Positions 1 to 64,000 of a stretch of 64,000 nt of DNA are shown here, in pieces (position 1 is the stretch's first letter; every line of letters begins with the position of its first letter). A model generated the notes under the pieces. That model searched no databases. It was not told the DNA's origin and worked only from the letters and a program-made list of their open reading frames with translations. Source of the stretch: Tolypeutes matacus (lineage: Eukaryota; Chordata; Mammalia; Cingulata; Chlamyphoridae); the NCBI GenBank assembly GCA_026826555.1, contig JAKSZT010054581.1, positions 1,789,052 to 1,853,051 of the forward strand, read 5' to 3'. The translations under genes were made by a program, and so were the position numbers.

Positions 1-1456
1 TGTCATGGCACACCAGACAACCGATAACACAGTGATAAAGGGAAGGAAAAAGGGAAAAAAGAAAAGAGAAAGGAAAAAAAATGGAAAAAAAATATTTTAA
101 AGGCATTTCCGTTGCTTTTATGCCCATTTTTTGAATGTCCCAATTCACTAATTATATTTTATTTTGTTTTGTTCTTTGTTTGATTATTTGTTTTTTTTTC
201 CTTCCCTCTTTTTTCTTTTTTTTTCCCCTGAGTTTCCTTATGTTTGTCTCTTGCATGTAAGCTTATCACACTTGTTTCTTTTTCCTAGTAAGTGTATTTG
301 ATTATTTTAAGGACTAAATGTTCATGGAGGATTTGGATCACAGAAGGGTTACAATGGGTACTGCAGGGAATTATTGGGGGGGGTGTCTGAGGGGGGTTTC
401 ATGGGGATTGGTTCATCCGAATATACGTGAAAGATATACAAAATCATTCAAAGGATTGGGGGATGGGGCATGGTCACGATGGGTGGATAATCACACAATA
501 AATGAGGGAATCTGAATTCCTAGCCTGGAGAGCTCTGCCACAGTCTCCAAGGGAGCACCAATAGTCCTCTGAGTGTAGGGATACTGCCTGTCAAAATAGG
601 ATGACCGACTGATATGTTTTTTTTCTTATTGATAACTACCCTTGTGAGTCATTGCTCTTGTAAATGAGACTTAGCCTGCAGTTGTAGGGTGCCTAAGGGT
701 TGCCACCTGAGAGCCTCCTTGTTGCTCAAATGTGGCCTCTCTCTAAGCCAAACTCTGCATATGATTGCATTACCTTCCTCCCAACGTGGGACATGACTCC
801 TGGGGATGAGCCTCCCTGGCAATGAGGGATTAATACCAAGTGCCAACTGGCAAGACAACTGGAAAAAGACCTTGAATAAAAGGGGGAAATGGTAAAGACA
901 AATGAGTTCAAGTGGCTAAGAGACTTCAAAGAGAGTTGGGAGGTCATCCCAGAGGTAACTCTTATGCACACCTCAGTAGGAGCTCATAGAACATCTAAGT
1001 GCCTATCACCCCACTCAGTGGGGTTCCTGAGAGCTCCGGAGACACCCTGGTCCTTTATAACGGGGAATAGCCCCAGAGACTGATGCCTTATCAGTGGATT
1101 CTATTTTGGAATCTGTTCTCCTGAGAGTGACAGAATTAGACTCAAATAAGTCCTCCGTGCACATGGTTCACCAGTCCCTTCTATTCAAACATATATGTGA
1201 TGCTGGAGTTTTTAGGTATACTTCCAGAGACTGGAGCCTTCCGCCTACCTATGTGCCAGGTGTGCATGAAATATAGGTGATGCTGCATCTCCTACCCTAC
1301 AGCTCAATGGACTCATCCAAGTCACCTGGTGAGGAGACAACGATGGGTAATGTCCATCCCAGGGAATGGAGACGGCCAGCATCTGCAGACAGGATCATCC
1401 CACCCACCGTATCCATGGGATATAAGCCCTCTCTCACTTGGAGTTGGAGTGGACAT
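1..1456 (+). repeat. L1 3' UTR copy 1 (long non-coding unit)
   Basis: This stretch matches 2304-3846, 62160-63450 and, on the other strand, parts of 25000-25701 and 33856-35340. The minus-strand copy follows directly on an L1 ORF2 C-terminus (stop at 35557), so I read the unit as the 3' UTR of the local L1 family. It enters the window already inside the unit and runs into the N gap before its 3' end. A G-rich block lies at 376-406. The short ORFs in it recur in other copies but are probably not coding. Confidence 0.8.
376..406 (+). other. G-rich tract, possible G-quadruplex
   Basis: Runs of 8, 6 and 4 G are separated by 7- and 6-base spacers; the 8-G run can supply two stacks. The same block recurs at 2671-2700, at 62374-62403, and as C-runs on the other strand at 34599-34627. 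G-rich polypurine tracts are a known feature of mammalian L1 3' UTRs. Folding is inferred only. Confidence 0.55.
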
Positions 1457-1856
1457 NNNNNNNNNNNNNNNNNNNNNNNNNNNNNNNNNNNNNNNNNNNN
1501 NNNNNNNNNNNNNNNNNNNNNNNNNNNNNNNNNNNNNNNNNNNNNNNNNNNNNNNNNNNNNNNNNNNNNNNNNNNNNNNNNNNNNNNNNNNNNNNNNNNN
1601 NNNNNNNNNNNNNNNNNNNNNNNNNNNNNNNNNNNNNNNNNNNNNNNNNNNNNNNNNNNNNNNNNNNNNNNNNNNNNNNNNNNNNNNNNNNNNNNNNNNN
1701 NNNNNNNNNNNNNNNNNNNNNNNNNNNNNNNNNNNNNNNNNNNNNNNNNNNNNNNNNNNNNNNNNNNNNNNNNNNNNNNNNNNNNNNNNNNNNNNNNNNN
1801 NNNNNNNNNNNNNNNNNNNNNNNNNNNNNNNNNNNNNNNNNNNNNNNNNNNNNNNN
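1457..1856. other. Assembly gap (400 N)
   Basis: Exactly 400 N, the same length as the second gap, so the size is probably nominal. It must hide the 3' end of L1 3' UTR copy 1 (about 600 bp judged from copy 2) and the start of copy 2. The true distance is therefore probably larger than 400. Confidence 0.95.
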
Positions 1857-2670
1857 AAATCCCCAGGGCATGTAACTGTGAATCTTGACATTCCATGGGT
1901 TTGGAGAGGGGGGTATCATGGGCCGTGGGGGGCTGGGGACAAGGGAACAGTCCAGATATAATGGGTTGTTTGGTGGTCATGGGAAGGTTTTTCATTACCT
2001 TACAGTAATGGACACAGGACATGGTAAATATCAGCAAAATTATTAAACTGTATCATCTAAATTGTAAACCATATTGTAAATCACTGACAATGTTTAGTTG
2101 CTATATTTTGCTATCTGCATAACAGTTATAACCATGCTAACAACCAAAAAAAAAAGGGGGCGGAGTTAATATAGGGTGGGGAAGGGGGGCTGGTTTGGTA
2201 TCTAGGAGTCTCCGGCACTCAGTGTGTGACTTTTCTGTGACCTAAACTTCTTTGAAAATTAAATGAAAAATTGGGAGACAATGGGGATTGAGAGGAGGAA
2301 GGTGTCATGGCACACCAGACATCCGATAACAAAGTGATAAAGGGAAGGAAAAAAGGGAAAAGAGAAAAGAGAAAGGAAAAAAAAATGAATATATATATAA
2401 ATATATATTTTAAAGGCATTTCATTTTCTTTTTTGCCCATTTTTTGAATGTCCCAATCCACTAATTATATTTTATTTTGTTTTGTTCTTTGTTTGATTAT
2501 TTGTTTTATTTCCTTCTCTCTTTTTTTTTTCCCCTGAGTTTCCTTATGTTTGTCTCTTGCATGTACGCTTGTCACACTTGTTTCTCTTTACTAGTAAGTG
2601 TATTTGATTATTTTATGGACTAAATGTTCATGGAGGATGTGGATCACAGAAGGGTTACAATGGGTACTGC

Positions 2671-2700
2671 GGGGGATTATTGGGGGGGGGATTCATGGGG
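2671..2700 (+). other. G-rich tract, possible G-quadruplex
   Basis: G5, G9 and G4 runs are separated by six-base spacers. It occupies the same position in the unit as 376-406 and 62374-62403. The copies differ in run lengths and in the intervening bases but all keep enough G-runs for a four-stack structure. Confidence 0.5.
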
Positions 2701-3153
2701 ATTGGTTCATCTGAATATACATGAAAGATATACAAAATCATTCAAAAGATCAGGGGACGGGGCATGGTCCCGATGTGTGGATAATCACACAATAAGTGAG
2801 GGAATCTGAATTCCTAGCCTGGAGAGCTCTGCCACAGTCTCCAAGGGAACAACAATTGTACTCTGAGTGTAGGGACAGTGCCTGTCAAAATAGGATGACA
2901 CACTGATTTTTTTTTTATTATTATTTTTTATTGATGACTACCCTTGTGAGTCTTTGCTCTTGTAAATGAGACTTAGCCTGCAGTTGTGGGGAGCCTAAGG
3001 CTTGCCACCTGAGAGCCTCCTTGTTGCTCAAATGTGGCCTCTCTCTAAGCCAAACTCAGCATATGATTGCATTACCTTCCCCCCAACGTGGGACATGACT
3101 CCTGGGGATTAGCCTCCCTGGCAACGAGGGATTAATACCAAGTGCCAACTGGC

Positions 3154-3226
3154 AGCTTTGCACAGTGGCGGTATTGTAGCCAATGAGGTTTATACGAGGT
3201 ACGATTATTGCTAATTGAAAACTTTT
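3154..3226 (+). pseudogene. RNU4 pseudogene: 3'-truncated U4 snRNA retropseudogene
   Basis: About 73 bp match the 5' part of U4 spliceosomal snRNA, from its first bases (AGCTTTGCACAGTGG) through the loop and the run ending in ACTTTT. The rest of U4 is missing and there is no poly(A) tail. It is bounded by direct repeats of about 17 bp (3138-3154 and 3228-3244, sharing CCAAGTGCCAACTGGC), and the empty site can be seen in the sister L1 3' UTR copies (for example near 835-852). There are a few substitutions relative to U4. It resembles the known tailless, 3'-truncated class of snRNA retropseudogenes. It cannot act as a spliceosomal RNA because the 3' stem-loop and Sm site are absent. Confidence 0.9.
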
Positions 3227-4459
3227 GCCAAGTGCCAACTGGCAACACAACTGGAAAAAGACCTTGAATAAAAGGGGGAAAGGTAAAGACAAATGAGTTC
3301 AAGCGGCTAAGCGACTTCAAAGAGAGTCGGGAGGTCATCCCAGAGGTAACTCTTACGCACACCTCAGTAGGAGCTCATAGAACATCTAACTGCCTATCAC
3401 CCCACTCAGTGGGGTTCCTGAGAGCTCCGGAGACACCCTGGTCCTATATAATGGGGAATAGCCCCAGAGACTGATGCCTTATCAGTGGGTTCTATTTTTG
3501 AATCTGTGCTCCTGAGAGTGACAGAATTAGACTCAAATAAGTCCTCCCTGCACATGGTTCACCAGTCCCTTCTATTCAAACCTATATGCGATGCTGGAGT
3601 TTTTAGGTATGCTTCCAGAGACTGGAGCCTCCCGCCTACCTATGTGCCAGGTGTGCATGAAATCTAGGTGGAGCTGCAACTCCTACCCTATAGCTCAGTG
3701 GACTCATCCAAGTCACCTGTTGAGGAGACAACGATGGGCAATGGCCATCCCAGGGAATGGAGAGGGCCTGCATCTGCAGGCAGGATCACCCACCCACCAT
3801 ATCCATGGAATATAAGCCCTCTCTCCCTTGGAGTTGGAGTGGACATCACCATCCCAGTCGCCTCTGGATTGGGGGAAGAACTATGGACTAGAGTGGACTT
3901 GATGGTATTCTCTTGTTCACATATGGTGATTCTAGCAATGCAAGAAATTATAACAATGAGGTGGAGCCAGTGGCCACTTGACACTTTTGGGGTAGGGAGG
4001 GGATGAGCAGTTGAAAAACAGTGGCTTCTTTGGGAGTTGGAGGTTGTCCTGAGTACTGTTGTGGCAACGGATGTAGGCCATTTTAAATCAGCACACACCA
4101 CTCAGAACTGAGTGGGAGAGAGTGTGGTCTACATTGTGAACTGTGGTCTATGGTTAGTGGCAAGGCTCCAGGATGTGTAAGTTCATTGAGAGTGGTGGGC
4201 CACACTGTGGGAGATGTTTGTGTGGGATGTGATGGGAGGTGTGGGAGGTGGGCAACATGGGAATCCCAGTGGGTTCCATGTAATATTTTGGGTAATCTAA
4301 GCACCTCTTAAAATATATGTATATTTATATATATAAACAACATTTTTGTAAGCAAATACACATATATGCATATATATTTATATATCATTTTGCAAATGTT
4401 TGTATGTATTGTGAGAATTTTTATTTTTACCCATAAAAAATATATATATATGTATATAT

Positions 4460-5430
4460 ATTGAAGATGCCAATTCCACCCAAAGTTATGTAGAACCTCA
4501 AAGCAATTCCAACAGAATTCATAGCAGAAATAGAAAATCCATTCATCAAATTTATATGGAAGGATAAGGGGTCTTGGATAGTCAAACCATCTTGAAAAAG
4601 AAGTAAAAATTTCAAGGATTTGCATTGTTATCAATCACCATATTGCTAGTAGAGGGACAAAAGTATAGACCAATGGAATCAAGTTGAGAATGCAGAAGTA
4701 AATCCTTGCACCTTTGTACAATTGAACTTTGACCAAGGTGATAAGTTGAATCAGAGGAGAATGATTAGCGTCTTTAAAACAACTGTTGTGAAGAGAACTA
4801 AATAGCCATAAGCAAAATAATGAACACTGCCTCATACCTTATACAAATATTAACTTACAATGGGTCAAAGACTTAAATATCAATCTTGAAAATCCTGGAA
4901 GAAAACAGGGAAACATAGCCAGAAACCTGTGTTATGAAGTGGTTCTTAGGCGTCACACAAAACACAAGCAACAAAAATAAATAAATGGGACAACACCAAA
5001 CTTATAAATTTTTGTCCATTCAAGGATTTTACCAAGAAAATATAAAGACAGAATGGGAGAAAGATATTTGGAAACTATATATATAAGATTTTAATATCCA
5101 CAATAGGTAAAGAACATCTGCAACTCAACAACATAAAGATTCATTACTCAGTTGAAAATGGGGCATAGATCTGAGAAGAAATTTCCCTGAATCAGATAAA
5201 CAAATTGGTAATAATCATATGAAAATATCCTCAATATCAATAGTCATCAGGACACTGCAGATCAAAACCACAATTAGATACCACCAATATCCACAGAAAT
5301 GGCTACTATTAAAATTTGATGAGGGCAATATAAAAATCGCTTCAAGTTCTCTGAAAGATATAGGCACCTCTCAAGATATTCACACCAAAGACTAGTCTTT
5401 TCCATATGATGGCATTATTAAATTTAGTTT
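4460..5430 (+). mobile_element. L1 ORF2 3' fragment, degenerate
   Basis: In broken frames this resembles the C-terminal third of L1 ORF2. It includes the segment around the phrase for 'fatty' and lysine-rich residues near 4540-4570, a stretch like the 'DQWNRI' region near 4665-4690, and later the region before the ORF2 end (5150-5320). It has many stops and indels and lies directly behind the A-run of L1 3' UTR copy 2. Confidence 0.65.
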
Positions 5431-6120
5431 AAAATACCTCAAATATTTTAAAAAATGACAATGTGGAATTTATTTTAAGAATAATGTATGAATTTATCAA
5501 AAGTGGTATTGGGTATAAAAAAACACAGATAAGTAAAATTCACTAGTGTAGATGTAAAAAAAAGCAAAATATACAATCAAATAAAAATGATATAAGCTAG
5601 ATAATTTTAGGCAAATATATTAAGCATAAGTTAAACTTTAGGAATTCATTTTTAATAATTCTTTGACCCATTAATTTCTTGCTTGAGAACTCAAAACATC
5701 TGCTGAAAATTCTACCTAGGAAAATATTAATCTCTCCATTCCACAGACTATATGTGATTTGGTTTATGAACAGGGGCACCATAGAATAAAACATGGGTAC
5801 ATGTGTATATGGCTTTGTTCCACATTTTGTTACAAGCTTCCAAAGAACACATACTAAGCTCCTTTGAAAATATATAAATATATGACTTAATCAGAAAATC
5901 AGACTATACTCAGGCAATGGAAGCACATATAGCCAGTACAGAAGACTCAGAAAATTAAACATTTGGAGAGAATATCTGAAAAAAATTGAGGTATATCATA
6001 TAAATATTGGTAGGTCACATTTAATTATGTTAAAGGAAACCTGAATATTGCCCCAGGATTATGGACATACCTCTAATTAATACATGATGATGGACAAGTG
6101 TGTAATAAACCAAAATCTCT
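5431..6120. other. AT-rich DNA, nothing recognised
   Basis: I see no gene, RNA or clear repeat here. It is probably old, decayed repeat or unique intergenic sequence. Confidence 0.5.
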
Positions 6121-6720
6121 TTATTTTTATAGAAGTGTAGAATTCATAAGGGATACAAGCAGTGGAAGAATTCATAAAAGATTCAAGCAATGTTAGAAAT
6201 TACATTGGAATCATTAAATTGGAGAATTACATTGGAATTATATTAGAGAATTACATTGGAAGAATTACATTGGAGAATTACATTGAAAAATTCAAGAATT
6301 CGTAAGAGATTCAAGCAATGGAAGAAATTACAACATTAATGTGGAGACAGTGGCCATTAGATGCTCTGGGGGCAGGGAGAGGAAAAAGCAGTTGGAATAC
6401 AGGGACTTTTTTGGGACTTGGGAATTGCCCTGAGTAACAGTGCAATGACAGAAAAAGGCCATTTTATATCATCATATAACATGTAGAACTGTGTGGGAGA
6501 CAGTGTGGTCTACAATGTGAATTATGGTCCATGCTTAATGGCAAAGCCCCAGGATGTGTTTATCCATTGCAGGTGATGTGCCACACTAATGAAGGATGTT
6601 TAGGTATGAGGTTGTGGGAGATATGGGAGGTAGGACATATGGGAATCCCTATATTTTTTGGATAACATTTATGTAATCTAAGAATCTTTTAAAAAATAAA
6701 AAATAATTAAATTAAAATAA
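6121..6720 (+). repeat. L1 3' UTR 3'-end copy with internal minisatellite
   Basis: From about 6320 to 6700 this aligns with 3925-4330, the last few hundred bases of the long L1 3' UTR, and ends in an A-rich tail near 6690-6720. It is more diverged than copies 1 and 2. Upstream, 6140-6335 is a local expansion of short units (see separate entry). Confidence 0.7.
6140..6335 (+). repeat. Minisatellite-like imperfect repeats
   Basis: Units related to ATTCAAGCAATGGAAGAA (three copies) and GAATTACATTGGA (about five copies) alternate here. The outermost unit matches ordinary L1 3' UTR sequence (compare 3935-3955), so the array appears to be a local expansion of that sequence. Confidence 0.7.
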
Positions 6721-7560
6721 ATAAAGTATGTTAGAGAAAAAAAAATAGCATACTTGTAGCAGCAATACATAACAAAGTATACTACCTGAAGCTTCCTGTA
6801 CTTTTGAAAACATAATTAATAGAATTAATATGGCCTCTATTCTCAATTTTTTGGCACTATGGAATTTTGTGGCCCATTAAACTCTTAAAAATATTGAAGA
6901 CCCAATTGAATAATGTGGCATATATATGTGCCTATACATATTGAATATTAAGATATTAGAAATTAAAAGTGATACAAGTATAAATACTTATTTAATTTCT
7001 TAAAACTAATGAATTCTTTATATATCAATGCATTAATACATTAATGTATTTTGTGCAAAATGGGGTCATTTCTAAAACCTCTCCTGTTAGGAAAGAAATG
7101 GAATCTCTTATCTGCTTCTTCATTCATACTATGAAGAAAATATGGTCACACACAGATATATTGCTAAAAATGAGAAGAAGGATTTGAGTAGGACTTTTAA
7201 TCATTAATATACTTTCCTAATACTAATATTCCACAAGAAATGGAATAAGTGGTGATATATAAAGAATAATTTCAGTTTATAGTCTGAGACCATATTAAAG
7301 AACTTTCATCTTATGTAAAATTTAAATCCATTAATTAAAAGTATTGAATTTTTTCACACTCATGCATGATTTTGTAGCACCATATATTGTTCATCTAGAA
7401 ACTATTGGTTTACATAGAGATGGTGAAATTTCAAATATGAAACATTTCTTATGCAATAAAAAAAACACATTTATTTATATAACTAACCATTCTATTGTAT
7501 AAGTCTTTAAGCATTGGGAGGCTTCAAAGTTTATGTAGGGGATAATTTTTCTAAAATTTT
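6721..7560. other. AT-rich DNA, nothing recognised
   Basis: No coding region or clear repeat family is visible. Confidence 0.45.
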
Positions 7561-8230
7561 AGTTTTAATGAAACCCAAATTTTATCATTTGCATCTAATT
7601 TTTTAATTTTTTTCTTTACAATAATTTTGATAGTTGGAGTCTTTCAATAAACTTTTATTTCATTACTGATATTTGATTTTGTTCTATTTAATTCCTGATA
7701 AATCCAAATAGAATTTAATCAATTTGGTAGAACTTTTCAAAGAGAAACAAACACTTTGATTCTGTTAGCTTTTCCTTTTCTTTGTCTATTTTTTATATCA
7801 TTGATTTCTTCTCTTTCCTTCACTATTCTCTTCCATCCACTTACTAAAGGATCACTTTCTTCCCTGGTTTTTTCAGTTATAAATGGTGGCCATTGTCTTT
7901 AGAACTTTCTCCTTTTCTAGTATAAGCATTTACAATTTTACAGTTCTCTCTATGCACAGCTTTCCTCCCCCTATTCTATCAACTTTTATGTATTATATTT
8001 CCTCTATCATTGAATTAAAAATATGTTTAATTCCTTGTGATTTTTTGATGCAAAAATTGCTTAAATGTATTTTACATTATTTAAAATGTCTATCTCATTG
8101 ATTTCTAATTTAATTAGACAGAGAACATATTCTGCAAAATTTAATACTTTTAAATTCATGCAGACATGATAAATGGCTCAGTATGTTTTGCACTTTGTAA
8201 ATTCTTTAAGAAAAATTAATTTCAAACAGA
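7561..8230 (-). mobile_element. Old L1 ORF2 fragment (endonuclease/linker part)
   Basis: Read on the minus strand, this resembles the ORF2 region around the endonuclease-to-linker part of old mammalian L1, including the stretch that usually precedes the 'SDH' endonuclease motif. It is strongly degenerate with no long frame. Confidence 0.5.
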
Positions 8231-10800
8231 ATGATAAACTAGTACCTAACTCCAGAGTATCAAAATTAAAAATTCTATCAATACAAAATTATGGTAATGA
8301 TCAGATCAACTTAACTTCTAATGCATTTTAGATATAATGTTATATTATTTCATAAAGTATCTAGCAGTTTTTGATAAAACTAAATATCTTCTGTTAGTAT
8401 GGTCTTCATTATGTATCCCAAGAGAACTAAATGCAATCATGAAAAAAAATATGTAGGAGAACATTCAAAGGAGCGTTATTCATCCTAAATTAAAAAATAA
8501 GAAAGGTGCAAGTATCCGATAAAGGGAAAAGTATAAACATCTGTGAATAATTTATACAATATTATATTACTCAGATTTTAAAAAGGGCTATGGATACGCC
8601 CAAGAACATAGATCAATCTCAAAATATTAATTAGAATTTTAAAATATTTACACAAAGGAAGGACTATTACATGCTGTAGTTTAACAAAAAACTTAGAGCA
8701 AGAAAATCCACAAATGAATAAATAAAGAGACTAATTGTTTTTCTTAGTAAGGAGGACAATATGAATATTTTTTAGGAAAATTGGAGGAAATATGATGGTA
8801 AAATGCTTTATTTTCTTGGGGATGGGGTTATAGGGGTGGTTATGCTTCTCAACACCATTGGATATATAAAATTAATGTTCATGCATGTAACTGCTTCTAA
8901 ATGTTGCCTAAAATTAAAAAAACACAAAATTGATTTCAGTTAATTATAGGAATGCAGACTTGTTTAGGAATGAACAGATTTGATGAATGCAACTTACTTG
9001 AAAAGCAAGTAATTAAAAATAAATATATATATGGATAGATGAAAAGAATGATGCATATGTGAAGAGATATATGATAAAGCAAATTGGTCATAGCATAATT
9101 TGAGATAAAGTGATGAGTATGTATGTATTCTCTCTATAATTATTTCATCATTTATATATGATATTTTCTCTGAATGAAATGAAAAAAATGTATGAATTGA
9201 AATAAATTAACACTTTTTAATATATGTGGCATGTCCACTGATAAATAAGCAACAATTACTGATTTTAAATTTTAGAACTCTGGATTTATTAAAGATAGAT
9301 AGATATAATTAGGAATTCTACATAGCAAAACTGATAGGATGAAGTTAACTTTCTCTTCTAAATATGCAACATTTCATAACATTTTCCTTACAATTATCTT
9401 AAAGTCAAAACTTTTAAAAAGCATTCTGTATAAGGAGGATTTTAAAGAACAAAATGAATATCATGTTATAAATGAATATATTATATAATGTCATAATTAA
9501 TAAAAAAATACTCTAAAGTACATTTCTATGAAAAGCACATAGTCATCTGAACAATTTGGCATTTGTAAGTGTTCAATGTTAATGCACAATGCAGTTAGAC
9601 AATGAGTATATTAGGTGTATTAGATAATTGTGAAAATAATGTTATTTCCTAAAACATGATATGAAAATAAAATATTTTTATCCAGTAGATTTAAATCTTA
9701 GCTATTCATCCTTCCTTTGTAATCTTCTTATTGAAAATTCTCCATGCACTATAATATAAAAATGTTTTAAACATTGGAATATATGCATTGAGTAAAGAAA
9801 CACAAAAACAGGTATAATAGGCATATTGTATTTGAAATACATATTAAATGACCTCACAACTTATGTACATTACAATAATTTATATCACATGAAAGCTGGT
9901 CTGTATTATTAATTTAAAAATTACAGTGATTTAGAATATAAAATTTAATTTCATGTTCTTGTTTAGACCCAGCAATTACAAATACAAAAAAAAGTAAAGC
10001 AGTATTTTACCCTTGAGATATATGTTTATTTAATCTATCATGTCTCCCTATTTATCTAGCTATCTAGCTATCTAGCTACCTATTTCTGTATATCTATCAT
10101 ATCTAAGGCTATGTATGTACATGTGTGCTTTTGTGTGTGCATGTGAAGATGTGTGTGATTATATGGTTATAGTAATGTATTCATTTTTTTCTGGCTGAAT
10201 TGAAAAATATTGCTAATGAATAATATAAGTTTAAAAAGCGAAAGAGTGGAAATATCCTTAAGGTGTGAAATTCAAAATCAAATATGGGTGAGACCCTGAA
10301 ATGCATGGCAGAAATATAGAGACAAATAGAAACAGACACATTGGTTGAAGAGATAAATTTTCATAGGGCAGCATCTCATCCCTAGGTGAGCACAAGGCTC
10401 TAACTCCAAATCCAAAGAGCACCAGACATTACACCAAAGAAAGTGAAAGGAAAAAAAAAAAAAGAAAAAAGAATACTGAATTATTTTTTGTTTGTTTTTT
10501 GAGTGCATATTTATTAGCATTTCTCAGTAGACATTTTAGTACATTATGATGCCATCTCCACCTTTACCATCAGGTCAATTCTGCAAGTTCACTTGTATCA
10601 TATGACTTAGCCTCAGACCTCATTTCCTTATAAATATCACAGGTCATGGGAAATAACACAATCACAGCATAATGCTTTTAATAAAGAAAACATTATATAA
10701 GGTAATTAGGTATATGTATATGCTCACATAAAAAAAATTGTATCTACACTTTTGCATGCACAAATGGAATGTTTCAAGGAAATGTAGAGGTAATTAAAAA
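8231..10800. other. AT-rich intergenic DNA with simple repeats
   Basis: 8400-8900 has an L1-like flavour on the plus strand but I cannot place it. A tetranucleotide/hexanucleotide array of the CTAT/TAGC type lies at about 10035-10100, and a TG-rich stretch at 10110-10160. No gene is seen. The ORF at 10278-10520 ends in A/T homopolymers and has no recognisable domain. Confidence 0.5.
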
Positions 10801-11235
10801 TATACCAGTTTAATAAACTCAGAGGAATATCTATATGTGTATATGTATATACATAAATATATCTGAAGTATGAATAGGGTGTGATGGAAAATGTATAATG
10901 AGATGATAAATCTTTCAGACATATATAATGACTGAAATAAGTGAAAAATAAGAGAAGTAATCAGTGACTAGAAAACTTAGAGTACTAATGATATCAAATG
11001 TAAGATATGGACTATAGTTAGTAAGATTTTGATGATATTTTTTTCATAATTTTTAAAAAATGGCTCAAAACAATGCAAGGTGTTGGTGGTGGGTTGATGT
11101 ATGGGATCCTTGTATGATGTTATACATGTTTGTTTTGTAAGTTCATAATTTTTACTATATACTTATTGTTTATGTATGTTCATGTATGAATGATATATTT
11201 CAGTAAAATTTTTAGAAATCTAAAAAAAGATAAAA
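10801..11235 (+). mobile_element. Old L1 3' UTR end
   Basis: This shares a block (near 10985-11160) with 55447-56021, including a GGTGTTGGTGGTGGG stretch followed by a TGTATGGGA element and an A-rich end. It matches the 3' terminus of an older L1 subfamily distinct from the long-3' UTR family. Confidence 0.6.
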
Positions 11236-14200
11236 AGATACTATTGGGAAAATAGGAAAAAAATAAATACATAGCAAAGGATATTGATTGAGAAATGCCA
11301 ATATCTTGAAGGAATAATAAAACAGAGAATGTGAATGAAGAATAGTACAAAATAAATATTGTTAGGAAGGAAGGAAATCTTCTATTTGAAAAAAGATGGG
11401 ATTCAAAAGTATCCTACAAACTGAATCATGTATTTCAGAGATGATCTTACCCAAGAAATTATGAATCTGATTAGTGGACAAAAAAATGTCACAGTGGTCA
11501 ATTATTAGAAACTTTAATGTCTACTTGTACTTCTCTAGTATAAAACATGAATGAAACCACTATGAGAGTTCCACATAAAAAAACATAGAAGTAAGAAATT
11601 AGCATCATAGTTGAACATAAGGCATATAATATAAACATTACAAATTAGAAAGGGAAGATAGATGTGGGAGAAATATTTTTTAAAATATGGAATTTGATAG
11701 AAGTTATGTTAAAGAAATTAGGCATTTAAATATAAAAATATATCTCCGAAGTTTCCACAAACTATTAGAGTGATGTAAAAGAGTGCAATATATAATGACC
11801 TCATTTTATTATCACATATATGTACATTACTGAAAACTAAAATATTAAATAATGTAATCCATGATAAAGCTTAAAGGAGAAATATTTTGGGATCATTTCC
11901 ATGGACTGAGAACTTGTGTTACAATTAAATATTCATTCATGATGGAAAATTTAGCAAAGATTAAAACTGTTAAATTTTCACTATGAGAAAAGGTGGCAAG
12001 CAAAAAGAAATTCTCCTAAGTCAAACACCACAGGATTTAAGAAATACGATATGGAAGCATCACTTGATATGTCATCAGACAAATAAGACCACTCTAACAA
12101 CTTTTATTAAGCAACATATTGAAGCAAGAAAAATAAAATAAAATGTACGAGAGTTCTAAAGAAGCAAAAGAACAGCATATAGCAGAAAATATGATTGTAA
12201 TTATGGAAGATAAATTACATAGATAATTGAAAATACTATTGAATAGGCATTAGGAAGGTGATTTTATGCAAAATACAATTAAAATTGTCAATAAGAAAAT
12301 ATCAAACATGTGTAAACTACTAAGAAAAATAGAAAATGAAATATTAAAGAAGTAACTGACAAAAGCATGAAATTACATATATATGCAAGTGTGTGTGTGT
12401 GTATGTGTGTTTACATATAATAATTTTGTATCTGTACTTTTTTATGAGAAAAATAAATCTAATACTAAGAAGATTTAACATAAATTATATATTTGTATGT
12501 GCATATTCAAGCATTAAATAATCACTTAGTATATAAGAAAATATTTTAAGAAAATTTTTCTTTGTATAGACATAAAATAAAAATGTTGAACAAATGTAGC
12601 AGTAAATGTTTGTCTTGCTCCTGAGATAGAAATGATATTGGAGATAATTTTTTTAAAGTCTAGGAAATATTCATCAAGAAAAATAAGTTTCAACTCTCAT
12701 ATAAGTTACCTCATAATGCCATATAAATTTTTAAAAATCACTCTTAAAAAGAGTAATGTATAACATGAGAATCATAAAATTCAATATCTGAAGATGTGAA
12801 CTTCCAATTTTTAGGAATATCTGAGAAGTGTTGATAGAACATTCTACTCTGTGAGGGGATCCTGAACATGGTTCTAGTCTAGGTAGCAGAACTAATGAGC
12901 CCACCTGTCAGCGAAACAACAGCTACCCATGTATACAGATGCAAAAGAGTAATAAATAAAATTTTAAAAATATTTTACTGGAAAAATCCATGCATTAATC
13001 ATTCAGTAAAAATAAGGAACCATTTAAAATGTTATAAAATATGCATCGAGCAAATAGAAGAAAACAAGTAAACAACGAGCATTTAATTTCAAGTATATTT
13101 TCTTGATCTCATCCATATATTAATTATAATATCCAACATGAAATAATTAGTAACTAAAGATCAAAAATTAAATGAAAATAAACAAAAGCATCAAATTTAT
13201 TTTCTCTCTCTATATATATGTGTGTATGTATACACTCACAGATATGTGGCACAGATATACCAATCCTTATGGAGAAAATTAAAATTTTAATCAAAAGAAA
13301 ACCTACATTATAATAATTTTGTATATATCTTCAGTAGCTTAAAGTAGGGAGCAATTTTATAGACAAATGAGGGATAAGAGGAGGAGGTGGAAGAAAAAGA
13401 GGAAAAGATACAAAAATACATACAATGGAAACATGTGTGAATTTAACTGCTTTGCAATGATGAATTTCTTTCTCTAAAACCTGTACAAGGATAGTGAAAT
13501 AGGTACATGATAAACCACTTAAAAATTAAATTTTAAGGCCTAGAAAGCAATTCTGAAGAGGAGGAAACACACATATCTTATTTTAAACAGGCAGTATATT
13601 ATTCACTGCTGGTATTGACTGAAAATAAACTGTGTAACCACATGGCATTACCACAAAAATCTGTAGAATGGAAAATATATCAATAACTAGCATGGTTGTG
13701 GAGCTGAGGATATGTGATGTATTGCTTGTTTGTGTGCATAAGTTGGTATAATTGCTTTAGAAAAAACAAATTTTATATTATTAGTCAGCTAAGACTAGTT
13801 TAGTTTGCAGTAAGAATAAACTTTTAGTTGGCACTGAGGGCCACAATAATTATTTTCCACTTAGGACACATCTATTTTGTGTTGGTGATTGCTTTGCTAT
13901 TTATGATCCACAATAGAAGAGCAGGCTACTGGAGAACTTTAAGTATGGAGTGTTCATGATACACATGGTGGATTTAAGTGAGCCTATAAAGAGGTTCATA
14001 CATTAGCTGTTAAAGCTACAAACAACTTCTGGTAACATTTTATTGGTCAAAGGATGTTATGTGACTCAGTCTGCTATTAATGAATGCTAACTCATTTTTC
14101 CTATATTAAAAACAGTACTGCAGAAAGGGCCACCTCAGAAGGGGTATGGGATATTTTGAATAATAGTGCAAATGAGATTTTATTTATTAAATTCCAGATA

Positions 14201-14585
14201 CACTTGCTAGTTTTCTGCCTTTTCAGTCAGATTTATAATTACCTGTAAGATGAAATAAAAGGATATGGAAAGAGCAACACATGGTACTTCTAGTATCCTG
14301 GAGTATTTACATTGTATTTAGACTATTTTTATAATTACCCTTTGGAATCACAATCTGATTTGGAAAATAAATGATTCTTCCTTTTGAATTAACAATAGAA
14401 TACCAGGAACCCTGACTAAATATTGATTAAATTTATCACATTAAAACATTGTTCAACAAACTGATTAAACAGCTATTAATATATATTCATTTCTTTGGGG
14501 CTATTTGTTATAGTTTCTTGCATTGTCAAGCAAATATGATGATATGGCTCAACTTAAATAATATGAATTTGTTAGTTTTTGTTTT
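11236..14585. other. AT-rich DNA, only weak L1-like traces
   Basis: Short TG and TA runs occur at 12385-12415 and 13205-13235. 13560-13760 weakly resembles an L1 ORF2 end. Nothing else is supportable. Confidence 0.4.
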
Positions 14586-14589
14586 TAAG

Positions 14590-14951
14590 CCTAAAAGAAT
14601 GGCATCACTAAGGCAATTGCTTTCCCTGAAAACTGGGTTTTTTCAGGGCTGGTTGCCAGCATTCCTTGGTCCTTACATGGCATTGTCTCCGGTTTCTTCT
14701 TTCTGTTCTGGATTCTGTTGAGGTTTGGCTTCTGGCTGCTCCAACTGTAGCTTTTTCTTCCTGTCTGAATTTCATTCTGCTTATAAAGAACTCCAGTAAT
14801 AGGATGAAGACCCATCCTAATTGAGGTGGTCTACATTTTCACTGAAGTAACCTCATCAGAAAGTCCTCTTAACAATGGGTTCACAGTAACAGAAATGGAT
14901 TAACTTTAAGAATACATTTTTCTGGGGTATACTCAGTTCTAAACCTCCACA
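14590..14951 (-). repeat. ERVL-like LTR, 5' part
   Basis: Read on the minus strand it begins TGTGGAGG and continues with the 'cccagaaaaa' and 'ttaatcc' blocks shared with the LTR at 58001-58640. Only about 360 bp are present; the 3' half with the poly(A) signal is missing. The antisense ORF across it is incidental. Confidence 0.5.
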
Positions 14952-17080
14952 GGACTGTCTAAAACTTAAATTATATTTTGTCATGTGTACTGAAATATAT
15001 ATTGATTCTTACTGCATTAATATTCATCCTATGGAAACTGCAAACTTCATGAGGTTAAAATGAAATCTATCATATAAAACTATCATTTAAATGATCTCTT
15101 CAGTTGATACCCAATTTTGAAGCCTATAGTTTGCAATGCTACAGAATAAAAAGCATAACTTCAGATTTCTCTCAAATAGAAACCACAAAATATGATAGAG
15201 TAAATGTTGGGTAGTTTGATTAATATTTACTTTTAATTAATGATGTTTGGACAGATGGATTTTCATATAGGATAAAAATAAACCAATTCCTACCTCTCAG
15301 TATACACACATGATATAGATTAAAGTTCATTTTAAGTTAAAAAATATAAAGGCTTTAGACACATAAATGAATAATGTTTTCATGATATTAGGCTCTCTGG
15401 CATGGATTTCTTGCATTTCTCATTCAAGAAACAAAATGCAAACAATATATTAATGTAACAATATATTGATACATTTATTATAATAGTGTAGAGAATTTCT
15501 TTTCCTCAAAGGATATAAAGATACTCAAAGAATTATATAACAAACCAGGAAAATATATCTGTCACAAATAATATAGATAGGAATTTCAGAGAAAAGCCTA
15601 ACAGACTAACATGAAACTACACTAAACTTTCAAAGTTAATGCAATTACATTTATACACATGCACTTGTACAAAGCACATTAAAAACATTTGAAATATCTG
15701 GCAATATAAGGTATGGGTGAGGAAGTTGAGACAAGAGAAACCTCAAACCCTAATCATGAGTTTCTTAACTGGTACAACCAGTTTAAATTATGTTTTGGCA
15801 TTTAGTCAATTGCCTTATTCTATGTTATATTTGAGTAAACCCAAAATGTTCAGGGCAGAATTACTTATGCAGGATTCCTGTACATTTTGTGTTGGCCACA
15901 TCCCTTTATTGTAGAAACCAAGGTCATGGAGAATGACCTCCCAAATTTCAAATAGAAAACAGATTATGGCAAAGCATAATGCAGCTCTACATTATTCCTT
16001 CCTATGTTACTTATATTAAATAAGCCTGATACATAGTCAAGCTTTATATAAATTGGAGGACTATCATATTATAGGAGGTGCACCCAGAGGTTAAGTATAA
16101 CTAAATATACCTCAAGCATATGCTATTAAAATTAAAGGTTTGCATAAACAACACACAAGGTCATGCAGTATGACCAAGTGACATGCTCTTGCAATTTTTG
16201 TCACTCAGACAAGAGGTCTTGATTTTACTTCCTTTACCTTATATAATAAGAAATACTCTTACTGCCAAATGTTATATTTAATCCTTTAAAATTGGCCTCA
16301 ATCCATCTATTCTCCTTTCCATGAGTTACAGTTTAGTTTAACTTCTCCCATATGTAGATTAAGTTCAATTTCCCCATGATTCTGGAACAAGGTCTTGCCT
16401 TTTTGACTTCTCAATGTTTCAGAAGGAGCTCCTGATTACCTTTTGGCAATATTGACAGTTTCTGTTTAACCAAGGGACAAAAAGTGACTATACAAATAGA
16501 GATGATCTCAGGAGCTGGGTTTTACCAATTCATTTATTCACAAGGAGACTTTGTCCTGACTACATTAACAAATTTAAGCTCTAAATTTATATTTTAAGTT
16601 ATATAGTATAAACACTTGTTTATAGTCACATGGGTTGGGGAGATATTTCTCCTCTGGGCATAAAGATAAAATAAACCTGAAGACACAAATGTATTATTTA
16701 AATGTACCAAAAGATTTGGATAATAAAGACCATCAAGGCAAGCTTCAATGCTCTTAATGTAGCAGGAGTAGGATTTGAGCTCCTGAGTGTATCAAATAAT
16801 TGATATCCACCCAAGTTCCATCCATCTGCCTATCCATGATTTAAAAAAACATGTTCATGTTTTAACTCTCTTTAAAATCTTCATGAAACATTTTATCCAA
16901 GATAAACATACTTATCTATTTTTTCTGATGAAGACACCATAAAATAATAGTTAAGAAATTAAAAGTTATGTTAAGCCACAATGAAGACCATAAGAAAGTA
17001 CTCATAAATTGATCTTTATATATTTTGGAAGAAAATATATGAAAATTCATTTCTAATGAGCCTTAGATAAGAAAGAGGGA
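14952..17080. other. Intergenic DNA, nothing recognised
   Basis: Moderately AT-rich. No domain, RNA or clear repeat is visible. Old repeats are possible but not identifiable by eye. Confidence 0.4.
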
Positions 17081-17182
17081 TTGAGGTCTTTGAGCATCTT
17101 AAAATTCAGATATATGGATCCTTTCTCTGACCACGACGGAATGAAGTTGGAAATCAATAAGGGCCAGAGAAACAGGTTAGGC
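17081..17182 (+). mobile_element. L1 ORF2 fragment at gap edge
   Basis: The plus strand reads a peptide with SDHDGMKLEIN, which fits the segment just after the SDH motif that closes the L1 endonuclease domain. A related stretch lies at 57035-57065. It is cut off by the N gap. Confidence 0.5.
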
Positions 17183-17582
17183 NNNNNNNNNNNNNNNNNN
17201 NNNNNNNNNNNNNNNNNNNNNNNNNNNNNNNNNNNNNNNNNNNNNNNNNNNNNNNNNNNNNNNNNNNNNNNNNNNNNNNNNNNNNNNNNNNNNNNNNNNN
17301 NNNNNNNNNNNNNNNNNNNNNNNNNNNNNNNNNNNNNNNNNNNNNNNNNNNNNNNNNNNNNNNNNNNNNNNNNNNNNNNNNNNNNNNNNNNNNNNNNNNN
17401 NNNNNNNNNNNNNNNNNNNNNNNNNNNNNNNNNNNNNNNNNNNNNNNNNNNNNNNNNNNNNNNNNNNNNNNNNNNNNNNNNNNNNNNNNNNNNNNNNNNN
17501 NNNNNNNNNNNNNNNNNNNNNNNNNNNNNNNNNNNNNNNNNNNNNNNNNNNNNNNNNNNNNNNNNNNNNNNNNNNNNNNNNN
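17183..17582. other. Assembly gap (400 N)
   Basis: Exactly 400 N. The sequence right after it is the terminal tail of the long L1 3' UTR, so a copy of that repeat probably caused the gap. Confidence 0.95.
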
Positions 17583-17670
17583 ATATATTTATATATCATT
17601 TTGCAAATTTTTGTTTGTATTGTGAGAATTTTGATTTTTACCCATAATAAAAAAAAATAGAAATAAAAAA
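17583..17670 (+). repeat. L1 3' UTR terminal tail
   Basis: This aligns almost base for base with 4372-4440: ATATATTTATATATCATTTT, then TGCAAA, then a 'gtattgtgagaattt' block and an ACCCATAA ending before an A-run. It marks the 3' end of a further copy hidden in the gap. Confidence 0.75.
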
Positions 17671-18180
17671 AATAAAAGGCTTTGAATATACTAGGAAAAT
17701 AAAGGGGACAGCAGGACATTTGAAAACCTCTAATGAATATACCCAAATTGATAAAGGTTGATTTTTCACCTGATTTTGTTATGAGAAAATAAATTACTGG
17801 CTTAATAAGTCTTTAGGGTTTAGGAAAATTATACATGTGTATATATTAAAATACTAAAAAGTAATATTTTGCATAGTTTAAAAAGCTTTGATGAACATTT
17901 CTCCTTATATATTATTAAAATACAAATATTTAGAAAATTTGCAAGCAATGGATGATTACATGAGTATGGAGATAAAATTGAATTTGTCAATTTAAAAATT
18001 ACCAAAAACATGAAATAATTACTCAAGTTAGAAAAATTTAAGTTTCTTGACTGACATAGCCTACCTCATAAAGGGAATATTAGTTAAAAACTCATACTTG
18101 TAATTATCAGTAATGAGCTTCACTCTTTCTAAATATGAAACATTCAGCATGAACACCATCCCCAATACCTCAAGATTGAG
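17671..18180. other. AT-rich DNA, nothing recognised
   Basis: No supportable feature. Confidence 0.4.
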
Positions 18181-18625
18181 GAATGAAAGAACATAAAGGG
18201 GGGTGGGGTGTAGCCATAGACCAAAGTAGAGGTATTGTTACTGTAGTTATTATCATGTGATAACAGAAGAAATTGTAACATTGATATAATGATAGTGGTT
18301 ACCAGAGGTACTAAGGGGAGGGGGAGGGATGAATAGATGAAAACAGGACATCTTTAGGGCATTGGGATTGTTCTGTATGCTACAGCAATGACAGATACCT
18401 AACACTATACATTTGTCAAAACCTATAAAACTGTACAGTACATAGTTAAATCATGATGTAAATTATAGTACTCAGCTAATTGCAATGCTTCAATATTGAT
18501 TCATCAATTGTAAGAAATGTACCACACTAATATATAATGTTAATAATGGGGAAAATGTGTGTGTGTGTGGGGGATTGTTATATATGAATCATATAAATTT
18601 TTCATTTTAAAAAGTATTGGAATAT
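18181..18625 (+). mobile_element. Old L1 3' UTR end (L1M-like)
   Basis: It contains the characteristic series of old L1 3' ends: a block reading 'aaaactgtac', then 'ttcatcaattgtaa', 'aaatgtaccacactaat', a 'tgttaataatgggg' block and a TG-rich stretch. It has no A-tail worth naming. Confidence 0.7.
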
Positions 18626-18654
18626 ATAATTTATACCTTGTCATACATAAAAAA

Positions 18655-19640
18655 ATAAGTGTATAGTATGAAAAATCATTTCCCAGGTATTACTACTAAA
18701 GTGTATAGTATGAAAAATCATTGCCCAATTATTACCACTAAATAGCCAATATGTTACATTTTGTGTATTTTCTCAGAACCCACCTGGTCTTTAACACCTC
18801 ATATTAGTAATATCTAGTTGTTTTAGTTCATGAGAGAACATTTTCATATATATTCTGTTAACAACAGTCCATCTTCCACCAAAAGATTCATTGTGTTATA
18901 GTCTCATGCTTTGTGCAATCCATTCAAAATGTGCACTCAGTGGCTCTCATTTTCATCACAGAGTTGTGCTGTCCTCACCTCAGTCTATTTTAAAATGTTT
19001 TCATTACTCCAAAAGGAAAAATTCCATTCCCACTTAATTGCCCCATTATTGTCCCTTGGAACTGATATATCTTCTTTGCCATTGCTATAATAATATTACA
19101 ATATTACTGTTAACTATTGTCCATAAGTTATATTAGTTGTGTAGCACAATATGCTTAACAATTTTTAAATGAAGAACATTCTTTTTTTATACTATTAAAC
19201 CCAATCTTCATCTGCCACAGAAATCATTGTAATACAGTCCCTAGATTGTTCTTTAGCTTCATTTCAATTGACATTTATATCCACAGACTACATCTTTCAT
19301 GCACAATCACATTTATAAATATGAATTATACTCACTATAATGTGCCACAATCAAATCTATTTATTTTCACACTTCTACAATAAAACATAAAAAATTCTAC
19401 ATACATTAAGTATCAGATCCCAATCTCAAAACACATTTTATCTCCTAGTAACATATACTCTAGAGTTTACCTCTGTGAGTTTATTCTTTATATTTATTTC
19501 ATATTCATAAGATCATTCAATATTTGTCCTTTTGTGTCTGGCTTATTTCATTCAACATAATGTCTTCAAGGTTTATCCACATTGTCATATGCATCCAGAT
19601 TTCATTTCCTTTTACAGCTCAATAGTATTCCATTGTACAT
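18655..19640 (-). mobile_element. L1 3' region (ORF2 end and 3' UTR), degenerate
   Basis: On the minus strand 19480-19640 encodes remnants of the L1 ORF2 C-terminus (compare 35557-35775). Further left lies 3' UTR-like sequence. A tandem duplication of about 43 bp occurs at 18656-18740 (the block 'gtgtatagtatgaaaaatcatt' appears twice). Confidence 0.6.
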
Positions 19641-20160
19641 GATATATAAAGAGATCATACAATTCAATGATAAAAAGATAAGCAACCCAATTAAAAAATG
19701 GGCAAATAACTTGAATAGACATGTTTCCAAAGAGGAATTACAAATGGCCAAATAGCACATGACAAAATGTTCATCATCATTAGCTATTAGGGAAATGCAG
19801 AATAAAATAGCAATGAGATACCATTTCACATCTCAAAAAATGGTCATTTAAAAAAAAACAAAAACAGAAAACTACAAGGTCAGGAGAGGATGTGGGTAAA
19901 TAAGAAAACACATGCTTGGTGGAAATGTAGAAATGTGCAGCCTCTGTTGAAGAGTTTTTCAGTACCACAAGAAGCTTAATATAGTATTGTATGATCCAGC
20001 AATCCCATTAATAGGAATATATTCAGAAAACCTGAAAGCATGGATGCAAACTGATACTTGCACACTGATGTGTATAGGAGCATTATTTACAATTGTTAAA
20101 ATATGGCAACAGCACAAATGGCCATCAATTGATGAATGAATTTTTAAAAATGTGTTATAT
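19641..20160 (+). mobile_element. L1 ORF2 C-terminal fragment
   Basis: Plus-strand remnants of L1 ORF2 near its end, including the segment with asparagine/lysine-rich 'NNP' and the 'GNA' run, then the conserved block before the tail (20000-20120). It is a mirror-image neighbour of the minus-strand L1 piece to its left. It is interrupted at 20160 by the solo LTR. Confidence 0.65.
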
Positions 20161-20593
20161 TGATAAAGGAAGCACTGTGGCCCTCACCCCCCCTAGCAGA
20201 AATCCACAGCTTTAGGAAGATAAGAAGCCCATGTCCCTTTCATCCTTCCTCCCTTTTCTCCCTGAAATCTACATCCTTAGGAAGATAAGCACTCCCTGCC
20301 TGCCCCTTTCAACTGGAATTTACAACTCTAAACAGGTAATGACTCTTTTCCTCCTTAAATGCCCTCCACTTTAGGAAGATAAGCTAAACTCACTCCTTTG
20401 GCTTTTGTATCCCCTTCCTGCCCACTTGCTTAGGAATTTGCCCACTAGGAGTTTCTATATAAACTTATGAAATCTGAGACAAGGTGCACAGATTTTTTGG
20501 AGACTTGACTCTCCTCTGGGCCTGCACATAATAAAACTTTGTTCCTCCACCCCACAGAGTGCCACTTGGGTTTTCATTTTGTCTGCTGCAACA
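20161..20593 (+). repeat. Solo LTR, class I (gammaretrovirus-like) ERV
   Basis: 433 bp beginning TG and ending CA, flanked by a 4-bp duplication ATAT (20157-20160 and 20594-20597). It holds a TATA-box candidate (20456-20463) and a poly(A) signal AATAAA (20530-20535) in the right order for a plus-strand LTR. The U3 part contains three AGATAAG motifs. No internal viral sequence remains, so it is the product of LTR-LTR recombination. Confidence 0.85.
20218..20383 (+). promoter_or_regulatory. Three AGATAAG (GATA-type) motifs in LTR U3
   Basis: AGATAAG occurs at 20218-20224, 20283-20289 and 20377-20383, each inside a repeated TTAGGAAGATAAG block. The motif fits the WGATAR consensus for GATA transcription factors. 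Binding is inferred. Confidence 0.5.
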
Positions 20594-20597
20594 ATAT

Positions 20598-21110
20598 CTA
20601 AACTAAATATCTAAAACTTCTCTAAAAAATAAAGTTAATCATTACAAAAAATATATAATGAGCTTCAGATAACTATAAAATAAAATATAAAATAGTGGAG
20701 AAAAAAGTCAAAATGAAAGAGAAAGAGAAAATTATTAGGATTTTATCACCTCCTGAGGATTAAAATCCATGGATCTACATAATCAAATATGCATGCCAAT
20801 ATCTAGGATAGTATTTCTACATATAAATATAAATTTATATATAACCAAACAATTAGTAAAACATAAAGTCATAATCACACAGCAAAATATCCAGGAGGTA
20901 ACCCTGGTCTTTTTAAGACTTTTCTTTCAGTATACAATTTGACACTGATAGCTTTTCTAAGAAACACTTGTGCAGATGTCTCAGGTAGTAGCAAATTAAT
21001 TTTTCAAAGAAATATGATGGAATTATCAACTATTGAAATATTGAAAATATAAGAATATATTTCAGGAATTTGGGGAAAATTAACACATTAAGATTTTTAC
21101 TAAGATTATT
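20598..21110. other. AT-rich DNA, nothing recognised
   Basis: The first 40 bases may be the continuation of the L1 tail interrupted by the solo LTR. The remainder is unassigned. Confidence 0.4.
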
Positions 21111-23600
21111 ATTTTTTAAACTTTTAATTTCAAAATACTTTCAAACTTGCAAGATAGTTAACAAAAATAATGCAAATTCTATATACAGAATTCCAAACAC
21201 ATCCCCATTCCTCTGATATTCATGTTCACCAGTTTAAACATTTCATTGTATTTTCTGTATCAGTCTATGTGTTCACTAATCTATCATGCCCCATCTATCC
21301 ATTTATCCATATATCCATTTACCATCCATTTTCTGAACACTTCCATGTAGATTGTATACATCATGATCCTTAAATATTTAATACTTCCATTCACATTTCC
21401 TAGGAAAAATATCAACTTCTGTAAACACATTAAACACAGTTTTCAATTTCAAGAAATTTATAATTGATATAAACTTCTAGGATATAGTATAATTTTTCAT
21501 ATGTCCCCCAAATGTCCTTTTTTGTCCCCTATCCTATTTTATTAGGTCCTATTCAGGATTGTATAGAGAAGTTGTCATTTTCTCTTTCAGTTATTTATTA
21601 AATTTTTAGAGTTGTAGGAACCTGTATACAACATAAACTTTCCCACATCAGCCATTATCACACACACCTTCTTAAATCTCTCATGTTTTCACAGTTTGGG
21701 TACCCTCACCACCTTCCATTATCCAAACTTTCCGATATCTAAAACAGAAACTCCACATCCACTATGCATTAACTTCATGTAACCCTACACCCTTAAAGAA
21801 ACTTTGCTACCCAAACTCAAATTTCTTACTCTGTCAGATTGCATATTCTCCAGTATTTCATTTGTAAATACCATGGGGCTTAAATTAAGATCCTGAGTCT
21901 TCAATCTTATTTCCATAGATACCAACTTAACTTCAAATGTATACACAAGCTAAGCTCCTTTAACCCTCTGCCCTCCTGTATGTAGTTCTTGTCAAAAATA
22001 CATATTTATGCATTATGAATCCACATCATCTGTTTTATCATTAAATGTATGCACTTGCCACTTTAGAACATGTGGGAAGAAAAAGTGGACTTACAAATCA
22101 AAATCCTAATAGTACTATAATTTATGTTTAGCCATGTCATTGGCCTTACTGAAGAACCTTATTGCTTCATGTGGCTTTGATTTATTTTCTACTATCCTTT
22201 CATTTCAGTCTGAAGGACTCACTTTAGCATTGCTTCTAGAGTAGGACTAGTGGTAATGAACTATACATAGCCTGTGTTTATCTTGGAATGCCTTAAATTC
22301 TCCTTCAATTTTGAAAGACTGCCTTCTTAGATACAATATTCTTAGTGGGAAATTATTTAGTTTCCGGACTATTAATATTTTGTCCTACTGATTTCTTATT
22401 CTTATTGTTTTTCTTGGGAAATTTGCATGTTGTCTTATTTAGATTCACTGTATGTGACACATTGCTTCTCTATATTTTTGTTTCCAGAATTTTCACTTTA
22501 TTCTTGGCATTCAAATATTTGATTATAGTTTACTACGGTGTGGGTCTATTTGGATTTAACTTGTTTGGAGTTTGTTGAGTATCTAGCATGTGTATATTAA
22601 TGTATTTCATTGGGAAGTGTTCAGCCATTGTTTCTTTGAATATTTTGTTGGTCCCTTTCTCTCTTTGTTCTCCTTCAGAGATTCCCACAGTGTATATATT
22701 GCTATGTTAGATGATGACCTACAGATTCCACTGCTTCTGTTCTGTTTTATTTTTATTCTTTATTCTTTCTCTTCCTTAGATAGAATGATTTCAATTGTCT
22801 CTATGTCTCTTGTTATTTTTTCTGACAGCTCCAATCTGATGGTGAACTCCTCTAAGGAATTTTTAAATTCTGTTAAGATGAACATCATCTCTGTTTGGTT
22901 CTTGTTCTTAATTTCCCTAGTGATATTCCCTTTGGTGTCATCTATCATTTTCCTGAATCTCTTTAATTCTTTCTTCAGGTTTTTCTTGAGCTGTTTGGGC
23001 ATATTTAGCACCATTTTTAAGTCTTTTTCTGGTATATCCCAAGTCTAGAATTCACCATTGATAGTTGATGATGATTTAATGTTTTTCCTTTTCTTGGGCC
23101 ATCACTTCCTGTTTCTTTCTAGGTATTGTAACCTTTTGTTGAAACCTGGACATTTTGATATTTTAGCTTGTTATCACTGGAATTTAGACTTTGAATCATC
23201 TGTTTCTACAGCTATTGTTATGATATAATTTTCTTTGAATGTCAGGAATTATTAAAAACACAAATAAAATGAAAAATAAAACAACTCTCTTAGTCTTTGC
23301 AGTTTATTCAGTGCAAATTATTCCTTGAGCTTAATCTCTTCTCATGCAATTGATTTAAAGATTAGCCTGAGGTCAAAGAATAGGAGCTCTCTCCTTCCTT
23401 TCTAAGTATGCATCTTGCCTTGGGCATGGGCATGTATAACAGGAATTTCCCATTTACAGGGCTATAAATGTTCCGTTTTCCTTGGGAAACAATTTCCTCA
23501 CAGTCCCATTCCAAGGACTGTATTGATGTCCTATAGCCAGCAACCTCTTGCCCAGGTAGTACAATTTTACTGCTCTTACACAGTTTCCTGGAGGCAGCAA
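21111..23600 (-). mobile_element. HAL1/L1-type element: 3' UTR, ORF1 remnant, 5' region
   Basis: On the minus strand 22760-23014 encodes an 84-residue lysine/glutamate-rich coiled-coil peptide (KNLKKELKRFRKMIDD and KNSLEEFT segments) like the N-terminal coil of L1/HAL1 ORF1. Frame-broken ORF1-like sequence follows down to about 22240. 21111-22080 looks like 3' UTR and 23050-23600 like 5' region. No ORF2 is visible between ORF1 and the 3' end, which fits HAL1 rather than complete L1, but I cannot prove the subfamily. Confidence 0.55.
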
Positions 23601-23604
23601 TCTC

Positions 23605-23786
23605 TCATAGAGTTCACTCACCATCTTGCTTCAACATGTGGCAACAGACTTTGGGTGAGGAATTAATCTTGAGTTTGACTCTTTAAGCTCTTGTAAATAT
23701 AAACTTCTACTTCAAATAAATACCCTTTTAAAAAGCCAACAGATTTCTGGTACATTGTATCAGCACCCCTTTGATTGACTAATACA
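23605..23786 (+). repeat. ERVL-like LTR, 3' part
   Basis: It matches the end of the LTR at 36581-37033: the 'gtggcaa-agact' block, AATAAATACCC with a following 'aaaagccaac' stretch, and the terminal GACTAATACA. The 5' part is not visible. Confidence 0.65.
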
Positions 23787-24540
23787 CTTCCACTTTGCTG
23801 AACTTGTCTAATATTTCTAGTCGATTTGTTGTGGTTTTATGGATTTTCTAGATATGGGATCATATAATCAGTGAATAGTGAAGGTTTTACTTCTTCCTTT
23901 CATGTTTAGGTGTATTTTATTTCTTTTTCTTGCTTAATGCTCAAGCTAAAACTTCTAACACAATATTGAATAACAGTGGGAACAGTGGATAAATTTTCCT
24001 GTTCCTTATCTCACTGGGAATGCTTTCAGTCTTCCAGCATTGAGCACAATGTTATTTGTGGGTTTTTCATACATCCACTTTACTATGTTAAGAAACCTCC
24101 TTCTATTTCTAGATTTTGGAGTGGATAAGAAAAGATGCTGTATATTGTCAAATGCCTTTTCTGCATCAATTGAGAATATCATGTGATTATTCTTCTTAAA
24201 TTTATTAATATGGTTTAATACACTAATTGATTTTCTTTTATTGAATGATCCTTGCATATGTTGGATAAAACAAATTTGATCATCATGAATAATTCTTTTG
24301 AGGTGTTTTTTAATTCAGCTTGCAAGTATCTTGCTGAGGATTTTTGCTTCTATATTCTTCAAGAAATATTGGTCTGTAATTATATTTTTTTATAGTATTT
24401 TATCTAGTTTTGTTATCAGGGCAATAGCCGTGAGTTATAATAATTTTTAAGGAATCTTCAAAAACACTAAGAAATCCATTTGTTAATATTTCAGGGTTGT
24501 TAGAAAATAAAATACATTTCTTAAACTTCTAGTTTCTGGT
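23787..24540 (-). mobile_element. L1 ORF2 reverse transcriptase fragment
   Basis: The minus strand encodes pieces of the L1 RT domain. 24006-24257 reads 83 residues containing [17 protein letters not shown], the conserved RT motif A region with its aspartate. It is degenerate outside this frame. Confidence 0.75.
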
Positions 24541-24849
24541 GCAGCAGGTAAGCATCTTGGAAGTTATCATTCACCCCCTCCCAACAATAAAAATGCTGAA
24601 CAGTAGGAAAAATTACCAATCTTCTTATAGCTATCTGATAATTGAAGTCACAGGACAAACTATTGCCCTGAAAATGGAATAGATGTGGTTAATGTGAATC
24701 ACTGCTAACCTGGAGGAGGACAGAAATTAAGAGGTCTGCTGGGTCCAGTATGAGTAGGAATGCTTCAATGGAAGTTGACAAATTCGTGGATGGTCAGTGG
24801 GGATCATCTTGAGAGTTTAATTCTCCAGGAGACCTGGCTTTAAGAAGTA
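24541..24849 (+). mobile_element. Possible L1/HAL1 5' region fragment
   Basis: It weakly resembles the 5' region of old L1/HAL1 on the plus strand (a 'catcttggaag' block near 24552 and the 'gagacctggctt' area near 24828). It forms the left flank of the large L1 and should continue at 50289 if that L1 is a single insertion. Confidence 0.35.
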
Positions 24850-24867
24850 GGAACATGCATTTTTTTT

Positions 24868-25701
24868 AAATGTGGGTAAATATAAATTTTTTTACAATAC
24901 AAACCAATATTTGTAAAATGATATATAAATATATGTGCATATTTGTGCATTTACTTATATAAATGTTATTTTTTATATATATTTTAAAAGATGCTTAGAT
25001 TACATAAATGTTACACTAAAATTACAGGGATTCCCATGTTCCCCACCTCTCACACCTCCCATAACATCCCACATAAACATCTTTCATTAGTGTGGCACAT
25101 CACCTGCAATGGATATACACATCCTGGGGCTTTGCCACTAAGCATGGACCATAGTTCACATTATAGACCACACTCTCTCCCACACAGTTCTGCATGGTGT
25201 ATGCTGATGTAAAATGGCCTATATCTGTCATTGCAATGTCACTCAGGATAATTCCCAAGGCCTGTAAAAGCCCCTGTATTACAACTGCTTTTCCCTTCCT
25301 TGCCCCCAAAGTGTCTATTGGCCACTGTCTCCACCTCACTGTTATAATTTCTTCCATTGCTTGAGTCACAATATGTCTACAACAGAATACCATTAAGTCC
25401 ACTCTAGTCCATAGCTCTTCCCCCAATCCTGAGGAGTCTGGGATGGTGATGTCCACTCCACCTGCAAGTGAGAGTTGGCTTATATCTCATGGATATGGTG
25501 GATGGGATTATCCTACCTGCAGCTACAGACTCTCTCCATTCCCTGGGATGGCTTTTGTCCATCATCTTCTCCTCATCAGGTGCCTTGGGTGAGTCCATTG
25601 AGCTGTAGAGTAGGAGTTGCCGCTGGCACATGGGCAGGCAAGAGGCTACAGTCTTTGGAAGTACACCTACAAACTCCAGCATCACATATAGGTTTGAATA
25701 G
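24868..25701 (-). repeat. L1 3' UTR, distal part
   Basis: This is the reverse complement of about 3590-4440, ending in the AT-rich tail and T-run at its left edge. The join to the proximal part is interrupted by the gammaretrovirus-like provirus. The bases on either side (GGTTTGAATAG and ATAGAAGGG) rejoin into the uninterrupted sequence seen in the sister copies at 3575 and 63180. Confidence 0.85.
25698..25701. repeat. 4-bp target-site duplication of the class I provirus
   Basis: ATAG here and at 33852-33855. Four-base duplications are typical of gammaretroviral integrase. The undisturbed L1 copies carry the motif once. Confidence 0.85.
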
Positions 25702-26089
25702 TGAAGTGTAACACTTCATGCAAATAATGACTCCCAGGACAAAATTTCAATGAAACCTTTATTACCGGCCAGGCACACTCCCTAGTGAGAGTAGCACTTA
25801 ACATCTGATGACTGCAGTTTTTATAGAACTCCTTCCCACATGGCCAATTCTTTTCATGCACGCCAAAAACAGGATTGGTTTAATCATACATATTTCTATA
25901 GCAAAGTAAGCAAGCAATGTTCCAGAAGCTGATGTTTGCCGTTAACGTTCCAGGAGGGAGGAGTGGTTGATCTTTGGGGCATGACGTGCTGATTCTTTTC
26001 AGACCCGGATGGGCACCTGGGTTTCCACCCACAATTGTTAGAGGATTTTTCTACTGGGAATTTCCTGGTACTCTTTTATTTCCTTCTCA
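25702..26089 (-). repeat. 3' LTR of class I provirus
   Basis: 388 bp, TG...CA on both strands. On the minus strand it has a TATA-like TATAAAA at about 25825-25819 and a poly(A) signal AATAAA at about 25762-25757. It lacks the U3 duplication of about 42 bp present in the 5' LTR. Confidence 0.9.
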
Positions 26090-26103
26090 ATCCCCACTCC
26101 TGT
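26090..26103 (-). other. Polypurine tract of class I provirus
   Basis: On the minus strand AGGAGTGGGGATT directly precedes the TG of the 3' LTR, the expected place for plus-strand DNA priming. Confidence 0.7.
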
Positions 26104-26192
26104 AATAGCATTAGTCAAACCATTGACTAATCAGTGGCCAAGGGGTTGTAATGAGTGCTTAATACCATTACCTTCACTGCCTGTATTCTTTT

Positions 26193-27919
26193 TCAGATGT
26201 AGGAATTGAGGTAGCTAATGAAAATAGGGCCTACTAGATATCCCAGTAGGACTAGGACAAGTGGTCCTGCAACAGCGATGATTAAGGTGGTTAGCCATGG
26301 AGACCATGAGAATAGGCTTTCATACCAATTAGCACATTTGGTCCTAAGTTCTTCTCATTCCCTTAGCCTGTTTCTAACTAATGAGAGACTTTCTTTAATT
26401 ACTCCTGAGTGGTTGGCATAGAAATAGCAGGTTTTGCCCAGGGCCACACATAGTTCCCCTTGCTTCAAGAATAATAAATCTAGCCCACGTCTATTTTGTA
26501 GAACCATTTTGGCCAGAGAGGATAAGGACATTTCAAGGTGACTAAATGACTTTTCCAATTCCTTTAGATCTGTGTCAATCTAAGTAGATAAGGTTTTGAA
26601 GTTTTCCTTGCCAGTGACCAGGGCTGCCATTTTTAAGGCTGCTGAAACCCCAATCCCAAGGCCAACCATAATGGGAATGAGAATGGGAACTCGCTTAAAT
26701 TGGCTTATGGTTTTAAAATGTTCATGGCCCCCTTCACCCAAATACCAGTATACCTGTGATGATGTATACTAGGATGCAGACAACTGAGTTTTCTTCAGTT
26801 TTAGATTGTGACAGGGTTTGAGGTGAGAGACAAGGGGTGATTCCTAGGGTACAGGTAACCAGGTGCCACTAGGAGCTTTCCAGTAACAGGATTCCTCAAT
26901 TTCATCAGAGAAAATAACTGATGAACAGTGGGGGCTTAAGAAAGTTGTATTGATTCTGGCTGAGAAGGAGGCAAAACAGGTGCCGTTTCCTTGTAGGTCC
27001 CCCAGAGTTAGAATGGGTTTATGACCCCACTTACACAGCTTTTGGCTTTTGTCTACTGATATTTTTTGAACATACAGTGATGCATTGGGAATAATGCTCC
27101 CATTTGCCCCCATCCCAATATTATAAGGAGGTTGGGGGTTTAGGCAGAGCCAACAATCTTTGGTGGCATTTGGTTGGCTATTGTTTAGGATGGTGAAGAC
27201 AGAGGACAACATGGACAAGGGGCCCCTGGGGGGGTTTTGGTTGGGGAAGGTTAGGTTTTCTGGTTTATTTTTGGGTGGAGTTTCTGGTTCTGAATTAAGG
27301 AAAATGTCCTGTTGGGGCCGACCAGATTAGGTGCAGGGGGTTTAAGAATACCTCGCTGGATAGTGAACTCAATTCCAGGGTCTCGACCAGTTACATATAG
27401 CCTGAGGTTCCATGTTTTACCTCCCTCCCAGGCACCATCAAAGCAATTAGTGATAGGGATGTGGATGAGGTTGCTGAACCGTATAGTTGGGTTCTGGGGA
27501 CTTGCTTCCCTATTGAGGCTGATGGCAGCATCTATGGAGGTCCACAGGGCTGGGGTTTTGCAACCCCATTGCACACAGTGGTACTGTCCCTGAGTATTAC
27601 ATTCTGGGGCCCCGTCTGCAGGGCAGACATAGAACTAAACCTGTGCTAGTCCTTTTTCTAAATTCTGCTTTCCACATCCCCAACTTGTAAAAGAGTTTGT
27701 TAAGGGGCATGAGCTGTTTGGCTTTACCTGATATTCTTCTCCGAGGAGGGAACATAAATCGAAAGACAGGGTAGGATTTTTCTTGGTAGTTTGAGTAGCA
27801 TTTAGAACCTTCCTGTCTTTGATTCTGGTTATGCTCCAGTAATAGGAGGTAAACTGAAAGCTACTACTAGCACAAATGCTAGTAACCAGGAGGGACAGCA
27901 AACTCATTTGCCAGGGCAT
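26193..27919 (-). pseudogene. env: Endogenous gammaretrovirus-like env, broken
   Basis: The envelope glycoprotein mediates receptor binding and membrane fusion in the parental virus. In pieces I see an N-terminal signal peptide (27919-27860, hydrophobic 'LLSLLVTSIC'), surface-subunit fragments (27919-27635, 27574-27251, 27218-26844) with a CWLC motif near 27150 and many N-glycosylation sites. Then come a transmembrane subunit with a hydrophobic fusion-peptide-like stretch near 26690-26640, a segment around 26500-26420 like the immunosuppressive region followed by a cysteine loop (last cysteine replaced by tyrosine), and a membrane anchor at about 26300-26210 before the stop. At least one in-frame stop lies near 26582, with frame changes between the fragments. 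Confidence 0.85.
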
Positions 27920-27953
27920 TGTTATATTCCTCCCTCCTTCCCCATGCTTAGTC

Positions 27954-30900
27954 TTAACTTATCCATGGAATCTTGATTTTTAAAGGGTTTTCTGTCCTGA
28001 TGACTGTCCACTTTCCTGCTTTTGAGTCCTCTGTTCTGGACCTGACAGCTTTTAGCTGGGACGCATGTATCCAGTGCCTTTTCCCTGCGACTTTTACTGT
28101 CATGGGTGTTGTGAGGATCACCACATATGGGCCAGTCCACCATGGCTCCAGTGTTCCAGCCTGGAGCTTCTGAACCCAAAACAGATCTCTGGGCTGTGCC
28201 TGAAATAAAGGAGGGTTAGGACTTGAACAAGAGAGATGGGCTTCTTGGACAGTCTGATTGACCGTTTCTCTGATCTGGTCCAGCACCTTTAGAGTAGAGA
28301 AAAGATATTGGTTGTCATATTCACATATTTTTTCTAACCCTAACTTGGGCAACAGGGGTGGGGTCTGCCAAATAATATATCATAGGGTGTAATGCCCTGC
28401 ACATAGGGGGTACACCTGGCTTTAAGGAGGGCAAAAAGAAAGAGATTCACCCAGTTTTCACCAGACTCCAGAGTCAACTTGGTTAGGGTTTCTTTCAAGG
28501 TGCAGTTCATCCTTTCAACCTGTCCCAAACTTTGGGGCTGAAATGCACAGTACAGTTTCCAATTTATACCCAGGGCTTTAGCCAATTGTTGAGTCACCTG
28601 CGCTATGAAGGCTGGGCCATTATCTGACCCTATTTTAAGAGGAAGCCTGAATCTCAGAATGATTTCTTCAATCAGCTTCTTAACTACTACCGTGGCTGTT
28701 TCGTTTTTAGTTGGGTAGGCTTCCACCCATCCCGAAAATGTATTCACCAGCACCAGGAGATCCGTATTTTTCCAACTTTATCTCGGTAAAGTCTATTTCC
28801 CAGTGTTCCCCTGGTTCCATCCCGTGGAGCCTAGTTCTCACTGGAACTTGGACACCTCCTCTTGGATTTACTTTTGCACAGACTTCGCATTTTGATGTGA
28901 TACTTTTACTGATTTTTAGACAAGCCTGAGAAATAAAAGTCTATTTTTATTAATTCTATTAATTTGGTGCCACCCATATGCATGGTGTCATGCAGTCTTT
29001 TGACCAATTGTCTCCCCACTGCTTCAGTTAGATATGTTCTTCCATCAGGCAGGACTAACCAACCTTCAGAGGAAATTTTAGCTCCTAGACTTTCCCCCTG
29101 CTTCATGTCTTCTGGAGAGTAGCGCATTATCAGGGGCTCCCGGCTGGGGACTGTCAGGAGCATTTGGACAGGGGCGACCGGTAAGAAGGCGGCAGTTCAT
29201 GCGACTTCATCTGCTAGTTGGTTGTCTTCAGCCTACGGGGACTTTCCCTTCTGGTGTCCCTTGCAGTGAACAATGGCTACTTGGTTAGGGAACCAAATGG
29301 CTTCTAATAGCACTAAGATTTCAGTTCCATTTTTAAATTCTTTTCCTCCAGATGTTAGGAATCCTCGCTCTTGGTACAGTGCACTATGTACATGGGGTGT
29401 AGCAATAGCAAAATGACTGTCCATATAAATATTGACAGTTCGGCCCTTTGCCCATCTTAGCTCTTGGGTCAGGGCTATTAGTTTGGCCCATTGGGCGGAG
29501 GTGCCATGGCTTAAGGATTGAGCCCAGATAGTTTTGGGTGGCTCTACTACTGCTGCTCCTGCATAAGAGACTCCTTCTTTAACAAAGATGCTGCCATCTA
29601 CATATAGATTATGGGAAGCCTCCGGGAAAGGCACATCAGTGAGGTCTAGGTTTGGCCCCTTCAGGGTTTCCAGCAAGTGCAAGAAGTCCGTGGGCCACCG
29701 GGGGGTCACTAGAGTCAGGGAGCAGGATGGCTGGATTTAGTGCCTCCATTTTTTAGAATATCATAGAAGGTGTGTTCAACAATAAAACTTGATATTGCAT
29801 GTTTCTGGCATTAGATATCCAGCAGTCCGGGGGACTGTGGAGAAGGGATTCCACCAAATATCAGGCTGTTACACCAGATTTTGGCCAAAAGTTAACTTAG
29901 AGGCTTCCTTGACTGAAAAGGCAGTGGTCACAATGGCTCTTAGGCAGTTGGGCCATCCAGCAGCTACATAGTCCAGCTTTTTTGAGAGGTATGCTACTGG
30001 TCGGTGCCAAGGCCCAATGGACTGGGTTAGGACTCCTTTGCTAACCCCTCAACTTTCATCAACAAATAGATGAAAGGGTGTGGACAGATCAGGAAGCCCG
30101 AGGGCAGGGGCACTTACCAGAGCTGTCTTCAGACCTTCAAAGTCTTCTTGCTGCTCTTTGGTCCACAAGTCATTTCCCTTGCCCGCTGTGGTGGTGTAAA
30201 GGGGCTTAGCAATTTCCGTGAATCCAGAGATCCACAGCCTGCAATATCCCACCGTATAAGAAATTCACATACCTGTCATTTTGAGATCGGTGCTGGGATG
30301 TCCAATACAGCTTGTACCCTGTCGCGTGACAATCGCCGTTCCCCTTTTTCCAAGATGTATCCCAGATATGTTACTGAGTGGGAGCAGAGCTGAGCCTTTT
30401 TGGTGGAAACGTGGTACACCATTTCTGCCAATGCTTTGAGTAGGCTGAGGGTTGCTGCTTTGCAAGAGTCCGAGTCTGGTGCAGCTAGAAGGAGGTCATT
30501 TACATACTGAAGTAGGTAATATCTGGATGCTGCTCCCTGAAGGGGGACAAGTCCCACCCCAGAGCCTCCCCAAACAAGGTGGGGGAGTTTTTTAATCCTT
30601 GGGGAAGTCTGGCCCAGGTTAGTTGCCTGCTTCCCCCAGTCCAAGGGTCCTCAAAAGCAAAGATGCATTGGCTAAACAGTGCCAATGGTATGGAAAAGAA
30701 TGCATCTTTTAGATCCATGACAGAGTAGGTGGTATGCTCTGGAGGGATCTGACTTAGAAGTGTGTAAGGGTTTGGGATGGTGGGGTATATTGTTTCAACC
30801 CTTTTATTAACCTCCCTGAGGTCCTGTACCAGCTGATAGACTGTGCTTCCTGGCTTCTGCACAGGAAGTAAGGGAGGGGGGGTTGTTCCATGGGGACTGG

Positions 30901-31530
30901 CAGGGAATAAATACCTGCGTTGAGTAGAAAGTTTATGTGTTTTTCAATTCCAGTCCTGGCCTTGTGACTAATTGCATACTGCCGTACCCGGATGGTGAGA
31001 GATGTGCTGAGTAGTTGCACCACCATGGGGGCCTGATGCTGAGCTAGCCCAGGGGTGTTTGTTTTGGTCCAAACTCCCAGAACCAGGTGCTGGAACTCTT
31101 GCAGCAATTGATTAGCCATTGGCAGTGTCCTGAGGCCTGTTAGGAGATAATCTTCTGAAATGGGGCAGGTTACTAGGAGAGTCTGGGGCTGAATGCCGAA
31201 CTTTACTTTCATTTCACCATCCCAGAAAGAGATAGTAGCTTTTAAATTTGTAGCAAGTCTCGCCCCAACAAGGGATAGGGACAGTCGGGCATAACAAGGA
31301 AAGAGTGGGTAACGGTCCCGGCTCCAAGATTAATAGTCTGGGAGGTGGTCCAGGGATAAGAGTGTATTTTATCAGTGGCTCCTTGAACCAAAGTATACTC
31401 AGCTGCAAAGGGGCCAGGGTCTGATTTCAGTGTGGAGTATGTAGCCCTCATATCAACCAGGAAGTCAACCGGGCTGCCCCCAACTGTTAGTTTCACCATG
31501 GGTTCCTGGGGGCTTGGCGAGCCCTGGTCA
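27954..31530 (-). pseudogene. pol: Endogenous gammaretrovirus-like pro-pol, broken
   Basis: In order on the minus strand: protease (about 31530-31242), reverse transcriptase (31212-30276), connection (30252-30049), RNase H (29709-29233), integrase zinc-binding part (29163-28906), integrase core (28753-28340) and C-terminal domain (28352-27954, with WTGPY). Frames change repeatedly. Key residues are lost: the protease DTGA box reads DMRA (31454-31443), the RT YVDD box reads YVND (30506-30495), and the RNase H glutamate is replaced by lysine (AQWAKLIAL). In the integrase core the second aspartate (GSDNGPAF) and glutamate (QVERMN) remain. Clearly a non-functional relic. Confidence 0.9.
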
Positions 31531-31564
31531 CACCAGTCTAGCAACTGGGCTGGGGTCTGCCTGG

Positions 31565-33063
31565 CGTTGGGGGCATTCATTTTTCCAGTGCTCCTTTTCT
31601 TTGCAATAAGCACACTGGTCTTTTGTAGTCCTGATCTACCCTGCCATGGCTTTTTCTGGTTCCCGGAGAATCCATGGGAGGAAGACGCCCTAGCGCTTTC
31701 TGTTGCTATTGTGCTTAGCAGGACTTTTGCCACCTTTTTAGATTTTAGAGTATCGGCATCCTCCTTATTGTTATACACTTTCTGTGCCACCTCCATTAGC
31801 TCAGATAATAGCTTCCTTTTAAACCCCTCTAGCCTTTGCAATTTTTTTCATATGTCAGGAGCATACTGCAATACAAATGCTATATTTATAGCCCTAATAT
31901 TTTCAGGTGCCTCAGGTTTATAGGGATGTAATTTCTATAGGCCTCCATTAGACACTCTAAAAAGACAGAAGCTGACTCATTAGGCCCTTGGGTAGTTTCA
32001 CTCACCTTAGAAAGATTTGTTGGCTTTCTGGCAGCAGCTCGAAGGCCACATAAGAGAGTCTGGCAAAACGGCTCGAGAGCCTCCTTACCTTGATCCTGAT
32101 TGTAATTCCATTCTGGTCTGGTTGAGGGGACCACATGTTCCATTCAGATACAGTCAGTAATAGGTTGGCCGTCTCGGCCCAAGATGGTTTTGACAGCCTC
32201 CCTCTGGATACGATCTCTCTCCTCCGAGGTGAATAAGACCTGTAATAATTGCTGACAGTTATCCCAGGTGGGGTTATGGGTGAAGAAGATAGTTTCTAGG
32301 AAAGAAATCAAGTCTTGTGGTTTTTCCAAGAATGGTGGATTTTGATTTTTTCAGTTATACATGTCTGTAGATGAAATGGGGGCATATACCATGAACAGGA
32401 GACCATCGTCACCCAGACCTGGACCTGCTTGGTGGAGGGGCAGTAAGGGGGCTGGGTCAGGCAGGATGCGGGAAGCTGCAGATGCCTGATACTGGGTACC
32501 CCTTCACCTATGGGGGGGGGCTGATTAGAGAGGTATCAGTGGGTGTGGAGAGCGGAGGGTAGAGACTGTTTTTGGGTGATTGGGTTAGAGGGGGAGGAGA
32601 AGGAGTGGATGGAGAGGGAGCAGACAGAGGAAGTGAGGGGTAGATAGGTAAGGGGGGTTCATCAGGCATGTCCTGTAGGACTGAAGGACTGGGGTCCTTA
32701 ACAGGAACCTTTAGTGGGAGTTGAGGTTCCAGCTGGGCCGAGCAACCCTTGCCCTGCAAGACAAAATTTTAATTTGTTGTGAGTGTCTGTAAGAAGATCT
32801 ATCAACACATCAATGTAAGGAACCTGGTCCGGGTGGCCAGGTTTGCCATAGATGACTCTCTGGGTGTTGTAGATTGTTGGGAGGTCCATAGTGCCTTCAG
32901 ACGGCCAGCCCACACCGAAGGTGGGCCACTCTAATTTACAGAGGGTTCAGAGGGTCCCCAGGTAGACCTTGGCTCCTTATCCAGCCACTGCCTTCTTGAA
33001 TTCCTGAAAGTTTTTTAGAAAACAGGCAAAGGGTGTGGTAGGACAAGAGGAGGATTGACCCAT
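31565..33063 (-). pseudogene. gag: Endogenous gammaretrovirus-like gag, broken
   Basis: Gag forms the virus core. The start MGQSSS at 33063 has the MG of a myristoylation signal. Matrix continues at 32913-32770 in another frame (GHPDQVPYI). A proline-rich p12-like part lies at 32759-32508 with a YPSL motif resembling ALIX-binding late domains. Capsid follows at 32329-32144 (PTWDNCQQLLQ) and 32143-31886 with a major homology region (QGPNESASVFLE). The nucleocapsid has one CCHC knuckle at 31614-31573 in which the glycine before histidine is glutamate. Several frame changes and stops break it. Confidence 0.88.
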
Positions 33064-33207
33064 AGTGATGAACAAGAGAAGCACGGAACAAAAACTGAGC
33101 ATAAATGTTACAGAGAGACAGCTGGCTACACAAACAGACACAAAAACCTTGAGCTTATTCTGAGGCCCTGAGTGACGTCTCACCCAGTGGCTGGGCTGTG
33201 GGAGCAA
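33064..33207 (-). other. In-frame hydrophobic leader upstream of gag (glycoGag-like?)
   Basis: The gag matrix frame stays open for 48 codons upstream of the MGQ start, from an ATG at 33207. Residues about 19-48 are strongly hydrophobic (KVFVSVCVASCLSVTF and a following leucine-rich part), ending directly at the gag methionine. Some gammaretroviruses make a glycosylated Gag from an upstream in-frame start with a membrane segment. The similarity is positional only; I do not claim homology. Confidence 0.35.
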
Positions 33208-33395
33208 CGTTGCATCCAGCAGCCCAACGGACTCCCCTGGATCCAGACTTACTGAAGCAGAACAAAACTGGTGGTTTCTTAGGTTGAATAATTAATCTCC
33301 CCTGGAATTTCTGGCCAGACTGAGGAACATCTGGGGCTGAGGAACATCTCTCAGAGGCCTTCCCCTGGAAGCCTCAGTGTGGCTGGCCCCAGTAA

Positions 33396-33413
33396 ATCTC
33401 ACTGGGGCCTCCA
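33396..33413 (-). other. Primer-binding site, tRNA-Gln-like
   Basis: On the minus strand, two bases after the 5' LTR, the sequence reads TGGAGGCCCCAGTGAGAT. It fits the complement of the 3' end of tRNA-Gln with about three mismatches. The TT spacer between LTR and site is the usual gammaretroviral arrangement. Confidence 0.7.
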
Positions 33414-33415
33414 AA

Positions 33416-33851
33416 TGAAGCATAGCACTTCATGCAAATAATGACTCCCAGGAGAAAATTTCAATGAAAACTTTATTACCAGCCAGGGTGTACTCCTTAG
33501 TGAGAGTAGCGCTTAACATCCAGTGACTGTGGTTTTTATAGAACTCCTTCCTGAGTGGCCAATTCTTTTTGTGCACACCAAAAGCAAGATTGATTTAATC
33601 ATTATACATATTTCTATAGCAATCTAAAGCAGGATTCTTTTAATCATACATATTTCTATAGCAAAGCAAGCAAGCAATGTTCCAGAAGCTGATGTTTGCC
33701 ATTAGCGTTCCAGCAGGGAGGGGGAGTGGTTGATCTTTGGACATGATGTACTAATTCTTTTCAGACATGGATGGGCACCTGAATTTCCACCTACAATTGT
33801 TAGAGGATTTTTCTACTGGGAATTTTCTGTTACTGTTTTATTTCCTTCTCA
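33416..33851 (-). repeat. 5' LTR of class I provirus
   Basis: 436 bp, TG...CA. It is longer than the 3' LTR because a block (ATACATATTTCTATAGCAA and neighbours) is present twice, at about 33604-33622 and 33645-33663. The flanking duplication ATAG is at 33852-33855. Confidence 0.9.
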
Positions 33852-35556
33852 ATAGAAGGGACTGATGGACCATGTGCAGGGAGAACTTATTTGAGTCCAA
33901 CTCTGTCATCCAATTATAAGGCATCAATTTCTGGGGCTATCCCCCCTTATATAGGAGCTGGGTGTCTCCAGAGCCCTCAGGACCCCCTCTGTGTAGGATG
34001 ATATTCACTTTGGTGTTCTATGAGATCCTACTAAGGTGTGCATAAGCATTACCTCTGGGATGACTTCCCAGCTCTCTTTGAAGTCTCTTAACCACATGAA
34101 CTCATTTGTCTTTACCTTTTCCCCCTTTTATTCAAGGCCTTTTCCCCGTCATATTGCCAGTTGGCACTTGGTATTAATCCCTCATTGCTAGGGAGGCTCA
34201 TCCCCAAGAGTCATGTCCACATTGGGGGAAAGGTAATGTATTCATATGCTGAGTTTGGCTTCAAGTGAGTCCACATTTTAGCAACAAGGAGGCTCACAGT
34301 AGGCAACCCTTAGGCACCCCATAACAGTAAGCTAAGTTTCAATTACAAGAGTAAAGACACATAAGGCTGGTCATCAATAACAAGAACCCATCAGTGGATT
34401 ATCCTCCTTAGCCAGGCACTGCACCTGCACTCAGGGGACTATTGCTGCTCCTTTGGAGAATGTGGCAGAGCTCACCAGGCTGGGAATTCAGTATTCCCTC
34501 AATTATTGAGTGATTGTCTACCCACAGTGGCCATGACCCATCCCTTGATCATTTGAACAATTTTATATATCTTTCATGTATACGCAGATGAACTTCCTCC
34601 CATGAATCCCCCATCCCAGACACCCCCTACCAATGATCCTCAGCAGCCCCCATAGTAACTCTTCTGTGATCTAAACCTTCCTTGATGATGAAGCCCATAT
34701 AATAACCAAATACAATTAATAGGAAAATGAAATAATATTGATAAGCTTAAATGCAAGAGATAAAATAAATGGAAACTCAGAAAGAAAAACAAAAAACTAA
34801 AACTAAAATATAATTAATGGATTTGGACATTCAAAAAATGGGAAAAAAAAAAACTACTGCATTATTGGATGTCCAGTGTGTTCTGGGGCATCTTCCCCCT
34901 CTCATTCCCCAGTGTCTCCCAAATTTTTATTTAATTTTCAAAGTTTTAAGTCACATCAAAGTCACACACAGAATACTAGAGATTTTCATATACCCAACCT
35001 CCTTCCCCTTTTCTCACCCCATATTAAAACCTTTTTTTTTTTTCATGGATAGTGGCATTGTTATAACTGTTATACAGACAGTGAAACATAGCTACTAAAT
35101 ATTGTCAATGGTTTACAGTATAGTTTACAATTTAGATTGTACAGTTTAATAATTTTTGATGATATTTACCATGTCCTGTGTCCATTACTGTAAGGTTATG
35201 AAAAATATTTCCCATGACCACTAAATACCTCGTTTGATCTTTTCTGTTCCTTCCTCCCCATCCCCCTAGGACATATGATACTTCCCTGTCTTGACTCATT
35301 GGATGACAAGATTCATAGTTACATGCCCTGGGTATTCTAACCTTCCCCTCCTAATCTAACACCTGTCAACCCTGCACCACCAAGCCCAGTATTTTCACTA
35401 CCCACCTGTCCTATCCTTCAATATGCAACTATAATCTATCACTTTACCATAGATTATGTCCATATGGTGATGGCTCACAACCTACTCTTCTCTCTTTCTA
35501 ACTTGTTAACCTATCTTTTAGACTGTGGTTCTCAGAGACTGCTCACTTTCCACAAT
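33852..35556 (-). repeat. L1 3' UTR, proximal part
   Basis: It directly follows the ORF2 stop codon at 35557 on the minus strand and matches the plus-strand copies at 1857-3590 and 62160-63180 along its length. This is the evidence that the repeated unit of the window is an L1 3' UTR. Together with 24868-25701 it gives about 2.5 kb, several times the usual mammalian L1 3' UTR. The G-rich tract lies at 34627-34599. Confidence 0.85.
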
Positions 35557-36580
35557 TCAGATCAGTGAGGTCATATACTGTTCATTCTTCAATGCCTGCC
35601 TTGCTTCACTCAACATAAGGTCTTCAAGATTCATCCATGTTATTCCATGTGTTAACACTTTATTCCTTCTTACAGCTGAGTAATATTCCATTGTACATTT
35701 GTGCCACATTTTGCTTATCCATTCTTCTGTTGATGGGCACCGGGGCTGATTCCAACTTTTGGCAATTGTGAACAATGCCGCTATGAATGTTGGTGTGCAT
35801 ATATCTGTTCATGTCTTTGCTTTCAATTCTTCTGGGTATATACCCAGCAGTGGAATTGTTGAATCATACAGAAGATCTATTGTTAGTTTTCTGAAGAGCC
35901 GCCAAACTGTCCTCCACAGTGGCTGGACTATACTGCAGTCCCACCAGCAGTGGATAAGGTTTCCTATTCCTCCACATTGTCTTCAACACTTATATTCTGC
36001 TGTTTTTTTTAATAGCTGCCATTCTGATAGGTGTAAGATGGTATCTCATTGTAGTTTTGATTTGCATTTCCCTAATAGCTAGAGATGTTGAGCATTTTTT
36101 TTTCATGTGCATTTTAGCACTTTGTATTTATTCCTTCAAGAAGTGTCCTTTCAAGTCACTTGCCCATTTTTGTAATGGGTTGTTTGTCTTTTTATTTTCG
36201 AGGTGTAGGATTTCTTTATATATGCAGCATATTAGGCTCCTATTAGATATATGGTTGCCAAATATTTTCTCCCATTGATTACACTGCCTTTTTATTTTCT
36301 TAATAATGCCTTTGAGGTGCAGAAGTTTTTAATTTTGAGGAGATCCCATTTATCTATTTTTATTCTTGCTGCTTGTGCTTTGACTGTGAAGTTCATGAAA
36401 CCAATTCTTATTACAAAGTCCTGTAGATGCTTCCCTATATTATCTTCCAAGGTCTTTATGGTTTTGGCTCTTATATTTAGATCTTTGATCCATCTTGAGT
36501 TGATTTGGTATAAGGTGTGAGATGGTGTAGCCCTTGGGGAATTTGATGTAATTATGAATTCCAAAAATATAATTGAATCA
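35557..36580 (-). pseudogene. L1 ORF2, C-terminal part
   Basis: 35775-35557 encodes the C-terminal end of L1 ORF2 (WNQPRCPSTEEWISKMW, then CTMEYYSAVRR) to a natural stop. 36564-36292 encodes the earlier segment ([20 protein letters not shown] and [15 protein letters not shown]). The two lie in different frames with stops between. The ERVL-like LTR follows on the 5' side. Confidence 0.85.
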
Positions 36581-37033
36581 TGCTTGTAAACTGGTCTGTT
36601 AATCTGGGCATGATTAGGTTAGGATTAGGGCGTTGAGCCCCACCCCTTGGTGGGTGGGGAATTGAATATAAAAGGCAAGGCAAAGGACAGTTGAAGCAGT
36701 CTTTTGAGAAGAAGTTTTGATGTTGGAAAGAAGGCCCCAGGGGAAGAGAAGCAAGCCCTTTGCCTGATTGTCTACAGCTGACCTTGTGGAGGAAACAGGA
36801 GCTAAGCCCGGAGAGAAACGCAGCCCCGGGAAGAGAGGAACCCCAGAAACCTGAACCCTGGCAAATGCCAGCAGCTGTCTTGCTCTAACACGTGGCAATA
36901 GACTGTGGTGAGAGAAGAAACTTAATGCTTTATGGCCTGGTATCTGTGGACTTCTACCTCAAATAAATACCCTTTATAAAGACCAACCCATTTTTGGTAT
37001 TTTACATTAGCACCCCTTTGGCTGACTAATACA
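36581..37033 (+). repeat. ERVL-like solo LTR inside L1 ORF2
   Basis: About 453 bp that interrupt L1 ORF2 and are absent from the L1 gene itself. It holds a TATA candidate (AATATAAAAGG near 36664-36674), a poly(A) signal in AATAAATACCC near 36963 and the terminus GACTAATACA. It is related to 23605-23786 and, in reverse, to 58001-58640. I could not define a clean target duplication. It could be a MaLR/ERVL relative. Confidence 0.7.
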
Positions 37034-37588
37034 GATGGTATTCTTCACTCATTCTTTTGGATAGTGATATCCAGTCCTCCAAGCACCACTTGTTAAAAAG
37101 GACATTCTCTTCCAACTGAGTGGGCTTGGTGGCCTTGTCAAATATCAGATGACTGTATATGTGAGGATCTATATCAGAACTCTCAATTTGGTTTCATTGG
37201 TCAGTAGGTTTATCCTTGTGCCAATACCATGCAGATTTGATCACTGTACCTGTGTAGTATGTTTTAAAGTCAGGTAATGTGATACCTCCAACTTCATTTT
37301 TCTTTTTCAGTATGTCTTTGGCAATTCGGGGCCTCTTATCCTTCCAAATATATTTTGTAGTTAGTTTTTCCAGCTCCTTAAAAAATACAGTGTTGATTTT
37401 TATTAGGATTGCATTAAATCTGTAGATTAGTTTGGGTAGGATACTCATCTTGATGTTTAGTCTTTTTATCCATGAACAGGGAATATTTTTCCATTTATTT
37501 AAGTCTTCTTTGGATTCCTTTAACAGTGTTGTGTAGTTTTCTGTATATAAGTCCTTTACATCTTTAGTTAAATTTATTCCTATGTATT
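37034..37588 (-). pseudogene. L1 ORF2, region after the RT core
   Basis: 37448-37194 reads 84 residues of ORF2 ([14 protein letters not shown] and [13 protein letters not shown], then [19 protein letters not shown]), the region between the RT palm and the C-terminal part. It continues in sequence order into 36580 (left) and 37997 (right) once the insertions are set aside. Confidence 0.85.
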
Positions 37589-37996
37589 TTTTTTAAACAA
37601 ATCTATTTTATTGGTACATATTAACAAAGCATACAATTCATTCAATGTGTACTATAATAGTATTTGGTATAATCTCATAGTTGTGCATTCATCATTTCAA
37701 TCATTATTAGAGTATTTTCATTATTTCAACAATAATAGTAAACAAAAAATGACAAACAATAAACAAGAAAATTCCTCACCTCTCCATCTCTCTGTTTCCA
37801 CTTCTTTTTTTTTTTAAATTTTTTATTTATATATATATAAATATATTTTAAGAGGTGCTTAGATTACCGAAAATACTACACAGAACCCCCTGGGATTCCC
37901 ATGTTGCCCACCCCCCACACCTCCCGCCACGTCCCACACAAACATCTCCCGCAAGTGTGGCCCACCACCCTCAATGGACTTACACATCCTGGGGCC
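37589..37996 (-). mobile_element. L1 3' tails inserted in L1 ORF2
   Basis: 37840-37996 is the reverse complement of the last ~150 bp of the long L1 3' UTR (compare 4150-4310) with its AT-rich tail and T-run at about 37805-37835. 37589-37804 is a different, older L1 3' end with its own T-run at the left. Both sit between ORF2 segments that are otherwise contiguous. Two insertions, or one of a chimeric transcript, are possible. Confidence 0.6.
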
Positions 37997-39387
37997 TCTT
38001 TTAGTTACTTTAGTAAATGGTATTTTTTAAAAATTTCCTCCTCAGACTGCTCATTATTGGTGTACAGAAATGCTACTGATTTTTGAGCATTGGTCTTGTA
38101 GCCTGTGACATTACTGAACTCCTTTATAAGTTCTAGAAGCTTTGCTGTAGATTTCTCAGGGCTTTCTTCATATAGGGTCATGTCATCTGCAAATAATGAA
38201 ATTTTTACTTCTTCTTTTCCTAATCTGGATGGATTTTATATACTTTTCTTGCCTCAGTGCCCTAGCAAATACTTCTAAGACAATGTTAAATAGGAATGGT
38301 GATAGTTGGCATCCTAGTCTTGTTCCCAATCTCAGAGGGAAAGATTTTAGGATTTCACCATTGAAGATGATGTTAGCTTTGGGATTTTCATATATATGCT
38401 TTATCATATTCAGAAAGTTTCCTTCTATTCTTATCTTTTGCAGTGTTTTTGTCAAGAAAGAGTGCTGTATTTTGTCAAATGCTTTTTCTGCATCTATAGA
38501 GATGATCATGTGATTTTTTTCTTTCAATCTGTTTATGTGGTGTATTACATTGATTGATTTTCTTATATTGAACCATCCTTGCATACGCCAGATGAAACCC
38601 ACTTGTTTATGGTGCATAATCCTTTTGATATGCTGTTGAATGTGATTAGCAAGTATTTGGTTGAGGATTTTAGCCTCTAGGTTCATTGTTCTGTAATTTT
38701 CCTTTCTTGGGGTATCTTTGTTTGGTTTTGGTTTTAGGGTAATATTGGCATCATAGAATGAGATAGGCAACATTCCTTCTACTTCTATTTTTTGGAAGAG
38801 CTTAAGTAGAATAGGTGTTAGTTCTTTCCGGAATGTTTGGTAGAATTCAGCTGTGAATCTTTCTGGTCCTTGGCTCTTCTTAGTTGGGAAGTTTTTAATG
38901 CCTGAGTCTACCTCTTTACTTGTAATTGGATTGTGGAGTTCATCAATTTCTTCTTTCATCAATGTAGTCTGTTTGTGAGTTTCTAGAAACTTGTCCATTT
39001 CTGCTAAATTATCATTCTTGTTGACACATAATTTTACAAAGTATCCTCTTATGATACTCTTTATTTCTTTGGGGTCAGTAGTAATATCCCCTTGCTCATT
39101 CCTTATTTTGTGTATTTGCATCTGTTCTTTCTTTTTCTTTGTTAGTCTGGCTAAGGGTTTGCCAATTTTATTGATCTTCTCAAAGAACCAACTTTTGGTT
39201 TTGTTTATTTTTTCTAGTGCTTTCTTATTCTCTATTTCATTTAGTTCTCCTCTAATCTTCCACTTAGTTTTTCCAGTGTTTGCCTCATGTATTTTTAGGC
39301 ACCCCAATTAAGTGTATAAATGTTTATGATTTTTCTCTCTTCTTGAGAGATTATCCCTTTTATTAATATATAGTGTCCATCTTTGTC
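37997..39387 (-). pseudogene. L1 ORF2, linker and reverse transcriptase
   Basis: 39307-38183 is a 374-codon open stretch covering the end of the linker and most of the RT domain, including [30 protein letters not shown] (motif A) and [15 protein letters not shown] (motif B). The FADD catalytic box is present at 38193-38182 but in another frame, so a frameshift lies just before it. 39387-39308 carries a short piece of endonuclease reading into a stop. The jump from there to the linker suggests a deletion of about 0.4 kb. Confidence 0.88.
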
Positions 39388-39393
39388 CCTTAC
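39388..39393. repeat. 6-bp target-site duplication of the ERV-K-like provirus
   Basis: CCTTAC here and at 47129-47134. Six-base duplications are typical of betaretroviral/class II integrase. Confidence 0.9.
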
Positions 39394-39806
39394 TGTTGCC
39401 GGTCAGGCTCTGGGTCCGTGAAAACGGTGCCGCGGATGAGAAAGAAAGAATAAGACAAAGAAAAACTGGGATCAGGGGACTCTCCGTCAGATATGCAGAG
39501 AAGAGCCCTGCCACCTCATAAGGTGTGGCTTTTATTTTGGCTTTAGAACAAAGAAAATATGTATGTACATATACAAAGTCAATAGATACTTGACAGTTTA
39601 CATTTTACTAAAATGAGCAAGTCTTAAAAGTTAATGGCTCAGTTCCTCTTTTTCTTCCTGAAATTCACAGACATTGTAAATCTTACAAGCTCAAGATGTT
39701 TCCCCACCCAGCTCCTATTAGCATGAGACTGGAGGGCTTGTTTCCTACATTCCAGGGTGACCTTCTATTCTTTCAGTTGCCATGGCCTTTAATTGAAACT
39801 CCATTA
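39394..39806 (-). repeat. 3' LTR of ERV-K-like provirus
   Basis: 413 bp. On the minus strand it should start TG, but the first two bases read TA (39806-39805), the only terminal change against the other LTR. Poly(A) signal AATAAA at 39536-39531. Confidence 0.95.
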
Positions 39807-39820
39807 TTTCACCCTTTTTT
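39807..39820 (-). other. Polypurine tract of ERV-K-like provirus
   Basis: On the minus strand AAAAAAGGGTGAAA abuts the 3' LTR. Confidence 0.8.
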
Positions 39821-40073
39821 ATTAATTAAAGCTCATAGGAACCATTATATAAGCTCATACAAGGTGACCTCCTGTCACACTTGTCTTCTTCCATAGGCTC
39901 TTGTGACTGTGCCTGTCTTAGGTTGTTCTCCTCTGAGAATCTTACCCATCATTGACTACCAGTCAAGCTTTTGAGCTCTTACATGGAAGGTAATTTCATT
40001 AATATTTATGCTTCTTCAGGTTCCTTAATGAATATTTTTTGTGCAGATATTTAGTATTAAGATCAAGGGGTTA

Positions 40074-41604
40074 TTAGTAGAATCTTTCTACTAAGTAATG
40101 TAAAATTAGTTTTTCATGGCCATGTTTCTTAACATAAATGCATTTATCGGGTCTAATTACTCTAACCTTAACAATACAAACAGTTAAAACACATATAACA
40201 ATAATTCCAAATCCAATCCAAAATGATATTTGAACTGTTTTTTGTTTCCACCAATGAAATGCCTGCACCAGTGGTTTCTTTCAATCTGTTTGATACATGC
40301 TCAATGCCTTCTTTTGCAATTCTAAAATAATTATAGAAACATTATGCTTATATCCAATCAAGTGATTTTTCACTTCCTCCCAATCATGTTTCTATTATTA
40401 TAAGCCAAAAAAGTAATACAAATAGAACTTTCATTCCAATCATATTCAAGAGCTCTTAACAAGTTTAAATTATAAATTTGATTACCCAAATGTATAATAG
40501 TTGTTTCAAGATCATTCATAAGATTATTCAGTTCCATATCAATGTGAGACTGGCTATGCCACGTATCTCACTTGCATTTTTATGCCAGTCCTTAACATCT
40601 TGTTGATTCTGGACTCCTTGATGCAGGGCTGTGCCAGTGAGACTGCTGCAGCAGTTATGATGTGAATCAGTCCCAAAATTCCTGCTATTAAAAGTCCAAT
40701 CAGTCTTTTAGTTCTTTTTAAATAATGGTCAAGGAAACGCCACAGTAACTGGGATTCTTGAGACTGCTGCCAATGTCTGGTCATCTGAACCGGTAACCAT
40801 AATCCTTTTCTTCTTCTTGCTATAAAAAAGAGTTTGATTTTCCTGCAAATATGAATTCTTAAAACATGTAAATAAGGAGCAATTGAAGCAATTAATATTC
40901 CTTTCACCAAAAATTACTGTTCCAATGATATAACTATAGGATCTCGTACACATATTGTAAGAAATTGAGTTGATTTTCTTTTTCAAATAGTAATATCAGT
41001 TTTGCTGCCTTGCCTTACAAAAATTGGACCTGTTCCCAAAAATAATTTCCACAAATAACTTTGAGTTTTGTTAAGTTTAGTGTCCCATGGTTGTGGGATA
41101 TATCTTCCTTGATTTTTCCAAATTATTGAGCTGTTAGTAAATGCTGTATTACCAAAATTCCAGAAATAAGGATTACTGTCATTAGTGATTATGGTTGAAT
41201 TATTAATGAACCAAGATATGGTTGTTTTTAATAGGTTTCGGCATCCCTATAAGGGCCCGATCCTTTACAATTCCATAGGAATCATTAAACAACACAACCT
41301 CTGTAAGCCCATGACAAATATGCCATTTGTCATTAAGTAGTCTGTTGTGAGATTAATTAAGATAAATTGGGTAAGACTCATCACTCTAAGTCAACAGCTC
41401 TAGAAGAGGTGAGTTGGTTATGTATGCCCAATAAGTGTAATTATGGTGTGGTATCTTACCTTGACCTAATACTTTACCTATAATTAATCCAATGTAAAAC
41501 CACCATGTCCATAGTTTAAGTCTTGTCAGCATCTTCAACTCTAGGCTTGATTTTTCTGGAGGGGATCCACTGCTCTTCTCCTGTTTCTGTAATGATAAGA
41601 GCAA
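40074..41604 (-). pseudogene. env: ERV-K-like env, shortened and broken
   Basis: Envelope glycoprotein relic. It overlaps the end of pol by about 90 bp, as in betaretroviruses. 41604-41386 includes a hydrophobic signal-like part (LKLWTWWFYIGLIIG) and the start of the surface subunit. After a stop, degenerate surface sequence follows to about 40870, then a basic stretch and a hydrophobic fusion-peptide-like region (LIGLLIAGILGLIHIITAAA, near 40700-40640). 40268-40074 encodes the membrane anchor (FWIGFGIIVICVLTVCIV) and a short tail. The span from signal to fusion region is only about 280 codons, so part of the surface subunit appears deleted. Several stops and frame changes are present. Confidence 0.85.
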
Positions 41605-44095
41605 AACCTCGGCCCCAAAATTTTACCTCTCCTTTTTCCCATTTATTGGTTGTTTCATTTTTCCAGTATATTGGTTGTCCACATTTTTCATTTTCATTCC
41701 TTTTTTTATTAACCTTCCAATGTCTTTCTGCTGCTGTGGTATTAGAAATTTGTTGTCTATTAAGAAAATTTAAGGTAAGCAATGCTTTAGACAGTTTGTC
41801 TTTAGCAGATTCTCCTCCATCTCCCCCTTTTTGTTTTTGCAACATTAATTTTAATAAGTGATTACTTTTTTCTACTATCACTTGTCCCTGAGTGTTATAT
41901 GGAATTCCTGTAACATGTTTAATATTCCAGTCACTGCAAAATTTTTTGAAAGATTGACTAAGATAGGCAGGCCCATTATCAGTTTTTAGCTGTGCTGGCA
42001 GGCCCATTACAGCAAAACAATGTAATAAATGAGAATGTACGTGTGAGGCCTTTTCACCAGCTTGAGCAGTTGCCCAAATAAAATTAGAATATGTATCCAC
42101 TGTCACATGCACATACTGAAGGCGGCCAAAAGAGGGCACATGCGTGACATCCATTTGCCAAATTTCATTAGGATGTTCTCCACAGGGATTAGTTCCTGGA
42201 GAAAAAGTGGGGGCATTTATGGGCCCACAAGTAGGACATTGTCTAACAATCCTCTTACTTTCTTTTACTGTTAAGTGGGGATATTTATGACGTAAGTCAG
42301 AAGCATTAGTATGTGTAAGTTTATGATAATCAGCAGCACATTCTGTATGAGCAATAAGTTTATCTACTAAATCATTTTGTGAAGCCATAGGGCCAGGAAG
42401 TTGAGAATGGGAATGAATATGAGTAATATAGATTGGATTAGATCGTTCATGAACAGCCTTTTGTAATTGTAGGAAAAGAACTTCTAATTCAGAAGCTGAA
42501 GTTATTTGAGCTGTTTCTATATGACAAACAACATGACAAACATAAGCAGAATCAGACACAATATTTAAAGGCTCAGAAACATCAGCTAGCAATTGAATAA
42601 CAGCCATAAGTTCTACCTTTTGGGCAGATAAATAAGGTGTTTTCCAAGATTTTGTAGTTGGGCCTAAATAGCCTGCATTTCCATTACTGCTGCCATCAGT
42701 GTAGTAAGTTGGAGCAGCAGAGAGTGGTTGTTGTTTCACAACCTTAGGAAGAATCCATGAAGTACGTTTTAAAAACTGTAAAAATTTTGAATTTGGAAAG
42801 TGATTGTCAATTGTTCCAATAAAATCTGCTAAGGCCACTTGCCAAGAGTTACTGAACTGCCAGAGCTGAGAAAGCTCCTGCTTTGTAAGTTCTAATATGA
42901 TTTTATCAGGATCTCTAGCCATAAGCTGTCTCAGGCGAATACGGCCTTTTGATATTATTGCTGAGATTTTTTCAGGATAAGTATTAAGATTTTTGTATCT
43001 TTGTTGGGTAGGAATATCCATTCTATTATGCCCTCCTCTTGCGAAAGTATCCCAGTAGGGGAATGGCAAGATGGAAATATTAAAAGAGAAATTGGAAGAT
43101 TAACATTTATCCTTGTTAGTTGGCTGTTTTGCACTCTTTTTTCCAACCATTTTAACTCCTCTTTTGCTTCTGGGCTTAAAATGCGAGGGCTATTTAAGTC
43201 AGGGTCTCCTGTTAGGGTATTGAAAAGATTAGTTAAAGCATAAGTTGGAATTCCTAAAGTAGGCCGTACCCAATTAATATCACCCAGTAATTTCTGAAAA
43301 TCATTTAAAGTACGTAAATTATCAGTTCGAAACTGGACCTTTTGTGGAGTTATAATATTTCTATTAATAGTATGACCTAAATATTGAAAAGGAAGCTGTT
43401 TTTGAAATTTTTCTTCTGCTATTTGCAACCCATGTTGAGGAAGAATTTCTTTAGCCAGCTGAAATAATTGTTTCAGCTCTGAAGATTGCTCAGTGTCAAA
43501 AAGAATATCATCCATATAATGAATAATCATAGCCTTAGGAAATTGTTTTCGTAAAATTTGTAATGTAATGTGAACAAAGGATTGACATAATTTAGGACTG
43601 TTCATCATTCCCTGAGGTAAAACTTTCCACTGATATCGTTCAGTAGGAGCTGAATGATTAATAGAAGGAATAGTAAACGCAAATTTTTCTCTATCATTTG
43701 GATTAAGAGGAATATTAAAGAAACAATCTTTTAAATCAATAATAATAATATGCCAATTTTGTGGGATCATAGCTGGGGATGGCAAACCAGGCTGTAAAGA
43801 TCCCATAGGTTGAATAACTTTGTTAATTTCACGCAAATCTGTTAACATGCGCCATTTGCCAGATTTCTTTTTAATTACAAAAACTGGAGAATTCCACAGA
43901 CTAGTAGAGGGCTCAATATGCCCTGCCATTAACTGCTCCTGCACTAATTCTTTCAGGGCTTCCAATTTTTCTTTCGGAAGGGGCCACTGTTCTACCCAGA
44001 TAGGTTTGTTTGTCAGCCATTTTAAAGGCAATGCGAAGCCCTTTGTAACAGTAGCCCCTACTCTAAATTTGAATATCCTAGGCCAGGGTAGTCTC
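41516..44095 (-). pseudogene. pol: ERV-K-like pol (RT, RNase H, integrase), one frame break
   Basis: Replication polyprotein. Frame one (about 44095-42955) holds reverse transcriptase with LPQGMMNSPKLCQ and an intact YMDD at 43518-43507. Frame two (43069-41516, 517 codons) holds RNase H (TDGSS, KVELMAV, SDSAYV and a late D) and a complete-looking integrase: HH-CC zinc part ending CPTC, core aspartates in WQMDVTHV and KTDNGPAY, the glutamate in VIVEKSNH, and a C-terminal domain ending in a lysine-rich tail. The frames meet near 43060-43085, so a small indel separates RT from RNase H. No stop lies inside either long frame. pol is the best preserved gene of the window. Confidence 0.93.
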
Positions 44096-44885
44096 CAATA
44101 AGTCGCATTTCAGGTCGGGAAGGGGGAGCATATTGCATGTGAGTAATAAGATGTTTAGCTGTATCAGAAACATGAGGAATATTCAAATAAGCTCCCCATT
44201 GGTATAATAAGTCTCTTCCCCATAAATTAAGTCCTACATCTGCAACATAAGGTTGCAGAGCGGCCTCTTGTCCTTCTGGACCTTCTACCTTAAATATCTG
44301 AGTACTCTGGTAAACATCCGTCATTGTGCCAACGCCAGTGAAAACTGTAGGCACCTTCTGCAAAGTCTAAGCTTGTGGCCAATATCGTTTAGCAATAATA
44401 GAAACATCAGCCCCAGTATCCACCAATCCTAAAAATATCTTTCTGTTTATTTTTATGGTAATTTCAGGCCTTTCATCTCCAATTGCTGTTTGCCAAAAAA
44501 CTTTATGCCCAGTGGAACCAAATTCTTCTGCACATTTTAAAGGAGGTTTACGATACGGTAACAAAAGAAGTTGAGCTATGCTATCTCCTGATTCAATCTG
44601 ATAGGGAGTTAAAGTTTGTACCAATAAACAAATTTCTCCATCAAAATTGGAGTTAATGATCCCGGTTTGCACCAAAACACCTTGGGTCATAAGACTGCTA
44701 AGGCCAATAATGAAACCTACATTGTTTTCTGGGATAGGCCCTTTAATTCCTGTTCTTATTTTTTGTATACCAAGTGAAGGCGTAATGAACTTGGTTTCAG
44801 CTGAGGGAAGATCGACAGCTGCACTGCCTTTAGTAACCGCCTTAAGCTCTGTTACAGGCTGGAGTGAGCTGCTCCGTTGCTGACT
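44058..44885 (-). pseudogene. pro: ERV-K-like dUTPase-protease (dut-pro), one stop
   Basis: Betaretroviruses carry a dUTPase domain fused upstream of protease, read after a frameshift from gag. Here dUTPase motifs run from about 44850 (GSAAVDLPSAE) through GIINSNFDGEI to the glycine-poor end near 44550. The protease follows with an intact LVDTGADVS active-site box near 44430-44400, and its second half (GRDLLYQWG) at about 44220. An in-frame TAG at 44369-44367 splits the protease. The reading frame differs from gag and from pol, as expected. Confidence 0.9.
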
Positions 44886-46581
44886 GGGTAGGTTTGAGCA
44901 AGGCCGGGAAATGTGCTCATATTGTTTGTCTGAGGGCCTTGAGCGAGGCCCGCATGGAAGTTTCCCGACTTATTAATGAGAGTGCCATTTTTATGATATT
45001 TAGAATGGCATTCCTTGGCCCAGTGCAACCCTTTCTGACATATAGGACATACGCGAGTCGGTATTGATCTATTATTGCCGCTAGGTGGCGCTCTTACACC
45101 AGTTTTGGCTTGGCAATCTTTTTTCATATGACCTGGTTTCCCACATTTAAAGCAATTTAAATTATTAATCATAGGACTATGTCCCTTTATAGCAGCTGCA
45201 AGAAGGGTCATGTTATATGTATTAGACCCAATGTCTTGGCATGCCCTTATATAATCCTGTAAAGTACCTCCATTTGCCTTTATTGGATGCAAAGCCTTTT
45301 TACACTCACTATTAGCATTATCAAAAGACAACATCAGAATAAGCATCTCTTTAAGGTCAGGCTGAGTTACTGTCTTGTTGACTACATCTGCCAGCCTAGC
45401 TACAAATTCAATGTAAGGTTCAGTATTTCCTTGAACAATTTTTGAAAATGATTGTACAGCCTGTCCAGGAGTAGAGATTCGTCTCCAGGCAGCTAGGCAG
45501 CACAATCGCACTTGTACAATGGCAATATCATCATATTGAGCTTGGCAAGGAACTCCAGCCCATTGACCTATTCCTAATATTTATTCAGCAGTAATAGGCA
45601 CTGGTGGATTTTGCTGTTGATTTCGTTGTGCTACAATATTAGCTTCATCAGCCCACCAAGTTTTAAATTGTAAAAATTCTGCTGGACTAAGAACAGCTTG
45701 AGCTAACAAATCCCAGTCCCAGGGTATTAATCTGTCTGCTTGTGCCATTCCTTGCACCAATCCTTGAGTATAAGGAGAATTTACACCATATTGAGTGCAT
45801 GCTTGTTTTAATTCTTTGATAGTTTTAAAAGGAATAGGAGCATGCTCATACTGTACACCCCCTTGGGGATTGTCAGCATCTGCTGGAATTTGAGTTACTG
45901 TTACTGGAAAAGTAGAAAGGAGTTGCATAGCCTCTGAATCTCCTTCTCTACTTCCCTGTGTTATACTTTTCATAATTGAGGAGGATGGTGCTGGCACAGA
46001 AACAGAAACTTTAGGAGGGTCATCAAATGTTGTAAAAAATGGATCAGCAGATGCCTTAGGTGGCGCAGATGCTGGCTCAAAAGACAACAAATCATAATTT
46101 GGAGCAGACGGCATAGTGACCACTGAGAAAGCTCCATAAGCTTCCTCTTTCCTTTTCTTCTTTCTATTAGACCTGAGTCTATCTGTTCCTGCCTGCTCAC
46201 TAACCCCCTCAAGTACATTTTCATCAAAATCACCATTAGCTTGTTCTGCCATCGGTCCAGCAATAGCAGTATCCTGTTCACAATCTTCATCCTCATCTGA
46301 TTGCAAAGGTTCAAGAGCAACAGAAATAAGACTACACAAAGACCATACATGAAGGGGAATTATTTCTCCCCCTTGATGAGCTCTTTTTAAAGCTTTCATC
46401 ACTAACTTCCATTGTTCCAGGTTTAAAATATCCCACCCTTGCGGCTGAAACCAATAACATGTTTCTGTACAAGAGAAAAAAGTTCCTCAAAAGCCGAGGA
46501 TTTAATAGTTACACCGGTGCATTTTAATAAACTTTTTAACACTCTAGAGAACTCTTCAAAGTTCGACTGCTGATTACCCAT
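44852..46581 (-). pseudogene. gag: ERV-K-like gag, frame break plus stop
   Basis: Core structural polyprotein. It starts MGNQQSNFEEF at 46581 with an N-terminal glycine suited to myristoylation. The matrix frame ends at a stop at 46423, while the continuing frame runs 46402-45581, so a small indel lies near 46470-46440. An in-frame TAA at 45583-45581 splits capsid. 45511-44852 holds the capsid end with the major homology region (IVQGNTEPYIEFVARL), then two zinc knuckles (CFKCGKPGHMKKDC and CPICQKGLHWAKEC; the first is canonical) and the natural end at 44852, overlapping dut-pro. The region 46300-45960 is acidic and proline-rich, between matrix and capsid. Confidence 0.92.
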
Positions 46582-46695
46582 TACCCTGATGATTCCAAGG
46601 ATGAAACTTACCTTTTCTGTTTCTTTTTCTTTTAAAACCGCTCTCAGGAGCTCCTTGGTCTGCGCACTGACTGAAAGAAAAGTTTCGTTTTCAGT

Positions 46696-46713
46696 GCCCC
46701 ACGCTGGGCGCCA
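46696..46713 (-). other. Primer-binding site, tRNA-Lys type
   Basis: On the minus strand TGGCGCCCAGCGTGGGGC, two bases after the LTR. It fits the tRNA-Lys(1,2) primer site used by D-type betaretroviruses with one mismatch, supporting an ERV-K-type assignment. Confidence 0.9.
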
Positions 46714-46715
46714 TA

Positions 46716-47128
46716 TGTTGCCGGTCAGGCTCTGGGTCCGTGAAAACGGTGCCGCGGATGAGAAAGAAAGAATAAGACAAAGAAAAACTGGGATCAGGGG
46801 ACTCTCCATCAGATATGTAGAGAAGAGCCCTGCCACCTCATAAGGTGTGGCTTTTATTTTGGCTTTAGAACAAAGAAAATATGTATGTACATATACAAAG
46901 TCTATAGATACTTGACAGTTTACATTTTACTAAAATGAGCAAGTCTTAAAAGTTAATGGCTCAGTTCCTCTTTTTCTTCCTGAAATTCACAGACATTGTA
47001 AATCTTACAAGCTCAAGATGTTTCCCCACCCAGCTCCTATTAGCATGAGACCTGAGGGCTTGTTTCCTACATTCCAGGGTGACCTTCTATTCTTTCAGTT
47101 GCCATGGCCTTTAATTGAAACTCCATCA
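46716..47128 (-). repeat. 5' LTR of ERV-K-like provirus
   Basis: 413 bp, TG...CA intact. It is nearly identical to 39394-39806. The differing positions by eye are one each at about 46808, 46818 and 46902, two adjacent near 47050, and one at 47127. Target duplication CCTTAC at 47129-47134. Confidence 0.97.
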
Positions 47129-47134
47129 CCTTAC

Positions 47135-47559
47135 TATAGTTTTGCATTTAAAGTCTATTTTGTCTGATGTTAGAATAGCTACTCCTGCCCTTTTTTTTTT
47201 GGCTATTGTTAGCTTGTAAAATTGTTTTCCAGCCATTCACTTTCAGCCTCTTTGAATCCCTGGTTGGAAGGAGGGTTTCTTGTACACAGCATATAGATGG
47301 ACCATATTTCCTTATCCATTCTGCCAATCTGTGTCTCTTGAGTGATGAATTTAATCCATTAACATTCAGAGTTATTACTCACAATTAATTTCTTACTTCA
47401 GTCATATTTTCTTTGGGTTAATGTATGTCATATGTTGTTTTGTTTCTGTTTTTTGTCTTTTTAGTTGTTTTTAAACTCTCCTCCAACTCTCTCTCCCTTG
47501 TTTTTTCCTTTCAACTTGTAGAACTTCCTTTAGTATTTCTTGAAGTGCCAGTTTCTTAT
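47135..47559 (-). pseudogene. L1 ORF2, N-terminal endonuclease part
   Basis: Degenerate minus-strand reading of the APE-type endonuclease start: 'NVNGLNS' near 47375, 'RLAEWIRK' near 47325, and a 'KKRAGVAIL' segment near 47200. It then continues across the provirus at 39387. Stops and a frame change are present. Confidence 0.75.
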
Positions 47560-47571
47560 TGACATACTCTC

Positions 47572-48442
47572 TTAATTTTTGTTTATCTGTGAATATTTTG
47601 AACTCTCCCTCATTTTTGAATGCCAGTTTGGTTGGATAGAGAATTCATGGCAGGAAGTTTTTTCTTTTAGTACTTTGACTATGTTATACCACTGTATTCT
47701 TGCCTCCATGGTTTCAGATGAGTAATCAGCACTTAATCTTATTGTGCTTCCTTTGTATGTGATGGTTCTCTTTTCTCTTGCTGCATTGAGTATTTCTTTG
47801 TCTTGAGCATTGGATATTTTGACAAGTATATGTCTTGGAGTTGGCCTTGTAGGATTTATACTATTTGGTGTATGCTGTGCTTCCTGGATCTGCACATCCA
47901 TCTCTCTCAATAGGGTTGGGAAGTTTTCAGCCATTATTTCCTTCAACCCTCCTCCTGTTCCCTTTTCTTTCTCTTCTCCTTCTGCGATGTCCATAATGCA
48001 CATGTTTGTGCATTTTGTGTTGTCAGTTAAATCCCTGAGTCCCTGTTGGATTTTTTCTATCTTTTTGTCTATCTGTTCTACTATATGTTTGATTTCAGAT
48101 GTATTGTCTTCCACATCACTAATTCTTTCTTCTGCCTTTTCAAATCTGCTATAATGTGAATCCAGTGTCTTTTTGATTTCTTGGATTGTGCCACTGATCC
48201 CCATCATATCCATTATCTTTTTTTGTATGTTTACAATTTCTTTAGTATGTTCTCCCAGAGATTATTTCCTTAATCTCTTCCTTCACTTCATTAAGTTTGT
48301 CCATGATATTTGTTTGGAAAGCTATGATTAGTTGTTCAATGTTCTGCATCTCTTCATGGTTTTTAGTTTGTTCATTGGACTGGTACATGTTTTCCTGTTT
48401 CTCAGTGTGGTTTTTGATTTTTTGTTGCCCTCTGGCCATCAT
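47572..48442 (-). pseudogene. L1 ORF1 (RNA-binding chaperone), frame-broken
   Basis: ORF1p coats L1 RNA as trimers. 48442-48242 encodes the N-terminal part (lysine/glutamine-rich). 48213-47572 encodes 213 residues: a coiled coil (residues about 10-70, ISDVEDNTSEIKHIVEQIDK), an RRM-like region, then RPTPRHILVKISNAQDKEI and IRLSADYSSETMEARIQW of the C-terminal domain. The two parts are in different frames, so one indel lies near 48230. Confidence 0.9.
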
Positions 48443-50276
48443 TTTATCTTGATGGATTTATTCAGTTGATTAGCTTCTCTCTCTGCTCTAGAGTTTTATT
48501 TAGCTGGTGATTCTGTGTGTGTGCTAAATTTTCTCTTTGAAAAATTTTCTTCTTATTTTATCTCCTTGCTTCTTTTCTCTGTTACCTTGAAGGCAAAAGA
48601 TTAGTGCCAGTGGAATCAAAAGATGTGAGAAAGGAAGAAGGATAATTGTAATATTAATAAAATTTAGAAGAGAGGCCAAATAAGACTTAGCGAAATGTAT
48701 ATTTAACTTATGTAGGCAGTATAGAGTAATAGGAAAAAAAGTGGAGTACCTACAATGGCCTGGGAAACCAAATAGAGGAATATATATATATATAATTATT
48801 TAGAAGGTTAGAATGATGAGGAGGGAATGGAAGAGTAAAGAAAGGGCTCAAAGGAAAAGTTAATATTAATTTTAAAAAGAAGAAAACAAAGTAGATAAAA
48901 TAGAAATTGACACCCTTAAGTTGTGGGCTAATGAAAAACGTGGTGTACAAGGACCACAACAGAAAGCATATGTCAGAAAGAGAAAGGAAATATAAGAGAT
49001 AGCTTGGGATCCAAAATCAATATAGATAGAGAATTGGAGATCACTGAAGAAGAAGCACAACAAAGAAGAGACAAGCTAGCAGCACTTAATTCAAAAAAAA
49101 AAAATGAAAGAAAAAATAAAGGGGGAGGAAAGTGTAAAGAAAATCAAGGGACAACAAATAAACAGAGAAAAACCAAACAACCACACAAGCAAGCAGTCAA
49201 ATAAAGCTAAGGAGGAACAGGGTTCCTTCTAGGATCCTTGTGGGATCTCTCAGCCTTCTTGTATTTATCAATCAATTTCCCTGCAGGGTTCTATCTGCAG
49301 GTTTTGAGGCATATTTTAGCTATTAAACTTAATTAAAAAGAATTTATTTCTCATTTTTAAAAGTGACTGTCTTCTTCTTCTTCTTTTTTTTTCTTGGCAA
49401 AATACGGGACCAAAAATAAGTCCTCTTGTAGATCACCCTCTTTCACCAAAGGGACCCTAACTAGCCTCATGGAAACTAATCAAGCACTTCCCACTTCTTG
49501 GCATCCCCAGGGGAGCTGAAGCTCTGATGCTTGTCCATGCAGAATGATAAAATTGGCTGACTCTGTCTCCTCTGGAGCCAAGCCTCAGTGTCACTGGGCT
49601 GCTGGGTAAATCAGGCTTCTTCAGTAGATTTGCCTCTCCCCTCAGCCTGGCACTGCTTGAAGCCAGCTTATCTGCTTCCCAAAGCTATCAGGGGGTCCAG
49701 GCAGCCAAATCCACAGAAGAGAAACCTCTCTCCACCTTCTGTCAGAACCCTCTCTCTCTCAGAGAATGCTCCCTCTCACAAGCTTGGCAGGGTTTGGAGC
49801 TTATCCCTGGGCAGCTAGGTAAATCAACTACTTCAGCAGATTTGCCCTTCCCTTCTGCTTGGTGTTGATTCAATCCAGCTATTTTGTTTGCCCAAGCTGC
49901 AAGGTGTTCCAGGCAGCAAAATCCACAGAAAAGAAACCCCTCTCATCCCTTTGCCTGAACCCTCCCACTCTCAGAGAATGCTCCTTCTCACTGGGCCCTC
50001 TCACCAGTTTGTTGGGCCTGAGTCCCAGCTCAAACCAGCCTTTTTCCCTGTGGGTGGGGTTCAGCTGTCTGTGTTAACCACCACAGGTAGGCTTAAAACT
50101 CATGAATCTCTACCGATCAGTCCACACCATTGATCTGCCTGCTGATAGATGTCCCAAGCTTCTCATTCCATATGCCCACAGCACAGACCCCTGGGCAGAA
50201 CCCTGTCCAAAATCTGCCATCCTCAGAGATGAGGATGAATGCCCTCCTAAACCGATGCCATCTTGCCTCCCCCCTC
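48443..50276 (-). promoter_or_regulatory. L1 5' UTR with repeated units and YY1-like site
   Basis: 1.8 kb between ORF1 and the element's 5' end. The part near the 5' end (49580-50276) is GC-richer and contains two related units about 213 bp apart (compare 49601-49780 and 49814-50000). CAAGATGGC at 50265-50257, about 12 bases from the 5' end, has the sequence and position of the YY1 site that sets the start in human L1. The ORF-proximal part is A/T-rich with purine runs. Confidence 0.7.
50257..50265 (-). promoter_or_regulatory. YY1-like motif at L1 5' end
   Basis: CAAGATGGC on the minus strand, preceded by GGGGGGAGG at the presumed first transcribed bases. Confidence 0.65.
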
Positions 50277-50394
50277 GGAACATGTATTCTTGAGTTTTAT
50301 TTCCAAGGGCCATACACCATGGTATGGACATTAAGATAGACATATAGACCAGTGGAACCAAATTGTTCAGAAACAGATCCTCTTTAGAAGATCC

Positions 50395-50930
50395 AGAGGG
50401 TAGACTGTGATACATCTCTTTGTTAATCTATTACACCAGGTACATAAGTAGGACACTTATATGATGTTACTTTTAATTAAGGTGTGGCCCAGCTGTATCA
50501 CATTTTATGAAGTTAAAGACAGCCAAAGGTAAGTGGCTGTGGCCCAATCAGTAGGGCTCCCGTTTACCATATGGGAGGCCCCGGGTTCGGTTCCCAGGGC
50601 CTCCTGGTGAAGGCAACCCCGTCCGCACGGCGTGGTTAGCTGACCCAGTGAGCACAAGCAGCAAGGGGGGGATAAATGAATAAATAAATAAAATCTTAAA
50701 AAAAAAAAAAAAAAGACAGCCAAAAGATCCTGGAAGAGAAAGGAGAGGACATTGTCATTGATGGGACATGTAAAAAAATCAGAGATACTGGCCAGTCAAA
50801 ATGAAATTGATGTCCAGTGGTAACAAGCCTTTTAGCTTCTAAAACCATGAGCCAGTAAATTCCTTTTGTTGAGCCAAACCACTGTAATATTTGTCATAGG
50901 AGCCAGGAAACATTAGAAACTATTTATCTC
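50395..50930 (+). repeat. ERVL-like LTR interrupted by a SINE
   Basis: It shows family blocks: 'aattaaggtgtggccca' near 50475-50492, 'gatcctggaagagaaagg' after the SINE, 'aaattccttttgt' with an 'aagcc'-like block near 50855-50880, and a 'cataggagccagg' end near 50900. It resembles the ERVL-like LTRs at 14590 and 58001 in layout. The edges are approximate. Confidence 0.45.
50528..50711 (+). mobile_element. SINE with tRNA-like head (DAS-type)
   Basis: A tRNA-like 5' part with an A-box-like segment (TGGCCCAATCAGTAG) and a B box (GGTTCGGTTCC), a short unique body, an (AAAT)n run and a poly(A) tail at 50698-50711. It is flanked by the direct repeat AAAGACAGCCAAA (50515-50527 and 50712-50724). The head matches the armadillo DAS SINE as I know it; this is the main evidence for the host. 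It is mobilised by L1 machinery. Confidence 0.88.
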
Positions 50931-51062
50931 AATGTGGTTTTTTTTTTTGTTCATACTGAATAACTTTCCAAAAAAAAAAACTTTACAAGGCATCCAGAAA
51001 TACAGAAAATACAGTCTAAAGAGACAGAGGGAGGAAGAAAACAGGAATCAATATGGAATTTA

Positions 51063-52917
51063 AAAAATCTGATTTCCTCCTCAGATTACTCATTATTATT
51101 ATATAGAAAAACTTTTGATTTTTGCATAGTAATCTTTGATCTGGCTACTTTGCCAATATTAATTTTAGTATTTTTGTTGTGGATTTTCTAAAGATCATAT
51201 TATCGGTGAATAGAGAAATTTTTACTTCTTCCTTTCAAATGTGGATGACTTTTATTCATTTTCCTTGGCAAATTTTTATAAATGGAACTTCTATCACAAT
51301 TTTGAATAAGAGTAGAGACAGTGGGCATTCTTGTCTTGTTGCTGATATTAGCAGGAAAGCTTTCAGCCTTTACTCATTGAGTACAATGTTAGCTGTGAGA
51401 TTTTTCATATATGCATTTTCTAATATTGAAAAAGTTTCCATCTAGTCATATCTTTTGGAGTGTTTTTATCAAGAAAGGTTGTTGTATTTTGTTCAATCCC
51501 TTTTCTGCATCTATTGCGATGACAATGCAATTTTTCATCTTCAATTTATTATTGTTATGGATGGCAATGATTGCTTTTCTTATGTTGAACCATTCTTGCA
51601 TACTTGGTATAAAACCCACTTGATCGTGATGTATAATTTTTTAATGTATTTTTGGATTCAGTTAGCAAGTATTTTGTTGAGGATTTTGCATCTATATTCA
51701 TTAGGGAAATTGACCTGTAATTTTATTTACTCATAATATATTTCTTTGGCTTTGGTGTTAGGGTGACATTGGCTTCATAGAATGTGCTTGGTAGTGTTCC
51801 TTCCTCTTCAGTTTTTTGGAAAAGTTTGAGAAAATTGATATTAGATCTTCTTTAAATGATTAGTTGAATTCATCTGTGAAGCTATCTGATCATGGGCTTT
51901 CCATTTTAGGAAGGTTTTTTATCTCTATTTCAATTCCTTTATGTGTTATTAATTTGTTGAGTTCTCCTATTATTTCTAAAGCCAGTTTAGATTGTTCATG
52001 AGTTTCTAAGAATGCGTCCATTTCATTAATATTATTTAGCTTGTTAGCATACAGTTGTTCATAGTATTATCTGGTGATTGCTCTTATTTCTCCAGTGGTA
52101 ATGTCCCTCTCTCATTTTTTATTATTTTATTTGCATCTTCTGTCTTTTTTCTTAGTCAGTCTAGTCAATGTGGTTGATATTCTTAAAGAACTAAAATTTT
52201 GTTCTGTTGATTTTCTCTATTTTTTAATTCTCCATTTAATTTATTTCTCCCATAAACTTTATTGGTTCTTTCTTCGGCTTGCTTTGGGATTGGTTTGCTG
52301 TTACGTTATTAGTTCCTCCAGGTGAGCAGTAAGGTATTTGATTTTAGCTCTTTCTTCTTCGTTTTTTAAAATCATAATCACTGAGGGCTATAAATCTCCC
52401 TTGCAGCATGGCCTTCACTGTATCTCATAAGTTTTAATGTAGTGTGATTTTTAAAAATTTGTCTTGAGACTGTTATTCATTTTTCTTTTAATTTCTTCTT
52501 TGACCAATTGATTATTTAAAAGTATATTGTTCATTCTCCATATATTTGTGAATTTTTCTATTTTTAACCTGTTATTAATTTCCAATTTCATTCCATTATG
52601 ATCAATGTGATTTGTATAATTTCAATGTTTTTAGATTTATTGAGATCTGACCTGTGGTTTATCATATGGTCTATGGAGAATGATCCATGAGAACTTGAAA
52701 AGAATTCACATCCTGCTGTTTAGGGGTATAATGCTCTATAAATATCTGTTGGGTCTAGTTCATTTATGTTATTATTCAAGCCCACTGTTTCTTTATCTTC
52801 TGTCCAGATGTTTTCTCAAATGCTGAGAATGATGTGTTGAAGTCTTCAACTATTATTGAACATATATCTATTTTTAACTTCAGTTTTGCCAGTGTGTGTC
52901 TCATGACTTGAGGGCAC
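51063..52917 (-). mobile_element. L1 ORF2 5' part, inverted
   Basis: On the minus strand, degenerate ORF2 from the endonuclease end through the RT domain (motif A region near 51500-51530) to just past the FADD region (51063-51140). It ends where the plus-strand part begins. Confidence 0.75.
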
Positions 52918-55015
52918 TGAAGCTAGGTGCAGAAATAATTCCATTTAAAATGGAGACTAAAAGAATAAAATATTTAGGAGAAAACTTTAAAAAAGAATAT
53001 AAGGTACCTTATTCAGAAGCTATAAAACATTGATCAAAGAAACCAAATGTGACCTAAATCAATATAAGGTATTCCATGTTCATGAGTTGGAAGAATAAAG
53101 ATAATTAAAATGTCAATTCCATCAAAAATGATCCAGAAATTTAATGTACTCTTTGTAGACTTGAAAATCCAAATTATCAAGTTCATCTGAAAGGATAAGG
53201 GACTGAATAGGCAAAATTTCCTTTAAAAAAGAACAAAGTTAGTGGACTCTTGCTTCCTGACTTTAAAGCATATTATTTAGCTATAGTGGTAAAAACAACA
53301 TGGTACTGGAATAAAGATAGACAAATTGACCAATGGAATAGAACTGAGAGTTTGGAAATAAAACTTGACATCTATGGTCAAGTGATTTTTGACAAGGCTG
53401 TCAAACCCACCAGCTGGGTCAGAACATCTTACTCAACAAATGGTGCTGAAAAAACTGTATATCCATATCTAAAAGAAAGAAAGAGGACCTTTATCTCACA
53501 CCTTATACAAAAACTAACTCAAAAAGGATCAAGGACTTAAAGCTAAAAAGTAAAACCACAAAACTGCTAGAAGATTTGGGGAAACATCTTCAAGATCTTG
53601 ATTATTTGGACCTTACAGCAAAATCAAGAGCAGGAAATGAAAAAAAAAAAAAGGTAAATGAGACTGCCTCATATTTAAGCACTTTTATATTTTAAATTAT
53701 TTTTAAGAAGGTGAAAAGAAAGCTTACTAAATTGGAAAAAATATCCAGGAACCACATATCTGACAAGGGTTTGCTTTCCATCTTATATAAAAAGATCATA
53801 AAACTTAATGACAAAAAGACAAGGAAGCCCAATTTTAGAAAACCAAAGACTTGAATAGACATTTTTCCAAAAAGAAATATAAATGGACAAAAAGCATATG
53901 ACAAAATGTTCAATATCATGAGTTATTAGGGAAATGCAGTACAAATCGACAATGAGATACCATTTCAAAAGTTATAGAATGAACTTTATTTTAAAAAGCA
54001 GAAAACTACAAATTCTATAGAGGATGTGGACAATTAGGTACACTCCTTCACTGTAGAAAGCTGCACCATCTGTGGAAACAGTTTGGTGTGCCTTAAAAAG
54101 TTGAATATAGAATTGCCATATGATCCAGCATTCCTGTTACTACAAATATATTCAGAAGAAGTAAAAGCAAGGATGTGAACTTACATTTGCACACTAATAG
54201 TCACAGAAACATTAGTCACAATTGTTAAAATAAGCAGTCCAAGTGTCCATCAACTGATGAATGAACAGACAAAATGTGATATAAACATATGATGGAATAC
54301 TGTGCAGTGGTAAGAAGAAAGGAAATTGGGATGCATATGACAACATGGTTGGATCTTGAGGATACAAGCCAGACATAAAATGACAAATATTATATGGTCT
54401 CACTAATATGAAATAAATATGATGAGTAAACTCACAGAGGTAAACTCCACAGTATAGGTTACAGTAAGATAGAACATGGGTTGAAAATGGGAGTTGATGT
54501 TTAATATATGTAGAATATTTAATAAGGTTTATTATAAGTGTGTGGAAATGAATAGAGTTGATGGTAACACATAGTGAGTATAACTGACACTATTAACTTA
54601 TAAATGTGATTGTGGCTGAAAGAGGAAGTGGAGGAGAATTATGATTATTAGCACAAAGCACATCTTGCGGCACTACTGCAAGATGGCAAGAATTTGGAGA
54701 AACATGAGAAAAATACAGTTAATGTAACCTATGGACTACAGTTAGCAACAATACTGTAATATTAGTGCATCAAAGATGCACTGTGTTAATAATGTAAATG
54801 TACTGTGTTAGTAATTGGGGGGTATGGAGAAAAATATACTAAATGTATGCTATATGCCATAGTTAGTGATAATAGTCTGATAATATTATCTCATAATCTG
54901 TAACAAATATTCAACAGCAATGTTGTATATTAGTTCAAGGGATATTGTATGGGAATACCACACATGTACATGATCATTTTGTAAGTTCACAACTTCTCTA
55001 ATAAAAAAATATTTT
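52918..55015 (+). mobile_element. L1 ORF2 3' part and 3' UTR
   Basis: Plus-strand ORF2 continues exactly where the inverted part stops: 'FKMETKRIKYLG' region at 52945, then 53250-53540 ([19 protein letters not shown] and [12 protein letters not shown]), the C-terminus and a 3' UTR ending in an A-rich tail near 54995-55015. Together with 51063-52917 it is one L1 with an inverted 5' half. Confidence 0.8.
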
Positions 55016-55446
55016 TAAAAAAGTCAATTGACAATATATATGCAGGTCTATTTCTGGATTTTTAATTCTGTTACATTAGTCTATGTCAATCTTTTTCTAA
55101 TATTATGCTTTTTGGATTATTATAGCTTTGTAGTACATTGATATTAGGAAGTGTGAGTCTTCCAAATTTGTTGTTCTTTTTCACAATTGGTTTGGATCTT
55201 CTCTTTCCCTCTGCAGTCCATATGAATAAGGTGATTTGCTTTACCATTACCTCCAAACAGCCACAATTTTATAAACTTGTAATGAGTTTATAAATCATTT
55301 TGGATCTTATTGACATCTTAAAAATATTGTTTCCAATCCATGACATGGGATGTCTTGAAAAATTATTTAAGACTTTATTTTACAAGATTTTGAACTATCT
55401 TTACAAGTCTTTTATATCCTTGACTAAAATCAATCCCTGATATTTT

Positions 55447-56021
55447 TTAAAAGTTTAATTGAAGTATATTTTTCATACATGAACATGCATAAACATGTGT
55501 ATACTAAAAATTGTAAACTCATAAAACAAACATGCATAACATCATGCAAGAGTCCCATACAGCAACCGACCACCAACACCTTACAGGGTGGTAGGAATGT
55601 TGAGAAGCATGTAAAAAATGCAACTGATGTGACCTATTGACTATGTTTACCAGCAATACTGTAATATTCATGCATCTATGCCAATGATGTACAGTGTTGA
55701 TAATGGGAGAGTATTGAAAAAGTGTGTCAAATGTAGGCTATGGACCATGGTTGATGGTAATAGTCTGATGATATTATCTCATAATCTGTTACAAATGTTG
55801 CACCACAGTGTGGTGTATATCAGGGGTGTTGTATGGTAATTCTACACATGTGCATGATTGTTTTGTAAATTCAGAACTTCTGTAATAAAAATATATTTTA
55901 AAAAATAATAGGGTGGGTTGGTGGAAAATACAAATGTAAGGTATGGTCTATAGTTAGTAGTAAGATTTTGAAGATATTCTTTCATAATTTGTAACAAATG
56001 CCTCACAAAAATATTTGATAT
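55447..56021. mobile_element. Rearranged L1 3' ends
   Basis: 55447-55585 is an L1 3' end in minus orientation; 55587-55908 is another L1 3' end in plus orientation with an A-rich end; 55910-56021 is plus-oriented and belongs just upstream of the first piece. It probably represents an inverted insertion with a second L1 end placed at its junction. Confidence 0.5.
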
Positions 56022-56100
56022 TTTATTTTTTGTAATGCTATTGTAAATGGGATTCAATTCTTAATTCAGATTGCTCATTGCTAGTGTCTATAAATGCAGT

Positions 56101-56469
56101 TCTCCTATGCTGTCTGGGTCTCCAGAGGGTAGGAATAGAAACAATAATGTTTTAGGTTGAGGCCACTACCATGCCCTGCATACAATAACTATGAAGAATA
56201 TTGTTGATCATGAAACATAATTCCCTTTATACTGTGATTCTGCACTCTTAAAAAATCAAATGACAAAAGAAAATGCCTAATCAACAGCAATGATTATGAT
56301 GGGCTCTCTACCCAGAGCTGTGATTGCTGCAATCAGAATTCCTGTATGAGCCCTGGATTGAGCTAGAGTTAGTGAAGGAAAATGACCTCTTGTCTGGTCC
56401 CACAATCCTTTCTTGGGGTAGATCCCAATGATGTCACAAGAAGGGGATCATGGTAATGTCTCAGGAGAA
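56101..56469. other. Unidentified ~370-bp insert within L1 ORF2
   Basis: It interrupts otherwise contiguous ORF2 and is clearly less AT-rich than its surroundings. I recognise no LTR ends, tRNA boxes or coding frame. It may be an old SINE, DNA transposon or duplicated host segment. Confidence 0.4.
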
Positions 56470-56940
56470 ATGAAATTGATTTTCGAGTTTTAATTTTTAC
56501 TCTGCTACTTTGTTGAAATAATTTTTAAGCTCTGTAGTTTTCTTGTGCTTTCCTCTGGATTTTCTATATATTATAGCATGCAATCTGTGAATAGATCTTT
56601 TTGTATTATTCAGGTGTAGCATTTTTATTAACAACAAATAAATATTACCATCTTCAATTGGTAAACATTCCATTTTGCCTTTTGTATAGAATTTCATTTT
56701 TTTTAATTTTAAAAAAAAGTGTTTTCCTTTCCAATTTGCACATCTTTTTGTCTTGCCTACATTCTCCTGCTACAAGTTCTACTAAAATGTTGACTAGCAG
56801 TTGTGACAGTGGACATTCTTGTCTTGTTTCTCATCTGAAAGGGAAAGCTTTATGACTTTCACCAGTGAGTATTACACTTGTTGGGGTTTTCATAAATGGA
56901 ATTTGTTATGTTCAAAAAGTACTATTCAATTTATGGGGCA

Positions 56941-58000
56941 AATGGATTATTCTACAGCATAGACCATTTTTGACGGCACAAGACAAGTCTCAATAAATTT
57001 TAATATATTGAAATTATGCAAAGTAACATCTTCAAACACAATGGAGTGAAGCTAGAAATCAATAACAGAATGAAAACTGGAAATTTCTAATATTTGGAAA
57101 TTGAACAGCATGTCTTCAGCTACTAATGGTTTAAAAAGGAAATGACAGGGGAAATTAGAAAATATGTGGGTAAGAATGAAAATGAAAATAAAATATATCA
57201 ACAACTATGATATGCAGCAAGGACAGTGACAGAGAAAAATATATAGATATGAATGCCTATAGATCTAAAGAAGTAATATCACAAATTAATTACCTAATTC
57301 ACATCTTGGAAAACTAAGAAAAGAGGAGCAAACTAACCCCAAGTCTAAAAGAATTAAAATTTGGTGGAGATAACATAGAGAATAGACAATAATTGAGGGA
57401 ATCAACAATACAAAAAGTTTGATTCTCTGAAAATAATCTATAAAATTGACAAATCTTTAGCAAGACTGACAATAAATAAGAGAAAATGTATAAATATCTA
57501 AAATCATAAGTTAAACTCTTGAACTTATAGTAATAAAAAGTTTATAAATGTATATGAGAAACAATTATGCCAAAAAATGTGTAATCTAAATAAATGGAAA
57601 AATTAGTAAAAAGTACACAAAATACCTAATTGACTCAAGTAGAAATAAAAATCCTCAAATCCCTATAACAAGTACAGATATTGAAATGATAATCAAAATC
57701 AGGAAAAGTACAGGACCGTATTGACTCATTGGTAAATTAACACAAATGTTTTTTAAACTCTTCCAAAAAATTCATGGGGTGGGAAGACTTCCTAATTCAT
57801 TCAATAAGGCCAGTATTGCCCTGATAGTAATCACAAGAAAAGCAAATTATAGACCAGTTTCCCTTATGAAAATACTCAAAAGATTTTGAATAAATTTCTA
57901 AAAACAGAATCCAACAGCATGTTCAAAAGTTTATTCTCCAAAATTATCCCAGAATGGAAGCATGTTTCAACAAACAAAAATCAATCGACCTCATGCACTT
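56941..58000 (+). mobile_element. Old L1 ORF2 fragment (linker to RT)
   Basis: Plus-strand frames show NGVKLEINN near 57040, then a lysine-rich linker and the sequence before RT motif A. It continues at 58640 after the LTR insertion (DAEKNLTDCI near 58690-58720). Confidence 0.65.
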
Positions 58001-58640
58001 TGTCATAATTTGCCAAAGCTGCTGATGCAAAATTACCAGAAGTGGATTGGCTTTTACAAAGCAAATTTATTTGGGTGAAAGCTGACAGTCCCATGGTCAT
58101 GACATTTCCAAATCCTAGCACCTTCAGAGATGCTTTCTCGAAAGGCTAGCTATTGATAGATCCTGGAGTCTTGCCATATGGCAAGGCAAGATGGCAGCCA
58201 ATCTCTGCCAAGGTCTCTGCCTCCCCGGTCAGGCTTACCTTCTCCTTGAGCTCAATTGGGAGCACTCAGGAATATGTCTTGTCTATTCCTAGGACTGTCT
58301 CTTTCAGTTTCTCTGCTGATTCCAGCCTCCTGCCACCCTCTGAGCTGTAGCTGCTCCTGGATTCCTCTTTTACATGGAAGGGTCAAAATGGCAGCTGTCT
58401 TCTCTATGCTTCTGCTTCCAGTTCTCAGTTTATATAAGACCCCAGCAAGAGGTCAGAGAATGACCCTGGGTCACTTCTCACTATTTTATTCCAATTAAAG
58501 GCCTTAAAGTTAATCAAGTAATCTTACCAAAAGATATCTTAATGCAATCTAATCAAAAGTTTTCATACCTACAGGAGTGGATTACTTCTAAGAACATGCT
58601 TTTTTCTGGGACATACAAAATAACTTCAACTCTCACACAC
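58001..58640 (-). repeat. ERVL-like LTR inside L1 ORF2
   Basis: About 640 bp, minus orientation. It begins TGTGTGAGAG and carries a TATA candidate (TTATATAAAC near 58438-58429). It has AATAAATTTGC as poly(A) signal near 58071-58061 and ends near ACA at 58001. It is inserted in the L1 RT region, which resumes at 58640. Plus-strand ORFs across it are incidental. Confidence 0.65.
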
Positions 58641-60090
58641 CACATAACTACAACAAAAGAAAAATAAAACACATTGCTATCACATTAGATGCAGAAAAGA
58701 ATTTGACAGACTGCATCACACTTTCCTAATATAAACATACAGAAAATTAGAAAGGAGAGGGAATTGTACTTTATTTTTAATATAAATTTCTCATCATTAT
58801 ATTTAATTATGAAAAATAAATTAAATTTTTAAATATTTTTAAATTTAATATAAATCAAACGATATTTATATATCTTTTCTCTCTCGTTTCCTTTGCTTGA
58901 CATTTTGCTTGTGATATTATCCAAGTTTTTACATTTAATTATAATTTATTTTCATGTTTGCATATTCAACATTCTATTTTGATGGATATGCAGATGCCTT
59001 TCATCCTTGACTGTTGTGAACGATCCCACCACTGTTGGTGTAGATGTGTCCAAAATAATTGAAATACATTTTATAGGCTTCCCTATGAATATAATTGTTA
59101 GATCAAAGAGTATGTGAATCTTAAAATTTACTAGGTAATTCCAAACTGTTTTCCAAATAAGTTGTATTAAATAAACACCTTCCTATAAGAGTTACTTTTA
59201 ATTCACAACCTTAAGTAATATGATCTTTCTGAGTTTTAAAAGTCTGCTGGTTTGATTAGTATGGAGTTCTTTATGCTTGTGGCTTTATTTTGTCTATCCT
59301 AGAAGAATAATGAAGATTTGCAATTATTCAAGTTTTTCAATCATTTTATTTCCTCATTTCATTAACTGCATTAAATCATTTTGCTTTTTTTAAAATTTGA
59401 ATAGGTCCAGTGTTTTCTTAATGAAATTTAGAAGTCCTTTATATAATATGGCTACAAATAGTTTTAGAGTTGCATATGTGATAACAAATATTGTCCCCTC
59501 TCTGGACTGGGTTCTCACCTTCTTAATGCTGATATTTATGAACAGTTATCAATTGAATCAATGTAGTAATTTTTACCAGTCCTTTTCTTCATGGTTAGTG
59601 TTTTTATATCTTGTCAAATAAATTCTGCAGGAAAGAAGATATACCTCTATGTTATCTTTGAAAATTTTCCTTTAAAGTATTGTTCTATAACCAACCTGGA
59701 TTTCCTCTATATATATGATGTGTGTGATATCAAATTTATTAATTCCTTCCAAACACATTGAATTTACTCTATACTTTATTGGAAAAAGGAGCACATTCTC
59801 CAACTGTTATGCAAAGCTTGAATTGTCATAAAATAATCACATTTTATGGCTTTATTTCTAGTTTGTCTGTTCTGCCCATATATCCCTTCCTCAAAGTTCA
59901 ATATGAAAAAGTCATCTCAATTTATGAAAGTAAAATCAGACCACCCTCATTGTTTTAGTAAAGTGATATCTTGAGCATTTTTATGTTTGATAATTTGTTT
60001 TCCAGTGAAATTAATGCATTGTCAATTTTCACTACAAATAAACTGGTGGAATTTCATTGAATGTATAAATTAAATTGAAGCTATTTAACA
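58641..60090. mobile_element. Old L1 pieces, both strands
   Basis: 58641-58780 is the plus-strand RT remnant continuing from 58000. 58790-60090 looks like degenerate L1 ORF2 on the minus strand. No open frame remains. Confidence 0.45.
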
Positions 60091-60880
60091 TTCCACTTAC
60101 TGAACTGTGAAAGCACTATGTTGATAAGCTTTGAAAACTATGTAAAATACATGCATTACTGAGTGATGTGTACTTATATTGACTTACAGTTAACGTTAAA
60201 ACAAACAACTCATTTAGTGAACTGTGAAAACACATTCCATTTGAAGATGGCTTTTCTCTTGCTTACATAAATATAGAATCTATTAACAAAATTATCAAGA
60301 CCCATGCTTGTTTCTTCCCTGGAGGAAAGCCAGGCAATAAGAAGAGAGAATTCTGTGATTTCCCATTGGAGAATGACTTTATATAGTGTGTAAAGAAATT
60401 CAAGCCTAAGGGTGTTTTCAATAGGATTGTAAATTTTGTGGTTAACATATGGAAAAGGCTGGTAGCTCTATTTTGTCCACACTTGTAGAATAGCTAGAAA
60501 ATACTCAAAGATATAATAAAGGCAAATATATTACTGAGAAGACAAATGTCATCCAAGAAAACTCAAACACTGCCTTCAATGTCTTTTCCAGCAAAGAAGC
60601 CTGATAATAGTTGGAAAAGATAGAGGAATAATTTATGTTTAAGCACAATGATGAAAACAATGCAGAAAATCATAAGCAAATAGTGGAGCTGAACATATGG
60701 GTGAATTGAACATGTGGGTTTGATACTAATAAAGGCAGACCACACAGGAGATAAACTCACAGTTATGCCATGGTAAAGGGGGTTGAGGAGAATTGTGTAG
60801 GCCCAAGATTCCACACACTGAGAAGTGACATTGAGTCTGTAAACTGCAGAAAAGTGATTTCAATAAATTTGTCTACTGAA
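60091..60880. other. AT-rich DNA, nothing recognised
   Basis: No supportable feature. A minus-strand ORF at 60563-60814 has no recognisable domain. Confidence 0.4.
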
Positions 60881-61920
60881 GTTACTGAATAAAAAGCAAG
60901 TGAATAAAGAACATAATCAAACCAAAAATAAATAAATAAATAAATTAGAAGATTGTCTAATATGACTAATTTTCAACAAACACTTCAGATATGCAAAAAG
61001 GAAATATGACCTATAAACACAAACATGCACACTATCATGTAAAAAGCATGTAATAGAATCTACCCTTTAAGGTCTCTTGATTTTGCACTTAAAAAGATAT
61101 TAAAGCAGACACTGTAAATAGATTCAAAGAACTAAAAGCAGCCATGAAATAAGTAGTAAACGAAGATACAATGAAAATATATTATCAGATATCAACATCA
61201 CACATATGAATAAACAGGATTTTTTATATTTTTAAATTTAAAAAGAAAATTTAATAAACCTAATGTTAATTATGAAGTTAAAAATTATAATAACTGATAT
61301 AAAAAATTCCCTAAATGTATTCAAAAGTTTATGTGAGTGGTACTAATAAATAATCAGAGAACCTTATGTTTGAATGATAGATATTAAGCAATATGAGTAA
61401 CAGAAGAAAAAAAAAAAGAAGGAAAAGAATACAAGAGAAATGTAGGAAATGACTAATGGTACCAACACATAATTAACTGGATTGACAGAAATAGTTCAGA
61501 AAATGGAGTAGAAAAAATTATTTAAATATACCATTGCTGCCTTTACAGATTTCATTATAAACATGAATCAACTTATCTCCAAAGGTTAGTGAACTCCATG
61601 TAGAATAAAGCAAGGACCTATGCTTAGATATGTCACAGCTAAACTATCTAATATAAGCCAAAGAGAAGATCATGAAACCAGGAATGAAAAACATCCCATG
61701 ATATTTATGAAATCCCAAAAAGATTACAAGTGACTTCTCATTAGAAAATAATGAAGCCAGGATGCATTTCGATTGCATTTTCTAAATACTAAAACAAAAA
61801 GACTAAAACAAATGTCAACCTAAGGTTTATATACAACACAGCAATCTTTCAATGATATAAGCAATTTAGAATTAAACTATGATATATAAAAGATATATGA
61901 AAATCTTGAAAGTAATCAGT
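60881..61920 (+). mobile_element. HAL1/L1 ORF1-like remnant
   Basis: The plus strand resembles old L1/HAL1 ORF1 and following sequence. 61720-61850 keeps the trace of the ORF1 C-terminal stretch ('acttctcattagaaa' and 'tgaagccagga'), followed by 'caacctaaggtttatatac'. Very degenerate; begins with a short AAAT run at 60925-60945. Confidence 0.5.
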
Positions 61921-62149
61921 CTTGTCATAGCAACAGGAAAATTTGAATAATTAAATGTCCATCACTTCTATTGAATTTATCAGAATTGTGGTTTTAGGAT
62001 AAATTGCCACTCCAATATATATGGGGAAGTAAAATACACAGAAGTATATCTGACATTTTATCACCTGGAATGGAAACTTTGGAACCATACATTTGTAGAA
62101 AACCTACATGGTAATTAAAAAACAATCCATGCATTTCTTTTGCACTTTC
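61921..62149. other. Unassigned sequence
   Basis: Nothing recognised. Confidence 0.4.
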
Positions 62150-63955
62150 CCCATTTTTTTGAATGTCCCAATCCACTAATTATATTTTGTTTTGTTTTGG
62201 TTTTTTGTTTGATTTTTTCCCCCTGAGTTTCCTTATGTTTGTCTCTTGCATGTAAGCTTATCATTGTTGTTTCTTTTTCCTATTAAGTGTATTTGATTAT
62301 TTTATGGACTACATGTTCATGGAGGATTTGGATCACAGAAGGGTTACAATGTGTACTGCAGGGGATTATTGGTGGGGGATGTCTGGGAGGGGGGATTCAT
62401 GGGAGTTAGTTCATCTGAATATACATGAAAGATATACAAAATTGTTCAAAAGATTAAAAGATGGGGCATGGTCACGATGGGTGGACAATCACACAATAAA
62501 TGAGGGAATATGAATTCCTAGCCTGGAGAGCTCTGCCACAGTCTCCAAGAGAGCAGCAATAGTCCTCTGAGTGCAGGGACAGTGTCTGTCAAAAGAAGAT
62601 GGCCCATTGATGAGTTCTTTTTATTGATGACTACCCTTGTGAGTCTTTGCTCTTGTAACTGAGACTTAGCTTGCTGTTGTGGGGTGCCTAAGGGTTGCCA
62701 CCTGGGAGCATCCTTGTTGCTCAAATGTGACCTCTCTCTAAGCCAAACTCAGCACATGAATGCATTACCTTCCCCCCAACATGGGACATGACTCCCGGGG
62801 AGGAGCCTCCCTGGCAACGAGGGATTAATACCAAGTGCCAACTGGCAACACAACTGGAAAAAGACCTTGAATAAAAGGGGGAAAAGGTAAAGACAAATGA
62901 GTTCAAGTGGCTAAGAGACTTCAAAGAGAGTCAGGTGGTCATCCCAGAGGCAACTTTTATGCATACCTCAGTAGGAGCTCATAGAATGTCAAAGTGCTTA
63001 TCACCCCACACAGAGGGGCTCCTGAGAGCTCTGGAGACACTTAGGTCCTATATAAGGGGGGATAGCCCCAGACACTGATGCCTTATCAGTGGGCTCTATT
63101 TGGGAATCTGTGCTCCTGAGAGTGACAGAATTGGACTCAAATAAGTCCTCCTTGCACATGGCTCATCAGTCCCTTCTATTCAAACCTATATGTGATGCTT
63201 GAGTTTTTAGGTATACTTCCAGAGACTGGAGCCTCTGGCATACCTATGTGCCAGGTGTGCGTGGAATCTCGGTGGAGCTCCAACTCCTACCCTACAGCTC
63301 AATGGACTCATCCAAGTCACCTGGCGAGGAGACAATGATGGACAACGGCCATCCCAGGGAATGGAGAGGGCCTGCATCTGCAGGCAGGATCATCCCACCC
63401 ACCTTAACCATGGGATATAAGCCCTCTCTCACTTGGAGGTGGAGTGGACATCACCATCCCAGTCCTGTCAGGATTGGGGGAAGAAATATAGACTAGAGTG
63501 GACTTGATGATAGTCTCTTGTACACATATGGTGATTCTAGCAATGGAAGAAATTATAACAATGATGTGGAGCCAGTGGCCACTTGACACTTTCAGGGCAG
63601 GGAGGGGATGTGCCGTTGAAATACAGGGGCTTCTTTAGGATTTGGAGGTTGTCCTGAGTACCTTTGTGGCAACAAATGTAGGCCATTTTAAATCAGCACA
63701 CACCTCTCAGAACTGTGTGGGAGAGAGTGTGGTCTACGATGTGAACTGTGATCTATGGTTGGTGGCAAGGCCCCAGGATGTGTAAGTCCATTGAGGGTGG
63801 TGGGCCACACTTGTGGGAGATGTTTGTGTGGGACGTGGTGGGAGGTGTGGGAGGTGGGCAACATGGGAATCCCGGTGGGTTCCATGTAATATTTTAGGTA
63901 ATCTAAGCACCTCTTAATCTATATTTATATATGTATAAATAAATAAAAAAATCCA
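62150..63955 (+). repeat. L1 3' UTR copy, 5'-truncated
   Basis: It starts inside the unit (compare 2440) and runs to the family 3' end with an AT-rich A-tail near 63920-63950. It has no U4 insert, so it shows the empty site. G-rich tract at 62374-62403. It fits an ordinary 5'-truncated L1 insertion made only of 3' UTR. Confidence 0.8.
62374..62403 (+). other. G-rich tract matching a G-quadruplex pattern
   Basis: G5, G3, G6 and G3 runs with spacers of 6, 1 and 6 bases, which satisfies the usual four-run G-quadruplex rule. Confidence 0.6.
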
Positions 63956-64000
63956 AATCAGGGTGATATTTCATATATAAGACCATTTTTACAGAATATA

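What the first reader, a model, noticed from the sequence alone, without database searches (positions are those of the whole stretch)
24850..50288. A 25-kb block is one L1 exploded by nested retroviral insertions
GGAACATGCATT (24850-24861, left of a T-run) and GGAACATGTATT (50277-50288, right of a G-run and YY1-like site) look like the two copies of an L1 target-site duplication, one mismatch apart. Between them all L1 parts occur once, in order and on one strand, if two proviruses (6-bp and 4-bp duplications), an ERVL-like LTR and L1 tails are removed. The implied element is about 8.7 kb. An annotator looking locally would list many separate L1 fragments.
Basis: partly seen in the sequence, partly recalled or inferred. 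Interest (0 to 1): 0.85.

Follow-up and report, generated by a model that had tools for sequence, protein, structure and literature searches.

The report
One old L1 split by insertions
A 25-kb stretch of a mammalian genome is a single old jumping gene (LINE-1) split into pieces by two retroviruses, a retroviral end-repeat and a younger LINE-1 tail that landed in it later; the reading is correct, but such nests are common in mammalian genomes.

Summary
The finding holds, with corrections. The window lies in an unnamed 3.6-Gb genome. Five of 14 fetched L1 copies from it reach both ends (~9.3-9.5 kb) and match the window pieces in one order on one strand. The flanks, joined, are contiguous in 35 of 38 other listed matches; in 8 of 8 read, the duplicated word or a 1-2-base variant stands once: paralogous empty sites.

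Inserts: a gammaretrovirus-like provirus (4-bp duplication), a 508-bp LTR (5-bp), a 407-bp L1 tail and a betaretrovirus-like provirus (6-bp; LTRs 407/413 identical).

Corrections: ORF2 lacks 608-621 bp at 39259|39260; the LTR starts at 36526, not 36581; the tail is one young L1 end. Pieces diverge from siblings about as siblings do from each other, the 5' UTR slightly more.

Four inserts in 8.6 kb of LINE is below the published human densities (1.66 per kb on chromosome 2, 0.81 on Y; PMC2672092). Real, but ordinary.

The parts
24850..24861 (.). 3'-side copy of the L1 target-site duplication (GGAACATGCATT), left of the T-run
   Evidence: single copy in paralogous empty sites
24862..25701 (-). 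host L1, distal 3' UTR and A-tail (read on minus strand)
25702..33851 (-). provirus A, gammaretrovirus-like; 4-bp duplication ATAG at 25698-25701 and 33852-33855; genes in decayed fragments
25702..26089 (-). provirus A, 3' LTR (inner end approximate)
33416..33851 (-). provirus A, 5' LTR
33856..35560 (-). host L1, proximal 3' UTR (ORF2 end judged by recalled motif)
35561..36525 (-). host L1, ORF2 C-terminal part
36526..37033 (.). LTR of 508 bp without internal part, 5-bp duplication GATGG at 36521-36525 and 37034-37038; 95-98% to 33 other listed places
37039..37589 (-). host L1, ORF2 (37197-37592 minus frame matches ORF2p residues 767-898)
37590..37996 (-). 5'-truncated tail of a younger L1, 96-98% to 39 other listed places; no clear duplication found
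37997..39259 (-). host L1, ORF2 reverse transcriptase (ORF2p residues 340-696 in 38186-39307)
39259..39260 (.). breakpoint of a 608-621 bp deletion in ORF2 relative to 5 of 5 siblings measured
39260..39393 (-). host L1, ORF2 remnant before the deletion (endonuclease part, by recall)
39394..47128 (-). provirus B, betaretrovirus-like; 6-bp duplication CCTTAC at 39388-39393 and 47129-47134
39394..39806 (-). provirus B, 3' LTR
46716..47128 (-). provirus B, 5' LTR
47135..48300 (-). host L1, ORF2 start (by recalled motif) and ORF1 (47575-48261 matches L1 ORF1p)
48301..50276 (-). host L1, 5' UTR with a tandem duplication (49616-49779 / 49828-49991)
50277..50288 (.). 5'-side copy of the L1 target-site duplication (GGAACATGTATT)

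Best explanation
One full-length L1 retrotransposon, of a lineage with many relatives in this genome, inserted in reverse orientation into an older repeated unit and made a 12-bp (possibly 15-bp) target-site duplication. Later it was interrupted by four independent insertions: provirus A early, and more recently an LTR, a 5'-truncated young L1 tail and provirus B. It also lost about 615 bp of ORF2 by an internal deletion. Shown: one element, its ends, each insert, and the contiguity of the target in paralogues. Inferred: target-primed reverse transcription as the mechanism, neutral accumulation, and the relative times of the inserts.
For: Five of 14 fetched siblings (L012, L013, L015, L016, L022) match the pieces in order from end to end. 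Homology ends are shared by 35 of 39 and 38 of 39 other listed copies. Contiguous empty target: 35 of 38 listed matches, 8 of 8 read. Duplications of 4, 5 and 6 bp flank the three retroviral inserts, and the sibling positions there overlap by only 4-7 bases. Divergence is similar by piece. LTR pair distances are K = 0.120 for A and 0.0147 for B.
Against: The 5' UTR piece is a little more diverged from siblings (12.9-13.4%) than siblings from each other (9.2-12.8%). The LTR distance of provirus A (0.105-0.120) is no smaller than the mean L1 distances to siblings (about 0.07-0.15), so the dates alone do not show that A is younger; the nesting does. Nine of the 14 fetched copies match only in part. 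Only 2 of 5 sibling copies gave a duplication of 12 bp or more by a simple scan. The young L1 tail has no clear duplication. No orthologous empty site was testable.
Confidence: 0.97

Rival explanations
1. Several separate L1 insertions lie side by side by chance and only look like one element.
For: The surroundings are L1-rich: other L1 fragments lie at 23774-24425 and 51050-52940.
Against: Pieces are complementary and meet at single L1 positions in five siblings, apart from overlaps of 4-7 bases at the retroviral inserts. The flanking L1 fragments do overlap this L1 in ORF2, but are only about 67-72% alike to these five siblings, as separate L1s would be. The empty site fits one insertion.
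Confidence: 0.01
2. The LTR at 36526-37033 came with the L1, as part of an LTR-carrying L1 lineage, and is not a later insertion.
For: Five other listed places match L1 + LTR + L1 across both junctions and one across one junction.
Against: In the five of these six that were read, insertion points and duplications differ from the window: GATGG here, GTGTG in L037, GTATT in L036, GGAGG/GGGGG in L038/L040, within about 15 bp; L039 has no L1 on its left side. The window LTR is 97-98% like four LTR copies at other sites but 92-95% like those in L036-L040, and five siblings lack it.
Confidence: 0.04
3. The block is an assembly artefact (misjoined repeats).
For: Repeat-rich sequence; the window has two 400-base runs of N, at 1457-1856 and 17183-17582.
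Against: There are no N inside 24850-50288. Three of four inserts are explained to the base by insertion duplications, and the L1 ends by a duplication seen once in paralogues.
Confidence: 0.02

Closest known systems
Nested transposable-element clusters of mammalian genomes (interruption analysis, PMC2517846; REANNOTATE, PMC2672092)
   Same: An old LINE split by younger LTR elements and LINEs; fragments that belong together; order readable from nesting. PMC2517846 says mammalian genomes contain many nested insertions (passages seen).
   Different: Nothing in kind; this is one example in an unnamed 3.6-Gb genome.
Xenarthran L1 lineages (XenaLINEs, PMC1764860)
   Same: Passages seen describe armadillo L1 clades, one of them inactive for longer with 92-95% identity to other copies; the pieces here differ from siblings by 7-13%.
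   Different: The species of this window was not identified by any tool, and the lineage was not placed on that tree.
Gammaretrovirus-like and betaretrovirus-like endogenous retroviruses
   Same: A: TLV_coat, MLVIN_C, Gag_MA, Gag_p30 and a 4-bp duplication. B: Gag_p10, Gag_p24, dUTPase, integrase and a 6-bp duplication. That 4 bp and 6 bp fit these genera is recalled.
   Different: No tree was made; both are described from separate fragments.

Membership tests
LINE-1 (L1) | ORF1p with L1 RNA-binding domain | tested here: met
   Transposase_22 4.4e-19; L1 ORF1p 2.2e-33
LINE-1 (L1) | ORF2p with reverse transcriptase | tested here: met
   human L1 ORF2p residues 340-696 at 2.9e-141 and 767-898 at 6.3e-54
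LINE-1 (L1) | target-site duplication and A-rich 3' end | tested here: met
LINE-1 (L1) | intact ORFs (needed for an active copy, not for membership) | tested here: not met
   ORF2 broken by stops, inserts and a 608-621 bp deletion
One L1 insertion (not several) | pieces colinear and non-overlapping with full-length copies | tested here: met
   5 of 14 fetched copies reach both ends and are colinear; the other 9 match in part
One L1 insertion (not several) | flanks contiguous in an empty site | tested here: met
   paralogous sites: 35 of 38 listed matches cross the junction; 8 of 8 read have one copy of the word or a close variant
One L1 insertion (not several) | orthologous empty site in a related species | not testable with these tools
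   no relatives of this genome are held
Gammaretrovirus-like ERV (provirus A) | MLV-type integrase C-terminal and TLV-type env domains, 4-bp duplication | tested here: met
Betaretrovirus-like ERV (provirus B) | Gag p10/p24, dUTPase with protease, 6-bp duplication | tested here: met
ERVL-type LTR (36526-37033) | 5-bp duplication and TG...CA ends | tested here: met
   compatible with class III by recall, but not specific to it
ERVL-type LTR (36526-37033) | homology to a named ERVL LTR | not tested
   no repeat library at hand

The most novel reading that the evidence does not exclude
One LTR family may prefer a short stretch of L1 ORF2: at least three, perhaps four, separate insertions of the same LTR family, all in the same orientation, fall within about 15 bp of the same L1 position (window, L036, L037, and L038/L040 in a more diverged L1). 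That could be an integration hot spot inside L1. The query selects for the same orientation and place, and no expected number was computed.
Probability: 0.12. Interest if true: 0.4.

Novelty: new member of a known kind. Interest (0 to 1): 0.15.

Why it matters
It shows that a careful reading of raw sequence can join L1 fragments over 25 kb, and it gives a relative chronology by nesting (the L1 before each of its four inserts). Provirus B, with LTRs 98.5% identical, may be young enough that individuals or related species lack it. Beyond that it is an ordinary nested cluster.

Tried and rejected
Shared LTR insertion: at first suggested that other L1 copies carry the same LTR at the same site; reading five of the six candidates (L036-L040) showed other insertion points (the sixth, on C4220, was not read). 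L039 has no L1 on its left side and was not resolved. L038 and L040 may share one event; not resolved. The GTATT duplication of L036 is inferred, since the start of its LTR is shortened.

The 407-bp tail looked like two pieces at first and like a discrete element with fixed ends. The three relatives compared (L046-L048) share 760-1230 bp with each other, beyond the 5' end of the tail, so it is a 5'-truncated L1.

Deletion at 39259|39260: in a search with 39100-39393, 39 of 39 other listed matches stop at 39257-39259, so it looks private. A query centred on the joint (39200-39330) did not complete, so a shared deletion in a copy that was not listed is not excluded. The genome search scores and lists about 40 candidates only, so all counts from it are of listed matches.

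Dating by LTR distance used a neutral rate that I recalled (2.2e-9 to 4.5e-9 per site per year), not one from a call. Two other open frames of the window (22587-23045 and 3691-4101) gave no Pfam match.
Full report
What was checked. The duplicated 12-base words are at 24850-24861 and 50277-50288. The window lies in a 3,625,713,217-base genome held without a name, so the L1 could be compared with its own relatives. The genome search lists about 40 scored candidates of thousands, so counts below are of listed matches.

Ends. A search with 24850-25600 listed 39 other places; 35 of 39 matches begin at window 24856-24864 and 4 begin further in. A search with 49400-50400 listed 39 other places; 38 of 39 stop at 50264-50278 and one runs to 50299. 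The L1 therefore ends at the two words. On the minus strand it begins at about 50276 and ends with the A-run next to 24862.

One element. Of 14 regions fetched, five (L012, L013, L015, L016, L022) carry both ends and match the window in one order: 24860-25701, 33851-36526, 37033-37589, 37997-39259, 47130-50271. L012 does so with some gaps and a 190-bp repeat of its own, of a kind that the window carries at 50531-50720, outside the L1. The other nine match in part. A finer search placed 39260-39393. At the proviruses and the LTR the sibling positions overlap by only 4-7 bases, as insertion duplications would give. Mean divergence of the window from siblings is 7.2, 10.6, 10.2, 8.8, 9.8, 10.8, 8.9 and 13.2% over eight pieces; siblings differ from each other by 6.9, 9.2, 9.2, 8.0, 9.0, 10.1, 9.1 and 11.0% (8 of the 14 fetched copies given, 4 to 8 used per piece, those covering over 90% of it). 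The 5' UTR piece (12.9-13.4%) lies slightly outside the sibling range (9.2-12.8%).

Empty site. The host flanks joined with one copy of the word were searched in the same genome. Of 40 rows, 2 are the window itself. Of the other 38, 35 run across the junction (to query 374-394; the junction is at 362) and 3 stop before it. Eight of eight loci read (L050, L052-L058) have the word once, without a gap; two have it letter for letter as in the left copy and six with one or two changes from the nearer copy. The L1 therefore landed in an older repeated unit that elsewhere is uninterrupted. Six of the eight have C at the base where the two copies differ, so the left copy probably keeps the older letter. 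In the eight, homology to the unit stops 26-28 bases right of the L1, near 50315.

Protein anatomy. Minus-strand frames match human L1 ORF2p residues 340-696 (38186-39307) and 767-898 (37197-37592), and ORF1p (47575-48261). ORF2 seems to end near 35560 (by recalled resemblance of the C-terminal motif), which leaves a 3' UTR of about 2.5 kb. ORF2 is broken.

Between 39259 and 39260 the window lacks 608-621 bases present in five of five siblings measured. In a search with 39100-39393, 39 of 39 other listed matches stop at 39257-39259, so the deletion is probably private. The L1 pieces sum to 8600 of 25415 bases, against about 9.3 kb in four siblings and 9.5 kb in L012 with its extra repeat.

Inserts. 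Provirus A (25702-33851; duplication ATAG) has fragments of Gag_MA, Gag_p30, protease, RT, RNase H, integrase with MLVIN_C, and TLV_coat env. Its LTRs are identical at 345 of 387 aligned positions. Provirus B (39394-47128; duplication CCTTAC) has Gag_p10, Gag_p24, zinc knuckles, dUTPase, protease, RT, RNase H and integrase, and a weak GP41-like env trace below the curated cut-off. Its LTRs are identical at 407 of 413. With a recalled rate of 2.2e-9 to 4.5e-9 per site per year this gives about 13-27 My for A and 1.6-3.3 My for B. The L1 distances to siblings (mean K about 0.07-0.15 by piece) are of the same size as the LTR distance of A, so A may have come early; only the nesting shows the order. 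Both proviruses lie on the same strand as the L1. The primer-binding stretches look by recall like threonine (A, uncertain) and lysine (B) tRNA types. The LTR is 36526-37033: 33 other listed places match it alone, at 95-98%. The tail 37590-37996 matches 39 other listed places at 96-98%.

The LTR question. One search also listed five places that match L1, LTR and L1 across both joints, and one across one joint. Reading five of these six showed other insertion points and duplications (GTGTG, GTATT, GGAGG/GGGGG; one without L1 on the left), so they are not the window's insertion; they lie within about 15 bp of it. Whether this exceeds chance was not computed; many L1 and LTR copies exist and the query selects for such cases.

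Meaning. Published work says mammalian genomes contain many nested insertions (PMC2517846, passages) and offers a tool that rejoins fragments (PMC2672092, abstract, the section on human nesting). Table 3 there gives 1.66 insertions per kb of LINE on human chromosome 2 and 0.81 on Y; here 4 in 8.6 kb is about 0.47 per kb, with the caveat that small inserts were not sought in the same way and the species differs. RepeatMasker output carries such links too (PMC2517846), while PMC2672092 (abstract) says this information is limited, so the claim that an annotator would list separate fragments is partly right.

Noticed in passing
24500-24861 and 50289-50315: The target unit of the L1 is repeated in clusters: 21 of the 38 other listed matches lie on six contigs (C4898 five, C1597 four, C4235 four, C4690 three, C584 three, C1646 two), as in a locally amplified family. 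Its nature was not worked out.
   Followed up: partly
36521-37038: Several separate insertions of one LTR family lie within about 15 bp of the same L1 ORF2 position in other L1 copies.
   Followed up: partly
50316-50530: Homology to the target unit breaks about 27 bases right of the L1, so another insertion or rearrangement probably lies there.
   Followed up: no
50504-50732: A repeat of about 190-210 bp, 89-94% alike in six of the loci held, probably a SINE.
   Followed up: no
23621-23797: A piece similar to the end of the 36526-37033 LTR lies beside an older L1 fragment left of the block.
   Followed up: no
33856-35560 and 24862-25701: The L1 lineage seems to have an unusually long 3' UTR of about 2.5 kb, shared by siblings; 'unusually' is by recall of other mammalian L1s.
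   Followed up: partly
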